A stretch of 64,000 bases of DNA, from contig NZ_JACHGE010000003.1 of NCBI RefSeq assembly GCF_014202225.1, positions 62,001 through 126,000 of the forward strand, in the 5' to 3' direction. The translations under genes and the position numbers were made by a program. The notes beneath the pieces were generated by a model. That model was not told the DNA's origin, searched no databases, and saw only the letters and a program-made list of their open reading frames with translations. This DNA is from Algibacter amylolyticus (GTDB lineage Bacteria; Bacteroidota; Bacteroidia; Flavobacteriales; Flavobacteriaceae). Positions 1 through 64,000 of the stretch are shown piece by piece; positions within the stretch are counted from its first letter, which is position 1; every line of letters starts with the position of its first letter.

Positions 1-1
1 T

Positions 2-511
2 GACACTAATTTTTTCGGACCAATACGCGTTATAAAAGCGGTGTTACCGCAAATGCGTAAGCAAAACTCGGGGTTAATTATTAATGTTACCTCAATTGCG
101 GGTTATATGGGTTTACCATATCGTGGTGTTTATAGCGCTAGTAAAGGTGCTTTAGAGCTTTTAACCGAGGCTTTTAGAATGGAAATAAAGGATTTTAATA
201 TAAAAATGACCAATGTAGCACCAGGTGATTTTGCTACCAATATAGCCGCTGGAAGATACCATGCGCCATTACTTGAAACGTCGCCATACAAAAAACCTTA
301 TGGAGATACTTTAAACTTAATGAATACACATGTTGATAATGGCAGCGATCCTGATATTATGGCAAAAGCGATTTATAAGATTATTAATAATCCCAACCCG
401 AAAGTCCATTATAAAGTAGGGGAGTTTTTGCAGAAATTTTCTATTGTCTTAAAACGTATTTTACCAGACACCGTTTACGAGAAAATGTTAATGAACCATT
501 ATAAACTGTAA
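2..511 (+). CDS. SDR family NAD(P)-dependent oxidoreductase (5' end outside window)
   Basis: This is the C-terminal part of a short-chain dehydrogenase/reductase. The reading frame is open from base 2 (DTNFFGPIRVIKAVLPQM), so the Rossmann nucleotide-binding glycine motif lies before the window and the GTG at 41 is not the start. Visible motifs are the NVTSIAG strand with the catalytic Ser, then YSASKGA with the catalytic Tyr and Lys, then a PG-F-T segment typical of the cofactor-binding strand. The order matches classical SDRs of the 17-beta-HSD-like type. The substrate cannot be read from the sequence. A decayed repeat fragment follows the stop codon. Confidence 0.9.
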   Translation, partial: DTNFFGPIRVIKAVLPQMRKQNSGLIINVTSIAGYMGLPYRGVYSASKGALELLTEAFRMEIKDFNIKMTNVAPGDFATNIAAGRYHAPLLETSPYKKPYGDTLNLMNTHVDNGSDPDIMAKAIYKIINNPNPKVHYKVGEFLQKFSIVLKRILPDTVYEKMLMNHYKL

Positions 512-544
512 CTTTAAGCAAAACCTTAAGTTGGCAGATGATTT

Positions 545-574
545 AGCCCTGATAGTAGCGGCATCCTTTTTTGT
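545..574 (+). repeat. fragment of dispersed 3'-end repeat
   Basis: The segment AGCCCTGATAGTAGCGGCAT followed by CCTTTTTT shares the GCGGCATCC and GATAGTAG words with the larger dispersed repeats elsewhere in this window, for example near 40863 and 58021. It begins 34 bases after the SDR stop codon and ends in a T-run. I read it as a decayed remnant. The rest of the 512-725 gap is AT-rich with no gene that I can support. Confidence 0.4.
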
Positions 575-725
575 GTTTCTATATTTTTGTTAAATAGACT
601 TAATTATTTTAGTAAACTTAACTGTATTAAATGTAGAAAATATTTAATACAAAAAAGATATAGCGGATAGTAGGAATAGCTTCAAATTATTATTACTAAA
701 ATTGAGGTGAAATAGGGGTAATGTA

Positions 726-2147
726 TTACCTATTAATTAACCCAAGTAATTGTTCTTCAAAATTAACCGAGAACATATTGGTATTGCTGTTTACAATTTT
801 ATTGTTTTTATCTACCAATATGGTTTTTGTCATGGGGTAAATAGCTAAAACATTCGATGCTACTTCTGGGTTTTTAAACAGGTATTCGTTAGGGCTATAA
901 AACCCATTACTTTTAAGAAGGTTTTTAGACTTCTCTATGTTTTTCCCGTCCATACTAATGGAAATAAAATTAATCTCGGGATATTTAACCTTTAACTCTT
1001 TTATTTTATAATGGCTTTCCTTAAAATGGTCAAAATATTTGGAAGACCAAAAGCATAATACCGTTGGCGCATATACTTTTGCGTTAAGTCTATATTCGCT
1101 CTCGTCGTAACCAAAAATTTTAATATTAGGTAATTTATCGCCGTTTTTAAGGTTGTTAACAGAGCTTGTAAAACGCAACATGCGCTCTTTTCCTTTTTCA
1201 CTTTTACTTATGCTTAGGTAGTTTTTTAATAACTCCTTATTATGTTCTATATTTTTACTTTTAGCTAAGTAACCAATTGTAAAATGGTAAAGTAAATCGT
1301 CCTTAACCTCTGGGTTTAAAATTAAACTATCAATTAATTTGAGTCTGTCTAAATTAAAACACAATGATTTTTTATCGAAACAGGCATTCTTTTCGTGGGT
1401 ATCGTGCGTTTTTAGCGATAAATTACTTAAGTTATAACGTAAAAATTTATTGTAACCATGGTGGTTACTTAAAAAAGAATCGTTGTAATTAATTTCTTTT
1501 CTGTAGTTATAAAAATTCTTAGGTAAAGATTTTAAAAGCGCTGCTTTGTTTTCGCCAACATGTACAAAAGGATACACCTCTTTACTCAGGTAATATTTAT
1601 AATCGATATTAGCATGCGCAATTTTTAAAAATAAATCCGACGGATCGTTTTTCTCAACAAAATGGTCTAAACGTTCTGCCTTGGAGTCTCTTAAAGAGTC
1701 TGCCTTTTTTTGAAAATCTTCGCCGTTAAGCTGGCAAATTTTAATGATATATTTTTCTTCCTTTTCGTTTTCTATATATTCATTAATAAAGTAATTGTTT
1801 TTATTGTCGCCTTTACCACTGTAAACAAGCGATTCATCAAAATCTAAAGTATTAAGCCTAAACAATAAACTATCTTCGGGTTCTAACAATATTAATTGAT
1901 ATTCGCCACCATGCCTAAACGTGTAAAGCCCTTTGTTTAAATTATCAATTTTATAAAGAAATCTGTTTCTACCATCTAACTTAACCGTATCAATAATAGT
2001 CTCGTCTTTAGATAAAACAATATAGTTTGTATTGGGGTTAATAATCTCGCCACCCAAGTACGCAATATTCAATGCAGATTCCTCGTTGTTTTTTTTACAA
2101 CTTAATAAAGAGATTGAAATAAATAAAATAGTAAAGTAAAACTTCAT
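726..2147 (-). CDS. TlpA-like lipoprotein with thioredoxin fold lacking CXXC
   Basis: A 473-residue lipoprotein. The N-terminus is a signal peptide ending in the lipobox LLSC with Cys17, followed by KKN. Residues about 25-110 look like the beta-rich N-terminal domain (DUF4369-like) often found before thioredoxin domains in Bacteroidota; the middle is helical. Residues about 335-473 follow the TlpA/AhpC-TSA pattern (LPNIKIFGYDES, then VLCFWSS, then INFISISMDG). Where TlpA proteins have W-C-G-P-C, this one has K-Y-F-D-H, so both redox cysteines are absent and a classical thiol-disulfide role is unlikely. It probably sits on the periplasmic face of a membrane. It is a single gene divergent from the ABC-F gene. 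Confidence 0.75.
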   Translation of the reverse strand: MKFYFTILFISISLLSCKKNNEESALNIAYLGGEIINPNTNYIVLSKDETIIDTVKLDGRNRFLYKIDNLNKGLYTFRHGGEYQLILLEPEDSLLFRLNTLDFDESLVYSGKGDNKNNYFINEYIENEKEEKYIIKICQLNGEDFQKKADSLRDSKAERLDHFVEKNDPSDLFLKIAHANIDYKYYLSKEVYPFVHVGENKAALLKSLPKNFYNYRKEINYNDSFLSNHHGYNKFLRYNLSNLSLKTHDTHEKNACFDKKSLCFNLDRLKLIDSLILNPEVKDDLLYHFTIGYLAKSKNIEHNKELLKNYLSISKSEKGKERMLRFTSSVNNLKNGDKLPNIKIFGYDESEYRLNAKVYAPTVLCFWSSKYFDHFKESHYKIKELKVKYPEINFISISMDGKNIEKSKNLLKSNGFYSPNEYLFKNPEVASNVLAIYPMTKTILVDKNNKIVNSNTNMFSVNFEEQLLGLINR

Positions 2148-2173
2148 ATAACCCTCAAGCGTATTTGTAATAG

Positions 2174-2181
2174 CAAAAATA
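2174..2181 (-). promoter_or_regulatory. Bacteroidota -7 box for the TlpA-like gene
   Basis: On the minus strand the sequence reads TATTTTTG, matching TAnnTTTG, 27 bases before the ATG of the TlpA-like gene. No convincing TTG box lies at the expected distance upstream. Confidence 0.4.
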
Positions 2182-2270
2182 TAGCTTGTTATGATAAACT
2201 CCTGTTAATGCGTTGTTAAATATTTAAGAATCAAAAAGTCCCATAACTACTTAAAATTTGGGCCACTATG

Positions 2271-2302
2271 TTTCGTCTTACCAATGTAATTTTCTACTTT
2301 TG
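2271..2302 (+). promoter_or_regulatory. Bacteroidota promoter for the ABC-F gene
   Basis: TACTTTTG at 2295-2302 fits TAnnTTTG, and TTTC at 2271-2274 lies 20 bases upstream in place of TTTG. The box ends 21 bases before the ATG at 2324. Confidence 0.5.
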
Positions 2303-2323
2303 CAAAAAATTAAATAGTCCTTT

Positions 2324-3949
2324 ATGTTATCAGTATCAAATCTTTCTGTTCAGTTCGGTAAACGTGTCCTTTTTGATGAAGTAAATACCACTTTTAATAA
2401 TGGTAATTGCTACGGAATTATTGGCGCCAATGGATCTGGAAAATCTACATTTTTAAAGATTATCTCTGGGAAGCAAGACCCAACTTCGGGCCATGTTTCT
2501 TTAGAAGCAGGAAAGCGTATGTCGGTTTTAGAGCAAAACCATAATTTATATGATGAGAGCACGGTTTTAGAAACTATTTTAATGGGTAACAAACCCTTAT
2601 TTAAAATTAAAACTGAAATTGATGCCTTATATGCAGATTATACTGATGAGAATGCCGAAAAAATAGGTGAGCTTCAAGTTAAGTTTGAAGAAATGGATGG
2701 CTGGAATGCCGATAGTAACGCAGCTGCCATGTTATCTAACTTAGGTATAAAAGAAGAGTTTCACCATACTTTAATGGCCGATTTGGATGGTAAACAAAAA
2801 GTACGTGTGTTATTAGCACAGGCTTTGTTTGGTAATCCAGATGTGTTAATTATGGATGAGCCTACCAACGATTTGGATTACGAAACCATTTCTTGGTTAG
2901 AAAACTTTTTAGCTAATTATGATAACTGTGTAATTGTCGTTTCGCACGATAGACACTTTTTAGATGCCGTTTGTACACATATTTCAGATATCGATTTCGG
3001 AAAAATAAACCACTATTCTGGTAACTATACATTCTGGTACGAGTCTTCGCAATTAGCAGCAAGACAACATGCACAACAGAATAAAAAAGCTGAAGAAAAG
3101 AAGAAAGAATTAGAAGAATTTATTCGTCGTTTCTCTGCTAACGTTGCAAAAAGTAAGCAAGCAACAAGTAGAAAGAAAATGATCGAAAAACTTAATATAG
3201 GCGATATTAGAAGAACCAGTCGTCGTTACCCTGCTATTATTTTCGAGCGCGAAAGAGAAGCTGGAGATCAAATATTAAATATTGAAGGACTTGGTGCTTC
3301 TATTGAAGGCGAAGTGTTATTTAAGGATATAGATTTAAACTTGGCTAAAGGCGATAAAGTGGTTGTGTTTTCTAGAGATTCTAGAGCAACAACAGCATTC
3401 TATCAAATTTTAAATAATAAAGAACAAGCAGATTCTGGTAAATTTATGTGGGGTGTAACTACAACACAATCGTATTTACCATTAGATAATGATGAGTTTT
3501 TTAATAACGAGCTAACTTTAATCGATTGGTTACGCCAATATGCAACCACCGAAGAGGAACGCGAAGAAGTAAACATTCGTGGTTTCCTTGGTAAAATGAT
3601 TTTTAGTGGCGAGGAAGCCTTTAAAAAATCGTCTGTATTATCTGGAGGAGAAAAAGTAAGATGTATGCTATCTAGAATGATGATGATGAGAGCTAACGTT
3701 TTACAATTAGACGAGCCAACAAACCACTTAGATTTAGAGAGTATTACAGCATTTAATAACTCACTTAAAAATTTTAAAGGGACCATATTATTTACAACTC
3801 ACGATCACGAGTTTGCACAAACCGTTGCCAATAGAGTAGTGGAGTTAACGCCAAATGGCGTTATAGACCGTTATACCACGTTCGATGAGTATATGCAGGA
3901 CAAAAAAATCAAGGAGTTACGTAACAAAATGTATGGCGTAACAGTTTAA
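2324..3949 (+). CDS. ABC-F family ATP-binding protein (YbiT/YkpA-like)
   Basis: A 541-residue protein with two ABC ATPase domains and no membrane segments, typical of ABC-F proteins that act on the ribosome. The first domain has Walker A GANGSGKS (34-41), a weak signature LDGKQ (154-158) and Walker B VLIMDEP (174-180). A charged helical linker with many Lys and Glu residues (about 240-310) matches the P-site tRNA-interaction motif. The second domain has a good signature LSGGEK (439-444) and QLDEPTNHLD (461-470), but its Walker A position reads FSRDSRATT (349-357), with no G-x-x-G-x-G-K. Length and order fit the YbiT/YkpA branch. It has its own promoter and is followed by a dispersed repeat. 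Confidence 0.88.
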   Translation: MLSVSNLSVQFGKRVLFDEVNTTFNNGNCYGIIGANGSGKSTFLKIISGKQDPTSGHVSLEAGKRMSVLEQNHNLYDESTVLETILMGNKPLFKIKTEIDALYADYTDENAEKIGELQVKFEEMDGWNADSNAAAMLSNLGIKEEFHHTLMADLDGKQKVRVLLAQALFGNPDVLIMDEPTNDLDYETISWLENFLANYDNCVIVVSHDRHFLDAVCTHISDIDFGKINHYSGNYTFWYESSQLAARQHAQQNKKAEEKKKELEEFIRRFSANVAKSKQATSRKKMIEKLNIGDIRRTSRRYPAIIFEREREAGDQILNIEGLGASIEGEVLFKDIDLNLAKGDKVVVFSRDSRATTAFYQILNNKEQADSGKFMWGVTTTQSYLPLDNDEFFNNELTLIDWLRQYATTEEEREEVNIRGFLGKMIFSGEEAFKKSSVLSGGEKVRCMLSRMMMMRANVLQLDEPTNHLDLESITAFNNSLKNFKGTILFTTHDHEFAQTVANRVVELTPNGVIDRYTTFDEYMQDKKIKELRNKMYGVTV

Positions 3950-3968
3950 TCTAAAACAAAAATAATTA

Positions 3969-4063
3969 GGGCGTTACCCATAAAGGGTCGCGCTTTCCGC
4001 TACAAGTCCTCGCACTTCCTATCGTCAGGCTGTGGGCTTTCCACTTCAATCCCTAACGCGGGT
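3969..4063 (+). repeat. dispersed ~90-bp repeat, copy A
   Basis: The element starts with GGGCGTTACCC 20 bases after the ABC-F stop codon and ends with CAATCCCTAACGCGG. The inner words TACAAGTCCTCGCAC and CTGTGGGCTTTCCACTTC are shared with copies B, C and D. The outer arms GCGTTA and TAACGC are inverted. It occupies the gap between the convergent ABC-F and DUF2007 genes. Further on, CATAAATCTT and AAGATTTATG (about 4165-4195) form an AT-rich hairpin. Confidence 0.75.
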
Positions 4064-4238
4064 TAATCTGCGTACTGGTTTTTAAATGGCGGGCAATGGG
4101 TCTGTTTGTATAAGGGTTTTGCTGTAAAAAAAAGTACAAATAATCAATTATAGAAGAAGCTGAAGGCATAAATCTTAATTTAAAGATTTATGTCTATGCA
4201 TTTTAATTGTTGCAAAAATTTAAACGGATTAGCTTTAA

Positions 4239-4475
4239 TTAGTACTCCAACTCTAATTCCAATAAGAAGTTTTCAAAAACAGGTTTTGCCCTTTCAAGTT
4301 CATCCTCATGCACATGAATATGCAATATGCCATGAAAAGGAGAGCCTAAACCACCCAATCTAGCGTATTCAGATTCATCTTTAACTATAGCCGAAATATT
4401 TAAGTTTTGTAGTTCTTTAAAAATACGTTGAATATCAATAAAATAGCCTGAAAATACTTTAATGTAGTTTAACAT
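4239..4475 (-). CDS. DUF2007-type putative signal-transducing protein, paralogue 1
   Basis: A 78-residue protein with the DUF2007 pattern: an N-terminal strand (YIKVFSGYFIDIQRI), a helix, then ISAIVKDES, a short Gly-rich loop (LGGLGSP), and the terminal HVHEDELERAKPVF helix. The fold resembles the small ferredoxin-like sensor domains called putative signal transducing proteins; no ligand is established. It has no membrane segment. Two more copies lie directly upstream on the same strand. It is more like paralogue 3 than paralogue 2, sharing KDESE and ELERAKP. The gap to paralogue 2 is 142 bases, so all three may be one transcript. Confidence 0.8.
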   Translation of the reverse strand: MLNYIKVFSGYFIDIQRIFKELQNLNISAIVKDESEYARLGGLGSPFHGILHIHVHEDELERAKPVFENFLLELELEY

Positions 4476-4617
4476 GGTATAATCTGTAAGAGGGTTTTTT
4501 ACATGTACGTAATATTAGTATGGTTTAGATGTTCTAAACCCAAAAGATTACAAATACAAAATAAGTCCTTCCTTCGCCGTATCCAATAATTAAAAAGTTT
4601 GTGCTTAGCTGTTTATA

Positions 4618-4851
4618 TTATGGTAATTCTAAATTCAAATTTTTAAGAATAAGCGTAGCTTTTTCATGTTCATCTTTATGCACATAAATTTGCTTTAGTA
4701 AACTATTGGACATTCCAAAAATAGGTAACAAGCCAGAATCGGTTTGTTCCTTAACCACAGGGATTATATCCTGTTTTTCCAGTTCCAGAATAATTTTTTG
4801 AACCTCCATTAATTCACCGGTAAAAATCTTAATATAATTTGAATCTGTCAT
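4618..4851 (-). CDS. DUF2007-type putative signal-transducing protein, paralogue 2
   Basis: A 77-residue member of the DUF2007 family and the most diverged of the three tandem copies. It keeps YIKIFTGELMEVQKI at the N-terminus and IYVHKDEHEKATLIL at the C-terminus. The central loop differs (KEQTDSGLLPIFGMSN in place of KDESE-GGLGS), so its binding surface may differ. It is cytoplasmic by composition. The spacing of 126-142 bases on either side and the same orientation suggest local duplication followed by divergence. Confidence 0.78.
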   Translation of the reverse strand: MTDSNYIKIFTGELMEVQKIILELEKQDIIPVVKEQTDSGLLPIFGMSNSLLKQIYVHKDEHEKATLILKNLNLELP

Positions 4852-4977
4852 AGCTTATGGTGTTTCAAAGTGTTTAAATTTTTGGGTATAACAATACATC
4901 ATTGCGCATAGTCAACGTTAAAAATATAGCCAATAGATTATGGCTTTGTACTGTAGTTTAAAAATGTAATGAAATGA

Positions 4978-5217
4978 CTAATCTAGCTCTAATTCCGAAA
5001 TTGAATTTGAACTTTCAATAATAGGTTTTGCTCTTTCAAGTTCGTCTTTATGCACGTGGATTTCTTGCAAACCTTGAATGGACGATCCAAAACCTGCTAA
5101 TCTTCCAGATTCAGATTCATCTTTAATAATGGCGCAAATATTTACTTCTTCAAGTAATTTAAACATGCGTTGTACTTCAATAAAATTCCCAGAAAATACT
5201 TTTATGTAGTTCGACAT
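4978..5217 (-). CDS. DUF2007-type putative signal-transducing protein, paralogue 3
   Basis: A 79-residue DUF2007 protein and first of the triplet in transcription order. It has YIKVFSGNFIEVQRM at the N-terminus, ICAIIKDESESGRLAGFGSS in the middle and IHVHKDELERAKPII near the end. It is close to paralogue 1. The pheT terminator separates it from pheT upstream, so the triplet is probably transcribed on its own. No function is proved for the family. Confidence 0.8.
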   Translation of the reverse strand: MSNYIKVFSGNFIEVQRMFKLLEEVNICAIIKDESESGRLAGFGSSIQGLQEIHVHKDELERAKPIIESSNSISELELD

Positions 5218-5266
5218 ATCTTAAAGGTTAAAAGGTTACCTCTTAAAGATACAATATTTTTAACGC

Positions 5267-5305
5267 AAAAACCTGTTAATTAAATAATAATTAACAGGTT
5301 TTTTT
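5267..5305 (-). terminator. pheT transcription terminator
   Basis: AAAAACCTGTTAATTA at 5267-5282 and TAATTAACAGGTTTTTTT at 5288-5305 form a long hairpin with T-runs on both strands. It lies about 50 bases after the pheT stop codon and before the DUF2007 genes. Confidence 0.85.
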
Positions 5306-5357
5306 AATAATAATTAGTTGTTATATTTAGTTATGTAGCCACAAACAAGCGGCTAAA

Positions 5358-7784
5358 TTATCTTAATTCTGCACCTAACTGATTTTCAAAATTACTTTGT
5401 AATTTTTTCATAATCTTATCAATTTGCTTGTCGTTAAGCGTTTTGTTTTCATCTTGTAGCGTGAAACTAACGGCGTAACTCTTTTTGCCTTTAGGTAAGT
5501 TTTTACCTTGGTAAACATCAAATAAGTTAACAGCTGTAAGCAATTGCTTTTCGGTTTGCTTAGCTATTTTATAAATAGACTCAAAAGTAACACTGTCGTC
5601 TAGCAGTAATGCGAAATCACGACGTACTCCAGGATATTTAGAAATGGCCTTAAACTTAATCTTGTTATGCTTAACTAAATCTAAAATGCTATCCCATTTA
5701 AAATCGGCATAAATAACTTCTTGCCCTATATCAAAATGCTTTAAAATAGGTTTTTTAATTAAACCAAATTCTACCAATACATTTTTACCAAGACCAAACG
5801 TTAAACCTTCGGTAAATAAATCACTTTTAATAGGCGATTCGTTAAACCTAGAAATGCCTAAACGTTCTAAAATAGCAATTATATAACCTTTCATTAAAAA
5901 GAAATCGCTCTTTTTACTTGTATCTGTCCAGTTTTCTGAGTTTTTATCTCCTGTTATAAAGGCTGATAAATGTTTGTATTCCTCACGCTTATCATTATAA
6001 CCATGGTAGGTTTTCCCGAATTCGAACAATTTTAAATCGCCACGTCTTCTATTAATGTTAAACGAAACCGCTTCCAACCCAGAAAACAATAAAGATTGTC
6101 TCATTACAGACAAGTCGTTACTTAAAGGATTTAGTATGGTAATATTGTGTTCTTCCTTTAATTGCTCGCTTAAAGCCGCGTAATTTGGTGTGGTAAGCGA
6201 GTTGGAAAGAATTTCAAAAAAGCCTTGCGATGCTAATTGGTTTCCAACAATATTCTGAATTTTATAATCTTCAAAACGCGACGTTGTAGAAATAGAGGCG
6301 TTAAGTTTTTCGGTAGTTTTAATATTATTATACCCGTAAACTCTTAAAATTTCTTCAATAACATCGGCTTCTCTTTCAACATCGTTTCTATACGCCGGAA
6401 CCGTTAATCCTAAACCAGCTTCGGTAACATTATTTACCTTAATGTCTAACGAGCTTAATATTTGTTTTATGGTTTCTTTTGGTATTTCTTCTCCAATTAA
6501 TTTTTCGGTATTTTCAAAGCTTAAACGCACTTCAAAATCCTTAATTTTTTTAGGGTAGAAATCTAAAATATCGCTAGTAATTTCACCTCCAGCTATTTCT
6601 TGAATAAGTAATGCGGCACGTTTTAAAGCGTATTCGCACGTATTTGGGTCTATACCACGCTCAAATCTAAAAGAAGCATCGGTATTTAAGCCATGACGTT
6701 TAGCAGATTTTCTAATACTTACAGGATTAAAATAAGCACTTTCTAAGAAAATATTTGTGGTATGCTCGGTAACTCCAGAATCTAAACCTCCAAAAACACC
6801 AGCAATACACATAGGTTTATCGCCATTACAGATCATTAAATCATCTTCGTGTAATTCGCGTTCAACACCATCTAAAGTCACAAATTTAGTGCCTGCAGGC
6901 AAGGTTTTAACCTCTATTTTGTTTCCAGAAATTTTTGCAGCATCAAAAGCATGTAACGGTTGCCCTAAATCATGTAACACATAATTAGTAGCATCTACAA
7001 TATTATTTAAAGGTGTTAAACCAATAGCTTTTAAGCGGTGTTGTAACCAAGCAGGAGATTCGGCTACTTTAATGCCAGAAATAGAAACCCCACAATAACG
7101 TGGTGCTAATTCTTTATCCACCACTTCGATATCCATTTTTAGGGTGCGGTTCTCTACATGAAACGCACTAATGGAAGGTGTAATTAATTCTAGGTTAATA
7201 TCTTTTTGCACCAATCCCGCTTTTAAATCGCGAGCCGTTCCTAAATGGCTCATGGCATCGGCGCGGTTAGGCGTTAATCCAATTTCGAAAACTTGGTCGT
7301 TTTCAATATCAAAAAGATCGGCAACTAAGGTTCCCACTTTAATATCGTTATCTAAAACTAGAATACCGTCATGCGATTTTCCTAGGCCTAATTCATCTTC
7401 AGCGCAAATCATACCGTGGCTTTCTTCGCCACGAATTTTACCTTTTTTAATGGTCCACGATTCGCCTTCTTCGGTATATAAAACCGTACCTATTGTAGCA
7501 ACAGGTACTTTTTGTCCTGCATCTACATTAGGTGCACCACATACAATTTGTAAAGGCGCATCTGCACCAACATCAACTGTGGTAATTTTTAGTTTGTCGG
7601 CATTTGGGTGTTTTACACAAGTTAAAACCTCGCCAACAACAACACCTTCTAATCCTCCTTTTACGGATTGATAGGTTTCAATACCTTCAACTTCAAGTCC
7701 TAAATCTGTAAGTAGTTCGCTAGTTTGTTCTGGTGTCCAATCTGTTTTTAAAAATTGTTTTAACCAGTTGTATGAAATCTTCAT
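5358..7784 (-). CDS. pheT: phenylalanine--tRNA ligase beta subunit
   Basis: An 808-residue protein of full bacterial PheT length. With PheS it charges tRNA-Phe in the cytoplasm. It opens with MKISYNWLKQFL, then an EMAP/tRNA-binding OB domain (about 42-150, with KHPNADKLKI), the B3/B4 editing domain (about 210-385, with LDGVERELHEDDLMI and AGVFGG), a B5 domain (about 405-475), the catalytic-like core, and the C-terminal anticodon-binding FDX-ACB domain (about 715-808, starting YPGVRRDFALLLD). pheS is not adjacent, which is common in this phylum. A strong promoter lies upstream and a hairpin terminator downstream. Confidence 0.97.
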   Translation of the reverse strand: MKISYNWLKQFLKTDWTPEQTSELLTDLGLEVEGIETYQSVKGGLEGVVVGEVLTCVKHPNADKLKITTVDVGADAPLQIVCGAPNVDAGQKVPVATIGTVLYTEEGESWTIKKGKIRGEESHGMICAEDELGLGKSHDGILVLDNDIKVGTLVADLFDIENDQVFEIGLTPNRADAMSHLGTARDLKAGLVQKDINLELITPSISAFHVENRTLKMDIEVVDKELAPRYCGVSISGIKVAESPAWLQHRLKAIGLTPLNNIVDATNYVLHDLGQPLHAFDAAKISGNKIEVKTLPAGTKFVTLDGVERELHEDDLMICNGDKPMCIAGVFGGLDSGVTEHTTNIFLESAYFNPVSIRKSAKRHGLNTDASFRFERGIDPNTCEYALKRAALLIQEIAGGEITSDILDFYPKKIKDFEVRLSFENTEKLIGEEIPKETIKQILSSLDIKVNNVTEAGLGLTVPAYRNDVEREADVIEEILRVYGYNNIKTTEKLNASISTTSRFEDYKIQNIVGNQLASQGFFEILSNSLTTPNYAALSEQLKEEHNITILNPLSNDLSVMRQSLLFSGLEAVSFNINRRRGDLKLFEFGKTYHGYNDKREEYKHLSAFITGDKNSENWTDTSKKSDFFLMKGYIIAILERLGISRFNESPIKSDLFTEGLTFGLGKNVLVEFGLIKKPILKHFDIGQEVIYADFKWDSILDLVKHNKIKFKAISKYPGVRRDFALLLDDSVTFESIYKIAKQTEKQLLTAVNLFDVYQGKNLPKGKKSYAVSFTLQDENKTLNDKQIDKIMKKLQSNFENQLGAELR

Positions 7785-7808
7785 AAATCAATGTCCTATT
7801 TAAGCGTG

Positions 7809-7839
7809 CAAAGATAAAATATTGAAGTCAGCATTCAAA
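7809..7839 (-). promoter_or_regulatory. Bacteroidota promoter for pheT
   Basis: On the minus strand TATCTTTG (7809-7816) is a full TAnnTTTG box, and TTTG (7836-7839) lies exactly 19 bases upstream. The box ends 24 bases before the ATG. This is the cleanest promoter of the window. Confidence 0.75.
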
Positions 7840-8125
7840 CAAAGGATGGCATTTTGTTAATATGTTAATTTGGGGTTGGTTTTGTTGCGGTTTGGGGATG
7901 GTAAACAACTGAAATTGTTCCATTAAGAATGATAACCAATAGATGCAAGTGGATAAAGTTGTAATTGATTGTTTATTGATTTTTTTAGGTGCTATTTGGA
8001 GTGTTGAAATAGAGAAGTTTTGATTATAGTTGTTTTGTGAGGAAAATTTGAAGCTAGCAAATAAATTAACTCACATTGGTTAAGCACGAAATAGTAATTT
8101 TTTATATACGGTGTCGTATGTCGTT
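7840..8125. other. non-coding gap between pheT promoter and trypsin-like gene
   Basis: About 285 bases of AT-rich sequence with no frame that I can support, no strong hairpin and no member of the dispersed repeats. It is the 3' region of the trypsin-like gene. Confidence 0.5.
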
Positions 8126-8899
8126 TTATTTTAAAATATCAAATAGGTAATATGAAGGTGTTATTGCTGCTAATTTGCCGCCTGTGTTATCGCTATATGT
8201 TCCGTGCATTACTCCAAGAAAGATTGTTTTTTTTCCTCCATGAAACATGCTTCTTTTAACAGAGTAGTAAACTCCAGAACCACTACAGCCTTGTATACTA
8301 GGAATGTTTAAATAAAAAAAAGTCGATTTTTTTTTATTATCACCTCTACGTTGAGTCAATAAACCACTACAGATTTTTGAGTTAAAAGAAAGTGAGGAAA
8401 AATGAGTTAAATCTAAATCTATCACGGGGTAACCGAAAAATGTAATGTCAGAATCTCTTGAAGGTAAGTTTTTGCCATTATTAATTTGACTAGAAGGGAA
8501 GGAATTGTTTTCAATTCTATTTTTTAAGAACTTTTCATTTGGTATTTTTAATTCAAGTATTGCCATATCTGCTTCTTTATGAAAGACCCAATTTATACCT
8601 GAAGTTGCTGATATTCTTTTTAAATCAACTTTATAAGGTTTGTCATTTTCAATTCTAAAAATAATTTGACTTAAAGAGTCCATAGGTTTCGCAACGTGAG
8701 CTGCTGTTACTAAATAGAATTTAGCATTATGTTCAATAATTGAACAAGTTCCTGTGCTTGCAGTTGAAGCCGTTTTTTGTTTATAAAGCAAAGCACTCAT
8801 ATCAGATATTTCTATCTCATCCCATTGAGTCTTTTTTTCTTGTCCTTCAATAATATTTATTTGGAAAATTAGAATAATTAAAATAATATTTTTTTTCAT
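8126..8899 (-). CDS. secreted trypsin-like serine protease
   Basis: A 257-residue protein with a hydrophobic signal peptide (about 1-19, ending IIEGQ). The chymotrypsin-like triad can be placed: TAAHV with His68, ADMAIL with Asp111, and GCSGSG with Ser206 as nucleophile. These spacings fit trypsin-like peptidase domains of about 200 residues. It has no PDZ domain, so it is not a DegP/HtrA protease. Location is probably periplasmic or secreted. It is a single gene with low-complexity flanks. Context gives no substrate, and activity is inferred only from the triad. Confidence 0.72.
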   Translation of the reverse strand: MKKNIILIILIFQINIIEGQEKKTQWDEIEISDMSALLYKQKTASTASTGTCSIIEHNAKFYLVTAAHVAKPMDSLSQIIFRIENDKPYKVDLKRISATSGINWVFHKEADMAILELKIPNEKFLKNRIENNSFPSSQINNGKNLPSRDSDITFFGYPVIDLDLTHFSSLSFNSKICSGLLTQRRGDNKKKSTFFYLNIPSIQGCSGSGVYYSVKRSMFHGGKKTIFLGVMHGTYSDNTGGKLAAITPSYYLFDILK

Positions 8900-9110
8900 G
8901 GTTATTTATTCTGACTAATGACAATTTTTAAATCCTCTAAAATTTAAGTTTATTTAGTGTCTTGATTAAATATTATGAGGGAATGACACATAATATTTTT
9001 ACGGATATCAAACCGTTTTTATATTTTCCATTCAACAATAAACAAATTTAGTTGAAAATGATTATAAGCTAGAGATTTTTATTATATGTTTTGAAAGACT
9101 TTTCAACAAT

Positions 9111-9581
9111 CTATAACTCCTCCAACATCAGGTTAAAATCGTACTGTAAATCTTCGTGTAGTTTAGCTATACTTTTTTTAGCTAGAAGTATTTGGCGGTT
9201 GTACATGTTTTGTAGTTGTGTGCTTCGTTTTATGCTGGGTTTAAAGTCTTTAAGTTTTTGGCAGAAATAGAGTAGGAGTTCTACTTCGGTTTCCTTTTTT
9301 TGGGAGTAGCGAATAAACTTTTTAACGTTACGGAGTATTTTACGAGCACTTTTTCTAATATAGAAATAGCTGTTGGTATTAATAAGGTCGAATTCCTCGT
9401 CTATATAGTCTTTAACGGTTTGTATGTAGCCACTTTCGTTGTGCGACTCGAAGAGTAAATAGGTAAGGAGCTCTTTGTTTTCTTTTTTAAATCGGGCTAA
9501 ACGCAAGCATAGTTCTTGGGTTTCTTTGTGTGAAAGTGTATTGAGTTCTTTCTTTATTTCTGGTAATGGTACAGCTTTCAT
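9111..9581 (-). CDS. conserved hypothetical helical protein
   Basis: A 156-residue, strongly charged, all-helical protein (for example LSHKETQELCLRLARFKKENKELLTYLLFES and ARKILRNVKKFIRYSQKKETEVELLLYF). It has no signal peptide, no membrane segment and no motif that I can tie to a known family. It looks cytoplasmic, and the two halves could form a helical bundle. It starts at the ATG at 9579-9581. Codon use and AT content look like its neighbours, so I take it as real. I do not recognise a function. Confidence 0.65.
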   Translation of the reverse strand: MKAVPLPEIKKELNTLSHKETQELCLRLARFKKENKELLTYLLFESHNESGYIQTVKDYIDEEFDLINTNSYFYIRKSARKILRNVKKFIRYSQKKETEVELLLYFCQKLKDFKPSIKRSTQLQNMYNRQILLAKKSIAKLHEDLQYDFNLMLEEL

Positions 9582-9650
9582 TTATAAAAGTCGATTTATT
9601 ATGGCTTAAGTGGTTTGTATGTTAAATACCAATAATGTGATATGTTTAAG

Positions 9651-9688
9651 AGACCTACGAGGTTTTTAAAACCTTGTAGGTCTTTTTC
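9651..9688. repeat. palindromic hairpin element
   Basis: AGACCTACGAGGTTTT and AAAACCTTGTAGGTCT form a near-perfect 16-bp stem followed by TTTTT. No plus-strand gene ends here, so it is a terminator-shaped palindrome in the 308-base gap between the 9111 gene and the E1 gene. It may be a mobile palindromic repeat. Confidence 0.6.
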
Positions 9689-9781
9689 CCTGATGTTATA
9701 AATATAAAAAAAGGATTGTAAGTACAATGGTTTGCGGGTGTTAAATAAATAATTGTTGTGTACTTAAGTTAGCGGATAACT

Positions 9782-9870
9782 GCGCTAGGGATAGCATTGG
9801 AAAGCCCACAGCCCGACGTAGGAGGTGCGAGGACTTGTAAAGTATAGCCCGACCCCTGTGGTAGCGCCCC
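9782..9870 (-). repeat. dispersed ~90-bp repeat, copy B
   Basis: On the plus strand it begins GCGCTAGGGATAG and ends GTGGTAGCGCCCC. The inner words AGCCCACAGCCCGACG and AGGAGGTGCGAGGACTTGTA are shared with copies C and D. In the direction of the E1 gene it starts with GGGGCGCTACC 20 bases after the stop codon. The arms GCGCTA/TAGCGC and CCACA/TGTGG are inverted. Confidence 0.85.
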
Positions 9871-9889
9871 AATTATTTTTAATAACGTG

Positions 9890-12301
9890 TTACCTAAGTT
9901 TAGGGAAATCGCTTGGGTTTAGCTCGTGCATAACGCTGTAAATAGCTTCGTAGATATCTTCTGCTGATGGTTTTGAGAAGTAATCGCCATCGTTACCATA
10001 AGCTGGCCTGTGTGACTTGGCTGTAATGGTTTTTGGCGAACTGTCCAGATATTGAAATGCGTTTTGCTCGTTTAGAATTTTATCTAAAATATAGGCCGAT
10101 GCGCCTCCAGGAACATCTTCGTCTATAATAACCACGCGATTTGTTTTTGCGATACTTTTTACGATGTCGTGGTTTAAATCGAAAGGCATTAGGGATTGCA
10201 CATCGATAACTTCGGCATCGATACCTATAGCCAATAAATCTTTTGCTGTTTGCTCTACAATACGTAATGTGGAACCGTAGGATACTAGGGTGATATCTGT
10301 ACCTTCTTTTACGGTTTCGACAACGCCAATAGGGGTTTTAAGTGTGCCTAAGTTGTTTGGCATTTTTTCTTTAAGTCTGTAGCCATTTAAACATTCTACC
10401 ACAATAGCAGGATCGTCGCCTAGCAATAGGGTGTTGTAAAAACCGGCTGCTTTAGTCATGTTTCTAGGCACCAATAAATTGACTCCTTTTACTAAACTAA
10501 GTATACCGCCCATTTGCGAACCAGAATGCCAGATACCTTCTAGACGGTGCCCGCGGGTTCTTATTATTAACGGCGCTTTTTGCTTGCCTTTTGTACGGTA
10601 ATGTACGGTGGCTAAATCGTCGCTAATTATTTGTAGGGCGTATAAAATGTAATCGAGGTATTGAATTTCGGCTATTGGACGTAAGCCACGTAGCGCCATA
10701 CCTATACCTTGACCTATAATGGTGGCTTCCCGAATTCCAGAATCGGCTACTCGAAGTTCGCCGTATTTTTCTTGTAAGCCTTCTAATCCTTGGTTTACAT
10801 CGCCAATGTTACCGGTATCTTCTCCAAAAACTAAAGCTTCGGGATGGCTACCAAAAATGGCGTCGAAATTATCGCGAAGAATAATTCTGCCATCTACTTG
10901 TTCGGCATCGTCGTTATATGTGGCTTTAATTTCTTTTATGCGCGTGTTTCTACCTTGCGTTTCGGAATATAAATGCGAACTGAATTTAGGTTGTACTTGC
11001 TCGAAAATAGAATCTATCCAATTACGAAGCGTTTTCTTTTCTGGAAACGTTTCTTCTACGGTAAAGCGTAATGCTTTACGAGCATGCGATAAGATGTCTT
11101 TTCGTGTTGGCTCGTTAATATTTGCTAGACTTTCTTTTAGTTTAGTTATAAATACGCCGTTAACACTATTTGCTGCAACTTGTTTTAATATTGAAAGTAA
11201 TTCTTGTTGTTCCTTTTTTATGGGTCTTAAAAAGGTGTTCCACGCGTTCTTTTTGGCTTCTCGAACATCTCGTTTTGCTGCTCTTTCAATTTCTACAAGC
11301 ACCTCGTTTGTAGCGATACCGCTTTCTAGAATCCATTCGCGGAATTTAACATTACAATCGTTTTTTGCTTCCCACTCTAAGCGTTCGGCATTTTTGTAAC
11401 GCTCATGAGAACCCGAAGTGGAATGCCCTTGCGGTTGTGTTAATTCCTGTACGTGTATTAAAACAGGTACATGCTCTTCTCTAGCTATGGCAGATGCTTC
11501 TTGATAGGTTTCTATTAAGTTGGCATAATCCCAACCTTTTACACGAAGTATTTCGTAGCCATTGCTATCTTTATCTCTTTGGAATCCTTTTAGAATTTCC
11601 GAAATGTTTTCTTTGGTGGTTTGGTATTTGGCATGTACAGATATACCGTAATCATCGTCCCAAACACTAATTACCATAGGCACTTGTAAAACGCCTGCAG
11701 CATTTATGGTTTCGAAAAATAAACCTTCACTTGTACTTGCGTTACCAATGGTTCCCCAAGCGACTTCGTTTCCGTTTTCAGAAAATTTTGAGGCGTCTAT
11801 GCCTTTAACATGTCTGAATATTTTTGAAGCTTGTGCTAATCCTAATAAACGCGGCATTTGCCCTGCAGTAGGAGAGATGTCGGCACTAGAATTATATTGT
11901 TTTGTTAAGTCTTTCCAGCTACCGTTATTATTAAGACTGTGGGTAACAAAGTGTCCACCCATTTGGCGGCCAGCAGACATAGGTTCTAGCTCGATATTAG
12001 TATTGGCGTATAAACCTGCAAAAAATTGCTCTGGTGTTAACTCGCCAATAGCCATCATAAAGGTTTGATCTCTATAATAACCAGAACGCCAATCGCCTTT
12101 TTGAAACGCCTTAGCCATGGCAAGTTGCGGTATTTCTTTACCATCGCCAAAAATACCAAATTTAGCTTTTCCTGTTAAAACCTCCCTTCGGCCAACTAAA
12201 CTGCATTCGCGACTAATCATAGCAGTGCGATAGTCGTTTATTACTTCTGCTTTAAAATCATCGAAAGATAAATTGTTTTCCAAGTTGGTTGCGGGTTGCA
12301 T
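9890..12301 (-). CDS. 2-oxoacid dehydrogenase E1, fused alpha and beta subunits
   Basis: An 803-residue fusion of the two E1 chains of a branched-chain 2-oxoacid (2-oxoisovalerate) or related dehydrogenase, a thiamine-diphosphate enzyme that decarboxylates the oxoacid and passes the acyl group to E2 lipoate. The alpha half (about 1-400) has YYRDQ and the ThDP-Mg region GTIGNASTSEGLFFETIN. The beta half (about 450-803) has FGEDTG, then EATIIGQGIGMALRGLRPIAEIQY and IDEDVPGGASAYI. Its length equals the sum of separate alpha and beta chains. E2 and E3 are not adjacent. The exact substrate class is uncertain. Confidence 0.88.
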   Translation of the reverse strand: MQPATNLENNLSFDDFKAEVINDYRTAMISRECSLVGRREVLTGKAKFGIFGDGKEIPQLAMAKAFQKGDWRSGYYRDQTFMMAIGELTPEQFFAGLYANTNIELEPMSAGRQMGGHFVTHSLNNNGSWKDLTKQYNSSADISPTAGQMPRLLGLAQASKIFRHVKGIDASKFSENGNEVAWGTIGNASTSEGLFFETINAAGVLQVPMVISVWDDDYGISVHAKYQTTKENISEILKGFQRDKDSNGYEILRVKGWDYANLIETYQEASAIAREEHVPVLIHVQELTQPQGHSTSGSHERYKNAERLEWEAKNDCNVKFREWILESGIATNEVLVEIERAAKRDVREAKKNAWNTFLRPIKKEQQELLSILKQVAANSVNGVFITKLKESLANINEPTRKDILSHARKALRFTVEETFPEKKTLRNWIDSIFEQVQPKFSSHLYSETQGRNTRIKEIKATYNDDAEQVDGRIILRDNFDAIFGSHPEALVFGEDTGNIGDVNQGLEGLQEKYGELRVADSGIREATIIGQGIGMALRGLRPIAEIQYLDYILYALQIISDDLATVHYRTKGKQKAPLIIRTRGHRLEGIWHSGSQMGGILSLVKGVNLLVPRNMTKAAGFYNTLLLGDDPAIVVECLNGYRLKEKMPNNLGTLKTPIGVVETVKEGTDITLVSYGSTLRIVEQTAKDLLAIGIDAEVIDVQSLMPFDLNHDIVKSIAKTNRVVIIDEDVPGGASAYILDKILNEQNAFQYLDSSPKTITAKSHRPAYGNDGDYFSKPSAEDIYEAIYSVMHELNPSDFPKLR

Positions 12302-12420
12302 AGGTTCATGCTTTTTAGTTTTGCGAAAGTAGTCAAAATAGACCTTTTTTGCAATTAATTGCCTTGTTAAAATAATGATAAATTTTTAAAGATGTAATGC
12401 TTAATTACTTTTGTATTGCT

Positions 12421-12462
12421 AATTATTGATTAATAAAAGCATTTTATTGATTATTCAATAAT
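12421..12462 (-). terminator. AT-rich hairpin after the M1-like gene
   Basis: AATTATTGATTAATAAAA and TTTTATTGATTATTCAATAATT pair almost fully around GCA. It starts about 10 bases after the stop codon of the M1-like/barrel gene. It has few G-C pairs, so terminator strength is doubtful. Confidence 0.45.
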
Positions 12463-12471
12463 TAAAACGAT

Positions 12472-15357
12472 TTAAAACCATCGTCTTCTAAACAGGCCAA
12501 GTAAGGCTTGTGGATCTGCTGTAAACTTAATACGTATTTTTTGATCGTAGCGTGGTTGACCCATTTCCCAACCTAAATTTGAATAAACTGGTAGGTAAAC
12601 CTCAAAGTAATCGGTAACTAAATTAATACGAATACCAGAGTCGTAAACAAACTTAGCGGAGTTGAATTTGTTTTTAACCAAGCCTATATCGCCATAAGCA
12701 AGAATATAGTTCCAGAGTGTCGTACTAGCATTTAACGTTGTTATCCATTGATTAGCGAATGGAGTTTCTAGTTTAGATTTAAATCCACCTTCGGCTTCGA
12801 TGTATTGCTGACTAAAAATACCAGTATCTTCAGAACGTCCTAAATAGTTGTAATCAAAAAGATAATCGGTTGGACGATCTAATGCAAAACTGAAATAATT
12901 AGAGCTTAAATTGCTATTGTTTGAAAGGAATGCGCCTGCAAATGCTCTAATATTTAATTGTCGGTTGCTTTCAAAAAGGCGTCTAAACTCATAATTGAAA
13001 GATACTTTACTGAATTTATCTGCAACTTGAAAATCGGTATTCCACTTACTAAAATTAATAAGGTTGTCATTTGAATGCACGTACCTAATATTAAAAACAC
13101 TGTAGTTAGGCTCGTTGGAAGCATCAGGATTAGTTAAATCTTGATCTCTGTGAATGTTAACGTGCCTCAAGCTTAAAGCGCGACGTTTATTAGATCTAAA
13201 ATCACTGTTTTCTCTAAAAAGAAACTGTACGGATGGGGTAATTTGCCTAACAAATAAATCTTCTCCAAATGAACTGTATCCTGTAGCGATACCGTAATGT
13301 ATGGTATATAAATTTTTGTTTTGAATATAATGGGTTTTAAAAACAGAAGCTGCACCAGTTAACGATCTAGATTTAAAAGAATATCGAGGTGCAATTTTGT
13401 AATTAAATAGTTTTCTTAAAACGGTTTTGTTATAAATTTTAGCACCGGCGGTAAAACCATCATAAATATTGTTGTACTCTACAATAGGCATAAAAAATAC
13501 TTGATTGTAATACGGGTCTTCAATATCTTGAAATAACCTAAACTGTAAAGGTTTATTGTTAAAAAAGAAGCCTTTTAAAGATTTCCAGTTGTCTCTTAAA
13601 TTAAACTCCGGTATAGTATTGTCGTAGTTTAAAACCATTTTATTGGCTTCTTCTCTTGGTATGGTAATGGTTTTGCTACCTTTTATGTTTTCTACCCATC
13701 GTTTAGAAATTATGCTATCGTTATACAAGCTATATAATGAGATAGGCATACTGTTATTACCTTTGTTTTTAATGGTTAAGGTAATAGAATCTTCGGTCTT
13801 TTTTAATTTACTAATTTTGAAATCTATTTTTTTTCTGCTATTTACATAGTCATCAAAAAACCAATTGATGTCTTTTTTGGTTTTCGATTTTATATAAGTT
13901 TCAAAATCCTTTACTGTGGTTTGTTTAAGTTTATTTTCTTTAACAAAAGTTTCAATACTATGCTCTACAATATCTTGATTTACAAAATCGTCTAGATATT
14001 TAAGTCCTACACCAGCTTTGTATTTATTGGCTATATTTTTGTTGAATTTTAATAAGGAATCTTTTGCCATGGTTAATGGTTGGTCTCGATTTGTTCTAGC
14101 CATTAGCATATACGATAACACGTATTTATCGTTAAAACTCATATCGGAAGCATGAAACGATCTTACGCCCCAAAAATTAGCAATACTACCCAGAAATTTC
14201 ATGTTAGGGTAGTGTCTTTCCACATAATTCATTAGATAATAAATTTGAATACCATCAATTAACCATTGTTCCTTTCTTGGATTTAATAGTAAGGTGTTTT
14301 CTAAATAATTATGTAATGCGATTTTTAAATATTTTAACTCGTATTGAAAATGATTAGGATATGTTTTTATAAAACTAGGCAGAAAATTTAAGCCGTAAAT
14401 GGGATCTTTGTCATAATCAATTTGAGAAAGTAAAAGTTTTTTATGAGGATATTGTCCGAAGATTTCAAACAGAAATGTTTTTACTTTTTCGTTGATTAAA
14501 ACCTTTTCTACAATATCAACTTCCTCGTCGTGAATGTTGGAAATTATAGATAATTCGCCGTCCTGTAACGTTTTAAAATCTGAACCTTTAGTTAAAAACA
14601 ATCTGTTGTTGTTTCTGTTAGATCCTTCTAGGTTAATGATTTGTTTTTTAGGTAGTTGCTGTGTGTTACTTATATCTAAATCTGAAGTTAATGCGTAGCC
14701 ATTAGGATACTCAATTTCTAGATTAACATCTGAAATTGGTATGTACAAATCGTCTAAGTTTTTATTACTGTAGTATTGCCATTCTCCATTAAAAACAGCT
14801 GGAGTAATATACCAATATCTTAGATTGATATCGCCAGTATCGGTTATACCATAATCGGTAAATTTAGCATTTGGGATTTTTACTAAGTATTCTAAATTTA
14901 AGTTGTAGGTACCATTTGGTTTTAGAGGTTCTTTAAGAGCAACCTTAAGAATGTCAATTTGATTTTTAAGCTGTTTAAACTCTACATCTTCGCCATTTTG
15001 TTTCATTGAAGTAATAACAGAGAAGCCTCGATCTTCATTTTTAGCAAGATGAAAATTGTTGTTATACTCGTCTGCAATACGAATAGCTAACGGTGTTTTT
15101 TTTGTTGAATAACTATTGTTCCAATCGTTAAGGTAGATGGTGTCTAATTCGACATTGGTGGTGTTTTTATATTGAATGGACTGCGATATTTTTATTTGTT
15201 TGTTTTCTATATCGAAAATAGCCTTAACATCCGTTTTGTTTTGAGCAAAACCGCTAAGAGAGAAACACAGTAAAATAAAACAATTAAAAAATCTAATTTT
15301 CAAATTTATAAAACATTTTAGGTTAATAGATTTATATATGGCGCTGCAAGATAGCAA
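12472..15357 (-). CDS. M1-peptidase-like protein with C-terminal outer-membrane beta-barrel, catalytic site lost
   Basis: A 961-residue exported protein with a signal peptide ending LSGFAQ (about residue 39). Residues about 40-260 resemble the M1 aminopeptidase N-domain and 280-520 the gluzincin-like domain. At the active site, where M1 enzymes have HExxH and WLxEG, it has HNYLE (349-353) and WLIDG (365-369), so zinc ligands and the general base are missing. Residues about 600-961 are rich in alternating aromatic strands (YKIAPRYSF, FSFALDRPTDY) and end in Phe, as in outer-membrane barrels. The annotated ATG gives a long leader; a later TTG before KIRFFNC is a possible true start. Function unknown, likely surface-associated. 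Confidence 0.75.
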   Translation of the reverse strand: MLSCSAIYKSINLKCFINLKIRFFNCFILLCFSLSGFAQNKTDVKAIFDIENKQIKISQSIQYKNTTNVELDTIYLNDWNNSYSTKKTPLAIRIADEYNNNFHLAKNEDRGFSVITSMKQNGEDVEFKQLKNQIDILKVALKEPLKPNGTYNLNLEYLVKIPNAKFTDYGITDTGDINLRYWYITPAVFNGEWQYYSNKNLDDLYIPISDVNLEIEYPNGYALTSDLDISNTQQLPKKQIINLEGSNRNNNRLFLTKGSDFKTLQDGELSIISNIHDEEVDIVEKVLINEKVKTFLFEIFGQYPHKKLLLSQIDYDKDPIYGLNFLPSFIKTYPNHFQYELKYLKIALHNYLENTLLLNPRKEQWLIDGIQIYYLMNYVERHYPNMKFLGSIANFWGVRSFHASDMSFNDKYVLSYMLMARTNRDQPLTMAKDSLLKFNKNIANKYKAGVGLKYLDDFVNQDIVEHSIETFVKENKLKQTTVKDFETYIKSKTKKDINWFFDDYVNSRKKIDFKISKLKKTEDSITLTIKNKGNNSMPISLYSLYNDSIISKRWVENIKGSKTITIPREEANKMVLNYDNTIPEFNLRDNWKSLKGFFFNNKPLQFRLFQDIEDPYYNQVFFMPIVEYNNIYDGFTAGAKIYNKTVLRKLFNYKIAPRYSFKSRSLTGAASVFKTHYIQNKNLYTIHYGIATGYSSFGEDLFVRQITPSVQFLFRENSDFRSNKRRALSLRHVNIHRDQDLTNPDASNEPNYSVFNIRYVHSNDNLINFSKWNTDFQVADKFSKVSFNYEFRRLFESNRQLNIRAFAGAFLSNNSNLSSNYFSFALDRPTDYLFDYNYLGRSEDTGIFSQQYIEAEGGFKSKLETPFANQWITTLNASTTLWNYILAYGDIGLVKNKFNSAKFVYDSGIRINLVTDYFEVYLPVYSNLGWEMGQPRYDQKIRIKFTADPQALLGLFRRRWF

Positions 15358-15443
15358 AAATAGGATGGCTTAAAACTTGACATGTTAGTTAATTTATACG
15401 TTGTATATAGCGTAACACCGTAGTAAGCCAATACCTAATTTTT

Positions 15444-16133
15444 TTAGAAATTTGGACTGTAGCCAGACTCTTTATAAAAACTATCTAGAATAGTAATAAC
15501 CTCATCAGCAGAATCTACAACGTGAATAAGGTCTAAATCTTTTGCGCTTATGTTTCCAAAACCGTCAAGTAAGGTCTTTTTTACCCAATCCATAAGGCCT
15601 TCCCAGAAATCTGTTCCAACTAGAATGATAGGGAATTTTTCACTTTTATTAGTTTGAATAAGAGTTATGGCTTCAAAAAGTTCATCTAAAGTACCAAAAC
15701 CACCAGGCATAACTACAAAACCTTGCGAGTATTTAACGAACATAACTTTTCTAACAAAAAAGTAATCGAAATCTAAACTTTTATCGCTGTCTATATACGG
15801 ATTGTCATGCTGCTCGAAAGGTAGATCGATATTTAAGCCAACAGATGTTCCGCCACCTAAATGTGCACCTTTATTTCCAGCTTCCATAATACCAGGACCA
15901 CCACCGGTAATAACGCCGTAACCAGCTTCAACTATTTTTGTAGCTACATTTTCAGCTAGTTTATAGTATTTGTTATCAGGCTTTGTTCTAGCAGAACCGA
16001 AAATAGAAACACAAGGTCCTATTTTACTCATTTTTTCGAATCCGTTAACAAATTCGCCCATTATTTTAAAAATGGCCCAAGAATCGTTAGTTTTTATTTC
16101 ATTCCAACCTTTGTGATGTTTTTCTTTTCTCAT
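15444..16133 (-). CDS. TIGR00730 / LOG family Rossmann-fold protein
   Basis: A 229-residue cytoplasmic protein. It has GGGPGIME (77-84) and PGGFGTLDE (143-151), the PGGxGTxxE signature of LOG-type proteins. Several characterised members cleave nucleoside 5'-monophosphates to the base and ribose 5-phosphate (cytokinin-activating phosphoribohydrolases); others may be pyrimidine/purine nucleotide nucleosidases related to PpnN. The N-terminal extension (about 1-35) is typical of the longer bacterial branch. It lies between the M1-like gene and uvrA on the same strand, 70 bases from uvrA, with a palindromic repeat in that gap. Confidence 0.85.
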   Translation of the reverse strand: MRKEKHHKGWNEIKTNDSWAIFKIMGEFVNGFEKMSKIGPCVSIFGSARTKPDNKYYKLAENVATKIVEAGYGVITGGGPGIMEAGNKGAHLGGGTSVGLNIDLPFEQHDNPYIDSDKSLDFDYFFVRKVMFVKYSQGFVVMPGGFGTLDELFEAITLIQTNKSEKFPIILVGTDFWEGLMDWVKKTLLDGFGNISAKDLDLIHVVDSADEVITILDSFYKESGYSPNF

Positions 16134-16146
16134 AGTATGTTTTTTA

Positions 16147-16164
16147 TTTCCGCGAAAGCGAAAA
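16147..16164. repeat. TTTCCGCGAAAGCGAAA word (also inside mutS2)
   Basis: This 17-base word occurs here in the gap between uvrA and the LOG gene and, reverse-complemented, at 38028-38044 inside the mutS2 reading frame. It contains partly inverted arms (TTTCCGC / GCGAAA) around GAAA. The related word CTTTCCGCGAAGG occurs at about 27765. Confidence 0.5.
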
Positions 16165-16203
16165 TTTTATTGTTTTTATCATTTTTGCCCAAACTCAGGC
16201 TCG

Positions 16204-19035
16204 CTAATTTAATTCTTTTTTAAGGAACTTAGCCGTGTAACTTTTTTTGTGTTTTATAATGTCTTCTGGTGCGCCTTCAACTACTACTTGTCCGCCGCCT
16301 TTACCGCCTTCGTAACCAATATCTATAATATGATCTACGGTTTTAATAACATCTAGATTGTGCTCTATAATAAGTACGGTATTGCCTTTATCGGCCAGCT
16401 TATTAAGTACAATCATTAAAACTCTAATGTCTTCAAAATGTAAACCTGTTGTTGGTTCGTCTAGAATATAAAATGTGTTTCCGGTGTCGCGTTTTGAGAG
16501 TTCGGTTGCTAATTTAATACGCTGCGCTTCGCCACCAGAAAGGGTTGTACTTTGTTGCCCCAGCGTGATGTAGCCTAAACCAACATCTTTAATGGTTTTT
16601 AGCTTTTTGTGTATTTTAGGAATATGCTCGAAGAATTCTACAGCTTCGTTCATGGTCATGTTTAAGACATCGCTAATGTTTTTGCCTTTGTAGCGAATCT
16701 CTAATGTTTCGCGGTTAAAACGTTTACCTTGGCAAGTTTCGCATTCTACATAAACATCGGGAAGGAAATTCATTTCGATAACACGTAGACCACCACCTTG
16801 ACAGGTTTCGCAACGACCTCCTTTAACATTAAAACTAAAACGACCTGCTTTGTAGCCTCTTATCATGGCTTCGGGAATTTTAGCAAATAAGGCTCTAATT
16901 TCTCCAAAAGTACCCGTGTATGTTGCAGGATTACTTCGTGGTGTTCTACCTATAGGTGATTGGTTAATATCGATAACCTTATCTATATGCTCTAAACCTT
17001 TTATGCTTTTGTAAGGCATAGGTTTTTTTACGCCATTAAAATAATAAGCGTTTAAAATAGGGTAAAGAGTTTCGTTAATTAATGTGGATTTTCCGCTACC
17101 AGAAACACCCGTAATACCAATCATTTTACCTAATGGCAGTTTTACCGATACATTTTTTAAGTTATTACCCGTACAGCCTTTAAGTTCTATAAAGTTACCA
17201 TTGCCTTTACGGCGTTTTTTAGGAATTTCAATTTCTTTTTTACCGTTTAAATAATCGGCTGTTAAGGTGTTATGCGTTTTAAGTTCGTCTGGTGTGCCAA
17301 TGCTAATAATTTCGCCACCGTACTTTCCTGCTTTTGGGCCAATATCAATAACGTAATCGGCACGCTCAATCATGTCTTTATCATGCTCTACAACAATAAC
17401 CGAGTTTCCTATATCTCGAAGCGAAACAAGGGAGTTTATTAGTTTTTCGTTATCGCGCTGATGCAAACCAATACTAGGTTCGTCTAAAATGTAAAGCACA
17501 CCAACAAGCTGCGATCCTATTTGTGTGGCCAAACGAATACGTTGTGCCTCGCCACCCGATAAGGATTTTGAGCTACGATTTAAGGATAAATAGTCTAAGC
17601 CAACATCGAGTAAAAACTGAATTCTAGATTTTATTTCTTTAATAACCTCTTCGCCAATTTTTAACTGTTTTTCTGAAAGGGTTTCGTTTAACGTACTAAA
17701 CCAATCAGCAAGCTCCACCATATCGGTATTAGCAAGTTGGGCAATATTTTTGTTGTTTATTTTAAAGTAAAGCGATTCTTTTTTTAATCGGGAACCTTCG
17801 CAAACAGGACATTCTACCTTGTCCATGTAATCTTTAGCCCAACGTTTTAAGGTTCTAGATTCGGCTGTGTTGTATTGGTTTTCAATAAAATTAGCAACGC
17901 CTTCAAAGTCTATATTGTAATTACGAGTTACACCAAGTGTTTTACTTTCAACTGAAAACTTATCATTTCCGCCATAAAGAATAATATGTTTAGCTTCTTT
18001 AGGAATATCTTTATAAGCATCGGTTAATTTAAAATCGAAACGTTGTGCAATGGTTTCTAATTGCTTAAAAATCCAACTGTTTTTTTGCGGGCCATGAGGC
18101 GCTAAGGCTCCAGCTTTAATCGATAATGAATCGTCTGGAATAATTTTAGCCTCGTTAATTTGATACAAAGTACCAATACCGTTACAGTTTGAACAAGCGC
18201 CTTTAGGGGAATTGAACGAAAAATTATTTGGTTCTGGGTTAGGATAGGAGATTCCTGAAGTAGGACACATTAAACTTCTACTAAAATAGCGTGTTTCGTT
18301 GGTGTCTTGATCGATAACTAAAAGCACATCTTCACCATGATACATGGCTGTGTTAATGGTTTCGGTAAGGCGTTTATCGTTATCCACGCTATCGTTAATT
18401 ACCAGTCTGTCTATTACAATTTCGATATCGTGATTCTTGTAACGGTCTAATTTCATCCCTTTTACAATATCCCGAATCTCGCCATCGGTTCTTACTTTTA
18501 CAAAGCCTTGTTTGGCTATTTGCTCGAATAATTCGCGATAATGCCCTTTTCTAGAACGCACTACAGGCGATAGTACGTTTATACGTTTACCATTAAAGTC
18601 TTTTTTTATAAGCTCTTTAATTTGCTCGTCGCTATAGCTTACCATTTTTTTGCCTGTATTATAGCTGTAGGCATCACTAGCACGTGCAAAAAGTAGTCTC
18701 ATAAAATCGTAAATCTCTGTGATGGTTCCTACTGTGGAACGAGGCGATTTACTAGTTGTTTTTTGTTCGATGGCAATTACAGGAGAAAGCCCATCAATTT
18801 TGTCGACATCCGGACGTTCTAAACCGCCTAGAAACTGTCTGGCGTATGCAGAGAATGTTTCGATGTAACGACGCTGTCCTTCGGCATAAATGGTATCGAA
18901 GGCCAGTGAAGATTTTCCACTTCCAGATAAGCCTGTAATAACTACAAGCTTTTCGCGTGGTATGGATACATCAATATTTTTAAGATTGTGTACGCGTGCT
19001 CCTTTAACTTCGATAAAATCTGTGAATTCACTCAT
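16204..19035 (-). CDS. uvrA: excinuclease ABC subunit A
   Basis: A 943-residue UvrA of normal length, the damage-sensing ATPase of nucleotide excision repair. It has two ABC modules: first Walker [10 protein letters not shown] (about 34-42) and signature [16 protein letters not shown], second Walker [10 protein letters not shown] and signature [16 protein letters not shown]. The C-terminal zinc hook is intact (CETCQGGG ... CETCQGKRF). The first zinc hook is reduced: it reads CPTSGISYP ... CSNCNG, so one of the four usual Cys is Ser, as I recall for UvrA of this phylum. uvrB and uvrC are not nearby. It lies downstream of the cytochrome/YceI operon, across a 161-base gap. Confidence 0.97.
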
Positions 19036-19196
19036 AAAATGGCAAAGTTGCGAAGTTACACTTTTTGCGATTAAAAAAGAAGTAGGGTTAAGCTGTTGTT
19101 TTGTTAAATTCTATTTAAAATGTTTGGGTGTAATAAAGCATGAGAATTATTTGATAGCCATCTTTAAATTCAAAACTTTAAGAAAAGGAGTAATGT

Positions 19197-20048
19197 TTAA
19201 ATATTCGATATTTCTATCGATATTTTCACATCTTCCCACAGTTTGTTTTCATGATATTCTCCACAAATAGCATTGAAAACATTATAGGCGTTTTCCCAGT
19301 TAAATACATTTAAATCGGGTATGGTTCCATCAAGTATAATTTTGTTAGTTTCTAGAGAAACATTTAGTACCACCTGTTGCGATATACCGTTCATGTTAAA
19401 AGTTACCCAAGCATTTTCGTTGTTGTAACTATCAACTGTACCAGAAATTTGAGCAGTGAAAGCATTGAAAAAGCTAGCTACATTTTGTGTGCGTTCAGGC
19501 TCATTTCCAACATTAACAGAGCTTGCATCAATAACCACATTGGCACCGTTTAAAAGATCTATAAGGTTTTCAGCAGTACTATTTAGATTGTAGCTTATTA
19601 CCGTGTTAAAAGTTCCGCTAACACCAGCTCTATTGTCGAAATCGGGATATTTATAAGCTGTCCACGTTACCTTAATAGGATTGCCTTGTGGTGTTTCAGA
19701 TTGTAAAATGTCTAAAAATGTTTTAAAACTATTTTTTTCATCTTCTGTTAATTGCTCTTGATCTGCAGGAGGCATTACGATATTGGTAGTCGCATTAATG
19801 CGCTCTAACATTTGCGAAATATTCGATTTAGATTTTTCATAAGAGTCATAACGGTTAGCACCTTCGGTATGATACAAATGACAAGAAATACATTTATTGT
19901 CTATAACAGATTTTAATGTAGTCTCATAATAAACCTTAGCTTCGGCATCATTAGACGGATATAATTCATCTGCATGATTACTGGTACAGCTTGTAAATAA
20001 GCACAATTGAACTATTGCAATTAAAAATACTATTCTATTATAACGCAT
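19197..20048 (-). CDS. lipoprotein: monoheme cytochrome c fused to YceI-like domain
   Basis: A 283-residue lipoprotein with lipobox FTSC (Cys21). Residues about 35-103 carry one heme c motif CISCH (53-57) and a likely distal Met in VMPPAD (about 92), as in small cytochromes c. Residues about 105-283 follow the YceI lipocalin-like pattern: [19 protein letters not shown], a [11 protein letters not shown] segment, then alternating strands. YceI domains bind polyisoprenoid or quinone-like lipids. The combination suggests a periplasmic electron carrier that meets a lipid. It is last gene of a four-gene operon and its start overlaps the OB-fold gene by 19 bases. The fusion is the strongest point; redox partner unknown. 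Confidence 0.75.
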
Positions 20049-20425
20049 TTTACTAAAGCTATTTCGTTAAACATATCATCATAACCACTAAAAACACCTT
20101 TAATTTTAACGCTCATGCCTTTTGTTAAGTTTTGTTGAGCATCATTATTTTTGATTTCGCATTTTATACCATCATTCAAAATTAAAATTGAAGTATTTGT
20201 ACTTTCTTCAATAAGACTAATTTTTCCTGAAACTGTAATAATTTTATCAAAAAGAGGTGTGCTGGCATTGGCATCCTGATTAAATTTTTCAATAAGTTGA
20301 ATTGCTGAAAAGGAATAATCTGAGTTAGATGATAAAACATCTTGCTGTGGTTTGTTGTATTGATATGTAGCATAGCAAATTACAGCTATTATAACAACAC
20401 TTATGGTGATAATGGCGCGTTTCAT
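20030..20425 (-). CDS. membrane-anchored OB-fold protein (tRNA_anti-like)
   Basis: A 131-residue protein with one N-terminal membrane anchor (about 3-22, IITISVVIIAVICYATYQY) and a short periplasmic OB-fold (about 60-130: KIITVSGKISLIEESTNTSILIL, then GIKCEI, then GMSVKIKGVFSGYDDMFNEIAL). This matches the tRNA_anti-like domain of small Bacteroidota proteins, where a nucleic-acid role is not established and a periplasmic site argues against it. It is the third gene of the DUF5777-YceI-OB-cytochrome operon, 8 bases after yceI, and overlaps the cytochrome gene. Confidence 0.72.
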   Translation of the reverse strand: MKRAIITISVVIIAVICYATYQYNKPQQDVLSSNSDYSFSAIQLIEKFNQDANASTPLFDKIITVSGKISLIEESTNTSILILNDGIKCEIKNNDAQQNLTKGMSVKIKGVFSGYDDMFNEIALVKCVIIE

Positions 20426-20433
20426 CTTTCTAA

Positions 20434-20973
20434 TTATTTGTAAGTAGCATCTATAATAACCTCAATTTCCGGGGCGATTTTATCTTTTACTAAAGCAGGA
20501 ACTTCTATGTTATAAGCTTCTAAATTAATTGGGAATTTAGATTTTAAGGTTACCGTTTTGTCCTCATTAACTATAATTTCTGCAATAGTATTTAAAGGTT
20601 TTGTAACACCATGGAAAATCATTTGACCTTTAATTTCAACGTTTGCGTATGTTTTAGCTTTTGTTAAATCAATATCCTCATTAAAAGTACCTTTAAACTT
20701 GGCAGCAGGATATTTTTCAGAATCCACATATTTTTCATTAAAATGTTCTTCCATTAATGCTTTTTCAAATTTAAAAGATTTTAGAAGTACATTAAAAGCA
20801 ACCGTTTTTTTAGGTAGCAATAATATGCTTGCAACTTGATTGTTTTCGGCATAAATATTTTCTACCGGAGTTTCAGAAAAAAATGAAGCCTTTGCAGTTC
20901 TGGTAATTAGTTTGTCTTGAGCAAAAATGACGTTAAAAGCTAGTAATAAAATTAGGGAGGGAAAATGTTTCAT
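20434..20973 (-). CDS. YceI family periplasmic lipid-binding protein
   Basis: A 179-residue protein with a cleavable signal peptide (ending NVIFAQ, about residue 18). It has the YceI lipocalin-like beta-barrel pattern: KASFFSETPVENIYAENNQV, LLKSFKFEKALMEEHFNEKY, then YPAAKFKGTF and VEIKGQMIFHGVTKPL. Family members bind polyisoprenoid chains or amphiphilic molecules in the periplasm. The start is followed by hydrophobic residues and 8 bases separate it from the DUF5777 gene upstream, so they are probably co-transcribed. The same fold recurs in the last gene of this operon. Confidence 0.88.
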   Translation of the reverse strand: MKHFPSLILLLAFNVIFAQDKLITRTAKASFFSETPVENIYAENNQVASILLLPKKTVAFNVLLKSFKFEKALMEEHFNEKYVDSEKYPAAKFKGTFNEDIDLTKAKTYANVEIKGQMIFHGVTKPLNTIAEIIVNEDKTVTLKSKFPINLEAYNIEVPALVKDKIAPEIEVIIDATYK

Positions 20974-20981
20974 ATTAATTT

Positions 20982-21899
20982 TTAATGTTTATTTTTTTTT
21001 GAAATTGAAAATTCACGTAATAGGCTAAATCCAAAATTAATTTCTCTATTAAAGAAATCGCCACTTTGGTTAATGGCAAATTTACCGGGATGTAAAGCAA
21101 AAGCGTTTGTAAAGTAAAGCTGAAAAACATGACCTCCGGTTTCTATATCGAAACCAACAGAAAGTGTGTTTTTATTTAACTCGTAGGCATCAAAAGTGTC
21201 TAGAGTATCAAAATATTCAATATTTATAGATGTAGAACCCGAAATTAAATAGCGACCACCAATACCAATGGATACTATTGAATTAGGATCGTTTACGGTT
21301 TCTGTTAAGTTTCTGTGAATCCAAGTTGGTGAAAGTTGTACCGAGAGTTTTTCGGAAATTTTTCTACTTATTAAAATTTGATTAACATAATCCAATCTGC
21401 CATTAAAGTTTTTATTGCGCGCTTCAGGAAAATATGTTCTAGATTTAATATCTAAACCGCCATAATAACTAAGTGAAAACGGAAACGCATTTTCGCCATA
21501 AATTTGTCGTAGTAAGCTTAGTTTAACAGAAGAGGAATAGGTTTTGTCGGGTTTGTTAGATCTTGCTAAACCCAATTGAATAAAGTCGCTAAGACCATAT
21601 TCAAAGCTAATATTCATATTGTTGATATTGTCTAAGCCAAAAAAATTATCAATACCTTTTATTTTACCGAAAACGTGAGAAATTCTAAAATGTAACTGGT
21701 TTGCCTTTACACGCTCGGTAGATTGCCCTAGCATTAACCGTGTTGATTTAAAAGTAGCAATAACTTCTTTATTTTCTTTGATAGTAATGTCGTCTAAATC
21801 ATCAAACAAGGAGTCCATGTCATCGTCCTGAGGTTTTGTTTGAGAAAATAAATAGAAAGGAATTAAAAAAAGAATAAATAAGGGTGCTTTTAATTGCAT
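20982..21899 (-). CDS. DUF5777 family outer-membrane beta-barrel protein
   Basis: A 305-residue protein with signal peptide (1-19, ending FYLFSQ) and an acidic stretch (DDDMDSLFDDLDDI, about 24-37), then a run of beta-strands: FKSTRLMLGQSTERVKANQLHFRISHVFG, then FFGLDNINNMNISFEYGL, GIGGRYLISGSTSINIEYF, ending in an aromatic-rich strand. This fits the DUF5777 barrel family of Bacteroidota, with no known substrate. It is the first gene of the operon. I infer an outer-membrane location. Confidence 0.78.
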   Translation of the reverse strand: MQLKAPLFILFLIPFYLFSQTKPQDDDMDSLFDDLDDITIKENKEVIATFKSTRLMLGQSTERVKANQLHFRISHVFGKIKGIDNFFGLDNINNMNISFEYGLSDFIQLGLARSNKPDKTYSSSVKLSLLRQIYGENAFPFSLSYYGGLDIKSRTYFPEARNKNFNGRLDYVNQILISRKISEKLSVQLSPTWIHRNLTETVNDPNSIVSIGIGGRYLISGSTSINIEYFDTLDTFDAYELNKNTLSVGFDIETGGHVFQLYFTNAFALHPGKFAINQSGDFFNREINFGFSLLREFSISKKNKH

Positions 21900-21998
21900 G
21901 CTGGGAAAAAATTAGTGGCAAATATAATAAATGTAAGTATACGTTGTCTGACTGTTTTTATTAATAAAAGCGTTGGGTTTTTGTTAGCTTCTTATAAT

Positions 21999-22721
21999 TT
22001 AATTTGAAGTTTTTATATTGTCAATCTCCAAACCAAAAAACAAAAACTTATGAAATGTTGGTAGTTGTGCCCCGGTTTCGGTGGTAGTCCAATCGCTCCA
22101 TGAAGCCTCTAAACCCTCTATTGGTAGTATGGAAACCCACATTTTAAAGGCTGTTGGTTTATAATTTTCATCTAGAATCCATAGGTAAGAATCTCCTGGT
22201 GTTGAGCCACCTGAGTTATAGGTTATAAGCAGTGCGTCGTTTTTTGAATCTGTTTTTACAAGTTGACGTTGTACTCCAGCATCGAAAACTTTATATGGTC
22301 CAACTAGCCAAAAAGAATCATTATTAAAGTAGCTTACAGCCTGTTCAATGAGGGCTTTGTTACTATCACTTTGGCTTAGTGTATTATCTATGTAAACTTC
22401 ACTTTTTGAGGTGTCATTTAAATTTAAAACAACCTTGTTGTTTTTCCAATATACATTACAGATATTGTTTGCCTTATCCCATTCGTAATGGTGTCTTTTT
22501 TTAAAGGTCCATTCAATATTATTTGTGTTTTTATAGGCTTCATAATCCAAGGCATCTAGCATTTTATTAGCTAAAGCATCGGCTTGTTCTCCGTGAATAC
22601 CTACCGGCAAATCTTCGTTATATTTTATGTACATGTACCCAAAAAGTAGAAGGGTAGGGAGCGTGAAAAATATAACGATTCCTGCTATTATTTTTAATAC
22701 TTTCTTAGGTTTTATAGACAT
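21999..22721 (-). CDS. hypothetical membrane-anchored protein
   Basis: About 240 residues. I start it at the ATG at 22719-22721 (MSIKPKKVLKI) because the 45 residues upstream would run back over the end of the gamma-glutamyltransferase gene and are not protein-like. One membrane helix (about 9-30, IIAGIVIFFTLPTLLLFGYMYIK) is followed by a periplasmic domain with WTFKKRHHYEWDK, VYWKNNKVVLNL and GDSYLWILDENYKPTAFKMW. I do not recognise the family. It lies 73 bases downstream of ggt and may be read from the same transcript. Confidence 0.65.
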   Translation of the reverse strand: MSIKPKKVLKIIAGIVIFFTLPTLLLFGYMYIKYNEDLPVGIHGEQADALANKMLDALDYEAYKNTNNIEWTFKKRHHYEWDKANNICNVYWKNNKVVLNLNDTSKSEVYIDNTLSQSDSNKALIEQAVSYFNNDSFWLVGPYKVFDAGVQRQLVKTDSKNDALLITYNSGGSTPGDSYLWILDENYKPTAFKMWVSILPIEGLEASWSDWTTTETGAQLPTFHKFLFFGLEIDNIKTSN

Positions 22722-22794
22722 AAAAACTGACTTGTTATTGTGAGATTTTAGCGCCAAAATTATTAAAGAAGTACGGTTAATTAAAGGAAAACCT

Positions 22795-24492
22795 TTAAAA
22801 ACCGACAGCGGTATCATCTCCTCGATAATCGGCACCACCTTCGTACGAGTTATCATCTAAAACAAGAATACCGTCTACAATACCTATTATAGGTGAATCT
22901 TCTTCATTAATTGAATATCCTAAGTTTTCCAGTTCACTAACAAGCTTACTATTAAATTTGTTTGGTTCCATTCGGATTTCATCTGGCAACCATTGGTGAT
23001 GGAAACGAGGTGCATTTACAGCGTCTTGCATAGTCATTCCAAACTCATGAACATTTAATATAGTTTGTAAAACTGAAGTAATAATGGTTGATCCGCCCGG
23101 TGTACCAAGCGTCATGTATAACTTGCCGTTTTTTTCGACTATAGTTGGAGTCATGGAACTTAGCATACGTTTTTGAGGTTCAATTTTATTAGCTTCTGCA
23201 CCAATTAGGCCGAACATATTTGGGGTTCCGGGTTTGCTACTAAAATCGTCCATTTCATTATTTAAAAAGAAGCCCAATTCTGAACAATATAATTTAGACC
23301 CATAGGCACCGTTTAGGGTTGTAGTTACAGCAATGGCATTTCCAAATTGATCGACGATAGAGTAGTGTGTGGTTTCATCGCTTTCAACAACTTGAATGTT
23401 ACCATGAGAAACATGGCTTGATAATGTTGCTTTTTCAAAAGAAAAATCTGCCATTCTACCGTTTAGATAGTCTTCTTTAATTAAGGTTTCTACTGGTACA
23501 TTTGCAAAATCGGGATCACCTAAATAATAACTTCTGTCGGCATAAGCGCGACGTTCTGCTTCTGTTATAACTTGAATGGTTTTTAACGAGTTTTGTCCGT
23601 GATTTTCTAAATTAAAAGGCTCAAGCATTTTCATTATTTGCGCTAAACAAACGCCGCCACTAGAAGGTGGAGCCATCGATATTACTTTTAAATCGTCGTA
23701 ATTAAATGTTGTTGGTGTGCGCCATTTTGCTTCATAATTTGCCAAATCTTCTTCAGTTATAATGCCACCATTATCCTGAATAAACTTAGCTAGTATTTTT
23801 GCTGTTTCACCTTTATAAAATTCATCTTTACCATATTTTAAAATACGTTGTAAGGTATTGGCTAATTTTGGGTATTTAATCGTGTCTTTGGCTTTCCAAG
23901 GTAGATCAAATAATATAGAATCTTTATTAGCTTTTAAAAATAGCGGTTGGTACTTTTTAAATTTTGCTTCTTGTTTTTTGGTTACCACAACACCTTTTTT
24001 AGCCAATTCAATAACTGGGGTAATGATGGCTTCTATGGGTAATGAGCCTAACTTTTCATGAACCTCAAAAACACCAGCAACACTACCTGGAACACCCACA
24101 GCCATAGCGCCTAAAGTGCTTTTTTCGGGTATTACATCGCCGTTTTCGTCTAAATACATGTCTTTGGTAGCTGCCATTGGAGCTTTTTCCCTAAAATCGA
24201 TAGAGCCTATTTCCCCATTAGCTTTACGGTACACCATAAAACCTCCGCCACCTAAATTACCTGCATAAGGATAAGCAACTGCCAATGCCAATTGGGTGGC
24301 GCACATAGCATCAAAAGCATTTCCGCCTTGTTTTAGAATGTCGTTTCCTATTTTAGAAGCTTCAGCACGAGCCGAAACTACCATGGCATTTTTTGTAATG
24401 AGTCCGCGTGTTACTTCAGTTTTATTATTAGCCTTTTTACATGAAAAGAAAAGGCACAGCATTAACGCTATTGTAAAACTATGTTTAATCAT
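22795..24492 (-). CDS. ggt: gamma-glutamyltransferase (lipoprotein)
   Basis: A 565-residue precursor with lipobox FFSC (Cys18). It hydrolyses or transfers the gamma-glutamyl group of glutathione and related peptides in the periplasm. The precursor cuts itself before the catalytic Thr of the TTHYSIVD motif (Thr374), giving large and small subunits. Other family marks are GGNAFDA (56-62), GNLGGGGFMVYR, and PGGSTIITSVLQ near the end. Length is normal. The start overlaps the end of the AcpH-like gene by 8 bases, so the two are translationally coupled. Confidence 0.93.
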   Translation of the reverse strand: MIKHSFTIALMLCLFFSCKKANNKTEVTRGLITKNAMVVSARAEASKIGNDILKQGGNAFDAMCATQLALAVAYPYAGNLGGGGFMVYRKANGEIGSIDFREKAPMAATKDMYLDENGDVIPEKSTLGAMAVGVPGSVAGVFEVHEKLGSLPIEAIITPVIELAKKGVVVTKKQEAKFKKYQPLFLKANKDSILFDLPWKAKDTIKYPKLANTLQRILKYGKDEFYKGETAKILAKFIQDNGGIITEEDLANYEAKWRTPTTFNYDDLKVISMAPPSSGGVCLAQIMKMLEPFNLENHGQNSLKTIQVITEAERRAYADRSYYLGDPDFANVPVETLIKEDYLNGRMADFSFEKATLSSHVSHGNIQVVESDETTHYSIVDQFGNAIAVTTTLNGAYGSKLYCSELGFFLNNEMDDFSSKPGTPNMFGLIGAEANKIEPQKRMLSSMTPTIVEKNGKLYMTLGTPGGSTIITSVLQTILNVHEFGMTMQDAVNAPRFHHQWLPDEIRMEPNKFNSKLVSELENLGYSINEEDSPIIGIVDGILVLDDNSYEGGADYRGDDTAVGF

Positions 24493-25087
24493 TCAGTTGG
24501 TGTTTTATGTGTTCTAATTTTTCTTTTGACGAGGCAATAACTTCTTCAAAGAAATCTGAGAACTCTTTTTCAAATTCAGTATAAAAAGCTTCAAGTTCAA
24601 CAACAGCCTCATTCATGCTAGCACGATTTTTAGTGCGGCGGTTCATACCATCTAAAACCCTAGAAATCCCTTCAATAGAGGCATAACTTAATAGCCAATT
24701 ATCTGCTAACATATAAGGCATCATTTTTTGTATTCTTACAGGCAAAACATCAAAATTTGCCTCTAACGAATCGTAGAAGGTTTCTACATATTCATCTAGA
24801 GGGACGTTGCTATATTTACTCCAGTTTTTTGCTAAAAAATGATCGTATAAAATATCTACAATAACTCCAGAATAATGGCCATATTTTTCATGCAGCCTTT
24901 TGGTGCTTAGTCTAAACGTTTTATGTGCATCTGTATAGCTATCTATATGTCTATGTAACAAGATGCCAATTTGAATTTCTTTTGGGTAAGTCTTGTATTG
25001 TTTACCTTTTATACCATCGGCAATAAAGTTTCCAATGGTTACTAAATCGTTATCACCAGATAAATAAATGTGGGCTAAGTAGTTCAT
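24485..25087 (-). CDS. acyl carrier protein phosphodiesterase (AcpH-like, DUF479)
   Basis: About 200 residues from the ATG at 25085-25087 (MNYLAHIYLSGDND); a longer frame exists but would overlap the acyltransferase promoter. Marks of the AcpH family are NYLAHIYLS, GNFIADGIKGK, LLHRHIDSYTDAH and DILYDHFLAKNW, with several His and Asp that fit an HD-like metal site. AcpH removes the 4'-phosphopantetheine group from acyl carrier protein in the cytoplasm; homologues outside gammaproteobacteria are not proven. It overlaps ggt by 8 bases. Its start lies 41 bases from the divergent acyltransferase. Confidence 0.85.
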   Translation of the reverse strand: MNYLAHIYLSGDNDLVTIGNFIADGIKGKQYKTYPKEIQIGILLHRHIDSYTDAHKTFRLSTKRLHEKYGHYSGVIVDILYDHFLAKNWSKYSNVPLDEYVETFYDSLEANFDVLPVRIQKMMPYMLADNWLLSYASIEGISRVLDGMNRRTKNRASMNEAVVELEAFYTEFEKEFSDFFEEVIASSKEKLEHIKHQLND

Positions 25088-25101
25088 TGAATAAATATAT
25101 G

Positions 25102-25109
25102 TATTTTTG
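25102..25109 (+). promoter_or_regulatory. -7 box for the acyltransferase-glmM operon
   Basis: TATTTTTG matches TAnnTTTG, 19 bases before the TTG start at 25129, inside the 41-base gap to the divergent AcpH-like gene. No clear TTTG box lies upstream. Confidence 0.4.
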
Positions 25110-25128
25110 AAAGCTAAACCATAAATTT

Positions 25129-26196
25129 TTGAAGAAGCTTCCAAACTTAGATGCTTTGCGTTTTTTTTTAGCGTCGTTAGTTCTTATATTTCATCTTCCT
25201 AATTTATCAAGAAATCAAGGACTTCCATATTATAATGATTTACCAATATTCAATAAAGGGGTAGATGCTGTTTATACTTTTTTTGTTTTAAGTGGATTTT
25301 TAATAATAAGATTAATATATCTTCAAAAAGAAAAGGGGACTTTTTCAATACGTAATTTTTATTTAAGACGAATTTTACGAATTTTTCCATTGTATTATTT
25401 AATATTGTTTTTTGGTTTTCTGTTTTATCATGTATTATTACCATATTTTGGTGTTCCTTTCGAAACTAATTATAGTTTGACAGAAGGTCTTTTTCTTAGT
25501 GTATTCTTTTTTCCGAATATTTTTGCGTTTTCACAAGACCCAGGAGGGATATTAAAGATTTTATGGTCAATTGGCATTGAAGAACAGTTTTATTTATTAA
25601 TAGCACCATTACTTTTTGTTCTAAAAAAAACTAAGATATTAAAGGTGTTAGTTGGCATTACTCTTTTATATTTTATAGTGTTTCATTTACCTAGTAGTGC
25701 GTATTTGCGAAACCATTTTTTTGTTTATTTTTACTTGCTTTCAGGAGGTATTATCGCTATTTTAGAAGAGAAGAAAAAGTTAGAATTCTTAAAAAGATCT
25801 GTAGTTATTCCTATGGTAATTGTTGGTGCTTTATTTCTGTATTTTTTTACAAATATTTTTCGATTTGAAGATTTATGGCTTAAAAATTTAGCATCCATAA
25901 TATTGTTGTCTCTTTTTATACATGCCATAAGTTGTAATAATTTTGGGTTTGAAATAAAAAATAAAACTTTAAATTATTTAGGGCAAATATCATATGGTAT
26001 ATACATGTACCACGTAATAGTACTTAATGCTGTAGTTTTCTTGTTTTTAAAACTAAAAGAATTTGTATTATTAAGCGATATCATTACCATTATATTAATA
26101 AATATTATAACATTTGCATTAACCCTAGTATTGGCTCATCTTTCATATGCATATTTTGAAAAACAATTTTTAAAACTTAAAACTAAATTTAGATAA
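25129..26196 (+). CDS. acyltransferase family membrane protein (OafA/YrhL-type)
   Basis: A 355-residue integral membrane protein of the acyltransferase-3 family, which transfers acetyl or other acyl groups to extracytoplasmic sugars. It opens with LPNLDALRFFLASLVLIFHLP, with the conserved R in LDALRFF and H in IFHL, followed by about ten hydrophobic helices (for example VDAVYTFFVLSGFLIIRLIY and SIGIEEQFYLLIAPLLF). The start is TTG at 25129, because no ATG or GTG lies in frame near the family's conserved N-terminus. Its TAA overlaps the glmM ATG by one base, so the two are coupled. The acceptor sugar is unknown. Confidence 0.85.
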   Translation: MKKLPNLDALRFFLASLVLIFHLPNLSRNQGLPYYNDLPIFNKGVDAVYTFFVLSGFLIIRLIYLQKEKGTFSIRNFYLRRILRIFPLYYLILFFGFLFYHVLLPYFGVPFETNYSLTEGLFLSVFFFPNIFAFSQDPGGILKILWSIGIEEQFYLLIAPLLFVLKKTKILKVLVGITLLYFIVFHLPSSAYLRNHFFVYFYLLSGGIIAILEEKKKLEFLKRSVVIPMVIVGALFLYFFTNIFRFEDLWLKNLASIILLSLFIHAISCNNFGFEIKNKTLNYLGQISYGIYMYHVIVLNAVVFLFLKLKEFVLLSDIITIILINIITFALTLVLAHLSYAYFEKQFLKLKTKFR

Positions 26197-27584
26197 TGAC
26201 ACTTATAAAATCAATTTCAGGTATTAGAGGAACCATTGGCGGACAAGTAGGCGAGAATCTTACTCCAATTGACGCTGTTAAATTTGCATCGGCTTATGGT
26301 GTGTGGTTAAAACAACAACGCCAAAAAGAAAACTACAAAGTTGTAGTTGGTAGAGATGCCCGTATTTCTGGTAAAATGATTCAAAACTTAGTCATGAATA
26401 CCTTAATAGGTTTAGGTATTGATGTTGTAGATGTTGGACTTTCTACAACACCAACCGTAGAAGTGGCGGTACCAATGGAACATGCCGATGGAGGTATAAT
26501 TTTAACCGCAAGTCATAACCCAAAACAATGGAATGCCTTAAAATTATTAAACGAAAAAGGTGAGTTTTTAGATGCCGTTGAGGGTGCTAAAATTCTTGAC
26601 ATTGCAGAAAGCGATACTATGGAATTTGCCGATGTTGATAGCCTAGGAAAAATAACAAAAAACAAAGCATACATAGATTTACATATTATTGAAGTTCTAG
26701 ATTTAGATCTTGTAAATGTACCAGCCATTGAAGAAGCAAACTTTAAAGTGGTTGTAGATGGTGTAAACTCAACAGGAGGTATTGCCATTCCGTTGCTTTT
26801 AGAGCGTTTAGGAGTAGAAGTTGTTAAGCTATATTGTGAGCCAAACGGACACTTTCCACATAATCCAGAACCTTTAAAAGAACATTTAACAGACCTGTCT
26901 GCCGAAGTTAAAAAGCATAATGCCGATTTTGGTATCGTGGTTGATCCAGATGTAGACCGTTTAGCCTTCATGGACGAAAACGGCGATATGTTTGGCGAAG
27001 AATATACCCTTGTGGCCTGCGCAGATTACGTATTAGGCATAACACCAGGAAATACGGTAAGTAACATGAGCTCAACAAGAGCCTTACGCGACGTAACCGA
27101 AAAACATGGTGGCATGTATGAAGCAAGTGCAGTTGGCGAGGTAAACGTGGTGAATTTAATGAAGAAAAACAAAGTTGTTATTGGTGGCGAAGGTAACGGA
27201 GGTATTATATACCCAGATGCGCATTACGGACGTGACGCTTTGGTTGGTGTAGCATTATTTTTAAGCTTATTAGCGGATAGAAAAACAAGTGTAAGTGAAC
27301 TTCGAAAAACCTACCCAAGCTATTTTATGGGTAAAAAGAAAATACAATTAACACCAGGTCTCGATGTTGATGGCATTCTTAAAGCCATGGTAGAGCGTTA
27401 CCAAAACGAGCAATTAACCACTATCGATGGAGTTAAAATAGATTTCTCAGAGAGTTGGGTACACTTACGTAAAAGTAACACAGAACCAATTATTAGAATA
27501 TATACAGAAGCAAAATCGCAAGAAGAAGCCGATGCTTTAGGCGATAAGTTTATAGCAGAAATTGGTGAAATTGCAGGGATTTAG
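26196..27584 (+). CDS. glmM: phosphoglucosamine mutase
   Basis: A 462-residue alpha-D-phosphohexomutase. It converts glucosamine 6-phosphate to glucosamine 1-phosphate, the step before UDP-GlcNAc for peptidoglycan. It has SGIRGTIGG at the N-terminus, the phosphoserine loop TASHNP (104-109, Ser106), the metal loop DPDVDR (about 248) and the sugar loop GEGNGGI; the C-terminal phosphate loop is RKSNTEPIIRIYTEA. GlmM and phosphomannomutase/phosphoglucomutase are close; ISGIRGTIGG and length favour GlmM. It is translationally coupled to the acyltransferase and followed by a terminator. Confidence 0.9.
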   Translation: MTLIKSISGIRGTIGGQVGENLTPIDAVKFASAYGVWLKQQRQKENYKVVVGRDARISGKMIQNLVMNTLIGLGIDVVDVGLSTTPTVEVAVPMEHADGGIILTASHNPKQWNALKLLNEKGEFLDAVEGAKILDIAESDTMEFADVDSLGKITKNKAYIDLHIIEVLDLDLVNVPAIEEANFKVVVDGVNSTGGIAIPLLLERLGVEVVKLYCEPNGHFPHNPEPLKEHLTDLSAEVKKHNADFGIVVDPDVDRLAFMDENGDMFGEEYTLVACADYVLGITPGNTVSNMSSTRALRDVTEKHGGMYEASAVGEVNVVNLMKKNKVVIGGEGNGGIIYPDAHYGRDALVGVALFLSLLADRKTSVSELRKTYPSYFMGKKKIQLTPGLDVDGILKAMVERYQNEQLTTIDGVKIDFSESWVHLRKSNTEPIIRIYTEAKSQEEADALGDKFIAEIGEIAGI

Positions 27585-27630
27585 ATTTTTTATTAGAAGC
27601 TATTCCCGCTTTTTCGCTATATCTTTTTTA

Positions 27631-27669
27631 AACCACGTTATTACTAAAATCAAGTAACGTGGTTTTTTT
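27631..27669 (+). terminator. glmM terminator
   Basis: AACCACGTTA (27631-27640) and TAACGTGGTT (27655-27664) form a 10-bp perfect stem followed by TTTTT, 46 bases after the glmM stop codon. Confidence 0.85.
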
Positions 27670-28050
27670 ATAAGGTTTAGTTAAATACACAATTTCAGTT
27701 TTTATAAGGTTAAAAAAGGATTAGCCTGTAATGAGCTCAGTCGAAAGGCTTCAATCGGGGCTAACCTTTCCGCGAAGGTTATAAATACTTTTAAAAGCAG
27801 GTATCTCATCCTCAAAAAAAATTACTTCTAATATTTAAGTTAAATAACAAAGACAGAAACACCTAAATATTAACCTAATAGATTTGTTTTTCATTAAATA
27901 ATATCAAGTAAAAACCATTTTCTGATAAGAATTTATTCACCAAAAAGCCAATTTGCTATTTTATATTTAAAATAGTTATATTGTGCAGTATTAAAAAGAC
28001 ACTTTAAAACCTTACAAATTCTCTCCTTTAGAGAGATTAGGAGAAACTTT
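27670..28050. other. non-coding gap with stem-loops before the symporter gene
   Basis: No gene that I can support. TTAGCC at 27721 pairs with GGCTAA at about 27759, and AACCTT/AAGGTT at about 27763-27780 form another small stem around TCCGCG; the segment also holds CAGTCGAAAGG, a word found in dispersed repeat copy G. TAGATTTG at 27879-27886 fits a -7 box, 164 bases before the symporter start. CTCTCC/GAGAGA (about 28021-28036) form a third stem close to the ATG. Confidence 0.4.
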
Positions 28051-29376
28051 ATGAAAAAAATAGCATTACACTGGAAGATTATTATAGGAATGGTTTTAGG
28101 AATCATTTTTGGTTTTATAATGAACACTGTTGATGGCGGAAAAGGATTCGTAGCCGATTGGGTTGCGCCTTTCGGAACCATTTTCATAAACCTACTTAAG
28201 TTAATTGCTGTGCCTTTAATTCTGGCGTCATTAATAAAAGGTATTTCAGATTTAAAGGATATTTCTAAAATAAAATCTATGGGTTTACGTACCATAGGTA
28301 TTTATGTAGCAACCACTTTAGTAGCTATTGTTATTGGTTTAAGCATTGTAAATATTGTTAAACCAGGAAAAGGTATGCCTCAAGATACCATCGAAAAAAT
28401 TAAGCTTAAGTATGAAAACGATGCAGGTGTAACCGATAAATTAATGAAAGCGTCTGCACAAAAAGAAGCGGGTCCGTTACAAGCCTTAGTCGATATTTTT
28501 CCAAGTAATATTTTTAAATCCTTTGCCGAAGCCTCTATGCTTCAAGTTATTTTCTTTGCCATTTTTGTTGGTATTTGCTTGCTTTTAATTGGTGATAAAA
28601 AGGCAAAACCATTAATAGACTTCTTTGATTCTTTAAACGAAGTAGTAATGAAAATGGTAGATTTAATCATGCTTTTTGCGCCATACGCTGTATTTGCCTT
28701 ATTAGCAAATGTTATTATAGCTTTCGATGATGTAGAAATTTTAATCAAACTTTTATATTATGCATTCTGCGTAGTAGGTGGCTTAATTTTAATGATTGGG
28801 TTCTACTTAATTTTGGTGAGCGTGTATACCAAAAAGTCGCCTATGTGGTTTTTACAACAAATAAGTCCTGCGCAGTTATTAGCGTTTTCTACCAGTAGTA
28901 GTGCGGCAACACTTCCTGTTACCATGGAGCGTGTTGAGGAGCATTTAGGGGTCGATAAAGAAGTTTCTGGTTTTGTATTGCCTGTTGGTGCCACTGTAAA
29001 TATGGATGGAACTAGTTTGTATCAAGGAATTGCTGCGGTTTTTATCATGCAAGTTATTTGGCCAGAAGGTTTAACCTTTACCAATCAATTGGTTATTGTA
29101 CTTACAGCATTATTAGCATCTATAGGAAGTGCTGCGGTACCAAGTGCAGGAATGGTTATGTTGGTAATTGTATTAGAATCTATAGGGTTTCCGGCAGAGT
29201 TATTGCCAATTGGACTAGCTCTTATTTTTGCTGTAGATAGACCTTTAGATATGTGTAGAACCGTTGTAAACGTTACTGGAGATGCTACAGTGTCTATGAT
29301 TGTAGCTAAGTCTTTAGGTAAATTGCACGATCCAAAACCAAAAGAGTGGGACGATAATTATGAGGACGTCAAGTAA
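28051..29376 (+). CDS. dicarboxylate/amino acid:cation symporter (DAACS)
   Basis: A 441-residue inner-membrane carrier of the glutamate/C4-dicarboxylate symporter family. It has eight hydrophobic helices and two re-entrant regions. The family marks are visible: the Ser-rich hairpin FSTSSSAATLPVT (about 285), NMDGTSLYQG (about 322) for cation binding, and GSAAVPSAGMVML. A long charged insert (about 110-150) follows helix 3. It takes up acidic amino acids or dicarboxylates with H+ or Na+; the exact substrate cannot be fixed. A single gene with its own leader. Confidence 0.9.
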   Translation: MKKIALHWKIIIGMVLGIIFGFIMNTVDGGKGFVADWVAPFGTIFINLLKLIAVPLILASLIKGISDLKDISKIKSMGLRTIGIYVATTLVAIVIGLSIVNIVKPGKGMPQDTIEKIKLKYENDAGVTDKLMKASAQKEAGPLQALVDIFPSNIFKSFAEASMLQVIFFAIFVGICLLLIGDKKAKPLIDFFDSLNEVVMKMVDLIMLFAPYAVFALLANVIIAFDDVEILIKLLYYAFCVVGGLILMIGFYLILVSVYTKKSPMWFLQQISPAQLLAFSTSSSAATLPVTMERVEEHLGVDKEVSGFVLPVGATVNMDGTSLYQGIAAVFIMQVIWPEGLTFTNQLVIVLTALLASIGSAAVPSAGMVMLVIVLESIGFPAELLPIGLALIFAVDRPLDMCRTVVNVTGDATVSMIVAKSLGKLHDPKPKEWDDNYEDVK

Positions 29377-29490
29377 GCCATAATGTAAAGCTAAAATAAC
29401 CCAAACTATATTTTGGTGTGTTCTAAAAATCTTTTAAATTTATATCAAACGAAATATAACTTCTAGTTTCGTATAATAAAAAAAGTATAA

Positions 29491-30309
29491 ATGAATTCCA
29501 ATGTAGCGTTAATATCGCCGGTAGTTTCTGCCGAATGGCTTAATGAACACAAAAGTGCCAACAATTTAGTTATTCTAGACGGTACAATAAATAAGGTGTT
29601 TAATGCAGATTCACAGCAGATTCCAAATTCGAGATTGTTCGAAATTAAAAAGAAGTTTAGTAATCTGGACGATCCATTTCCTAGCGCGTTTCCTGCTACC
29701 AGGCAGTTTGAAAAAGAGGCTAGGGCATTAGGGGTTAATAACGATAGTGCCATTGTTGTTTACGACGATAAGGGTATTTACTCCAGTGCACGTGTGTGGT
29801 GGCTGTTTAAGGCTTTTGGTTTTACAAACGTGGCTGTTTTAAATGGTGGGTTTCCAGCATGGAAAAAAGCAGGTTTCGCTACCGAAGCTATGAAGCATTA
29901 CACAGGTGAATCAGGTGATTTTACAGCAAATTTACAGCCTAATTATATGCGATTTTTTGATGATGTAGAACAGGCTTCTAAAAATAAAACACATAAAATT
30001 ATAGATGCACGTTCGGCAAGTAGGTTTAGCGGTGAAACACCAGAGCCTAGAGAGGGCTTGCGTTCTGGAACTATTCCAAACTCTGTTAATTTACCGTTTA
30101 CAGACCTTTTAGAAGATGGTATATTAAAATCTAAAAAAGAATTGGCTAAGGCTTTTTACATGGTTGCAGAGCAAGACGACCCCATTATATTTTCCTGTGG
30201 TTCAGGAATTACAGCTTGTGTATTGGCATTAGGCGCCGAACTTTCGGGGTATAAAAACATTTCGGTTTACGATGGTTCTTGGACCGAGTATGGCAGTTTA
30301 AAAAAATAA
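29491..30309 (+). CDS. sulfurtransferase, tandem rhodanese (SseA/TST-like)
   Basis: A 272-residue protein with two rhodanese domains. The N-terminal one (about 10-125) lacks a catalytic Cys. The C-terminal one (about 150-272) has the active loop CGSGIT (about 237-242) after PIIFS. The six-residue loop beginning C-G-S-G is that of 3-mercaptopyruvate and thiosulfate sulfurtransferases. It moves sulfane sulfur to cyanide or thiols in the cytoplasm. It starts at ATG 29491, and is followed 3 bases later by the TerB-like gene, so they form an operon. Confidence 0.9.
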   Translation: MNSNVALISPVVSAEWLNEHKSANNLVILDGTINKVFNADSQQIPNSRLFEIKKKFSNLDDPFPSAFPATRQFEKEARALGVNNDSAIVVYDDKGIYSSARVWWLFKAFGFTNVAVLNGGFPAWKKAGFATEAMKHYTGESGDFTANLQPNYMRFFDDVEQASKNKTHKIIDARSASRFSGETPEPREGLRSGTIPNSVNLPFTDLLEDGILKSKKELAKAFYMVAEQDDPIIFSCGSGITACVLALGAELSGYKNISVYDGSWTEYGSLKK

Positions 30310-30312
30310 ATT

Positions 30313-30654
30313 ATGGAAAAACCAAGTACATGGACTAAAGACGAATTGTTAGCTTACATTTTAATTTATATATCGCATGCCGATTTAGAAGAATCTAAAA
30401 AGGAAAAGGAATATATTTTAAGTCGGGTTGATAAAACGGTTTATAAACGTGTTAGTGCTCAATTTGAAAAGGATAACGATTACCAAAGTATTCAGAATAT
30501 AATCGAAGCCGTTAAAACACATGATTATTACCGTAACGATTTAGCCGATTTGTTTGCAGATATAAAGTTAATGGCGTTTGCAGATGGCGATTTTGATGTT
30601 ATGGAACAAATCATTTTTAGTCAATTGAAGAAAGTTTTGGCTATTAAGGAATAA
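30313..30654 (+). CDS. TerB-like small protein
   Basis: A 113-residue acidic, all-helical protein. LLAYILIYISHADLEESKKEKEYIL and LADLFADIKLMAFADGDFDVMEQII have the two hydrophobic helix-Asp patterns of the TerB family, whose members occur in tellurite-resistance and metal-stress operons and bind metal ions. The assignment rests on pattern, not on a clear motif. It begins 3 bases after the sulfurtransferase stop codon, so the two are co-transcribed. Cytoplasmic. Confidence 0.7.
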   Translation: MEKPSTWTKDELLAYILIYISHADLEESKKEKEYILSRVDKTVYKRVSAQFEKDNDYQSIQNIIEAVKTHDYYRNDLADLFADIKLMAFADGDFDVMEQIIFSQLKKVLAIKE

Positions 30655-30691
30655 TTCAAGATTATAACAATATATAATATTAAATTATACG

Positions 30692-30725
30692 AAAACTGCT
30701 CGAGTTTAAATCGAACAGTTTTTTG
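30692..30725 (+). terminator. terminator after the sulfurtransferase operon
   Basis: AAAACTGCTCGA and TCGAACAGTTTTTT pair around TTTAAA, with one mismatch. It lies between the convergent TerB-like and SDR genes and can serve both. Confidence 0.7.
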
Positions 30726-30744
30726 TGTTTTAGAATGTTCTAAA

Positions 30745-31752
30745 CTATTTGTTTTTTATCCAATCTGTTTTTAAGTAAATCAAAGCATCTTCTAAGGCCT
30801 TTTTTGAAGGTTTAGGATTAAAACCTAATACTTCTCTTGATTTAGTAATATCATAATCCTGTTTTAGTCCATAAAACATATCCAAGTAATGTCTTTGTAA
30901 TAAAGGTTCTTTACCTGTAATTTTACTGCTAAATTCCATTAAACCAGCTACGGAGTACAATAAACATTTTGGTACTTTTTTGGGTGTTTTTAGTTTAAGT
31001 TCAGGATATAATTCTGAGGCTATTTTTACCGTTTCTTGTAAAGTTGTATGTTTCTCATTAGACAAAATATATCTTTCGGAGTTTCTGCCTTTTACCATTG
31101 CGTTATACGTTCCGATAGCTACATCTTTTACATCTACCCAATTTAAAGTTACATTGGTATCTACAGGTATTTCTCCATTTAGAACTTGCAATACAAGATT
31201 GTTGGAATAGCTCAATTTATAAGCTTTAGAACCAATCATAGCGGAAGGTAAAACAAGAACAGTTCTAATGCCATATTTATTTCCTAATTCTAATGCTAAT
31301 TTATCAGAATCGTTTTTAGAATTATAATACCAATTTCTTCGGTCTTTATTGTATCCATTGTCTACATTGGCTGGTAACTTCGTGAAATCTAAACTAGCTA
31401 CTGAACTTACATAAACGATATTCTTGACGCCACATTCTTTTGCAATATCAAACACATTTTGAGTTCCTTGCATATTATTATCATAAATTTCAGTTTTAGG
31501 ATTTTTAGCCCACATACTAAAATTTGCAGCCACTGCATATAGGTTAGTAACTCCTTCAAATGCTTTTTTTAAAGATGCTCTATTAGTAATATCAGCTTGT
31601 ACAACTTCACAATCTAAGCTTTTAAATGGCTCTTTGTTATTGATGTTTCTGATGGTTGTTCTTACTTTTTTATTTTCAGAAAGTAATAATCTTATCAAAT
31701 TGTTTCCTAAATGTCCGTTTCCTCCTGTTACTAATGAAATTTCGTTGCTCAT
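30745..31752 (-). CDS. NAD-dependent epimerase/dehydratase-like reductase (extended SDR)
   Basis: About 335 residues from the ATG at 31750-31752 (MSNEISLVTGGNGHLG); a start 24 bases upstream is possible but lacks family support. N-terminal GGNGHLG is the GxxGxxG nucleotide site, and YYNSKNDSDKLALEL carries the Tyr-x-x-x-Lys pair (Y, K separated by three) of extended SDRs. It resembles dihydroflavonol-4-reductase-like enzymes (VSSVASL, LNWVDVKDVA). The substrate is unknown. It lies downstream of the Crp/Fnr-type gene on the same strand, 61 bases away, and may be its target. Confidence 0.8.
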   Translation of the reverse strand: MSNEISLVTGGNGHLGNNLIRLLLSENKKVRTTIRNINNKEPFKSLDCEVVQADITNRASLKKAFEGVTNLYAVAANFSMWAKNPKTEIYDNNMQGTQNVFDIAKECGVKNIVYVSSVASLDFTKLPANVDNGYNKDRRNWYYNSKNDSDKLALELGNKYGIRTVLVLPSAMIGSKAYKLSYSNNLVLQVLNGEIPVDTNVTLNWVDVKDVAIGTYNAMVKGRNSERYILSNEKHTTLQETVKIASELYPELKLKTPKKVPKCLLYSVAGLMEFSSKITGKEPLLQRHYLDMFYGLKQDYDITKSREVLGFNPKPSKKALEDALIYLKTDWIKNK

Positions 31753-31813
31753 AATTCTTGAATTTTGTTTGAGCAAATTTCGATACCTTTTAAGAAGTTA
31801 GAAATAACATTTG

Positions 31814-32383
31814 TTAGAAAGCGATTTGTTTTCTGATACGACTTAGGGATTGAGGTTCCATTCCTAGAAAAGAAGCGATATTGTCAACAGATACATTTAA
31901 AGCTAATTTTGGATATTGATTTACAAATTTAAGATAACGTTCTTTTGCAGTTAAAATTTGAAAATCTTTAACACGTTCTAATTTACAACTTAAATGTTCA
32001 TTGGTTACTTCTTTAACAAATACTGCCCAGAATTTAGTTTCCTTTTGTAAAATATCAAAATCAGGTTTTGAAATCTTAACTAGTCTACAATCTGTAATGG
32101 TCTCATAATAATCAAATGACGGTGTTTCGGTCATAAAACTATCTAAAGAGGTGAAAAAATCGTGTTCAGATACTAGGTGTTGTACCACAATTTTTCCATC
32201 AATATTTTGATACCCTTTTACAATTCCTGAATCTATAAAATAAATATGTCGTTCCACTTTTCCTGCGTTTAAAAGAATAGTTTGAGCCGGCACCTCTTCA
32301 ATAACTATATGTTTTTTAATTAATTCAATATCTTTTTTTGTTAAAGAAATTCTTGGTTGTATATAGTTTATTAAATTTTGCAT
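31814..32383 (-). CDS. Crp/Fnr family transcription regulator
   Basis: A 189-residue protein. Residues about 20-120 form a cyclic-nucleotide-binding-like beta-roll (VEERHIYF-like segment VERHIYFIDSGIVKGYQN, then EHDFF). The C-terminal helix-turn-helix reads VSVDNIASFLGMEPQSLSRIRK (about 165-187). It lacks the phosphate-binding cassette residues of true cAMP receptors, so another signal is likely, as for many regulators of this type in Bacteroidota. It is first in a probable two-gene unit with the SDR reductase. Confidence 0.85.
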   Translation of the reverse strand: MQNLINYIQPRISLTKKDIELIKKHIVIEEVPAQTILLNAGKVERHIYFIDSGIVKGYQNIDGKIVVQHLVSEHDFFTSLDSFMTETPSFDYYETITDCRLVKISKPDFDILQKETKFWAVFVKEVTNEHLSCKLERVKDFQILTAKERYLKFVNQYPKLALNVSVDNIASFLGMEPQSLSRIRKQIAF

Positions 32384-32470
32384 TTTAAAATTATAATTTA
32401 ATTAGCTACTTGAAAAGTATTAAAACGAAGTTAACTATTTATTCTTTCAGATTCAATTTAAAAATCAAGC

Positions 32471-34549
32471 CTACAAACTTATATTCCTATATCGTGGATA
32501 TTTTAAAGTATATGAAAATTTATAACTCTCAGATTGGTTGGGCGAAATTGTAGTTTTCCATTTTAAAATGCCTTTTTTAGAGTTATAATCTGAAGTTCCC
32601 GTTTCAATATCATCCACTTTTATTTCTTTGTCCTCACTAACAGGAATTCTATCTAGAATTACAATATCTATGGCTGTTGGTTTGTTATTTTTTAGTTCTA
32701 TTTTGTAAGCTTTTTCTATAACTTTATTATGGCCTATAAAGGTGTTTTTCTTGTAATTATTAATAGGTTTCCTTTTAATAGCTACATTAGGATCAATACC
32801 TAAAGATACCGTTAAACTATCGGTTATGGCATACGGGTTTATAGTTGTTATTCCAGAATAGCTATCTTCAAAATACACATTCACTTCACCTGGTAATAAA
32901 TTATATTGTTGCCAATCACCAATTTTTGCTGTTAAAAACACATTTTCGTTTATTACGGGTGCTGCAAAATATGAAAATGTTGCAGGAACCGTGTATTTAT
33001 CAATGTCGATAACGGTAATATTGCCATCACTTTCAACCGAAGTAAGTTTTTGTATTTCAAAATTTGTGTTGGTAATACCTGCTTTTATAACATCGCCGTT
33101 AAAGGTTAAGTTGCCTTTTTTTGTAGTAATTATGATAACACCATCTGATCCTCTACTACCATAAATGGCTTTAGCCGCTTCATCTTTTAGTACATCTACG
33201 CTAGCAATTCTGTCTTCATCTAATTTTTTAAATGCGTTTTCTGTACTTGTAACACCATCTATAACATACAATGGTTTGCTTTTAAACTTAAAAGTTCCAG
33301 CACCTCTAATTTTAATATTCGAACTGGTAACGCCTGCTACACTTCCTGTAAGTGCCGATGCAGCATTTGTACCATACCCAACCACGACAACTTCTTCTAG
33401 ACGAGATACATCTTCTTGAAGACTTATATTAATAACACTAGAGTGTATAGATATAATTTCTGAAACATAACCTACATAGGAAATCTCTAATTGTTCTGCG
33501 CCTTGTGGCTCTATTGAAAAGTTGCCAACAAAATCTGTAGAGGTTCCAATACTTGTACCTTTTAAGATAACACTTGCCCCGGGTAAAGGCATGCCGCTTT
33601 CGTCTGTAATAGTACCTGTAATAAGGTTAACAAAAGGATTGTGTTTAAAGTCGTTTCGTTTTGTGGCATTTTCTGTGTTGTAATTGTAATTTTGGCTAAC
33701 AAAATTTAAGTATTTGGTATTCATTTCAGGTTTTAAATTATTAGTGTTCGGGTCGTTTGTAGAGAGTGTTAAACTAACATTGTCCCAACGAATACCTGTA
33801 TTTTGATAAACATGTGCTTTGTAATGTAAATCTATTGGTTTGTTTATATCTTTTGCCTTTAAATCGTAAATAGGAAACCAACCTGCGTTTTTAACGTTGT
33901 ATCTTATAACCAAATTAAGTTGCTTGCTTGCATTAGTATGGAATTTCGCTTTTATTTCGCCAGATTGAATTTTATCATCTACATGTAATTCTTGTAGTTG
34001 TTTTTTTATGTCGCCGATTTGCTCGTTATAATCCCTATTGTTTTTTAAAGATTTATTTATAAGCGTATTTATCTCGGTAATGCGTGTTCGGTAATAGGCT
34101 GCAAATTGTTTTAGTTTTTCAAGACTTACTACTTGGTTTTCGTTACCCAGTTTTCTGTTTTCTTTTATAATATTAAGTTCTTCTTGGTAGCCAGACATAA
34201 TATCTTCCTCAGCTTTAACAGCGTCCTTTAAACGTTCTATTTCGGCCTTAAGTTGGTTTATAGTTTCAGATTTATCGAGTTTAGATAAATGGTTTATGGC
34301 GTAGTTTATAGATATTATAGAGGCGTCATTTAATCCAGAAATTTGAATACTGTTTTCTAGAATGTGAGGAGAAAGTTTGGTAAACGAAAATTCGGTTGTT
34401 CCCGCCGAAAGTAAAATAGTAGCATGTCGTGTTATTTGCGCGCCATCAACAAAAACGGTTACATCTTTAATAGCCGAAGGTATTGGTTTAGGGCTGCTAG
34501 CAAAAACAAAAGAGGTAAAGCAAAGAAATAAAAAGCATAGTTGTTTCAT
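32471..34549 (-). CDS. DUF4139 protein with inserted CarboxypepD_reg-like and SusC-like plug segments
   Basis: About 692 residues from the ATG at 34547-34549, giving a signal peptide (MKQLCFLFLCFTSFVFA). Residues about 25-300 match the mucoidy inhibitor A N-domain (DUF4140) with a coiled coil. Residues about 306-390 form a carboxypeptidase-regulatory-like fold (GTITDESGMPLPGASVILKG). Residues about 395-485 match a TonB-dependent plug (VVVGYGTNAASALTGSV, then GAGTFKFKSKPLYVIDGV, SVDVLKDEAAKAIYG, GVIIITTKKG). The end (about 500-692) is the DUF4139 beta domain. The plug has no barrel after it, so it cannot be a transporter by itself. Function unknown; probably periplasmic. Confidence 0.8.
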   Translation of the reverse strand: MKQLCFLFLCFTSFVFASSPKPIPSAIKDVTVFVDGAQITRHATILLSAGTTEFSFTKLSPHILENSIQISGLNDASIISINYAINHLSKLDKSETINQLKAEIERLKDAVKAEEDIMSGYQEELNIIKENRKLGNENQVVSLEKLKQFAAYYRTRITEINTLINKSLKNNRDYNEQIGDIKKQLQELHVDDKIQSGEIKAKFHTNASKQLNLVIRYNVKNAGWFPIYDLKAKDINKPIDLHYKAHVYQNTGIRWDNVSLTLSTNDPNTNNLKPEMNTKYLNFVSQNYNYNTENATKRNDFKHNPFVNLITGTITDESGMPLPGASVILKGTSIGTSTDFVGNFSIEPQGAEQLEISYVGYVSEIISIHSSVINISLQEDVSRLEEVVVVGYGTNAASALTGSVAGVTSSNIKIRGAGTFKFKSKPLYVIDGVTSTENAFKKLDEDRIASVDVLKDEAAKAIYGSRGSDGVIIITTKKGNLTFNGDVIKAGITNTNFEIQKLTSVESDGNITVIDIDKYTVPATFSYFAAPVINENVFLTAKIGDWQQYNLLPGEVNVYFEDSYSGITTINPYAITDSLTVSLGIDPNVAIKRKPINNYKKNTFIGHNKVIEKAYKIELKNNKPTAIDIVILDRIPVSEDKEIKVDDIETGTSDYNSKKGILKWKTTISPNQSESYKFSYTLKYPRYRNISL

Positions 34550-34694
34550 GATTAGTGGTTTTAAGTTTCCAATAAACTTATAACCAATCAACACATAAAA
34601 AAACAAACAATGAGTTATCTATATGTATGCTTGAGTTAAATACTAATTTGAGTGAGTTTAATTTTAAAGTCTAAATATTGTAAGGCACTTTGTG

Positions 34695-35126
34695 TTAGAT
34701 ATAAATGGTAATTAAATTGTTTTCTACAACATAGGATAAGCCTTCAATCTCTACATTAGTAAGGATTCCAAAATCACAACATTCATTAGTTTTTGGTGCT
34801 GTTGTATCGTATGAGATTGTAGCAACAATTTCAGAATTTATTTGTATTTCTAAAGTGTCTGATGTGTTTTGTTTTGCTATATATAAATTGCCGTTGCTTT
34901 CGCTAATACTAAAGGGCATCACGTTTTCGGAAGCATTTTTAATCACAATGGATTCTGCTTCAATATTATCTTGAAGTATTACATTTATGTAGGTTTCGCT
35001 ATCAATTAAATTAATAGTTAAATTAGGTTCTTCACATAAAACTGCAGAACAATCGGGAGTAGCATCATCTGTTTTGCAAGAAAAGCATAGGAAAACAATT
35101 AAAAGGTAGGTTAGTGTTTGCTTCAT
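34695..35126 (-). CDS. hypothetical lipoprotein
   Basis: A 143-residue protein with a lipobox CFSC (about Cys17, MKQTLTYLLIVFLCFSCKTDD). The rest is mostly beta-strand (YINVILQDNIEAESIVIKNA, TLEIQINSEIVATISY, YVVENNLITIYI) and carries a CC pair near the end (about residue 118). I do not recognise the family. It is a small periplasmic or surface lipoprotein with the same orientation as the genes on both sides, but 79-145 bases separate them. Confidence 0.6.
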   Translation of the reverse strand: MKQTLTYLLIVFLCFSCKTDDATPDCSAVLCEEPNLTINLIDSETYINVILQDNIEAESIVIKNASENVMPFSISESNGNLYIAKQNTSDTLEIQINSEIVATISYDTTAPKTNECCDFGILTNVEIEGLSYVVENNLITIYI

Positions 35127-35205
35127 GGTTTATAGTTTATTTTAAAGATGAGAAAAACCCGGAATGGTTGCGTGTATATCTATAAATAAATTTAAGGCAA
35201 ATATG

Positions 35206-35628
35206 CTAGTCTAAAAACCGGCTTTTCAATTCTGGTGTAGGATTCATGCAAGCGTCTTTTTTACCATACCATTTATAGCGATTTTTAGCAATAAAATCGT
35301 AAACCCAATTGCGAATAAAGTTAGGCGCAATAAGGAAAATAGCTAATATGTTAGTCGGGAAACCAAGTTTAGCGGCTACTTTTAAGGCCGCTGTGCTTTT
35401 GTAATTAATAGTGTCCTGTTCTGGGTTGTATAAAATTATAGAATCTATTAGAGAGGTATCTATATTAAATTTTTCTATAATTTTTTTACCGGTTTCACTT
35501 TGTAAAGGCGCAAACATAAATTTGCTCTTTTTATCGCGTTTTATAACGTACAAAACAGAGCTATTGCAAAGGTTGCAAACGCCATCAAACAGGATTAAGT
35601 TTTTATCTTTTGGTACTTTACTATTCAC
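35206..35628 (-). CDS. DCC family thiol-disulfide oxidoreductase (DUF393)
   Basis: A 140-residue thioredoxin-fold protein with the DUF393 signature DGVCNLCN (about 15-22), holding the C-x-x-C pair after a conserved Asp, and then VIKRDKKSKFMFAPLQSETGKKI. Proteins of this family are predicted thiol-disulfide oxidoreductases; substrates are mostly unknown. There is no signal peptide, so it is cytoplasmic or membrane-peripheral. Confidence 0.88.
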   Translation of the reverse strand: MNSKVPKDKNLILFDGVCNLCNSSVLYVIKRDKKSKFMFAPLQSETGKKIIEKFNIDTSLIDSIILYNPEQDTINYKSTAALKVAAKLGFPTNILAIFLIAPNFIRNWVYDFIAKNRYKWYGKKDACMNPTPELKSRFLD

Positions 35629-35732
35629 GTTGTAAAGATAGTGAATATGCTATAAGAACTTATATTTATGCTAAGCTTCAAATTTGTAGTGTTCAGCTAT
35701 CACTAAATCAGGTGTTTAATAGTTTTGTGCGA

Positions 35733-36629
35733 CTATTTATGCTCTGTCTTAACTTCATACAAAATAACCTGTGCTGTTTTCTCGTAATCGGCATTCCAAC
35801 CATAATAATTACCGGTTTTAAAGTAGTTTTCATGACCGTAACCATTACCAACATAATCGTAAATTAAGGTGTAATCGGTATTAATACCTTTAGCCTCGCA
35901 AACCAAACCATAGTAGAATTTTCCGTTTTCAATTTTAATTTTAAAGGTAAAAATTTCGTTATCTACTTTACCAACGTTCAATTTTTCATCGAATGCACTT
36001 GTCCATGGTTCTCCATTATCTGGTTTGGTATAATAATCTATTTGAATTTCGCCGCTATTCCATCTAATTTTAACGGTTGCAGGCGAGCCCTCTAAACCAT
36101 CAGTTTCTTTACCATGAATTTGAGCAACAATGGTTCTACCATTACCTTCAACATAATCAACTTTTAAAGTACTTTCTAGTATGTGTGTGCCTGTAGACAT
36201 AGACCAATTATCGGTGGTCGATTGGTTTCCTCTCCAAAACTCACGTAATTCTGTTCTGCAATATTTACCGTTAAGTTCAGATTTTCCGGAGGTTGTAAAC
36301 CCCGTAAATTTGGTAAATAGGGTGTAGCTGCCATCGTCATTTTTATAGAAATATTTAGATTGGGCGGTAGTTAGGGTATTGTTTTCAATGGCTTCGTAAA
36401 AAATAGAAGTTGCTTTACCATCCCCATTATCTAATGGTACAGATAAGTACCAATTTTTCCATGTAATTTTAGAGGTTTCTTCGGTTGGAGTTTCTTCTTC
36501 CTCTTCTTCTTCAATATCAATAATTTCTTTTTCTATCTCTTCAACTTCCGTAATGTCTTCGTTATTAGAAGAACTGCAAGAAAAAATTAAAGCATTGCTT
36601 ATTATAAAGAAGAATAGGATTTGTTTCAT
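35733..36629 (-). CDS. alginate lyase, polysaccharide lyase family 7 (lipoprotein)
   Basis: A 298-residue lipoprotein with lipobox IFSC (Cys18), then a highly acidic Glu-rich linker (about 24-50), and one PL7 domain. The three PL7 signature regions can be read: RTELRE (125-130), QIH (170-172) and YFKTGNYYGW (269-278), which hold the catalytic Arg, Gln/His and Tyr. It cuts alginate by beta-elimination; QIH rather than QVH is reported in the literature to go with polyG or polyMG preference. The lipid anchor and linker place it at the outer-membrane surface or periplasm. It is isolated from any alginate operon; a 16-bp palindrome precedes it. Confidence 0.9.
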   Translation of the reverse strand: MKQILFFFIISNALIFSCSSSNNEDITEVEEIEKEIIDIEEEEEEETPTEETSKITWKNWYLSVPLDNGDGKATSIFYEAIENNTLTTAQSKYFYKNDDGSYTLFTKFTGFTTSGKSELNGKYCRTELREFWRGNQSTTDNWSMSTGTHILESTLKVDYVEGNGRTIVAQIHGKETDGLEGSPATVKIRWNSGEIQIDYYTKPDNGEPWTSAFDEKLNVGKVDNEIFTFKIKIENGKFYYGLVCEAKGINTDYTLIYDYVGNGYGHENYFKTGNYYGWNADYEKTAQVILYEVKTEHK

Positions 36630-36643
36630 TTCACAAGTTTTAC

Positions 36644-36659
36644 AATTGGTTAACCAATT
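36644..36659. promoter_or_regulatory. candidate operator: 16-bp palindrome before the alginate lyase
   Basis: AATTGGTTAACCAATT is a perfect palindrome 15 bases upstream of the ATG at 36627-36629. The TTGGTTAACCAA core is typical in form of GntR/LacI-class operator sites. No regulator of this kind lies in the window. Confidence 0.55.
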
Positions 36660-36713
36660 TAATTATGTAAAAATAAGTAAAATTTTAAGAAGATGTATTT
36701 TTATTGAAAAGGC

Positions 36714-38882
36714 TTACTTTTTAACAGCTTCAACAAGTTCCAATTGATCTAGGCTAACATTGGTTGTAAACATCCCGTAATTAACAACGGCTTTGTTTTT
36801 TTCTATTTTATCAATAGTACCAATGGCGCGACCATCTTCCATTCTTACACGGTCTCCAATACGAATAATGGCTTTTGGTTTAGGCGCTTCAATAGCTTGT
36901 TGTTTTGCTATTTTTTTCTTTTTCCTAATAACTTCAACTTTCTTTTCTGCTTCTTGTTTTACTTGGTTTTCTTTAGCTTTTATAGCTTTCTTTTGTTTGG
37001 CTGTAACTTTTTTACGTTTCGAGTTTTCAATCTGTACGACTTTAAAAAGCTCGTCCATTAAGGCCTTTTTCTGCTTATTGGTGAAATATTTTTCAGCAAT
37101 ATCATTTACTTTTTGTCCTAAGTAAATTAAGCGCTGGTTGCTATCGTATAACTCTTGATAGCTTTCTAGTTTTTTCTGAATCTTGTTATTAATTTCTTCA
37201 AGTTTATCGGCTTCTTCAAGCTTCTTTTTCTCGTTTTGTTTTAGCGATTGCCCTGTTTTCTCAAGTTTAGAACGTTCTTTTTGTAATTTAGCAATAGTAG
37301 CATCAAAACGTACTTTGCTGCGCTCAATTTTCTTTTTAGCACGATTTATTAAACTATACGGAATACCGTTTTTTTGTGCAACTTCAAATGTAAAACTACT
37401 TCCGGCTTGACCGATAACCAATTTAAAAAGCGGTTCTAAACTACGTTCATCAAAAAGCATATTAGCATTAAGCATAAATGGCAATTCATTAGCTAATATT
37501 TTTAAGTTGGAGTAATGTGTGGTAATAATGCCGTAAGCTTCACGGTGGTAAAACTCCTCCAAAAACGTTTCGGCCAAAGCACCACCAAGTTCAGGATCAC
37601 TTCCTGTTCCAAATTCATCAATTAAAAAGAGTGTATTTTTATTACACTTTCTTAAAAAGTAATTCATTTGTTTTAATCGGTAACTATAGGTACTTAAATG
37701 GTTTTCAATAGATTGGTTGTCACCAATATCACTTAAAATTCTATCAAACAAACAGACTTTACTGCGCTCATGTACCGGAATAAGCATCCCACTTTGTAGC
37801 ATAACTTGCAGTAACCCCACGGTTTTTAATGTAATACTCTTTCCGCCGGCATTGGGACCAGAAATAACAATTATTCGGCTGTCATTTTTTAATTCTATAG
37901 TCTGTGGAAATGTTTTTTCTTTCTTCTCTAAATTGTTTAAATAGAGTAGTGGGTGGTATGCATCTCGTAAAAACAGACTTCTCTCTTCCGAAAATTCAGG
38001 AAGAATACCATTCATAGATTTGGCGTATTTCGCTTTCGCGGAAATAACATCTATATCAATCAAGAAGTTCTGGTAGTCTTTTAATAATGGTAAAAACGGA
38101 CGAATAAAATCGGTGACTTCTTTTAAAATACGAACAACTTCTTCTGATTCTTCATACTCTAAATTATTAAGTTCTCTGCTGTATCTTAAGGTGGTTTCTG
38201 GTTCTATGTAAACAATACTTCCTGTTTTACTGCCTCCCATTATGGAGCCTTTAACTTTACGTCTATACATCGCTTTTACAGCTAGTACGCGCTTGTTATC
38301 TACAACAGATTCTCTAATGTCATCTAAATACTCTAAAGCATGATAGGTGTTTAAAGCACTAGTAAAACTAGCGTTTATTTTACCTTTTATGTTATTTATA
38401 GATTGTCTTAAATCGAAAAGTAAGCTGGAAGCGTTGTCTTTTATATCTCCAAAACGATCTACAATACCATCTACTTTTTCTATTAGAATTTTGGTTACCT
38501 CAATATGCGAAGCGAAGGCATTTAAATTAGGGTAGTACTCTGCAAACTTTTTTAAGAAAACTACAATTTCATTTACCGTAATAGACATGGCCACGATTTT
38601 TTTTAAGCCATGTACTTCTAGAAATGTGTTTTCTATATTAAGTAACTTAATTTCTTTGGTAATGGTATCGAAACCATGGTTTGGTATGCGGTTATCGTTA
38701 TAAAATGACGATACGTATTCATTGGTTAAACTTAAGGCTATTTGTAACTCTTCTTTGGTTTTAAAAGGCAAAATTTCCAATGCTTTTTCGTGCCCAAGAG
38801 GTGTAATACAAAGTTCGCTAACTTGCTGTAAAACCGTTTGAAATTCTAAATCTTGTAATGTTTTTTCGTGAATGTGAATCAT
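36714..38882 (-). CDS. mutS2: MutS2-type ATPase, no Smr domain
   Basis: A 722-residue MutS-family ATPase. The ABC-type domain has Walker A SGPNAGGKS (about 335-343), with FLIDEFGTGSDPELGGAL as Walker B and signature. A long charged coiled coil (about 500-660) and a KOW-like end (IRIGDRVRMEDGRAIGTIDKI) follow. It stops at EAVKK with no C-terminal Smr nuclease domain, unlike Bacillus MutS2, which ends with KOW and Smr. It is likely to act on branched DNA or on stalled ribosomes, but the cutting or splitting step would need a separate partner. It carries the TTTCCGCGAAAGCGAAA word in frame at 38028-38044. Confidence 0.88.
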   Translation of the reverse strand: MIHIHEKTLQDLEFQTVLQQVSELCITPLGHEKALEILPFKTKEELQIALSLTNEYVSSFYNDNRIPNHGFDTITKEIKLLNIENTFLEVHGLKKIVAMSITVNEIVVFLKKFAEYYPNLNAFASHIEVTKILIEKVDGIVDRFGDIKDNASSLLFDLRQSINNIKGKINASFTSALNTYHALEYLDDIRESVVDNKRVLAVKAMYRRKVKGSIMGGSKTGSIVYIEPETTLRYSRELNNLEYEESEEVVRILKEVTDFIRPFLPLLKDYQNFLIDIDVISAKAKYAKSMNGILPEFSEERSLFLRDAYHPLLYLNNLEKKEKTFPQTIELKNDSRIIVISGPNAGGKSITLKTVGLLQVMLQSGMLIPVHERSKVCLFDRILSDIGDNQSIENHLSTYSYRLKQMNYFLRKCNKNTLFLIDEFGTGSDPELGGALAETFLEEFYHREAYGIITTHYSNLKILANELPFMLNANMLFDERSLEPLFKLVIGQAGSSFTFEVAQKNGIPYSLINRAKKKIERSKVRFDATIAKLQKERSKLEKTGQSLKQNEKKKLEEADKLEEINNKIQKKLESYQELYDSNQRLIYLGQKVNDIAEKYFTNKQKKALMDELFKVVQIENSKRKKVTAKQKKAIKAKENQVKQEAEKKVEVIRKKKKIAKQQAIEAPKPKAIIRIGDRVRMEDGRAIGTIDKIEKNKAVVNYGMFTTNVSLDQLELVEAVKK

Positions 38883-39004
38883 TCCTAAATATGTAACTCG
38901 TTTTGTTGGTGTAAAAATAGCTTTTTTGAAGCATTTAGTGGCGCACTTCTGGTTGAAACCTTAATTTGATAAATAGATTGTTTATTTAGCGTCGACTTTG
39001 ATAA

Positions 39005-40015
39005 TTATGATTCAGAATTTAATTCCTTCATTATTTCAGCAAAATAACGATACGATTTAATTCTACTATTAGCATCGTACGTATTAGTAACCGCAATAAG
39101 TTCGTCTACTTGTGTTTCGTTTAAAAAGTCTTGAATGTCCTGCTTTACAGTACTTTTACTACCTATAAAGGTGTATTTAGTCATTTGTTTAACAGCAGGA
39201 TGTTTCATGGTTTCTCTTAATTCTGCTGTCATTTCCATAGGTTTTTCTAAATGTTCGCGTTTAGTACTTGTTAATAGAGCGATTATCATTTTAAAAAAGG
39301 AGGTTGCCATAGTTTCGGCTTCTTCGTCAGTATCTGCAATAAAAACATTAATTCCCGCTATTACGTAAGGTGTTTCAAGTGACTCAGAAGGTTTAAATTC
39401 ATTTCTATAAATCGTTATAGCATTATGTAAATGTGCGGTTGCAAAATGGCTTGCAAAGGCGTAGGGCAAGCCTTTTTTAGCTGCTAAATGTGCACTGTCT
39501 GTACTAGAGCCTAAAATATAAATAGGCACAGGTACACCTTCGGCAATGGGCACTCTAACTTTGGATATGCTGTTTTCTGCCGAAAAATAATTCTGAATCT
39601 GTTCAATATCTTGAGGAAACGAATGTGTAGCCTTCAAAAAATTAGGACGAATGGCATGCGCCGTTTCTTGGTCGGTACCCGGAGCTCTTCCCAATCCTAA
39701 ATCTATTCTATTAGGGAATAAAGTTCCTAGAGTTCCAAATTGCTCGGTTATAATAAAAGGGGAGTGGTTTGGTAGCATTATACCGCCAGATCCAACGCGT
39801 AGTGTTTTAGTTTTCTGCGCTACTTGGCTAATAATAATTTGAGGCGCATTACTAGCAATGCCTGCCATATTATGGTGCTCTGCGTACCAAACGCGTTTGT
39901 AACCAAAGGATTCAGCTTTTTTTGCTAATTCAATGCTGGCCTTTAAAGTTTGTTGGTATGTTTTCCCTTCAGAAACAATAACAAGATCTAAAATGGAATA
40001 TGCGGTTTGTTTCAT
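39005..40015 (-). CDS. LLM class flavin-dependent oxidoreductase
   Basis: A 336-residue luciferase-like monooxygenase family protein. Marks are SILDLVIVSEGK at the N-terminus, YKRVWYAEHHNMAGIASNAPQ, LRVGSGGIMLPNHSPFIITEQFGTL, and DLGLGRAPGTD. The pattern is that of the MsnO8/alkanal-monooxygenase-like subgroup. It uses FMNH2 and oxygen in the cytoplasm; the substrate is not known. It lies 82 bases from miaE and 122 from mutS2, all minus strand. Confidence 0.88.
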   Translation of the reverse strand: MKQTAYSILDLVIVSEGKTYQQTLKASIELAKKAESFGYKRVWYAEHHNMAGIASNAPQIIISQVAQKTKTLRVGSGGIMLPNHSPFIITEQFGTLGTLFPNRIDLGLGRAPGTDQETAHAIRPNFLKATHSFPQDIEQIQNYFSAENSISKVRVPIAEGVPVPIYILGSSTDSAHLAAKKGLPYAFASHFATAHLHNAITIYRNEFKPSESLETPYVIAGINVFIADTDEEAETMATSFFKMIIALLTSTKREHLEKPMEMTAELRETMKHPAVKQMTKYTFIGSKSTVKQDIQDFLNETQVDELIAVTNTYDANSRIKSYRYFAEIMKELNSES

Positions 40016-40097
40016 GCAATTGTAGTAAATGAAATGCGAGCTTTAATCGTTAAAAAGAATAGCGATGATTTTTTTCTAGAAATAATAAAATTGATGA

Positions 40098-40679
40098 TTA
40101 ACCGTGTATGGTTTCAGATTTTCCATATTTCTGAATCACTTGGCCTTCAAACTCAATAAGTTCTTGCCAGCGTTTATCAACATCAATGCCCTTTCCGTAT
40201 TGTCTAGCAAAGCCTATAAACGTGGTATAGTGTCCAGCTTCGCTAATCATTAAATCATGATAAAACTTCGATAATTCTGGGTCTTTTATACGTTTAGATA
40301 ACAGTTTAAAACGTTCGCAACTGCGCGCCTCAATCATTGCCGAAAACAGAAGACGATCTACCATACTTTGTTGCCTGTTTCCGCCTTTGTTCATAAACTT
40401 ATAAAGCTCATTAACATAGTGGTCTTTACGTTCTCTACCTAGTACGTAACCACGTTTTTTTATAATGTCATGAACCATTTGAAAATGTTCTAACTCCTCT
40501 TGAGCCAATTTTATTAACTCGGTAACAAGTTCCTCATGTTCGCTATTATTAGTAATAATAGTAATAGCATTGGTAGCTGCTTTTTGCTCGCACCAGGCAT
40601 GATCGGTAAGTATTTCTTCAATATTCGATTCTACAATGTTTACCCAACGCGGGTCTGTTGCTAATTTTAAACCAAGCAT
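40098..40679 (-). CDS. miaE: tRNA-(ms2io6A)-hydroxylase
   Basis: A 193-residue helical diiron protein of the ferritin-like fold. It hydroxylates the isopentenyl group of ms2i6A37 on tRNAs that read UNN codons. Diiron ligands can be placed: a first Glu in SNIEEILTDHAWCE, EELEHFQMVH for the E-x-x-H pair, EARSCERFKLL, and EAGHYTTF for the second. Length and order match MiaE. Activity needs miaA and miaB elsewhere. Confidence 0.92.
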   Translation of the reverse strand: MLGLKLATDPRWVNIVESNIEEILTDHAWCEQKAATNAITIITNNSEHEELVTELIKLAQEELEHFQMVHDIIKKRGYVLGRERKDHYVNELYKFMNKGGNRQQSMVDRLLFSAMIEARSCERFKLLSKRIKDPELSKFYHDLMISEAGHYTTFIGFARQYGKGIDVDKRWQELIEFEGQVIQKYGKSETIHG

Positions 40680-40738
40680 ATTTTTTTGTTTTTTGTAAAA
40701 GTAGGTATAATCATTAAAATTATACGTAATAATTATTT

Positions 40739-40901
40739 GGGCATTCCCTAAAGGTCGGGCTTTCCACTATATCTTTTTAAAGGGTTATTGCAATAAAACG
40801 AGGTTTGTGGTAATTTATTAAAATCTAGAAATTACTAAGTCCATTGCTTTAAAACTTTAAAAAGGATGCCGTTGCAATCCCTAATGCGAGTTACGTAATG
40901 T
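40739..40901 (+). repeat. dispersed repeat, copy E (expanded variant)
   Basis: GGGCATTCCCTAAAGGTCGGGCTTTCCACTAT lies at one end and GGATGCCGTTGCAATCCCTAATGCGAG at the other, with unrelated AT-rich sequence between them. The outer ends resemble those of copies G and H, but an insertion of about 75 bases has parted them. It occupies most of the 281-base gap between miaE and recG, oriented opposite to the other copies relative to the gene whose 3' end it follows (recG). Confidence 0.55.
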
Positions 40902-40930
40902 TATAAAGTTAATAAATTCAAATCAAGTTG

Positions 40931-40963
40931 GTCTCCCGTCTCCCGTCATCAGTCTTCCGTCTA
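40931..40963. repeat. short TCTTCCGTC-type repeats after recG
   Basis: GTCTCCCGTCTCCCGTCATC followed by AGTCTTCCGTC is a small run of the same words seen in the large array at 54416-54660. It is next to the recG stop codon. Confidence 0.5.
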
Positions 40964-43063
40964 GCTAATATAATTCCAAATATTTTTAAACTTACTAAGT
41001 TGCTTATATGTGTTTAAATACACTTGATTTTCAGGAAGCGCCAACGAAGGGTCTATTTTTAATACCGATTTAGCATGGTGTCTTGCCAGCTGTAAAATAT
41101 AGTTATCCTTAATAATGTCGGCTATTTTAAGGTTTAAAACGCCACTTTGTTGTGTGCCCATTATATCGCCTGGGCCACGTAATCTTAAATCCACTTCCGC
41201 AATTTCAAAACCATCATTCGTTCTAACCATAGTTTCTAATCTGGTTTTACTGTTTGCACTAAGTTTATGGCTAGTCATTAAAATACAATAACTCTGTTCA
41301 GCACCACGACCAACACGACCGCGCAATTGGTGTAATTGCGATAAGCCAAAGCGTTCGGCGCTTTCAATAATCATTACAGATGCATTAGGCACGTTTACAC
41401 CAACCTCAATAACCGTTGTAGCCACCATAATTTGTGTTTCGCCCTTAATAAAGCGTTGCATTTCATAATCTTTATCGGCAGGTTTCATTTTTCCATGAAC
41501 AATAGAGGTTTGATATTTTGGCATAGGGAAGTCTCTAGATATACTTTCATAGCCATCCATTAAATCTTTATAATCCATTTTTTCGTTCTCCTTTATTAAA
41601 GGATAAACAATATAAATTTGACGTCCTTTATCAATTTCATCTCGAATAAATTTAAAAACATTTAATCGGTTTTTATCAAATCTATGAACCGTTTTTATGG
41701 CCTTTCTTCCGGGTGGTAATTCATCAATAATCGAGATGTCTAAATCGCCATAAACCGACATAGCTAATGTTCTAGGAATTGGTGTTGCGGTCATAACCAA
41801 AACGTGCGGTGGAAGTTTGTTTTTCTTCCATAATTTACTGCGTTGTTTTACGCCAAATCGATGTTGCTCATCTATAATAGCGAGCCCCAAATTTTTGAAT
41901 TTTACTTTATCTTCTAGAAGGGCGTGTGTGCCTATTAAAATTTGTAATTCGCCATTTTCTAACGATTCGTGAATTATTTTTCGTTTTGAAGTTTTAGTTG
42001 AGCCTGTTAGTATTTCTATGCTGATATTTAGTTTGTTACACCATTCAAGTAATCCGTTATAGTGCTGGACTGACAAAATTTCAGTCGGCGCCATTAAGCA
42101 AGCTTGAAAATCATTGTCAAGCGCCATGAGCATTGACATAAAGGCTACAATGGTCTTGCCAGAACCTACATCGCCCTGTAAAAGTCGATTCATTTGTGCG
42201 TTACTGCCTAAATCTGCGCGAATTTCTTTTAAAACACGTTTTTGGGCATTGGTTAATTGGAAGGGTAAATGGTCTTTAAAAAAGGAATTAAAATAGGTGC
42301 CAACTTGATTAAATGGAAAGCCTTTTATTTTCGATTTATGAATTAAATTTTTAATAATTAATTGCAATTGAATATAAAATAACTCTTCAAATTTAAGCCG
42401 GAATTGTGCCCTTGAAAGTAGCTCTTGATTCTTTGGGAAATGCACATTAAAAAGAGCAGATTGTTTACTAATTAATTTTAATTCTGAACGTAAATTATCA
42501 GAAAGTGTTTCTGTAAATCTCCCCTTGGTTTCCAGAAATAATTGCTGCATGATTTTATTAATCACGCGATTTGTTATGCCTCTATTGTTTAATTTTTCGG
42601 TTGATGGATATACAGGTTGCATAGCCGAACGCATATTTTTTTCATGGTCTTCTAGCAATTCTAGCTCCGGATGTGCCATATTAAATTTACCACTAAACCA
42701 GTTGGTTTTTCCAAAGGCTACATAGGTTTTATTTAATATTAAGCTGTCCTTAAGCCATTTTTGCCCACGAAACCAAACCAGTTCCATGGTTCCGGTATCG
42801 TCTTGAAACGTACCTACTAAACGTTTACCACGCTTTTGTGCAACTTCCTTAAAGCTTGTTATTTTTCCAATAACCTGTACATCGGCATTGTTGCGTTGTA
42901 GTTGGTTAATTTTGTAATACTGCGTCCTGTCTATGTATCTATTTGGAAATAAGTTAATTAAATCTTGATAGGTGTGAATACCTAACTCCTTACGTAGCAA
43001 ATCGGCACGATTTGGACCAACGCCTTTTAAATAATCTATTGGAGTTTGTAGGTTTACAGACAT
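40961..43063 (-). CDS. recG: ATP-dependent DNA helicase RecG
   Basis: A 700-residue superfamily 2 helicase that remodels stalled replication forks and Holliday junctions. An N-terminal wedge/OB domain (about 1-190, with VQVIGKITSFKEVAQKRGK) is followed by Walker A LLQGDVGSGKT, the DEQH box (IIDEQHRFGV), TATPIPRTLAMSVYG, and helicase motifs VATTVIEVGVNVPNA and QLHQLRGRVGR. Length matches the family. It lies upstream of miaE across a gap with a repeat. Confidence 0.95.
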   Translation of the reverse strand: MSVNLQTPIDYLKGVGPNRADLLRKELGIHTYQDLINLFPNRYIDRTQYYKINQLQRNNADVQVIGKITSFKEVAQKRGKRLVGTFQDDTGTMELVWFRGQKWLKDSLILNKTYVAFGKTNWFSGKFNMAHPELELLEDHEKNMRSAMQPVYPSTEKLNNRGITNRVINKIMQQLFLETKGRFTETLSDNLRSELKLISKQSALFNVHFPKNQELLSRAQFRLKFEELFYIQLQLIIKNLIHKSKIKGFPFNQVGTYFNSFFKDHLPFQLTNAQKRVLKEIRADLGSNAQMNRLLQGDVGSGKTIVAFMSMLMALDNDFQACLMAPTEILSVQHYNGLLEWCNKLNISIEILTGSTKTSKRKIIHESLENGELQILIGTHALLEDKVKFKNLGLAIIDEQHRFGVKQRSKLWKKNKLPPHVLVMTATPIPRTLAMSVYGDLDISIIDELPPGRKAIKTVHRFDKNRLNVFKFIRDEIDKGRQIYIVYPLIKENEKMDYKDLMDGYESISRDFPMPKYQTSIVHGKMKPADKDYEMQRFIKGETQIMVATTVIEVGVNVPNASVMIIESAERFGLSQLHQLRGRVGRGAEQSYCILMTSHKLSANSKTRLETMVRTNDGFEIAEVDLRLRGPGDIMGTQQSGVLNLKIADIIKDNYILQLARHHAKSVLKIDPSLALPENQVYLNTYKQLSKFKNIWNYIS

Positions 43064-43206
43064 AAATGCGAAATTAATTAAAAAATAAGTCTTATTAAAT
43101 ACTTAGTTTCTTTATGAATTTGTGATGTTTTTAATAGTATTACTATTTTCTTTCTAAAAAATGCTTGAAAAATATGAAATATAGTATGTAATTCTATTTC
43201 ATTAGT

Positions 43207-43214
43207 TAAATTTG
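43207..43214 (+). promoter_or_regulatory. -7 box for the PHP-ACT gene
   Basis: TAAATTTG fits TAnnTTTG, 35 bases before the ATG at 43250. No clear upstream TTTG box. Confidence 0.4.
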
Positions 43215-43249
43215 GTGCTCTTAAAAAACAACTTAACGCATATTGATTG

Positions 43250-44938
43250 ATGAGAAAACTCAACGAATTTATTTGGGAAACACACGGTATTCATGCAGGA
43301 ACCGAGCAAGATCACGTAAAACATGGTATTGATAAATTAGAGGATATAGTTGATAAAGCTATTGAAGCCGGAAACCCAAGTATTACGTTTATAATTCACT
43401 CGCCGCGTTTAACAAGTTTTCGTTATATCGCAGAAACGGATACCAATGTAAAGTTTATTCGTGGTAATAAATCGTACTTAAACTATCCAAAACGTATAGC
43501 AGGACTTCGTGAAAAATACGACGGACAAATAAACATAAAATATGGTGTTGAGTTAGAGTGGATGGGACCAGACATTGGTTTGCAATGGAGTCGTTCTAAG
43601 ATTTTTCAAGCCGAAGACGCCGATTATGTTATTGGTTCTGTGCATTTTGCACCAGAAGGTTTGCCTTATGACGGGTCTAAGGAAGAAGCTCAAGAGTTAT
43701 TAAAAATGCGTGGTAGTCTGGAAGCTTATTGGGGTGGTTATTTTGATGAAATGACCCAAATGATTGAGTGTTTTGGCGATATGATTCAAATTATTGGTCA
43801 TATCGATTTGCCAAAGTTAAATGTAGATATGCCAGAGGCTTTAGTTAATTTTGAAACCAGTGCACACCCATTAGCTAATAGATTCAGAACCCTTTTAGAG
43901 CTTATAGCCGATAGAAATTTATCGCTAGACGTTAATATGGCTGGTAAATTTAAGGGTGTTGGTGTGTATCCTGTGCAAAGTATATTGAGACGTGCCAACG
44001 AACTGCAAATCCCTGTTTGTGTAGGTACAGACACGCATCATGTGCGTTATTATGGCTTAAATTATAAAGAGAGTTTAGAGTATATTCAAGAGGCAGGTTA
44101 CGAGAGTTATGTAAGTTACTCCAAGCTTATCCCGGAGAATCGTACCATTTATGACGACCATGAATTAAAAGTAAAATACACGGTTTTAAATAAGGGTATC
44201 GAGTTGTTAAATCAACGTTTAGATGAAACACAACGAAGAATAATTCCAGATTTTTCGTTTGGAGGTTCGTTTTCAGAGTTTGTAGACATTTATAGAAGTG
44301 CCACAGGAATGGGCGATTATAACGCTATTAGAATTCGAAAATATGGTAAATCCATTACAGTTACCAACGAAATTCCTAAAAACACACAAACCATAGTAAA
44401 TGGGTTGTTTTCGGAGCATTTAGACGAGCCTGGTGTAATCTCTTCATTATTTAATACACTGGCATCAGAAGGTATTAATGTGGAAACAGCGCGTTTAAAA
44501 TCGAATAACGACGGTACTGCAGTTGCATTTTTGTCTTTAGATAATAAAAATGGAAAAGTTCAAAACGCTATCGATTTTACAAAAGGTACCGATGGTGGTT
44601 TGTTTAAATCCTTAACCTATCAAGAACATGCTGCAATGCCTAATTATTATACCGAAGGCGTGTATTTACTTGAAATGGATGGTGTAAAATTAAATTTAGC
44701 GCTAAGGGATAAAGTTATTTTAACGAAGCATATTAATGCGCCTGGGGTTTTATTAATACTATTATCTGCATTGGCATCTAAAAAAATAAATATTATTGAT
44801 TTACGTTTAGGTAAACTAAATAATGTTGGGTACTCAGCGCTTGCTGTAGATGGCGATAGCGATGTGATAAGAGCGCTACTATCAAAACTTGGCGATCAAT
44901 ATTACGAAGCTAATTTAATTGAGTTTCATAGTTTTTAA
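43250..44938 (+). CDS. PHP-domain phosphatase fused to SerA-type ACT domains
   Basis: A 562-residue cytoplasmic protein; I use the ATG at 43250, one codon after a TTG. Residues about 5-290 are a PHP domain of the HisJ/HisK histidinol-phosphate-phosphatase type: WETHGIHAG, IIHSPR, KYGVELEW, VIGSVHF, IIGHIDLPKL and VGTDTHH give the metal-binding His/Glu/Asp set. Residues about 330-390 may be a small link domain, and the end holds two ACT-like domains: DEPGVISSLFNTLASEGINVETARL (about 390-420) and NAPGVLLILLSALASKKINIIDLRLGK (about 495-520), like the ACT domain of 3-phosphoglycerate dehydrogenase. I infer a phosphatase under amino-acid feedback, perhaps for phosphoserine or histidinol phosphate; not proven. 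Confidence 0.78.
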   Translation: MRKLNEFIWETHGIHAGTEQDHVKHGIDKLEDIVDKAIEAGNPSITFIIHSPRLTSFRYIAETDTNVKFIRGNKSYLNYPKRIAGLREKYDGQINIKYGVELEWMGPDIGLQWSRSKIFQAEDADYVIGSVHFAPEGLPYDGSKEEAQELLKMRGSLEAYWGGYFDEMTQMIECFGDMIQIIGHIDLPKLNVDMPEALVNFETSAHPLANRFRTLLELIADRNLSLDVNMAGKFKGVGVYPVQSILRRANELQIPVCVGTDTHHVRYYGLNYKESLEYIQEAGYESYVSYSKLIPENRTIYDDHELKVKYTVLNKGIELLNQRLDETQRRIIPDFSFGGSFSEFVDIYRSATGMGDYNAIRIRKYGKSITVTNEIPKNTQTIVNGLFSEHLDEPGVISSLFNTLASEGINVETARLKSNNDGTAVAFLSLDNKNGKVQNAIDFTKGTDGGLFKSLTYQEHAAMPNYYTEGVYLLEMDGVKLNLALRDKVILTKHINAPGVLLILLSALASKKINIIDLRLGKLNNVGYSALAVDGDSDVIRALLSKLGDQYYEANLIEFHSF

Positions 44939-44983
44939 TATGGTTTTTATGATTTTGGGCTAATCTTTGATATCTTTAAAATC

Positions 44984-46981
44984 ATGAAAAATATAGTATT
45001 CCTTTTATGCTGTTGTGCAAACCTTCTTTATGCGCAACAAACGGATTATGTAGATTTTAAAGAAGTAAAAACGGTATTGGCTTTTAATCAAATGAAAGTA
45101 GATAGTACTGTTTTTAATTCTTACGAGATTAAATTCGATGTTTTAAAACAGACGGATTCGGTGTATTTGGATGCTATAAACATGAAATTCAGTAATGTAG
45201 CCTTAAACAAAAGCAAAGTAAAATTTAAAAACGATGGTAAAAAGCTAATCATTTACCATGGGTTTAAGGCTTCAAAAACGTACACGCTTAATTTTCTGTT
45301 TTTTACTTCACCTAAAAAAGCCATGTATTTTATTGATTGGGATAATGAAGATGCTGTTACTTCGAGTTATTCTGATATTAACAGAAATACTGTCCAGAAG
45401 AAGCAAATTTGGACACAAGGTCAAGGAAAGTACACAAGCCATTGGTTGCCTTCCATTGACGATATGAATGACAAAATTGAGTTCGATATTAGTTGCGTGG
45501 CTCCAAAAGGTTACGAGGTTATTTCAAACGGAAAAATGATTTTTAAAAGAGAAACACCAACTTATAATTTGTGGGAGTTCGACATGGAAAAGCCCATGTC
45601 CAGTTATCTTGTGGCTTTAGTTATTGGTAAATACAGTAAAAATGTAGAATATTCCAAAAGTGGTATTCCGTTAGAAATGTATTATTATCCAGAAGATTCG
45701 TTAAAATTCGAACCAACATATCGCTATACAAAACAGATGTTCGATTTTCTTGAAGCTGAAATAGGCGTGCCGTATCCGTGGCAAAACTACAAGCAAGTAC
45801 CTGTAAAAGACTTTTTATACGCAGGCATGGAAAACACAAGTGCTACAATATTTGCAGATAGTTTTGTAATTGATTCTACGGCATTTACAGATAAAAACTA
45901 TGTTAATGTAAACGCACACGAGTTGGCACACCAATGGTTTGGCGATTTGGTAACCGAAACTTCGGGTACACACCATTGGCTGCAAGAAGGTTTTGCAACG
46001 TATTATGCCTTATTAGCCGAACGCGATATTTTTGGAGAGAACTATTACTATTGGCAATTGTATGAATACGCACAGGAGTTGCTAGACCAAGATAGAGCGG
46101 GCGGAAGCACCTCCCTGTTAGATCCGAAATCGAGTAGTACAACATTTTATAAAAAAGGGGCTTGGGTATTGCATGTACTTAAGGAACGAGTGGGCGACAA
46201 GGCTTTTAAAACGGCCATTAAAAATTATTTAAAAAAGTACGCATTTAAAAATGTTGAAACTGAGAATTTTATAGCTGAAGTTGAAGAGGTAAGCGGTGAA
46301 GATTTGACTGATTTTGTAGAATTATGGTTGAAAAATAAAGCGTTTAATTATGATGAAGTTTTAAATAGTTTGAAAAAATCAGCATATATGCAGGAGTATT
46401 TAATGGTTGATTGCGAAGTGTATACCTCAAAATGTAGTGACTATTTAACCTCTGGAATTTCTGATGAAGCTAAAATAAAAGTGATTACTCAAATACCCAA
46501 TCAGATAAAAAAAGAAGATTTTAAAAATAGTTTAAAAGTGCGACAAGCCATTGCTCGTAATGTATCTAAAATCCCTTCAGAATTAAAAATCGAATACGAG
46601 TCGTTACTTAATGATGAATCTTACGTTACTATTGAAACGGCGTTATTTAACCTGTGGCAAAACTTTCCGCAGGAGCGACAAAAATATTTTGAAAAAACTA
46701 AAGATATCCAAGGGTTTAGCGATAAGAATGTAAGAATGCTTTGGTTGGCATTGCAGTTAGTGTCTCCAGACTTTGAAGATAAAAACATACGAGAGTATTT
46801 TAATGAGTTAACACGATATACAAGCCCGCAGTACGGATTTGAGGTGCGCCAAAATGCATTTCAGTATTTGCATCAAATTCAAGCGTGTAAGGATGTTTGT
46901 AAAGAACATTTAAAAGAAGCTACTAAGCATCATAATTGGCGATTTCAGAAATATGCAAAAGAGTTATTAAAAGCCAATTAA
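44984..46981 (+). CDS. M1 family metallo-aminopeptidase
   Basis: A 665-residue exported zinc aminopeptidase. A signal peptide ends CANLLYAQ (about residue 18). The gluzincin motif is complete: HELAHQWFGDLVT, then WLQEGFATYYAL with the third zinc ligand Glu, and the upstream AGMENTSA matches GAMEN, the amino-terminus recognition site. The C-terminal helical part (about 470-665) is shorter than in PepN. Location is periplasmic. It starts 45 bases after the PHP-ACT stop and is followed by the patatin gene after 41 bases, so co-transcription is possible. Confidence 0.93.
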   Translation: MKNIVFLLCCCANLLYAQQTDYVDFKEVKTVLAFNQMKVDSTVFNSYEIKFDVLKQTDSVYLDAINMKFSNVALNKSKVKFKNDGKKLIIYHGFKASKTYTLNFLFFTSPKKAMYFIDWDNEDAVTSSYSDINRNTVQKKQIWTQGQGKYTSHWLPSIDDMNDKIEFDISCVAPKGYEVISNGKMIFKRETPTYNLWEFDMEKPMSSYLVALVIGKYSKNVEYSKSGIPLEMYYYPEDSLKFEPTYRYTKQMFDFLEAEIGVPYPWQNYKQVPVKDFLYAGMENTSATIFADSFVIDSTAFTDKNYVNVNAHELAHQWFGDLVTETSGTHHWLQEGFATYYALLAERDIFGENYYYWQLYEYAQELLDQDRAGGSTSLLDPKSSSTTFYKKGAWVLHVLKERVGDKAFKTAIKNYLKKYAFKNVETENFIAEVEEVSGEDLTDFVELWLKNKAFNYDEVLNSLKKSAYMQEYLMVDCEVYTSKCSDYLTSGISDEAKIKVITQIPNQIKKEDFKNSLKVRQAIARNVSKIPSELKIEYESLLNDESYVTIETALFNLWQNFPQERQKYFEKTKDIQGFSDKNVRMLWLALQLVSPDFEDKNIREYFNELTRYTSPQYGFEVRQNAFQYLHQIQACKDVCKEHLKEATKHHNWRFQKYAKELLKAN

Positions 46982-47022
46982 ATACATGTTAAGTTTTTAT
47001 ATTTACATACAATTTTAATTTA

Positions 47023-47949
47023 ATGAAAGCATTAGTAATTTCGGGTGGTGGTAGTAAAGGCGCATACGCAGGTGGTGTTGCCGAGTATTTAATTAAGGAA
47101 GAAGGTAGGGATTACGATATGTTTTTAGGAACATCGACTGGTAGTTTGCTTATTCCTCATTTGGCCGCAGGTAAGATTGATAAAATCCACAAGGTATTTA
47201 CTAATGTAAATCAAAAGAATATTTTTAGTGTAAGCCCTTTTGTTATTCGTAAAAAAGGTGATAGGGAGTATGTTTCTATAGATTTTTTAAATTCTGTCTG
47301 GCAGTTTATTAAAAGAAAACGAACTTTTGGGGAGAGTAAGGCATTACGACGTTACTTAAAAAGAAATTTTACTTACGAAGAGTTTAAAGCTATAAAAGAG
47401 ACTAAGCACGATGTTGTGGTTACGGTCTCTAATCTATCTAAAAACATTGTGGAATATAAGTCTATAAAAGATTTTAGTTACGATGAGTTTTGCGATTGGA
47501 TTTGGATTTCGTGTAACTATATTCCGTTTATGTCTTTAGTAAAAAAAGATGGTTTTGAATATGCAGATGGTGCTTTTGGCTGTGTTGTTCCTATTCGAGA
47601 AGCTATTTTAAGAGGCGCTACCGAAATTGATGCTATTATTTTGGAGTCTGAAAGTATGGCTTATAATAAGGTGTTGGGTAAAAATCCTTTTTCTTTAATG
47701 CTGAATCTTTTTGGACATCTTTTAGACCAAGTAGAGCGAAGTGATATTTTAATTGGAAAGTTAGCAGCTAAAAATAAGCACGTAAAACTAAACTTGTATT
47801 ACACGCCTTCTAAACTTACTGAAAACTCGTTGGTTTTTAATAAAAAATTAATGACCAAATGGTGGCAACAAGGGTATTATTACGCAAAAAATAAATTTGA
47901 GCAAGCGCAGTCTAACGAGTTGCGTGAAAAAGATTTACCACAAACTTGA
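47023..47949 (+). CDS. patatin-like phospholipase
   Basis: A 308-residue protein of the patatin fold. It has the oxyanion motif GGGSKGAYAGG (8-18), the nucleophile elbow GTSTG with Ser38, and the second dyad residue Asp in DGAFG (about 185). The enzyme would cleave acyl chains from phospholipids. No signal peptide or membrane anchor is seen, so it is cytoplasmic or membrane-peripheral. Its stop overlaps the end of the convergent 48456 gene by 15 bases. Confidence 0.9.
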   Translation: MKALVISGGGSKGAYAGGVAEYLIKEEGRDYDMFLGTSTGSLLIPHLAAGKIDKIHKVFTNVNQKNIFSVSPFVIRKKGDREYVSIDFLNSVWQFIKRKRTFGESKALRRYLKRNFTYEEFKAIKETKHDVVVTVSNLSKNIVEYKSIKDFSYDEFCDWIWISCNYIPFMSLVKKDGFEYADGAFGCVVPIREAILRGATEIDAIILESESMAYNKVLGKNPFSLMLNLFGHLLDQVERSDILIGKLAAKNKHVKLNLYYTPSKLTENSLVFNKKLMTKWWQQGYYYAKNKFEQAQSNELREKDLPQT

Positions 47950-48456
47950 TACTTCTTCTTTAATAAAAGCTAATGCTGCATCGCTAGGTGAGCGTCGCTC
48001 CATCATTTCGGTTAAAACAACTTCGCGAAGTTTGTTTGCGGAATCTGTTTTTTCAGACATGCTTGCTTTTCTAATAAGTTGTATTGTAGCGTTTTTTGAT
48101 GTGGTTACAATGCTCCAACATTTATCGGTAATGTAAATTTGTTGCGATAAATTATGTTCGAATTCTTGCTCAATACTTTGTATAAGTAAAGATTCGTAAT
48201 CCTCTTTATCTGAAGATATTGGTGTTATTCTAATTAGTAATTTTGATGGTGAGATGCGTTCTAGAAAAAGCGCCATACGCTCGTAGGCTTGTAAGCGTAA
48301 TGGCATAGCATTAATTTGCATGTCTTTTTTTAACAAATAACGACGACGCCCATCTTCATTTTTAGTGTGTTCTCTAAAAAAATAGAAGGCAATAATTCCG
48401 GTAATTACTGTTGGTATTGCAAATAAAAAGAGGTCTATAATGCGGCTGGTATCCAT
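47935..48456 (-). CDS. hypothetical protein with N-terminal membrane anchor
   Basis: A 173-residue protein. One membrane helix (about 6-27, IDLFLFAIPTVITGIIAFYFF) is followed by a soluble domain that begins DGRRRYLLKKDMQINAMPLRLQAYERM and has LIRITPISSD and WSIVTTSKNATIQLIRKAS. I recognise the type as conserved in Flavobacteriaceae but cannot name a function. The 3' ends of this gene and the convergent patatin gene overlap by 15 bases, which suggests antisense contact at the ends of both messages. Confidence 0.7.
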   Translation of the reverse strand: MDTSRIIDLFLFAIPTVITGIIAFYFFREHTKNEDGRRRYLLKKDMQINAMPLRLQAYERMALFLERISPSKLLIRITPISSDKEDYESLLIQSIEQEFEHNLSQQIYITDKCWSIVTTSKNATIQLIRKASMSEKTDSANKLREVVLTEMMERRSPSDAALAFIKEEVSSLW

Positions 48457-48587
48457 AAATAAAGTTTATTATTTACAAACATAAGTGGTTTGTGTTTATT
48501 GGACAAAATTTATTTAAAACTAATGGGAGTATTGTTGGTTTAAAAACGTTTGATTGTTTTGAAAACGATAAGTTTCTACTTTAGTCT

Positions 48588-48676
48588 GCGCAAGGGATAG
48601 TAGCGGATAGCCCACAGCCCGACGCAGGAGGTGCGAGGACTTGTAGCGTATAGCCCGACCACTTGTGGTTGCGCCC
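48588..48676 (-). repeat. dispersed ~90-bp repeat, copy C
   Basis: Plus strand begins GCGCAAGGGATAGTAGCGGA and ends CTTGTGGTTGCGCCC. It shares AGCCCACAGCCCGACGCAGG and AGGTGCGAGGACTTGTAGCG with B and D. On the minus strand it starts GGGCGCAACC 77 bases after the stop codon of the glutamate-synthase-like gene. The arm pair GCGCAA / TTGCGC has changed in both halves at the same position (against GCGCTA / TAGCGC in B and D), a compensatory change that supports a real paired stem. Confidence 0.85.
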
Positions 48677-48752
48677 AAAAAAAACAAGCGAAAAGACAGT
48701 GTAGGTTTGGGGTTAATAGTTTTAAGTTAGCCTGTAAACTGTAATTGAAACC

Positions 48753-50309
48753 TTATTTTGCTCCTCCTAAATGCATGCAATCCTTTAGGTGCTGAACCCC
48801 TTGAAAAGGAACAGGTGTTTTCTCGTACATGTAGGTGCGGCTAAGTTGTTTTGAAAGGTTATGATCGTCTACATTTATTTCGATATCGCTCATTTTAAAC
48901 TGGCATGGGTGTTCGTAGCCGGCAGCATGAGTAATTTCGATAAATTCTTTCCTGAAAGTTTTAAAATACTGTGCCAAACGCTCGGATTTTAAAGGAACAT
49001 TAATACCGTTTTGTGTCCATTTTTTTTGCGTGGCAATGCCTGCAGGACAACGATTGGTATGGCAAATTTGAGCCTGAATACAGCCTATGCTCATCATAGC
49101 TTCTCTGGCAACGTTTAAACAATCTGCACCCATAGCAAAAGCCATAGCGGCCTTAGCAGGAAACCCTAGTTTACCGCTACCAATAAATACAATACGCTCT
49201 GATAATCCTTTGTCTTTAAATAGTTTGTAAAGATCACTAAAGCCATAAACCCATGGCAGTGAAACATGATCTGCAAAACTTGGTGGTGCTGCTCCGGTTC
49301 CACCTTCGCCACCATCTACGGTAATAAAATCGGGACCTTTGCCTGTTGCTTTCATGATGTCTGCCAACTCCTTCCACTGGTCTAATTTCCCAATAGCAGC
49401 TTTAATACCTACAGGTAAACCTGTGGCTTCGGCAATTTGCTCTATAAAATCGACCATTTCTGGAACGTTAGAGAACGCTTTGTGATTTGGTGGTGATAGT
49501 ACATCTTTACCAACTTCAACACCTCTAATTGCTGCAATTTCTTCTGTTATTTTGGCGCCTGGTAAAACGCCACCTTTTCCTGGTTTTGCACCTTGTGATA
49601 ATTTAACCTCAATGGCACGGATAAAAGGATTCTCATTAACAAGTTTTACCATTTTTTCCATTGAAAAATCACCATCTTTTGCGCGAACACCAAAGTAACC
49701 TGTACCGAAATGAAAAACCACATCGCCACCATGACTGTGGTGAGGCGATAATCCGCCCTCGCCGGTATTGTGATATGCTCCGGCTATTTTTACACCTTTG
49801 TTTAAGGATTCTACAGCTTTTGCTGATAAGGATCCAAAACTCATTGCAGAAACATTAATTACAGATGCTGGTCTGTAAGGGCGTTTACGTTTATTAAATT
49901 CACCCATTACTTTAGCGCATGGTAAGAAGGAATTATCAATAGTGTGAGGATGGTTTTCTGGTAATTTATAAGGCATCATCGCATTATTAATAAAAATATG
50001 CTGGTGTGCGTAAATATCTCTATCGGTACCAAATCCTTCGTAATTGTTTTCTTTTTTTGCAGAGGCGTATATCCAGCCACGTTCAATTCTATTAAACGGT
50101 AATTCCTCCCTGTTATTAGCTACAAAATATTGACGCATTTCCGGACCAATACTTTCTAGCCAATAGCGTAAATGGCCCACAATAGGGAAGTTATGACTAA
50201 TGGTATGCGACTTTTGAAAGAATATATCGCGAATAGCTACAATTAATAATACTATTAAAAGCCAGCCCCACCAGGCTATGCTTGACAAAAAATCGAGTAT
50301 TGAATCCAT
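48753..50309 (-). CDS. FMN-binding glutamate-synthase-like protein (GltB-type barrel)
   Basis: A 518-residue protein with the FMN-binding TIM barrel of glutamate synthase large chain and no amidotransferase domain. Marks are MSFGSLSAKAVESLNKGV, HNTGEGGLSPHH, the ITVDGGEGGTGAAPPSFADHV core, and the iron-sulfur Cys cluster region CIQAQICHTNRCPAGIATQ. One membrane helix sits at the N-terminus (about 10-26, IAWWGWLLIVLLIVAI), so it is attached to the inner membrane. The reaction is unknown; the family is often called glutamate-synthase-related. It is a single gene followed by a dispersed repeat. Confidence 0.88.
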   Translation of the reverse strand: MDSILDFLSSIAWWGWLLIVLLIVAIRDIFFQKSHTISHNFPIVGHLRYWLESIGPEMRQYFVANNREELPFNRIERGWIYASAKKENNYEGFGTDRDIYAHQHIFINNAMMPYKLPENHPHTIDNSFLPCAKVMGEFNKRKRPYRPASVINVSAMSFGSLSAKAVESLNKGVKIAGAYHNTGEGGLSPHHSHGGDVVFHFGTGYFGVRAKDGDFSMEKMVKLVNENPFIRAIEVKLSQGAKPGKGGVLPGAKITEEIAAIRGVEVGKDVLSPPNHKAFSNVPEMVDFIEQIAEATGLPVGIKAAIGKLDQWKELADIMKATGKGPDFITVDGGEGGTGAAPPSFADHVSLPWVYGFSDLYKLFKDKGLSERIVFIGSGKLGFPAKAAMAFAMGADCLNVAREAMMSIGCIQAQICHTNRCPAGIATQKKWTQNGINVPLKSERLAQYFKTFRKEFIEITHAAGYEHPCQFKMSDIEINVDDHNLSKQLSRTYMYEKTPVPFQGVQHLKDCMHLGGAK

Positions 50310-50418
50310 ATTAAGTTTTTAAGATATATATAAACCGTCAACCAAATGAGTTAACATTTTAATCAATAAAGATATTTAAAAATATGGTATAAAAATATTG
50401 AATGAATATCTTTATGAA

Positions 50419-51978
50419 ATGAATTCTAAGTTAAAAAAGCGATTAATCTGGTTTGCAGGGGTTTTAGTTTTACTAATAGCTCTTTTATTTGGTGTTAATT
50501 ATAAATTAAAAAATGAACTTAAAGCAGGTTTACAAAACCTTTCTGATACTATAAAGGTAGATTATAAGGATGTAAGCTTAAATATTTTAACAGGATTCGT
50601 AAATATAAAAGAGTCTACCGTTACGGTTTATGGTAAAACAACTGATTCCATAAATTTAAAAGTTGATTTTCAAGATTTAAGTGTTTCTGGGGTAAGTTAT
50701 TGGTCGTATTTGGTAAATAACAAAATTGCTGTAGATGATATTGTTTTAAGCAAACCACAGGTTACTTATTTTCATAACGATTTGGTTGAAAAATCATCAT
50801 ATAACAACTCCTTTAAATCTAATTTAAAGCAAGACGTAGAAATTGGCTCTATTCAGGTAAAAGATGGCGAATTAAGGATGTATAAGGCCTCAAATGATTC
50901 ATTGTTATTAAAAACAGAGGCTATTCAATGTCATATTAAAAACCTTTTAGTTGTTAAGGATGCTAGCGAACCAAAATTGACTTATGATGGGTTTGATGTT
51001 AAAACGGGAGCCTTATTTTATGCAATGAGCGCCTATGAAAATTTAAGGTTAAAAACGCTTACTTTTAATCCTGAAGCAGCTAAATTTAGAGGAATTACTT
51101 TGAATACAAAATACACAAAAGAAGCTTTATCTGCAAACACCAATGTTGAGCGTGATCATTATAGGTTGAGCATAGATTCTTTAGACATAGCGCAGCCAAA
51201 ATTTGGTTTTGAGCGCGATACTTTATTTCATTTTAAAAGTCCGTTAGCAACAATTTATCATGCAGATTTTGATGTTTTTAGAAACAAATTATTACTAGAT
51301 GATATGTCGTACAAACCTTTGTACAGTAAGGCGCTACGCGATTTAAAATTTAAACTTGGTATAGATGTTTTTAAAATTAGAAACTCATCCATTAATTATA
51401 TTGAAAAGGTAAAACCAGACTCAAAAGGTGGCGATCTTGCTTTTAGCGAGTTAGATGCGACCATTAAAAACATTGGTAATACTTATAACGACAAAACGGC
51501 AATGGATATAGAGGCTGTGTTTATGAAAAGCACACCTTTAAAGGTAAAATGGGATTTTGCTGTTAATAATCAAAATGACGCCTTTGTTTTTAAATCTGAA
51601 ATTGGTAAACTGCAAGCCGAAGATTTAAATCAATTTATAGAACCGAACTTAAATGTTAGGTTTGAAGGCGAATTTAACACTATGTATTTCACCATTGATG
51701 GTACCGAGAGCACCTCGCAAACCGACTTAAAAGTGAGTTACAAAAACTTTGATGTTATTGTATTAAAGGATAATGGAAAGGAAAAAAACAAGCTTTTATC
51801 GGCTGTGTTAAACGTTTTTATTTCTAAACATAGTAGAGATGGTAATGATATTTTTAGGTATGGCAAATCGGAACCTGTTGAGAGAGATAAAACTAAATCG
51901 GTATTTAATTTTGTTTGGCTTAGTTTAAGAGCTGCACTTTTAGAAGCATTAACAGCAAATGGTGAAAAGCAGGAATAG
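50419..51978 (+). CDS. AsmA/DUF748-like envelope protein
   Basis: About 519 residues from the ATG at 50419 (MNSKLKKRLIWFAGVLVLLIALLFGV); a TTG 21 bases upstream is less likely. One N-terminal membrane helix (about 8-27) is followed by a long periplasmic beta-rich region of repeating strands (VDYKDVSLNILTGFVNIKEST, then VDFQDLSVSGVSYWSYLVNNKIAVDDIVLSKPQVTYFH, then VEIGSIQVKDGELRMYKAS), like AsmA/DUF748 proteins that span the envelope and move or insert lipids. It has a possible link with the GltB-like gene only through position (divergent, 110 bases). Confidence 0.7.
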   Translation: MNSKLKKRLIWFAGVLVLLIALLFGVNYKLKNELKAGLQNLSDTIKVDYKDVSLNILTGFVNIKESTVTVYGKTTDSINLKVDFQDLSVSGVSYWSYLVNNKIAVDDIVLSKPQVTYFHNDLVEKSSYNNSFKSNLKQDVEIGSIQVKDGELRMYKASNDSLLLKTEAIQCHIKNLLVVKDASEPKLTYDGFDVKTGALFYAMSAYENLRLKTLTFNPEAAKFRGITLNTKYTKEALSANTNVERDHYRLSIDSLDIAQPKFGFERDTLFHFKSPLATIYHADFDVFRNKLLLDDMSYKPLYSKALRDLKFKLGIDVFKIRNSSINYIEKVKPDSKGGDLAFSELDATIKNIGNTYNDKTAMDIEAVFMKSTPLKVKWDFAVNNQNDAFVFKSEIGKLQAEDLNQFIEPNLNVRFEGEFNTMYFTIDGTESTSQTDLKVSYKNFDVIVLKDNGKEKNKLLSAVLNVFISKHSRDGNDIFRYGKSEPVERDKTKSVFNFVWLSLRAALLEALTANGEKQE

Positions 51979-52063
51979 AATTAAAATTGTTTATAATTAT
52001 TAATAATTCTGAAGTAAAAAAAGCGTAACAATGGTTAATTTCACGACTTAAATTGATGATGAT

Positions 52064-54415
52064 TTGGAAAAGTATTTAAGCCAGTTAAATGAAGCACAAT
52101 TAGAGCCTACAATTCAAATAGAAGGCCCTATGATTGTTATTGCTGGAGCAGGTTCAGGTAAAACAAGAGTGCTAACATTTCGTATAGCATATATGATGAG
52201 TAAGGGCATAGACCCTTTTAATATTTTGTCGCTAACATTTACAAATAAGGCGGCAAAAGAAATGAAAGAACGTATTGCTACCATTGTTGGTGCTAGCGAA
52301 TCTAAGAATTTATGGATGGGAACGTTTCACTCCATATTTGCTAAAATATTAAGAATTGAAGCCGATAAACTAGGCTATCCAAGTAACTTTACTATTTATG
52401 ACTCTCAAGATTCTGGACGCTTAATAGCGTCTATTATCAAGGAGATGAATTTGGATAAGGATATCTATAAATACAAACAAGTATTAGGCAGAATTTCGTC
52501 TTATAAAAATAGTTTGATTACGGTTCGTGCCTATATGCAAAATCCAGAATTAAAGGAGGCCGATGCTATGGCAAGACGTCCGCGAATGGGTGAAATTTAT
52601 AAGGAATATGTAGACCGTTGTTTTAAGGCGGGTGCTATGGATTTTGATGATTTGTTATTAAAAACCAATGAGTTGCTTACGCGTTTTCCGGAAGTTTTAG
52701 CAAAATATCAAAACCGCTTTAAATACATTTTGGTTGATGAGTATCAAGATACCAACCACTCGCAGTATTTAATAGTTAGAGCTTTATCAGATAAATTTCA
52801 GAATATCTGTGTGGTAGGTGATGATGCGCAAAGTATTTATGCGTTCCGTGGAGCTAACATTAATAATATTTTGAATTTCCAAAATGACTACGACGATGTA
52901 AAAGTATTTCGATTAGAACAAAATTACCGTTCTACTAAAAACATTGTTAACGCAGCAAATTCTATTATAGATAAAAATGAAACCAAACTCGATAAAGTGG
53001 TTTGGACCGCTAATGATGAAGGCGGTAAAATTATTGTAAACCGTTCTTTAACAGATAGTGACGAAGGACGTTATGTGGCAAGTACCATTTGGGAAAGCAA
53101 AATGCAGAATCAATTAAAAAATAGTGATTTCGCTATTTTATATCGTACCAATGCGCAATCGCGATCTATTGAGGATGCCTTAAGAAAGCGTGATATTCCA
53201 TATAGAATTTATGGTGGCACTTCCTTTTATCAGCGTAAAGAAATTAAAGATGTTGTTGCTTATTTAAGGTTAGTTATAAATCCTGCCGATGAGGAAGCCT
53301 TAAAACGTGTTATTAATTTTCCGGCTAGAGGTATTGGTCAAACCACGGTAGATAAACTTATTGTTGCTGCTAACGGTTATAAGCGCACCATATTCGAGGT
53401 GATGAAAAACATTGATAAAACCAATGTAAGCATTAATGCAGGAACAAAAACAAAGCTTAAAAACTTTGTAACGCTGGTAGAAAGTTTTCAAGTTCTTAAT
53501 CAATCGGCTGATGTTTTTGAGCTTGCAGAACATGTTACCAGAACCACAGGAATCATTAAAGAATTCAATAAAGATGGCACGCCAGAAGGTGTTGCTAAAA
53601 TGGAAAATATTGAAGAGCTTTTAAATGGTATGAAAGATTTTGTGGAAGGCCAGAAAGAAATTGCCGATACCACAGGATCTTTAGCAGAGTTTTTAGAAGA
53701 CGTGGCTTTAGCCACTGATGCTGATGGCGATAAAGGTGATCCAGATCACGTGGCTTTAATGACCATTCACTTGGCAAAAGGACTAGAATTCTCCAATGTA
53801 TTTGTAGTTGGTTTAGAAGAAGATTTATTCCCTAGTGCCATGAGTGGTAATACGCGTGCCGAATTAGAGGAAGAACGCCGTCTTTTTTATGTAGCTGTTA
53901 CAAGAGCCGAAAAACAAGCGTATTTAACTTATGCCTTATCAAGATACCGTTGGGGTAAATTAGTAGATTCTGAACCTAGTCGTTTTATTTCAGAAATCGA
54001 TGAGCAGTATTTAGAAATTGTAACGCCTATTGAAGAACGCCGTTTTAACCCGATGCTTTCTGCCGATATTTTTGGAGATGCAGAACCAAATATTAAGGCT
54101 AATCCAAATAAAATAAGATATAAACCAGCTAAAAAGCCCGTATTTAAAAAGGCTAATGCTGCTAAAAAAGAACCTGAGAAATTCCAAGTAACAACACCTA
54201 AAAACTTAAAGCCTGTTGCTAAAAGTGCGGGAGAAGCGAACTTGTTCGACAGTAAATTAACAGTAGGAAACCTTGTAAAACATTTACGTTTTGGCGTTGG
54301 TGAAGTTAAAAAAATTGAAGGTGTAGGCGCCGATACTAAAGCTGAAATTAATTTCCAACATGGAGGTGTTAAAAAGTTGTTGTTGCGTTTCGCAAAACTG
54401 GAAATTATTGGATAG
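52064..54415 (+). CDS. uvrD: UvrD/PcrA-type DNA helicase
   Basis: A 783-residue superfamily 1A 3'-5' helicase. Motifs in order: AGAGSGKTRVL (27-37), LTFTNKAAKEMKERI, FHSIFAKILRIE, DEYQDTNHSQY, DDAQSIYAFRGA, LEQNYRST, then IHLAKGLEF and the VAVTRAEKQAY end motif. The C-terminus (about 665-783) has a Lys/Pro-rich link and a small Tudor-like end (VGNLVKHLRFGVGEVKKIEG). The start is TTG at 52064, since no ATG lies between the last in-frame stop at 52049 and the conserved SQLNEAQ. It functions in excision repair and replication restart. Confidence 0.93.
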   Translation: MEKYLSQLNEAQLEPTIQIEGPMIVIAGAGSGKTRVLTFRIAYMMSKGIDPFNILSLTFTNKAAKEMKERIATIVGASESKNLWMGTFHSIFAKILRIEADKLGYPSNFTIYDSQDSGRLIASIIKEMNLDKDIYKYKQVLGRISSYKNSLITVRAYMQNPELKEADAMARRPRMGEIYKEYVDRCFKAGAMDFDDLLLKTNELLTRFPEVLAKYQNRFKYILVDEYQDTNHSQYLIVRALSDKFQNICVVGDDAQSIYAFRGANINNILNFQNDYDDVKVFRLEQNYRSTKNIVNAANSIIDKNETKLDKVVWTANDEGGKIIVNRSLTDSDEGRYVASTIWESKMQNQLKNSDFAILYRTNAQSRSIEDALRKRDIPYRIYGGTSFYQRKEIKDVVAYLRLVINPADEEALKRVINFPARGIGQTTVDKLIVAANGYKRTIFEVMKNIDKTNVSINAGTKTKLKNFVTLVESFQVLNQSADVFELAEHVTRTTGIIKEFNKDGTPEGVAKMENIEELLNGMKDFVEGQKEIADTTGSLAEFLEDVALATDADGDKGDPDHVALMTIHLAKGLEFSNVFVVGLEEDLFPSAMSGNTRAELEEERRLFYVAVTRAEKQAYLTYALSRYRWGKLVDSEPSRFISEIDEQYLEIVTPIEERRFNPMLSADIFGDAEPNIKANPNKIRYKPAKKPVFKKANAAKKEPEKFQVTTPKNLKPVAKSAGEANLFDSKLTVGNLVKHLRFGVGEVKKIEGVGADTKAEINFQHGGVKKLLLRFAKLEIIG

Positions 54416-54490
54416 GGTTTAGTTTTCAGTATACAGTTTTCAGTCTTTAGTTTGTAGTTGGCAGTTTTAAGTGTGCAGTTTACAGTCAGA
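54416..54490. repeat. degenerate CAGT-word repeats after uvrD
   Basis: A run of short words TTCAGT, ACAGT, TTTAGT, GCAGT repeats about every 7-10 bases directly after the uvrD stop codon and leads into the 14-bp array. I find no gene here. Confidence 0.6.
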
Positions 54491-54500
54491 AATTTTAGAT

Positions 54501-54570
54501 CTTCGGTCAACCGTCTTCGGTCAACCGTCTTCGGTCAACGGTCTTCGGTCAACCGTCTTCGGTCAACGGT
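54501..54570. repeat. tandem 14-bp repeat, five units
   Basis: Units CTTCGGTCAACCGT at 54501, 54515 and 54543, and CTTCGGTCAACGGT at 54529 and 54557, are five head-to-tail 14-base copies that differ only at one position (C/G). Decayed copies (CTTCGGTCTTCCG, CTTCGGTCAATCAA) continue to about 54660. GGTCAACCG is partly palindromic. Translating this run gives only low-complexity peptides. Confidence 0.9.
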
Positions 54571-54742
54571 CTTCGGTCTTCCGTTTTCTGACTTCGGTCT
54601 TCCGGCTTCGGTCAATCAACTTTTGTCAATCAACTTCTTTCTTCCGACTTCTAACTTCCTTACATTTTCAAAAAAAAAAAACAGCGCAAGTTTATTTTAA
54701 ATAAAGCATCTAAAACCTAATAAACAAATAATAAATACCTGT

Positions 54743-55423
54743 ATGAAAATTTTTCTTTTATTACTATGTGCTTTAAGTTTTAGTGAGTCGCAAGCGCAAC
54801 CTGGTGGTGGCGGTGGTCGTGGTGGTCGTACTATGGGAGGAGGTCAAGGTCAAGACCAAAGTGAACGCCAACGACCAAAAATGGTGGAGTTTAATGCCTC
54901 AAACATTGTTGGGACTTTTAATTATGATGATAATGAAGCGGTCGATAAAATTAAACTAAAAAGTAAAAAAGAAGCCGCCTTAATTTTAGATGTTCGTCAG
55001 GCTATAATGACATATAACCAAGCGGTAAATGAGATTGCGCTTAATAATAAGGATAATTTCGATACGCTAAATGTGTATATGAATGCACTCATGAAATCAT
55101 CAAGACCACAAAGAGGTCAGCAAAGAGGTTCTGGTGATTATGGTATGCAGGAAGATAATCAAGATAACCCAATGCGACAAGCCAAAAGGCTAGCAGAAGA
55201 AAAAATGGAACCTGCTAAAAAAGGAATTCAAGAGGAAGAAGAAAAGCTTAATACAAAGCTAGAAGGCATATTAAATGAAAAGCAATTTAAAAAATGGCTT
55301 AAATATCAAATAGCTGTTAAAAAAGATTTAGAGCCACAAGCCGAATCAGAAAACAACAATAATAGGTCTCTTGGTGGCGGACAAGGAGGTTCGTCTCGAG
55401 GCGGTGGGCGAATGGGCTATTAA
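54743..55423 (+). CDS. secreted glycine/arginine-rich protein
   Basis: A 226-residue protein with a signal peptide (ending SESQAQ, about residue 19). It has an RGG-type N-terminal segment (PGGGGGRGGRTMGGGQGQ), a helical middle (about 60-115 and 140-195, charged coiled-coil-like: KRLAEEKMEPAKKGIQEEEEKLNTKLEGILNEKQFKKWL), and a second Gly/Arg-rich tail (about 205-226, SLGGGQGGSSRGGGRMGY). The helical part resembles periplasmic Spy/CpxP-like or heavy-metal-sensor proteins in length and charge, but no LTXXQ motif is clear. Function unknown. It ends at a strong terminator. Confidence 0.68.
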   Translation: MKIFLLLLCALSFSESQAQPGGGGGRGGRTMGGGQGQDQSERQRPKMVEFNASNIVGTFNYDDNEAVDKIKLKSKKEAALILDVRQAIMTYNQAVNEIALNNKDNFDTLNVYMNALMKSSRPQRGQQRGSGDYGMQEDNQDNPMRQAKRLAEEKMEPAKKGIQEEEEKLNTKLEGILNEKQFKKWLKYQIAVKKDLEPQAESENNNNRSLGGGQGGSSRGGGRMGY

Positions 55424-55436
55424 ACCTAATTATAAA

Positions 55437-55469
55437 AGCACGATTTAAGTTTTAAATCGTGCTTTTTTT
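55437..55469 (+). terminator. terminator of the Gly-rich protein gene
   Basis: AGCACGATTTAA and TTAAATCGTGCT form a perfect 12-bp stem around GTT, followed by TTTTTT, 13 bases after the stop codon. Confidence 0.9.
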
Positions 55470-55564
55470 ATATGTCTTATCTTTAGGGTTTAAATTATTT
55501 AAGGAATCACTTTAGCATACCAAAATAATATTTAAATTGTATACGTAAATTCACGAGATAAAAA

Positions 55565-56185
55565 ATGGCTACTTTTCTAAAAATATATAATGAAAACCCA
55601 AATCCCAAAGCAATTGCGCAAGTTGTAGATGTTTTAAAAAAGGGTGGTTTAATTATTTACCCAACCGATACCGTTTATGGTTTAGGCTGCGATATTACTA
55701 ACATTAAAGCCTTAGAGAAAGTAGCGAGAATTAAAGGTGTAAAACTCGAAAAATCTAATTTCTCATTCATTTGTCACGATTTAAGTAATTTAAGCGATTA
55801 CGTAAAACAAATAGATACTTCCGTTTTTAAAATCTTAAAACGTGCACTTCCAGGAGCGTATACCTTTATTCTTCCAGGTTCAAAAACGTTACCAAATCCA
55901 TTCAAGAAAAAGAAAACCGTTGGTATTCGTGTGCCTAACAATAATATAGCCCTAGAAATTGTAAAGCTATTAGGAAACCCAATTATTTCAACATCCATTC
56001 GCGACGACGATGAAGTTTTAGAGTACACTACAGATCCCGAATTAATTCTAGAAAAATGGGATAACCTAGTCGATTTGGTAATCGATGGTGGTTATGGCGA
56101 TAATGAACCCTCAACGGTTATCGATTTATCAGAAGGCGAACCTATAGTAATTAGAGAAGGTAAGGGCAGCTTAGAGATTTTTTAA
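55565..56185 (+). CDS. L-threonylcarbamoyladenylate synthase (Sua5/YciO/YrdC family)
   Basis: A 206-residue protein of the YrdC fold. It makes threonylcarbamoyl-AMP from threonine, bicarbonate and ATP for the t6A37 modification of tRNAs. Motifs are GLIIYPTDTVYGLGCD (30-45), then K-R--SNFSFI (KLEKSNFSFICHDL), LPGAYTFILPGS, and STSIRDDDEV. There is no C-terminal Sua5 domain, so it is the short YciO/YrdC type; YciO-like members may have a different substrate. A dispersed direct repeat follows its stop codon. Confidence 0.88.
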   Translation: MATFLKIYNENPNPKAIAQVVDVLKKGGLIIYPTDTVYGLGCDITNIKALEKVARIKGVKLEKSNFSFICHDLSNLSDYVKQIDTSVFKILKRALPGAYTFILPGSKTLPNPFKKKKTVGIRVPNNNIALEIVKLLGNPIISTSIRDDDEVLEYTTDPELILEKWDNLVDLVIDGGYGDNEPSTVIDLSEGEPIVIREGKGSLEIF

Positions 56186-56200
56186 ATCACCATATCAAAC

Positions 56201-56293
56201 TAAATGTCAGTTCGAGTGATCTTGAATTTTTTCGAGATTGTATCGAGAACCGCTTTAAAACTAGTATTTCAATTCAAAATAAAACGCCATCTA
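56201..56293 (+). repeat. 93-bp direct repeat, unit 1
   Basis: TAAATGTCAGTTCGAGTGAT is followed by a CGAATTTTTTCGAG-type hairpin core, TGTATCGAGAACC and AATTCAAAATAAAACGCCAT. It recurs at 56341 with only a few changed bases. It starts 15 bases after the Sua5-type gene. Inside, a short palindrome gives a hairpin. Confidence 0.9.
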
Positions 56294-56340
56294 GTTTTAA
56301 AAGATAGCTCACAAATTATCATAAATCAATTTATAAAGAC

Positions 56341-56433
56341 TAAATGTCAGTTCGAGTGATCTCGAATTTTTTCGAGATTGTATCGAGAACCACTTTAAAA
56401 TCAGTATTTCAATTCAAAATAAAACGCCATCTA
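56341..56433 (+). repeat. 93-bp direct repeat, unit 2
   Basis: The second unit starts exactly 140 bases after the first. CTCGAATTTTTTCGAG is a 16-base palindrome here; in unit 1 it is CTTGAATTTTTTCGAG. The rest of the 56186-56498 gap is AT-rich with no gene that I can support. Confidence 0.9.
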
Positions 56434-56498
56434 TTTCTTTAAAACTAGCATAACAAATTAATTTAAATTTCCAAACCGCAAAAATCAGAAATTAGCCC

Positions 56499-57893
56499 AT
56501 GAATATATCAGAGATTAACAGCGATATACCCATTTTTGCTTCCGATACTATTATATTCGGTGTCCTTTGCATTACGCTAGCACTCATATTTCACACCTCC
56601 AGTTTACCAAGGTTTTCAAAGTTTTATAAAATTGTACCAGCGCTATTACTGTGTTACTTTTTACCATCGGTATTAAGTTCTGTAGGGTTAATAGCCGATA
56701 AATGGATAGACGTTACAGCAACAATAAAGCACTTACAAGCTCTTTATGGCAATCTAGAAGGAGTCAGCAATTTACACGACCTAAAAGTTTATATCGCCGC
56801 AAACCAAATAGATACTTCGGTGTATGCCCAGTTTATAGATGGTAGCAAGTTGTATTATGTGTCGTCGCGGTTTTTGTTACCCGCAGCCTTGGTGTTATTA
56901 ACCATGAGTATCGATTTAAAAGGTGTTTTTAAATTAGGCTCCAAAGCCTTAATCATGTTTTTAACCGCAACCTTTGGGGTAATGATTGGTGGTCCGTTGG
57001 CTATTTTATTTTTTAGTTATGTAGCTCCAGATATTTTAATAGATGTAGAAGGCACCGAGCTATGGAAAGGACTATCAACCGTAGCTGGAAGCTGGATTGG
57101 TGGTGGCGCCAATCAACTCGCCATGAAAGAGCAGTGGGAGGTAAGCGACAGCCTGTTTAGTATCATGGCTGTAGTAGATGTTTTGGTGGCCGAAGTTTGG
57201 ATGGCATTCCTATTATTAGGCGTTGCCAAATCCGATAAAATAGACGCTTATTTTAAAGCCGACAACTCCTCTATAACCGCATTAAAAAATAAAATGGAAA
57301 CCTTTAGTTTAGAAACTGCAAGAATTCCATCCTTTAACGATTTAATAATCCTTTTAGGTATTGGTTTCGGTGTAACCTCATTAAGCCATTTTGTGGGCGA
57401 TAATTTAAGCGTTTGGGTAATAGAAAACGCCCCGTTTTTGGTCGATTTCGGACTAGGTAGTGCCTTTTTCTGGTTAATAATTACCGCAACAACCGTTGGT
57501 GTTCTACTATCTTTTACCAAAATAAAAAGTTACGAAGGCGCAGGCGCAAGTAAAATAGGCACCGTGTTTATTTACATTTTGGTAGCCTCTATTGGTATGA
57601 AAATGAATTTAAATGCCATAGTAGAAAACATAAGCCTATTCGCCATTGGTTTCGTTTGGATGCTTATACATGTTGGTTTACTATTTGTAGTCGCTAAAAT
57701 TATAAAAGCCCCATATTTCTTTTTGGCAGTAGGCTCTAAAGCTAATATTGGTGGTGCAGCTTCGGCACCTGTGGTGGCAGGAGCTTTTCATCCGTCGTTA
57801 GCACCTGTAGGTGTTTTGTTGGCGGTTTTAGGCTATGCTTTAGGCACGTATGCCGCATTTGCATGTGCTTTAATGATGAAGTGGGTAAGTTAG
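56499..57893 (+). CDS. DUF819 family membrane transporter
   Basis: A 464-residue inner-membrane protein with about ten hydrophobic helices. It carries GSWIGGGANQLAMKE and SKANIGGAASAPVVAGAFHPSLAPVGVLLAVLGYALGTYAAF, two motifs of the DUF819 (YjcL-like) family, believed to be carriers with two inverted halves. The substrate is unknown. Signal for the first helix begins at about residue 15. It is a single gene, after the 93-bp direct repeats, with a dispersed repeat 18 bases after its stop. Confidence 0.85.
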   Translation: MNISEINSDIPIFASDTIIFGVLCITLALIFHTSSLPRFSKFYKIVPALLLCYFLPSVLSSVGLIADKWIDVTATIKHLQALYGNLEGVSNLHDLKVYIAANQIDTSVYAQFIDGSKLYYVSSRFLLPAALVLLTMSIDLKGVFKLGSKALIMFLTATFGVMIGGPLAILFFSYVAPDILIDVEGTELWKGLSTVAGSWIGGGANQLAMKEQWEVSDSLFSIMAVVDVLVAEVWMAFLLLGVAKSDKIDAYFKADNSSITALKNKMETFSLETARIPSFNDLIILLGIGFGVTSLSHFVGDNLSVWVIENAPFLVDFGLGSAFFWLIITATTVGVLLSFTKIKSYEGAGASKIGTVFIYILVASIGMKMNLNAIVENISLFAIGFVWMLIHVGLLFVVAKIIKAPYFFLAVGSKANIGGAASAPVVAGAFHPSLAPVGVLLAVLGYALGTYAAFACALMMKWVS

Positions 57894-57910
57894 TTTTTTG
57901 AGTGCTATTT

Positions 57911-58040
57911 GGGCGCCTGTCTTAAGAGTAGTCGAAAGGTTACCACACCCTTCGTCTGCGCTCAGGGAAGGCGGTCAGGCTTTCACTACTCAATCCCTCC
58001 TATGTCGGGGATTTCAAACATGCCGTTCAATCCCTAACGC
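57911..58040 (+). repeat. dispersed repeat, copy G (long variant)
   Basis: It begins GGGCGCCTGTCTTAAGAGTA and ends CGTTCAATCCCTAACGC. It contains GTCGAAAGG, GGCGGTCAGGCTTTCACTA and CTCCTATGTCGGGG. Opening and closing arms match copies A and H. It lies 18 bases after the DUF819 stop, in the gap to the convergent small-protein gene. Confidence 0.75.
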
Positions 58041-58121
58041 GGACTTTGTTAATAAGCACAGACCTTTCAGTTTAGCACGAACGCCCTATGTTTTTTATAC
58101 ATTGTTACCTACTGCCTTTTT

Positions 58122-58334
58122 CTATTCGGGTAACTCTTCACATTTAATGCCATTGTCGTTTAAAATTTCAATGGTCTTTTTTACAATATTAACTTGGCTA
58201 TCAATCCGTAAAATATTGTCACAATCTTCAAGGTCAAAGTTCCAATTGGAATCTGCTAATAATTTGTTTAAATGTGGTGTTAGTAGTTTGATTGTTTTTT
58301 TAGAACTTATTGATGTTTTAAATACAAATACCAT
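58122..58334 (-). CDS. small conserved protein of the TetR-controlled operon
   Basis: A 70-residue protein: MVFVFKTSISSKKTIKLLTP, NKLLADSNWNFDLEDCDNIL, RIDSQVNIVKKTIEILNDNG, IKCEELPE. The beta-alpha-beta pattern with two Cys (DLEDCDNI and IKCEEL) is like a ferredoxin-like or HMA-type fold, but it has no CxxC. I take it as a real gene because it lies in one run with three genes on the same strand, 12 bases after DUF3817. A plus-strand frame over the same region crosses a repeat and is rejected. Confidence 0.72.
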   Translation of the reverse strand: MVFVFKTSISSKKTIKLLTPHLNKLLADSNWNFDLEDCDNILRIDSQVNIVKKTIEILNDNGIKCEELPE

Positions 58335-58346
58335 TATTATCTTTTT

Positions 58347-58655
58347 TTATCTGTTTATGTTGCGAAGGATTTTATAATCAATGTAGAAAGTGCCAAATGG
58401 AATAAAACAAGCGATAAGGATTTTCCAAGTTGTTTCTTTGAATTTCCACTGTTGTTCGATACTTACTTTTAAAGCATTTATTAAAAACAGTAAAAATAAT
58501 GCACCGTGAATAGGCCCAAGAGATTTTGAAAGTGAAGAATTGTCATAATAATATTTTATTGGAACAGCTACAAAAACCAAAACAAGTAATGAAAATCCTT
58601 CTAAGAAAGCAAGAAGTCGTAAACGTCCGATTGTTGTTGTAAAATACTTTTTCAT
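58347..58655 (-). CDS. DUF3817 family membrane protein
   Basis: A 102-residue protein with three membrane helices (about 12-33, 45-64, 75-95). LRLLAFLEGFSLLVLVFVAVPIKYY and LGPIHGALFLLFLINAL fit the DUF3817 family (His within the GPIHGxLF motif). Function unknown. It begins 2 bases after the stop of the four-helix protein gene, so the operon is tight. It lies in the inner membrane. Confidence 0.85.
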   Translation of the reverse strand: MKKYFTTTIGRLRLLAFLEGFSLLVLVFVAVPIKYYYDNSSLSKSLGPIHGALFLLFLINALKVSIEQQWKFKETTWKILIACFIPFGTFYIDYKILRNINR

Positions 58656-58657
58656 AA

Positions 58658-59122
58658 TTAAAATTGTCTAAAATTAGGTCTACTTGATAGTGGTGAAAAT
58701 GTCCAAGGAATTACAATAAAAATGATTAATAAAGCAATGGAATACCAAAGAAGCATTGTTTTAAATTTTTCTTTATCTGTTGGTTTTCTTTTTGCTTTTG
58801 CAGAACCAATTGTCAATACAACAATAGAAGTCAACATTAGAAAAATGTGTATTAAACCATAGAATGTCAAGTCCAAATTTTGTAAACCTATTTTGGTTTC
58901 TTTCCAAAAGTATTTTATTATCGGACTTTGTGTATAAAGTAATATACCAACCATTAACTGAATGTGTGCCATGGTTGCTGTCCAATGTCGAAAAGCATTA
59001 TCTACTTTTGAAAATGATTTGTTTTTTGAGTATCCAATAAATGCTCTATAAATGGAATAAACCAAAAAAGCTAGAACAAACCAACGGATTAATGAGTGAA
59101 TAGATAATAATGTTAAATACAT
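58658..59122 (-). CDS. four-helix membrane protein with conserved histidines
   Basis: A 154-residue protein with about four membrane helices: SIHSLIRWFVLAFLVYSIY, ATMAHIQLMVGILLY, DLTFYGLIHIFLMLTSIVVLTIG, and LWYSIALLIIFIVIPW. Each of the first three has a His inside or at the edge of the helix (SIHSL, MAHIQL, LIHIFL), a pattern that suits b-type heme. I cannot name the family with certainty. It is the first gene of the TetR-linked operon; a palindromic operator precedes it by 40 bases. Confidence 0.7.
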   Translation of the reverse strand: MYLTLLSIHSLIRWFVLAFLVYSIYRAFIGYSKNKSFSKVDNAFRHWTATMAHIQLMVGILLYTQSPIIKYFWKETKIGLQNLDLTFYGLIHIFLMLTSIVVLTIGSAKAKRKPTDKEKFKTMLLWYSIALLIIFIVIPWTFSPLSSRPNFRQF

Positions 59123-59161
59123 TTTACATTGTGGTTTTTTAATTTTAATGTAAAAGTAAAT

Positions 59162-59187
59162 AAAAACATACTAATTAGTATGTTTTT
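59162..59187. promoter_or_regulatory. TetR operator candidate 1 (26-bp palindrome)
   Basis: A perfect 26-bp palindrome with core ATACTAATTAGTAT (59168-59181), flanked by AAAAAC and GTTTTT. It lies in the 75-base gap between the tetR stop codon and the first membrane gene, 40 bases from that gene's ATG. The same core frame ATACTnnnnAGTAT occurs before the tetR start. Confidence 0.8.
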
Positions 59188-59197
59188 AAATAAAAAA

Positions 59198-59788
59198 TTA
59201 TTTTAAGCTATTGAGGTAATTTTTAAGTTGCTTTAAATAAGATAGATATGGTTTTTTACTGTTTTCTAATTTCCCAAAATTTCGTATACCCCAATAACCT
59301 GACATAATAAACATTGTTACCTGTTTTGCATTAACATTATTACGTACAAATTTGTTTTCCTTTCCTTTTTCAATGATAGCTGTCATTACTTTTATCCATT
59401 CTTGTGTTAGCTCGTTTAAAGCAATATTAAAGTCAGTATTCCAAGGAGTCATCTCTTGTGTAAAGTTTGATGCTGGACAACCATACTCAACTTTTAAAAA
59501 CTCATTTTTCATTAAAAGGTTATCCATTAGATAATAAATAGCCTCCAATGGGTTTTCTTCTTTTTGTAGCGGTTGAATAAAATTGTTTGTAAATCTTGGT
59601 TTCAGAATTTCATTGATAATGGCAACTCCCATCTTGTCTTTGGTTTTAAAATGGTAATAAAAAGCTCCTTTTGTTACTTGTGTTGTAGCAATAATGTCAT
59701 CAATACTTGTTGTTTGATAACTCTTAGTATAAATCAGTTCAAATGCTTTTTGTAGTATTGTCAGTCGTGTTGATTCTGCCTTTTTCAT
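59198..59788 (-). CDS. TetR/AcrR family transcription regulator
   Basis: A 196-residue regulator. The N-terminal DNA-binding part has ESTRLTILQKAFELIYTKSY, then TSIDDIIATTQVTKGAFYYHFKTKDKMGVAII, the TetR helix-turn-helix with its typical GAFYYHF. The rest is the helical ligand-binding domain (about 55-196). It lies upstream of the three small membrane/soluble genes. Matching palindromes before its own start and before the operon suggest it represses both. The ligand is not known. Confidence 0.92.
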   Translation of the reverse strand: MKKAESTRLTILQKAFELIYTKSYQTTSIDDIIATTQVTKGAFYYHFKTKDKMGVAIINEILKPRFTNNFIQPLQKEENPLEAIYYLMDNLLMKNEFLKVEYGCPASNFTQEMTPWNTDFNIALNELTQEWIKVMTAIIEKGKENKFVRNNVNAKQVTMFIMSGYWGIRNFGKLENSKKPYLSYLKQLKNYLNSLK

Positions 59789-59793
59789 ATAAG

Positions 59794-59807
59794 ATACTAT
59801 TCAGTAT
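59794..59807. promoter_or_regulatory. TetR operator candidate 2 (autoregulation)
   Basis: ATACTATTCAGTAT shares ATACT and AGTAT with operator 1, with the same four-base spacing. It lies 6-19 bases upstream of the tetR ATG at 59786-59788, overlapping where transcription should begin. Confidence 0.7.
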
Positions 59808-60008
59808 TTTTTATACAAAGAAACAATAAAATAGTTTTTGTTCAAAATTTCAATCTATTCGGCTATTTTCAGGTTGTAGGTAATGCAAAGATAAGTTTCC
59901 GTTTCAATGAAATTTATCGATTGTTAAACGAATTTAGGTGATTTTTCTGACAAATTCAAGTAGTATGCTAAAGCGATTATATAAATTTGATATTGAGTTT
60001 ATAAGTTG

Positions 60009-60113
60009 CGTTAAGGATTGAACGGCATGTTTGAGCTCGCCGACATAGGAGGAAGCGAGTAGTGAAAGCCTGACCCTTTAGGGTGCGCCTTTCGACTTCG
60101 CTCAAGACAGGCT
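60009..60113 (-). repeat. dispersed repeat, copy H (long variant)
   Basis: Plus strand begins GCGTTAAGGATTGAACGGCA and ends with CAAGACAGGCT. It contains CCGACATAGGAGGAAGCG, GCCTGACCC and GTGCGCCTTTCGACTTCG. It is a reverse-oriented relative of copy G. Read on the minus strand, it follows ompA and its terminator by 48 bases. The rest of the 59808-60211 gap holds no gene that I can support. Confidence 0.75.
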
Positions 60114-60160
60114 CCAAAAAAAATCTAAACAGTGGTGAGATTCACGTTTTCCCGGCCATA

Positions 60161-60190
60161 AAAAAAGCCCAATCTTTCGATTGAGCTTTT
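60161..60190 (-). terminator. ompA-like gene terminator
   Basis: Minus strand: GCTCAATC and GATTGGGC pair around GAAA, followed by TTTTTTT, starting about 25 bases after the stop codon of the OmpA lipoprotein gene. Confidence 0.85.
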
Positions 60191-60211
60191 GGTATATATT
60201 TGTGAGCGGTA

Positions 60212-61072
60212 TTAGTTGTTACCTGCTTCTAGGTTTTTCATTTCCTTTTCAATCATGTCGTAAAACTGATCGATTTTTGGAAGTATAACAACACGTGTAC
60301 GTCTGTTTTTTGCTCTGTTTGCAGCAGTATCGTTATCGGCTAATGGCACGTAAGAACTACGACCTGCAGCGATTAACTGTCCTGGGTTAACATCTAACTC
60401 TTGTAATACTCTAATGATAGAAGTAGAACGTTTTACACTTAAATCCCAGTTATCTACTAACACACCTTTACTGTATGATTGGCTGTCTGTATGACCTTCG
60501 ATCATAGCTTCGAAATCTGGTTTGCTGTTAATTACCTTAGCTACTTTTGCTAACACACCTTTTGCTTGAGAGGTTACATTGTAGCTTCCTGATTGGAATA
60601 ATAATTTATCGGCGATAGAGATAAATACCACACCTTTTTCAACATTTACTTCAATATCTGGATCGTTAATTCCAACTTCACGCTTTAAGCTAGTTACTAA
60701 AGCTAATGTTACACTGTCTTTTCTAGAGATAGCGTCTTGTAAACGTGTAATTTTTAAATCTCTTTCTTGTAAAGACTCTAAAGATTTTTCAAGGTTTGTT
60801 GCGCCTTTAGATGTTAATTCTGTTAAATCTTGAGAACTTTTAATTAAAGCTGTATTGTTCTTTTTTAAATCGTCAAGCTGATCTTTCATAGCCTCTACAC
60901 GTGCTGTAGCTGATGCTCTGTCCTCTAAACAAGAGTTAAGTTTTACAGTTGCTGAGTTAAGTAAGTCTTGAGTTTCTTTTTGTTTTGCTTCAAGGTCTGT
61001 GAACAATTTTTTTGATACACATGAACTTAATAAAAGCATTGCAGATGCACTTAGTAATAAAATTTTTCTCAT
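60212..61072 (-). CDS. OmpA family lipoprotein
   Basis: A 286-residue lipoprotein with lipobox LSSC (Cys18). After a coiled-coil stretch (about 25-125, with SATVKLNSCLEDRASATARVEAMKDQLDDLKK), the OmpA-like peptidoglycan-binding domain (about 145-280) is complete: FQSGSYNVTSQAKGVLAKVA, IEGHTDSQ, DNWDLSVKRSTSIIRVL and AAGRSSYVPLADN followed by NRAKNRRTRVVI, with the Asp and Arg that hold diaminopimelate. It links the envelope to peptidoglycan. TATTTTTG at 61107-61114 on the minus strand fits its -7 box. Confidence 0.92.
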   Translation of the reverse strand: MRKILLLSASAMLLLSSCVSKKLFTDLEAKQKETQDLLNSATVKLNSCLEDRASATARVEAMKDQLDDLKKNNTALIKSSQDLTELTSKGATNLEKSLESLQERDLKITRLQDAISRKDSVTLALVTSLKREVGINDPDIEVNVEKGVVFISIADKLLFQSGSYNVTSQAKGVLAKVAKVINSKPDFEAMIEGHTDSQSYSKGVLVDNWDLSVKRSTSIIRVLQELDVNPGQLIAAGRSSYVPLADNDTAANRAKNRRTRVVILPKIDQFYDMIEKEMKNLEAGNN

Positions 61073-61106
61073 GATTATTTTAAGGATTAATTTCTATAAT
61101 TAACTA

Positions 61107-61114
61107 CAAAAATA
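61107..61114 (-). promoter_or_regulatory. -7 box for the OmpA lipoprotein gene
   Basis: Minus strand TATTTTTG matches TAnnTTTG, 34 bases before the ATG. No clear TTTG box at the usual distance. Confidence 0.4.
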
Positions 61115-61164
61115 TACAAAATTCGGTGGTTTTTAACATTTTAACAAAACTTTTGCTAATAGTC

Positions 61165-62154
61165 TTATAAACTGCGGTATTCTGTTTTTTTACATACGAA
61201 GTAATCGTACACAATAGATGTTGTAGAATAGTACTTTGTTTTGGTTTTTATGGCTTTTCGTTGCTTTAGTACTCGTGGTAATTGCTTGTAATAACTAAAG
61301 TGTGCTTTTAATATGGCTAGCATGTGTAACGGTTTTAATTGCAATAAAAACTTAATGGCTGCTGCACCATCTAATATAAGACGCACAAATATTTTACCAA
61401 ATACAAAGCCATTGGCATTTTTGGTTAAGGTAATTAAGCTATTCCGGAAGTTTAAAAAGGTTTTCCTGGGGTTTGTACTTTTAAGCGTTGCTCCGCCTAC
61501 ATGATATATTGTAGATTGCCCAACATATTTTATGGTATGACCTAGGTTTTTTGCGCGCCAGCATAAATCGATTTCTTCCATGTGAGCGAAAAAATACTCA
61601 TCAAGTCCATTTAATTGTTGGTAAACGTTGCTTCTTATAAATAAACAGGCGCCTGTTGCCCAAAATATTTCGGTAGTATCGTTATACTGTCCATGGTCTT
61701 TTTCGATGGTATCAAAAATACGACCTCTACAATACGGATAGCCATATTTATCTATAAAGCCTCCTGCAGCACCAGCATATTCAAAATACGCCTTGTTATT
61801 AAAATCTAATATTTTTGGCTGAATTATACTTGTATTAGCCTCGGTTTTAAAGGTGTTTATAATAGGTGTAAGCCAATTTGGAGTAACCTCGATATCGCTG
61901 TTTAGTAAGCAATAAACATCTGCCTTTACATGTTTTAATGCGTCGTTGTAGCCTTTGGCATATCCGCCATTGGTTTGGTTTTGTATTAGTGCTATATTGG
62001 GGTAATTGGTTTTTACAAAGGCAATGGAATTGTCGGTCGAGGCATTGTCTGCTACATAAATATCGGCACCTTGACTATGCTGTATTACCGATGGTAAAAA
62101 CTGTTGTAATAGTTTTTGTCCGTTCCAGTTTAGTATAACGATTGCAATTTTCAT
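61165..62154 (-). CDS. glycosyltransferase family 2
   Basis: A 329-residue GT-A glycosyltransferase. It has IAIVILNWNGQKLLQQFLPSV (N-terminal strand and UDP site), YVADNASTDNS, then LLNSDIEVTPNW for the DxD-like metal site (NSD), and EIDLCWRAKNLGHTIKYV for the acceptor region. This fits rhamnosyl- or related sugar transferases of GT2 (WbbL-like). The end is rich in aromatic and basic residues and probably contacts the membrane. It overlaps the nuclease-like gene by 4 bases (ATGA), so the two are translationally coupled. Confidence 0.9.
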   Translation of the reverse strand: MKIAIVILNWNGQKLLQQFLPSVIQHSQGADIYVADNASTDNSIAFVKTNYPNIALIQNQTNGGYAKGYNDALKHVKADVYCLLNSDIEVTPNWLTPIINTFKTEANTSIIQPKILDFNNKAYFEYAGAAGGFIDKYGYPYCRGRIFDTIEKDHGQYNDTTEIFWATGACLFIRSNVYQQLNGLDEYFFAHMEEIDLCWRAKNLGHTIKYVGQSTIYHVGGATLKSTNPRKTFLNFRNSLITLTKNANGFVFGKIFVRLILDGAAAIKFLLQLKPLHMLAILKAHFSYYKQLPRVLKQRKAIKTKTKYYSTTSIVYDYFVCKKTEYRSL

Positions 62155-62597
62155 GATTGGTATTCTGGAATATCTTTTAAAAATTGATAGCGTTCATTTT
62201 CAAAATCCATTTGGCAATAATAATGATTTAATCCGTTTGTTACCATTAAAAACGTGGCATTTAACTCTAGGTTATAACGTGCAATTTGATCGAAAGTAGA
62301 TTGATTGATGCTTATTTTAGGGGCTTTACATTCTACAATTAAATGAATGCTGCCATTGGGATTATAAACCACAATATCGTAACGTTTTTTTAAATCGTTA
62401 ATGATTATTTCTTTCTCAACATTTATTAGCGATAGCGGGTAGCCTTTTTCTTGTACTAAAAACTGAATGCAATGTTGGCGCACCCATTCTTCGGGCTGTA
62501 AAACGATAAATTTTTTGCGTATAGGATCGAAAATAGAAACTTTATTTTCGCTATTTTTGAAACGGAATTGATATGTAGGGAAATTTAAATTTTGCAC
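62151..62597 (-). CDS. HsdR N-terminal-like PD-(D/E)xK nuclease domain protein
   Basis: A 148-residue protein that resembles the type I restriction enzyme R N-terminal domain on its own. It has RKFIVLQPEEWVRQHCIQFL, then KKRYDIVVYNPNGSIHLIVECKAP, with the Asp and Glu-x-Lys of the PD-(D/E)xK nuclease fold, and KISINQSTFDQIARYN. No helicase, specificity or methylase gene is near. Small HsdR_N proteins of this kind are common and their role is not settled. It is coupled by a 4-base overlap to the glycosyltransferase downstream. Confidence 0.85.
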   Translation of the reverse strand: MQNLNFPTYQFRFKNSENKVSIFDPIRKKFIVLQPEEWVRQHCIQFLVQEKGYPLSLINVEKEIIINDLKKRYDIVVYNPNGSIHLIVECKAPKISINQSTFDQIARYNLELNATFLMVTNGLNHYYCQMDFENERYQFLKDIPEYQS

Positions 62598-62629
62598 CTC
62601 ACAAATTTATCATTATTAAGTCACTTGTA

Positions 62630-63664
62630 GTGATTTTAATAAAAAATTTTAAAGACACTTTGGACGAAGTAAAACAGCTAGTTACCGATATTAAAAACAA
62701 AAACCTTAAGCCCATTTATTTTTTAATGGGTGAAGAGGCTTATTATATTGATAAAATTTCCGATTTTATTGAAAGCTCTGTACTAAGTGAAGAGGAGCGT
62801 GGTTTTAACCAAATGGTATTATATGGTAGAGATGTTACCATAGATGATATTGTTGGGCAAGCTAAACGTTTTCCTATGATGGCAGAGTACCAAGTGGTTA
62901 TTGTTAAGGAAGCTCAAGATTTATCGCGCCATATTGAAAAACTAGCAGCCTATGCTAAAAATCCGCAACCCTCTACAGTACTTGTAATTAATTACAAATA
63001 CAAAAAGATTGATAAGCGTAAAGGGTTATATAAAGCACTTAAACCGGATTGTGTGGTTTATGAAAGTAAAAAGCTTTATGACAACCAGGTACCCGATTGG
63101 ATTAGGCGTGTATTATCGCCAAAAAACTATACCATTTCACCTAAAGCGGCGCATATGCTTGTTGAGTTTTTAGGGACCGATTTAAGTAAAATTAATAACG
63201 AGCTAGAAAAGCTTCAAATTATTTTAGCCGAAGGCACCCAAATTTCGCCAGATCATATTGAAGAAAATATAGGGATTAGTAAAGACTATAATAATTTTGA
63301 ATTACGAAAGGCTATTGGCGAACGTAATGTGCTTAAAGCGCACAAAATAGTTAATTATTTTGGTGAAAACCCAAAGGATAACCCCATGGTGGTAACGGTT
63401 TCGTTATTGTTTAGTTATTTTTCGCAACTGCTTCATTTTCATGGGTTGAAAGATAAGTCGCCTAGAAGTGTGGCTTCTGCATTAAAGGTGAATCCTTATT
63501 TTGTAAACGATTATATTACTGCTGCTAGAAATTTTCCGATGCGAAAAGTTAGTGCCGTAGTATCGACGTTACGAGAGTTTGATGTAAAGGGTAAAGGTGT
63601 AGGATCTAACGCTGTGCCACAAGGCGATTTGCTTAAAGAGCTTTTGGTTAGAATACTTTCTTAA
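62630..63664 (+). CDS. holA: DNA polymerase III subunit delta
   Basis: A 344-residue clamp-loader subunit. It has KPIYFLMGEEAYYIDKISDFIE (the N-terminal AAA-like strand without a Walker A, as usual for delta), KRFPMMAEYQVVIVKEAQDLS, STVLVINYKYKKIDKRKGLYKAL, and VEFLGTDLSKINNELEKLQIIL. It opens the beta sliding clamp. The start is uncertain: GTG at 62630, or TTG at 62660, which would give the MDEVKQLVTDIK form that I recall for related proteins. It has no close neighbour on its strand; a dispersed repeat follows. Confidence 0.9.
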   Translation: MILIKNFKDTLDEVKQLVTDIKNKNLKPIYFLMGEEAYYIDKISDFIESSVLSEEERGFNQMVLYGRDVTIDDIVGQAKRFPMMAEYQVVIVKEAQDLSRHIEKLAAYAKNPQPSTVLVINYKYKKIDKRKGLYKALKPDCVVYESKKLYDNQVPDWIRRVLSPKNYTISPKAAHMLVEFLGTDLSKINNELEKLQIILAEGTQISPDHIEENIGISKDYNNFELRKAIGERNVLKAHKIVNYFGENPKDNPMVVTVSLLFSYFSQLLHFHGLKDKSPRSVASALKVNPYFVNDYITAARNFPMRKVSAVVSTLREFDVKGKGVGSNAVPQGDLLKELLVRILS

Positions 63665-63720
63665 AAGGGTTTTGGAATTTTTTAAATTGAGTTACTAAAA
63701 TTTTAATGGTACTAGAATGT

Positions 63721-63808
63721 GCGCTAGGGATAGTAGTGGATAGCCCACAGCCCGACGTAGGAGGTGCGAGGACTTGTAACGAATAGCCCGACCCTTGTGG
63801 TAGCGCCC
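63721..63808 (-). repeat. dispersed ~90-bp repeat, copy D
   Basis: Plus strand begins GCGCTAGGGATAGTAGTGGA and ends CTTGTGGTAGCGCCC. It is nearly the same as B in AGCCCACAGCCCGACGTAGG and AGGTGCGAGGACTTGTAACG. On the minus strand it starts GGGCGCTACC 16 bases after the stop of the YfcC-like gene. It lies between the convergent holA and YfcC-like genes. Confidence 0.85.
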
Positions 63809-63824
63809 AAATTATTCTATTATT

Positions 63825-64000
63825 TTATAAATAAACAGAAATTGTTAGCACAAGCATAGTAAAAATAAGTAGGATAATTACCAATGGTATAACGAATTTT
63901 AGCCATTTATTATAACCTACTTTTACGATGGCTAAAGATGCCAATATTAATCCTGTTGGGTTTATAAATGCGAATAAGCCCATGCCGTATTGGTAAGCGT
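63825..64000 (-). CDS. YfcC-like / C4-dicarboxylate-type membrane transporter (C-terminal end only)
   Basis: The frame is open from 64000 down to the stop at 63825-63827 and continues beyond the window. The visible 58 residues (AYQYGMGLFAFINPTGLILA, SLAIVKVGYNKWLKFVIP, LVIILLIFTMLVLTISVYL) have the ending of the YfcC/DcuC-like carriers: a GL-x-x-x-I-x-PT motif, a KW-x-KF segment and two hydrophobic helices. The function cannot be told from this much. Confidence 0.7.
   Translation of the reverse strand, partial: AYQYGMGLFAFINPTGLILASLAIVKVGYNKWLKFVIPLVIILLIFTMLVLTISVYL

What the first reader, a model, noticed from the sequence alone, without database searches (positions are those of the whole stretch)
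3969..63808. A dispersed, oriented ~90-bp repeat sits directly after the 3' ends of unrelated genes
Seven copies occur: A 3969-4063, B 9782-9870, C 48588-48676, D 63721-63808, and longer or broken relatives E 40739-40901, G 57911-58040, H 60009-60113. Read from the upstream gene's stop codon, six of seven begin with GGGCGC or GGGCGT (GGAGCC-type in H) and end with CCCTAACGC or CCCTAGCGC, so they share one orientation relative to transcription; A, B, D and G start only 16-20 bases after the stop. A, B and D are entered by ATAATT before the GGG. The outer arms GCGCTA/TAGCGC are changed together in copy C (GCGCAA/TTGCGC), and CCACA/TGTGG pair inside, so a paired RNA or DNA structure seems kept. 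Flavobacterial genomes carry similar sequences, but I know of no assigned role. Either a REP/MITE-like element targets 3' ends, or it acts as a 3'-end processing or termination unit.
Basis: partly seen in the sequence, partly recalled or inferred. Interest (0 to 1): 0.72.

Follow-up and report, generated by a model that had tools for sequence, protein, structure and literature searches.

The report
Mosaic Flavo-1 repeats of flavobacteria
The repeats are a branch, amplified in the genus Algibacter, of a known but unexplained flavobacterial RNA motif (Flavo-1); the whole family looks like a mix-and-match set of folded elements, and its classical form sits at fixed places between the genes of conserved operons.

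Summary
The ~90-bp repeats are real: 76 places in this Algibacter genome, 0 for the reversed control pattern. They still lie close to stops and avoid starts. No terminator T-run follows either end, and no RAYT link was found. Copies persist in place: 43 of 53 A. pectinivorans copies read are orthologous; elements are 96% identical against 86% for flanks. New here: the family is a mosaic of two outer frames and at least three cores. Its classical form faces a stop codon in 29 of 30 loci read (of 41 places, 20 genomes), in conserved operon gaps such as sufD-sufS. There the core is swapped inside one frame, even between two Algibacter species. Best reading: a REP/BIME-like mosaic family. Function is inferred.

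The parts
541..681 (+).
   Evidence: Rfam RF01705 50.3 bits, cut-off 42; kept at the same site in A. pectinivorans
3969..4059 (-).
   Evidence: R1 96.1 bits; Rfam 30.6 bits; orthologue in A. pectinivorans
9782..9869 (+). Copy B, P1 frame + core D
   Evidence: R1 111.7 bits; Rfam 29.5 bits; copies at the same site in A. pectinivorans and in L172, the latter with its P4 hairpin replaced
40739..40892 (-). Copy E, P1 frame + core II with long loop; oriented opposite to A-D relative to the upstream gene
   Evidence: Rfam 47.7 bits; R2 66.5 bits; R1 38.0 bits
48588..48676 (+). Copy C, P1 frame + core D
   Evidence: R1 103.8 bits; Rfam 31.5 bits; orthologue
57911..58040 (-). Copy G, broken relative
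   Evidence: no R1 match at E<=1 in the window; match at about the corresponding place in A. pectinivorans 24.1 bits, E 0.18
60008..60113 (+). Copy H, altered relative; A. pectinivorans has a canonical copy near the corresponding place (orthology not shown, flanks align poorly)
   Evidence: R1 35.3 bits against 102.9 for the A. pectinivorans copy; alignment
63721..63808 (+). Copy D, P1 frame + core D
   Evidence: R1 111.7 bits; Rfam 26.3 bits; orthologue
63721..63726 (+). Copy D: 5' arm of outer stem P1 (GCGCTA)
   Evidence: columns 1-6 of A1; columns 4-92 and 5-90 covary
63801..63806 (+). Copy D: 3' arm of outer stem P1 (TAGCGC)
   Evidence: columns 89-95 of A1
63727..63745 (+). Copy D: left arm of the long internal helix with two GNA half-loops
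   Evidence: columns 7-25; columns 12-67, 16-63, 17-62 covary
63770..63789 (+). Copy D: right arm of the long internal helix
   Evidence: columns 53-72
63750..63767 (+). Copy D: hairpin P4, loop replaced in other copies
   Evidence: columns 30-50; columns 33-46 covary

Best explanation
The repeat is the Algibacter branch of the Flavo-1 family, which is a mosaic family of folded intergenic elements that works like the REP/BIME elements of enterobacteria. SHOWN: one conserved single-strand fold (outer stem, a long helix interrupted by paired GNA-type loops around a 2-bp pair, swappable hairpins). SHOWN: two outer frames (classical TTTAGCCC...GGGAAATAGCTTC, and P1 GCGYNAGGG...CCCGACC-hairpin-GGTNRCGCCC) combined with at least three cores (D, II, III). 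SHOWN: dispersed D-type copies of random orientation in this genus, and classical copies facing stop codons at conserved places in operons of many genera. SHOWN: slower change than the flanks. INFERRED: the P1 branch was amplified as a non-autonomous mobile element whose folded Rfam strand is the recognised substrate, by a machinery not identified here. INFERRED: classical copies in operon gaps are kept because the folded intercistronic segment sets an mRNA decay or processing boundary behind the upstream gene, as the malE-malF structure does. Dispersed copies are tolerated behind stop codons and largely excluded from the neighbourhood of start codons.
For: 76 places, control 0. The top six background-corrected mutual-information column pairs are exactly nested base pairs; 80 double changes against 24+-4 shuffled, at most 7 in slid controls; 57 against 14.6+-2.6 on 42 matches from two other species (alignment fitted to the model); 21 against 7.7+-2.0 on 20 classical elements. 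G-U 16 against A-C 1 on the Rfam strand, 15 against 5 in the other species. A model of 26 core-II elements finds A, B, C, D at E<=2e-5. Frame and core combinations: P1+II, P1+III in L320 and L348, classical+III. At sufD-sufS 17 of 26 gaps hold the classical frame in one orientation: 6 core II, 8 core III, 3 decayed by my reading; G044 (core II) and G000 (core III) are one genus. 29 of 30 classical loci face a stop codon. Pfam on one member per cluster: SufD/SufS, HgmA/HPPD-like, ZnuA/ABC ATPase. Orthologous copies 95.9% identical against 85.8% and 86.7% in 60-nt flanks, gaps ignored. 43 of 53 copies read in A. pectinivorans match a copy here by their flanks, against 7 of 40 by both flanks in two more distant species.
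Against: No clean empty site, target duplication or mobilising enzyme was found, so mobility is inferred from copy number and lineage-specific variants. In orthologous pairs 15 pair changes keep pairing and 30 involve a non-standard state in one species (some come from poor end alignment), so pairing is not strictly held in each copy. On the 20 classical elements the number of pair types (5 against 5.5) and of pairs with double changes (3 against 2.4) does not exceed shuffles. Single D-type sequences fold no better than shuffles (z 0.67 and 0.13); the elements have z -1.0 to -2.1. The wobble bias favours the strand antisense to the operon genes, which does not fit an mRNA-level role of the gene strand.
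Confidence: 0.55

Rival explanations
1. Classical Flavo-1 is a bona fide regulatory RNA (antisense, or a cis-element of operon gaps) conserved for its own function; the P1/D copies are mobile derivatives without function.
For: 29 of 30 classical loci in one orientation toward a stop; 11 of 12 when each gene family is counted once; same gene pairs in several genera: sufD-sufS, hmgA-HPPD-like, ZnuA-ABC; near strict Watson-Crick covariation; in the 6 sufD-sufS loci 11-12 nt from the TAGCCC box to the next start codon.
Against: D copies are also conserved in place and so do not look functionless. 9 of 26 sufD-sufS gaps lack it. The core is not kept: core II and core III replace each other. RNA-seq in F. 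psychrophilum found hits in sense or antisense of transcribed regions and many outside them (PMC9723704, passage).
Confidence: 0.3
2. REP elements moved by a RAYT/TnpA-REP transposase.
For: Dispersed, structured, strand-biased fold, intergenic; positive association with strong Y1_Tnp over 120 genomes; a Bacteroidetes TnpA subclass is reported with atypical flanking structures (PMC6006769, passage).
Against: 0 of 29 fetched Y1_Tnp loci have a Flavo-1 match at E<=1. This genome has only a Y1-like domain inside a methylase-like protein. A. marinivivus has no Y1_Tnp match at E<=0.001, yet a variant of its own in 21 of 45 places.
Confidence: 0.07
3. A 3'-end processing or termination unit for the gene upstream.
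For: 27 ends within 30 nt of a stop against 4 within 30 nt of a start; convergent gaps mildly enriched (15 of 72 against 11.4%, p=0.02); orientation bias in above-cut-off members (38 of 52).
Against: Random orientation of D copies (37 of 75), 17 copies between two start codons, no T-run after either end.
Confidence: 0.12
4. Neutral MITE remnants; conservation comes from gene conversion between copies.
For: High copy number, sharp ends, lineage-specific loop variants.
Against: Orthologues are 95.9% identical while even the 39 best full or partial paralogues scored match copy D at 85-95%, so copies are not homogenised; the element changes about a third as fast as its flanks.
Confidence: 0.15

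Closest known systems
Flavo-1 RNA motif (Rfam RF01705; Weinberg et al. 2010, PMC2864571)
   Same: Same conserved helix with GNA half-loops; 2 window members over the cut-off, A-D under it
   Different: A-D have an extra outer stem, hairpins P4 and P5 and another core; the mosaic structure and operon positions are not in the passages seen
REP/BIME elements of enterobacteria
   Same: Intergenic, palindromic, close behind stops, mosaic, many copies; an ABC substrate-binding gene followed by the element, as for malE (PMC5927463 passages on malE decay; that the malE-malF structure is a REP and that BIMEs are mosaic is recalled)
   Different: No RAYT; longer and multi-helix; shared sites between species; REP sequence tags (GTAG, CGTC) not tested
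MITEs such as RUP and ERIC (recalled)
   Same: Short, non-autonomous, dispersed, structured
   Different: No terminal inverted repeats matching a resident IS shown, no target duplication seen, conserved in place

Membership tests
Flavo-1 (RF01705) | Score at or above the Rfam cut-off (42 bits) | tested here: not met
   A-D 26.3-31.5 bits; 541-681 and E do meet it. So A-D are relatives by homology, not members by Rfam's threshold
Flavo-1 (RF01705) | Conserved helix: outer GC pairs, U-A plus W-W pair, GNA/GNA loops around a 2-bp pair | tested here: met
   full-length model matches (1-76) for A-D; same covarying positions in both sets; core-II model hits A-D
REP/RAYT system | RAYT (TnpA-REP) gene in the genome, or flanked by the element | tested here: not met
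REP/BIME (works like) | Many intergenic structured copies close behind stop codons, mosaic composition | tested here: met
   orientation bias only in classical and other above-cut-off copies
REP/BIME (works like) | Effect on mRNA decay | not testable with these tools
   needs RNA half-lives
MITE | Terminal inverted repeats and target duplication, empty sites in relatives | tested here: inconclusive
   P1 arms are 6-bp inverted repeats; no clean empty site in the stretches compared
Intrinsic terminator | Hairpin followed by a T-run | tested here: not met

The most novel reading that the evidence does not exclude
Rfam's Flavo-1 is one combination of a modular system (at least two frames and three interchangeable cores). 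Its classical frame is an old, orientation-fixed element of operon gaps behind Fe-S, Fe-dioxygenase and metal-uptake genes, where the core can be exchanged in place while the frame stays. It would act as an intercistronic decay or antisense control element from which a dispersed repeat family was spun off.
Probability: 0.35. Interest if true: 0.75.

Novelty: new variant of a known kind. Interest (0 to 1): 0.55.

Why it matters
Flavo-1 is named in a review section on the most abundant sRNA families (PMC9029176, passage) and has no role in the passages seen. Fixed positions at sufD-sufS, hmgA-HPPD and a metal ABC transporter give concrete loci at which deletion or core swaps can be tested. The mosaic structure suggests why one covariance model sees only part of the family.

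Tried and rejected
Terminator reading: rejected on end composition. RAYT partner: rejected. Replication polarity: no strand clustering in this genome (31 of 65 neighbours alike, p=0.65). In other sets p was 0.11 (own above-cut-off matches), 0.03 (G071), 0.22, 0.66 and 0.93; not pursued. Promoter at the GGG end: TAnnTTTG in 2 of 67. Empty sites: no clean one against A. pectinivorans or two other species. Integron attC and riboswitch readings were considered from recall only and not pursued. Literature: no paper holds the phrase 'Flavo-1 RNA'; three hold 'Flavo-1' and 'Weinberg' (passages of all three seen); RF01705 is in 4 papers (passages of PMC2864571 and PMC9029176 seen, the other two only as a listing); the core sequence appears in 4 unrelated papers (listing); the listings showed no title or abstract on the repeat.
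Full report
WHAT IS THERE. Repeat search recovers B, C and D as one direct family and A, G and H through inverted matches. Rfam reports two members of RF01705 Flavo-1 above its cut-off, 541-681 (+) and 40892-40749 (-). With a relaxed threshold A, B, C and D match the same model over its full length at 26.3-31.5 bits (cut-off 42). In the genome (4.35 Mb, 25 contigs) a core pattern of the D type has 76 places (up to 2 mismatches), 39 forward and 37 reverse, and none for the reversed control pattern. With up to 1 mismatch in 149 genomes it is nearly confined to the genus: 9 of 10 genus genomes (0 to 73 places), and 6 of 139 others, one with 7 places and five with 1; the control pattern has 3 places in all. 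The nearest named relative is Algibacter pectinivorans (98% identity of one window protein). In 80 loci of up to 22 kb from related species the D model has 6 matches at E<=1 (two in L169, two in L181, one each in L172 and L216); the core-II model has 6 at E<=0.05.

THE FOLD. 48 of the 76 copies (both ends recognised and 86-93 nt long; 28 left out) were aligned on the Rfam strand. The six highest background-corrected mutual-information pairs of all column pairs are 12-67, 33-46, 16-63, 4-92, 17-62 and 5-90, all nested. On my 24-pair structure 97.1% of cells pair; 80 cells are double changes against 24.0 (sd 4.0) in shuffles and at most 7 in slid controls. In 42 matches on 40 loci of two further species (alignment fitted to the model, so leaning towards it) the numbers are 96.0% and 57 against 14.6. 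Non-Watson-Crick cells on the Rfam strand are 16 G-U against 1 A-C, with 32 other mismatches, and 15 against 5, with 35 others, in the second set. The conserved G..A positions on both sides of the 2-bp pair look like sheared G-A loops; that motif is recalled, not tested. Minimum-energy folding of two D-type sequences is no better than shuffles.

ORIENTATION AND POSITION. Genes were called with a codon-usage script of mine, not taken from an annotation. Forty copies from A. marinivivus and an uncultured Algibacter give 20 of 40. Length-weighted intergenic expectation on one 446-kb contig is 64% co-directional, 24% divergent and 11% convergent; observed 40, 17 and 15 of 72. What is strong is the difference between gene ends: 27 element ends lie within 30 nt of a stop and 4 within 30 nt of a start. 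The GGGCG end is the nearer one (21 of 37 against 6 of 35; 9 of 35, p=0.009, if 14 nt are allowed for a weak extension at the other end). That end is preceded by TTT in most copies; the CGC end is followed by a weak GGGTTAG-type extension; neither has a T-run behind it.

PERSISTENCE. A, B and 541-681 are all at the same sites in A. pectinivorans; B is also in L172 with its P4 hairpin replaced, L171 shows what looks like a remnant, and L174, L177, L183 and L188 show none. Not all A. pectinivorans loci were fetched. Of 53 copies found (E<=1e-6) in the stretches that were, 43 match a copy of this genome by their flanks, all in the same orientation (40 by both flanks, 3 by one); the other 10 were not resolved. 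Elements are 95.9% identical, their 60-nt flanks 85.8% and 86.7%, gap columns ignored (40 pairs). Of 37 pairs that could be placed on the model (6 skipped), pair changes were 4 double and 11 single that keep pairing, and 29 single and 1 double in which one state is non-standard. Against two more distant species 7 of 40 copies match by both flanks and 5 by one. In A. marinivivus 21 of 45 places have a core ending TCTC (my count). The ten loci I picked from that variant group (nine ending TCTC, one TCTA) all carry a palindromic insert of the type TCCCGATAGCTATCGGGA in P4, altered in L340, L342 and L348. In orthologous pairs C6:63381/L306 and C1:812697/L297 one species has a CCTTTCGACT-type hairpin in place of the right half-loop. 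So most copies shared with the nearest species are old; turnover shows at greater distance; the element is constrained and exchanges hairpins.

MOSAIC. The matches above the Rfam cut-off in this genome are mostly a second form: the P1 frame of A-D around the Flavo-1 core. A model of 26 above-cut-off elements, most of this form and two of them classical, finds A, B, C and D at E<=2e-5. A third core (GAGGCATTTGTTG...GCGACTGCCGA) occurs in the P1 frame in L320 and L348 and in the classical frame in six sufS loci and one further locus of this genome (fetched loci only). I have not seen core D in the classical frame.

CLASSICAL MEMBERS. A pattern for the classical frame with core II has 41 places in 20 of 100 family genomes, control 0; 30 loci from all 20 genomes were fetched. 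In 29 of 30 the gene facing the Rfam-strand 3' end is on the other strand with its stop toward the element (distance up to 34 nt in 27, 95 and 158 nt in two); in 24 both neighbours are on that strand. The upstream genes fall into five similarity groups and seven single loci, of which one has no upstream stop called. One member per group by Pfam: SufD, followed by a class-V aminotransferase I take for SufS, in 6 genomes; homogentisate dioxygenase in 6, followed in 5 by an HPPD-like glyoxalase protein (HPPD N-terminal model 26.4 bits, cut-off 27); ZnuA-type binding protein followed by an ABC ATPase in 5; chorismate synthase in 3; PhoH in 3. Counting each group or single locus once, 11 of 12 have this orientation (p=0.006). 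In L396, L401, L407 and L442 the stop codon is the TAG of the element edge. Above-cut-off members, classical and P1 together, give 29 of 41 in G000 (40 of the 41, one not fetched, plus E) and 9 of 11 of those fetched from G044 (of 34 matches), together 38 of 52, p=0.001. In 31 distinct classical elements (3 more had no recognisable right arm) four pair positions show 122 Watson-Crick cells, 1 U-G and 1 A-A.

SUFD-SUFS. Of 119 genomes with a SufS match, the 30 loci closest to the query were fetched; 26 have SufD directly upstream. Six hold core II (by pattern), eight core III (six by pattern, L431 and L434 by eye), three look decayed by eye (L437, L439, L443), nine have no element. G044 (core II) and this genome (core III) are one genus and share GAAGCTAATCCCGCT and ATCGGGGCTAAAC around different cores. 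In L431 the inner GGCA/TGCC pairs are GGTA/TACC. For the core-II element both strands fold into the frame helix; for the core-III element the minimum-energy folds differ; z is -1.0 to -2.1.

HOW IT PROBABLY WORKS. In E. coli malEFG the upstream substrate-binding gene is stabilised against decay, and protective RNA 3' structures are the model given (PMC5927463, passages). A ZnuA-type binding gene followed by the element fits that pattern, and tolerance of core exchange fits a role for any stable fold. The wobble bias for the antisense strand speaks against a pure mRNA role and for an antisense RNA or a single-stranded DNA substrate. I therefore commit to a REP/BIME-like mosaic family with inferred mobility and an inferred decay-boundary role of classical copies, at 0.55.

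KNOWN WORK. Flavo-1 is listed as a candidate RNA, not cis-regulatory, in Weinberg et al. 2010 (PMC2864571, table passage). A Flavobacterium psychrophilum transcriptome found hits in sense and antisense of transcribed regions without clues to function (PMC9723704, passage); that agrees with the random orientation of dispersed copies. I found no description of the mosaic or of the operon positions in the searches and the passages seen; most subscription papers and all supplements are outside that library.

Noticed in passing
L001 (own genome C2:316070-316282, -): A Y1_Tnp/HUH-like domain (DHIHLLL) lies inside a type IIG/Eco57I-like methylase (motifs named from recall), between its DPACGSGAFL and NPPY motifs; matches in frames over 1000 aa also in G120, G121, G122 and G123, not looked at further.
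   Followed up: partly
window 56199-56436: Tandem pair of 98 nt, 95% identical.
   Followed up: no
window 54472-54660: Array of a 14-nt unit TCTTCGGTCAACCG.
   Followed up: no
window 4239-5217: Similar stretches repeated two to three times, with two called genes of about 80 aa.
   Followed up: no
own-genome D copies, loops: Other short hairpin repeats (CCTTTCGACT..CAAGACAGG, CCTGCCTGCCGGCAGGCAGG, ACCTACAAGG..CCTTGCAGG) recur at the same loop positions of the element.
   Followed up: partly
L396, L401, L407, L442: The upstream gene ends on the TAG of the element edge, so the element supplies the stop codon.
   Followed up: no
G071 contig C1: Flavo-1 strands along the chromosome are mildly clustered (29 of 45 neighbours alike, p=0.03).
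   Followed up: partly
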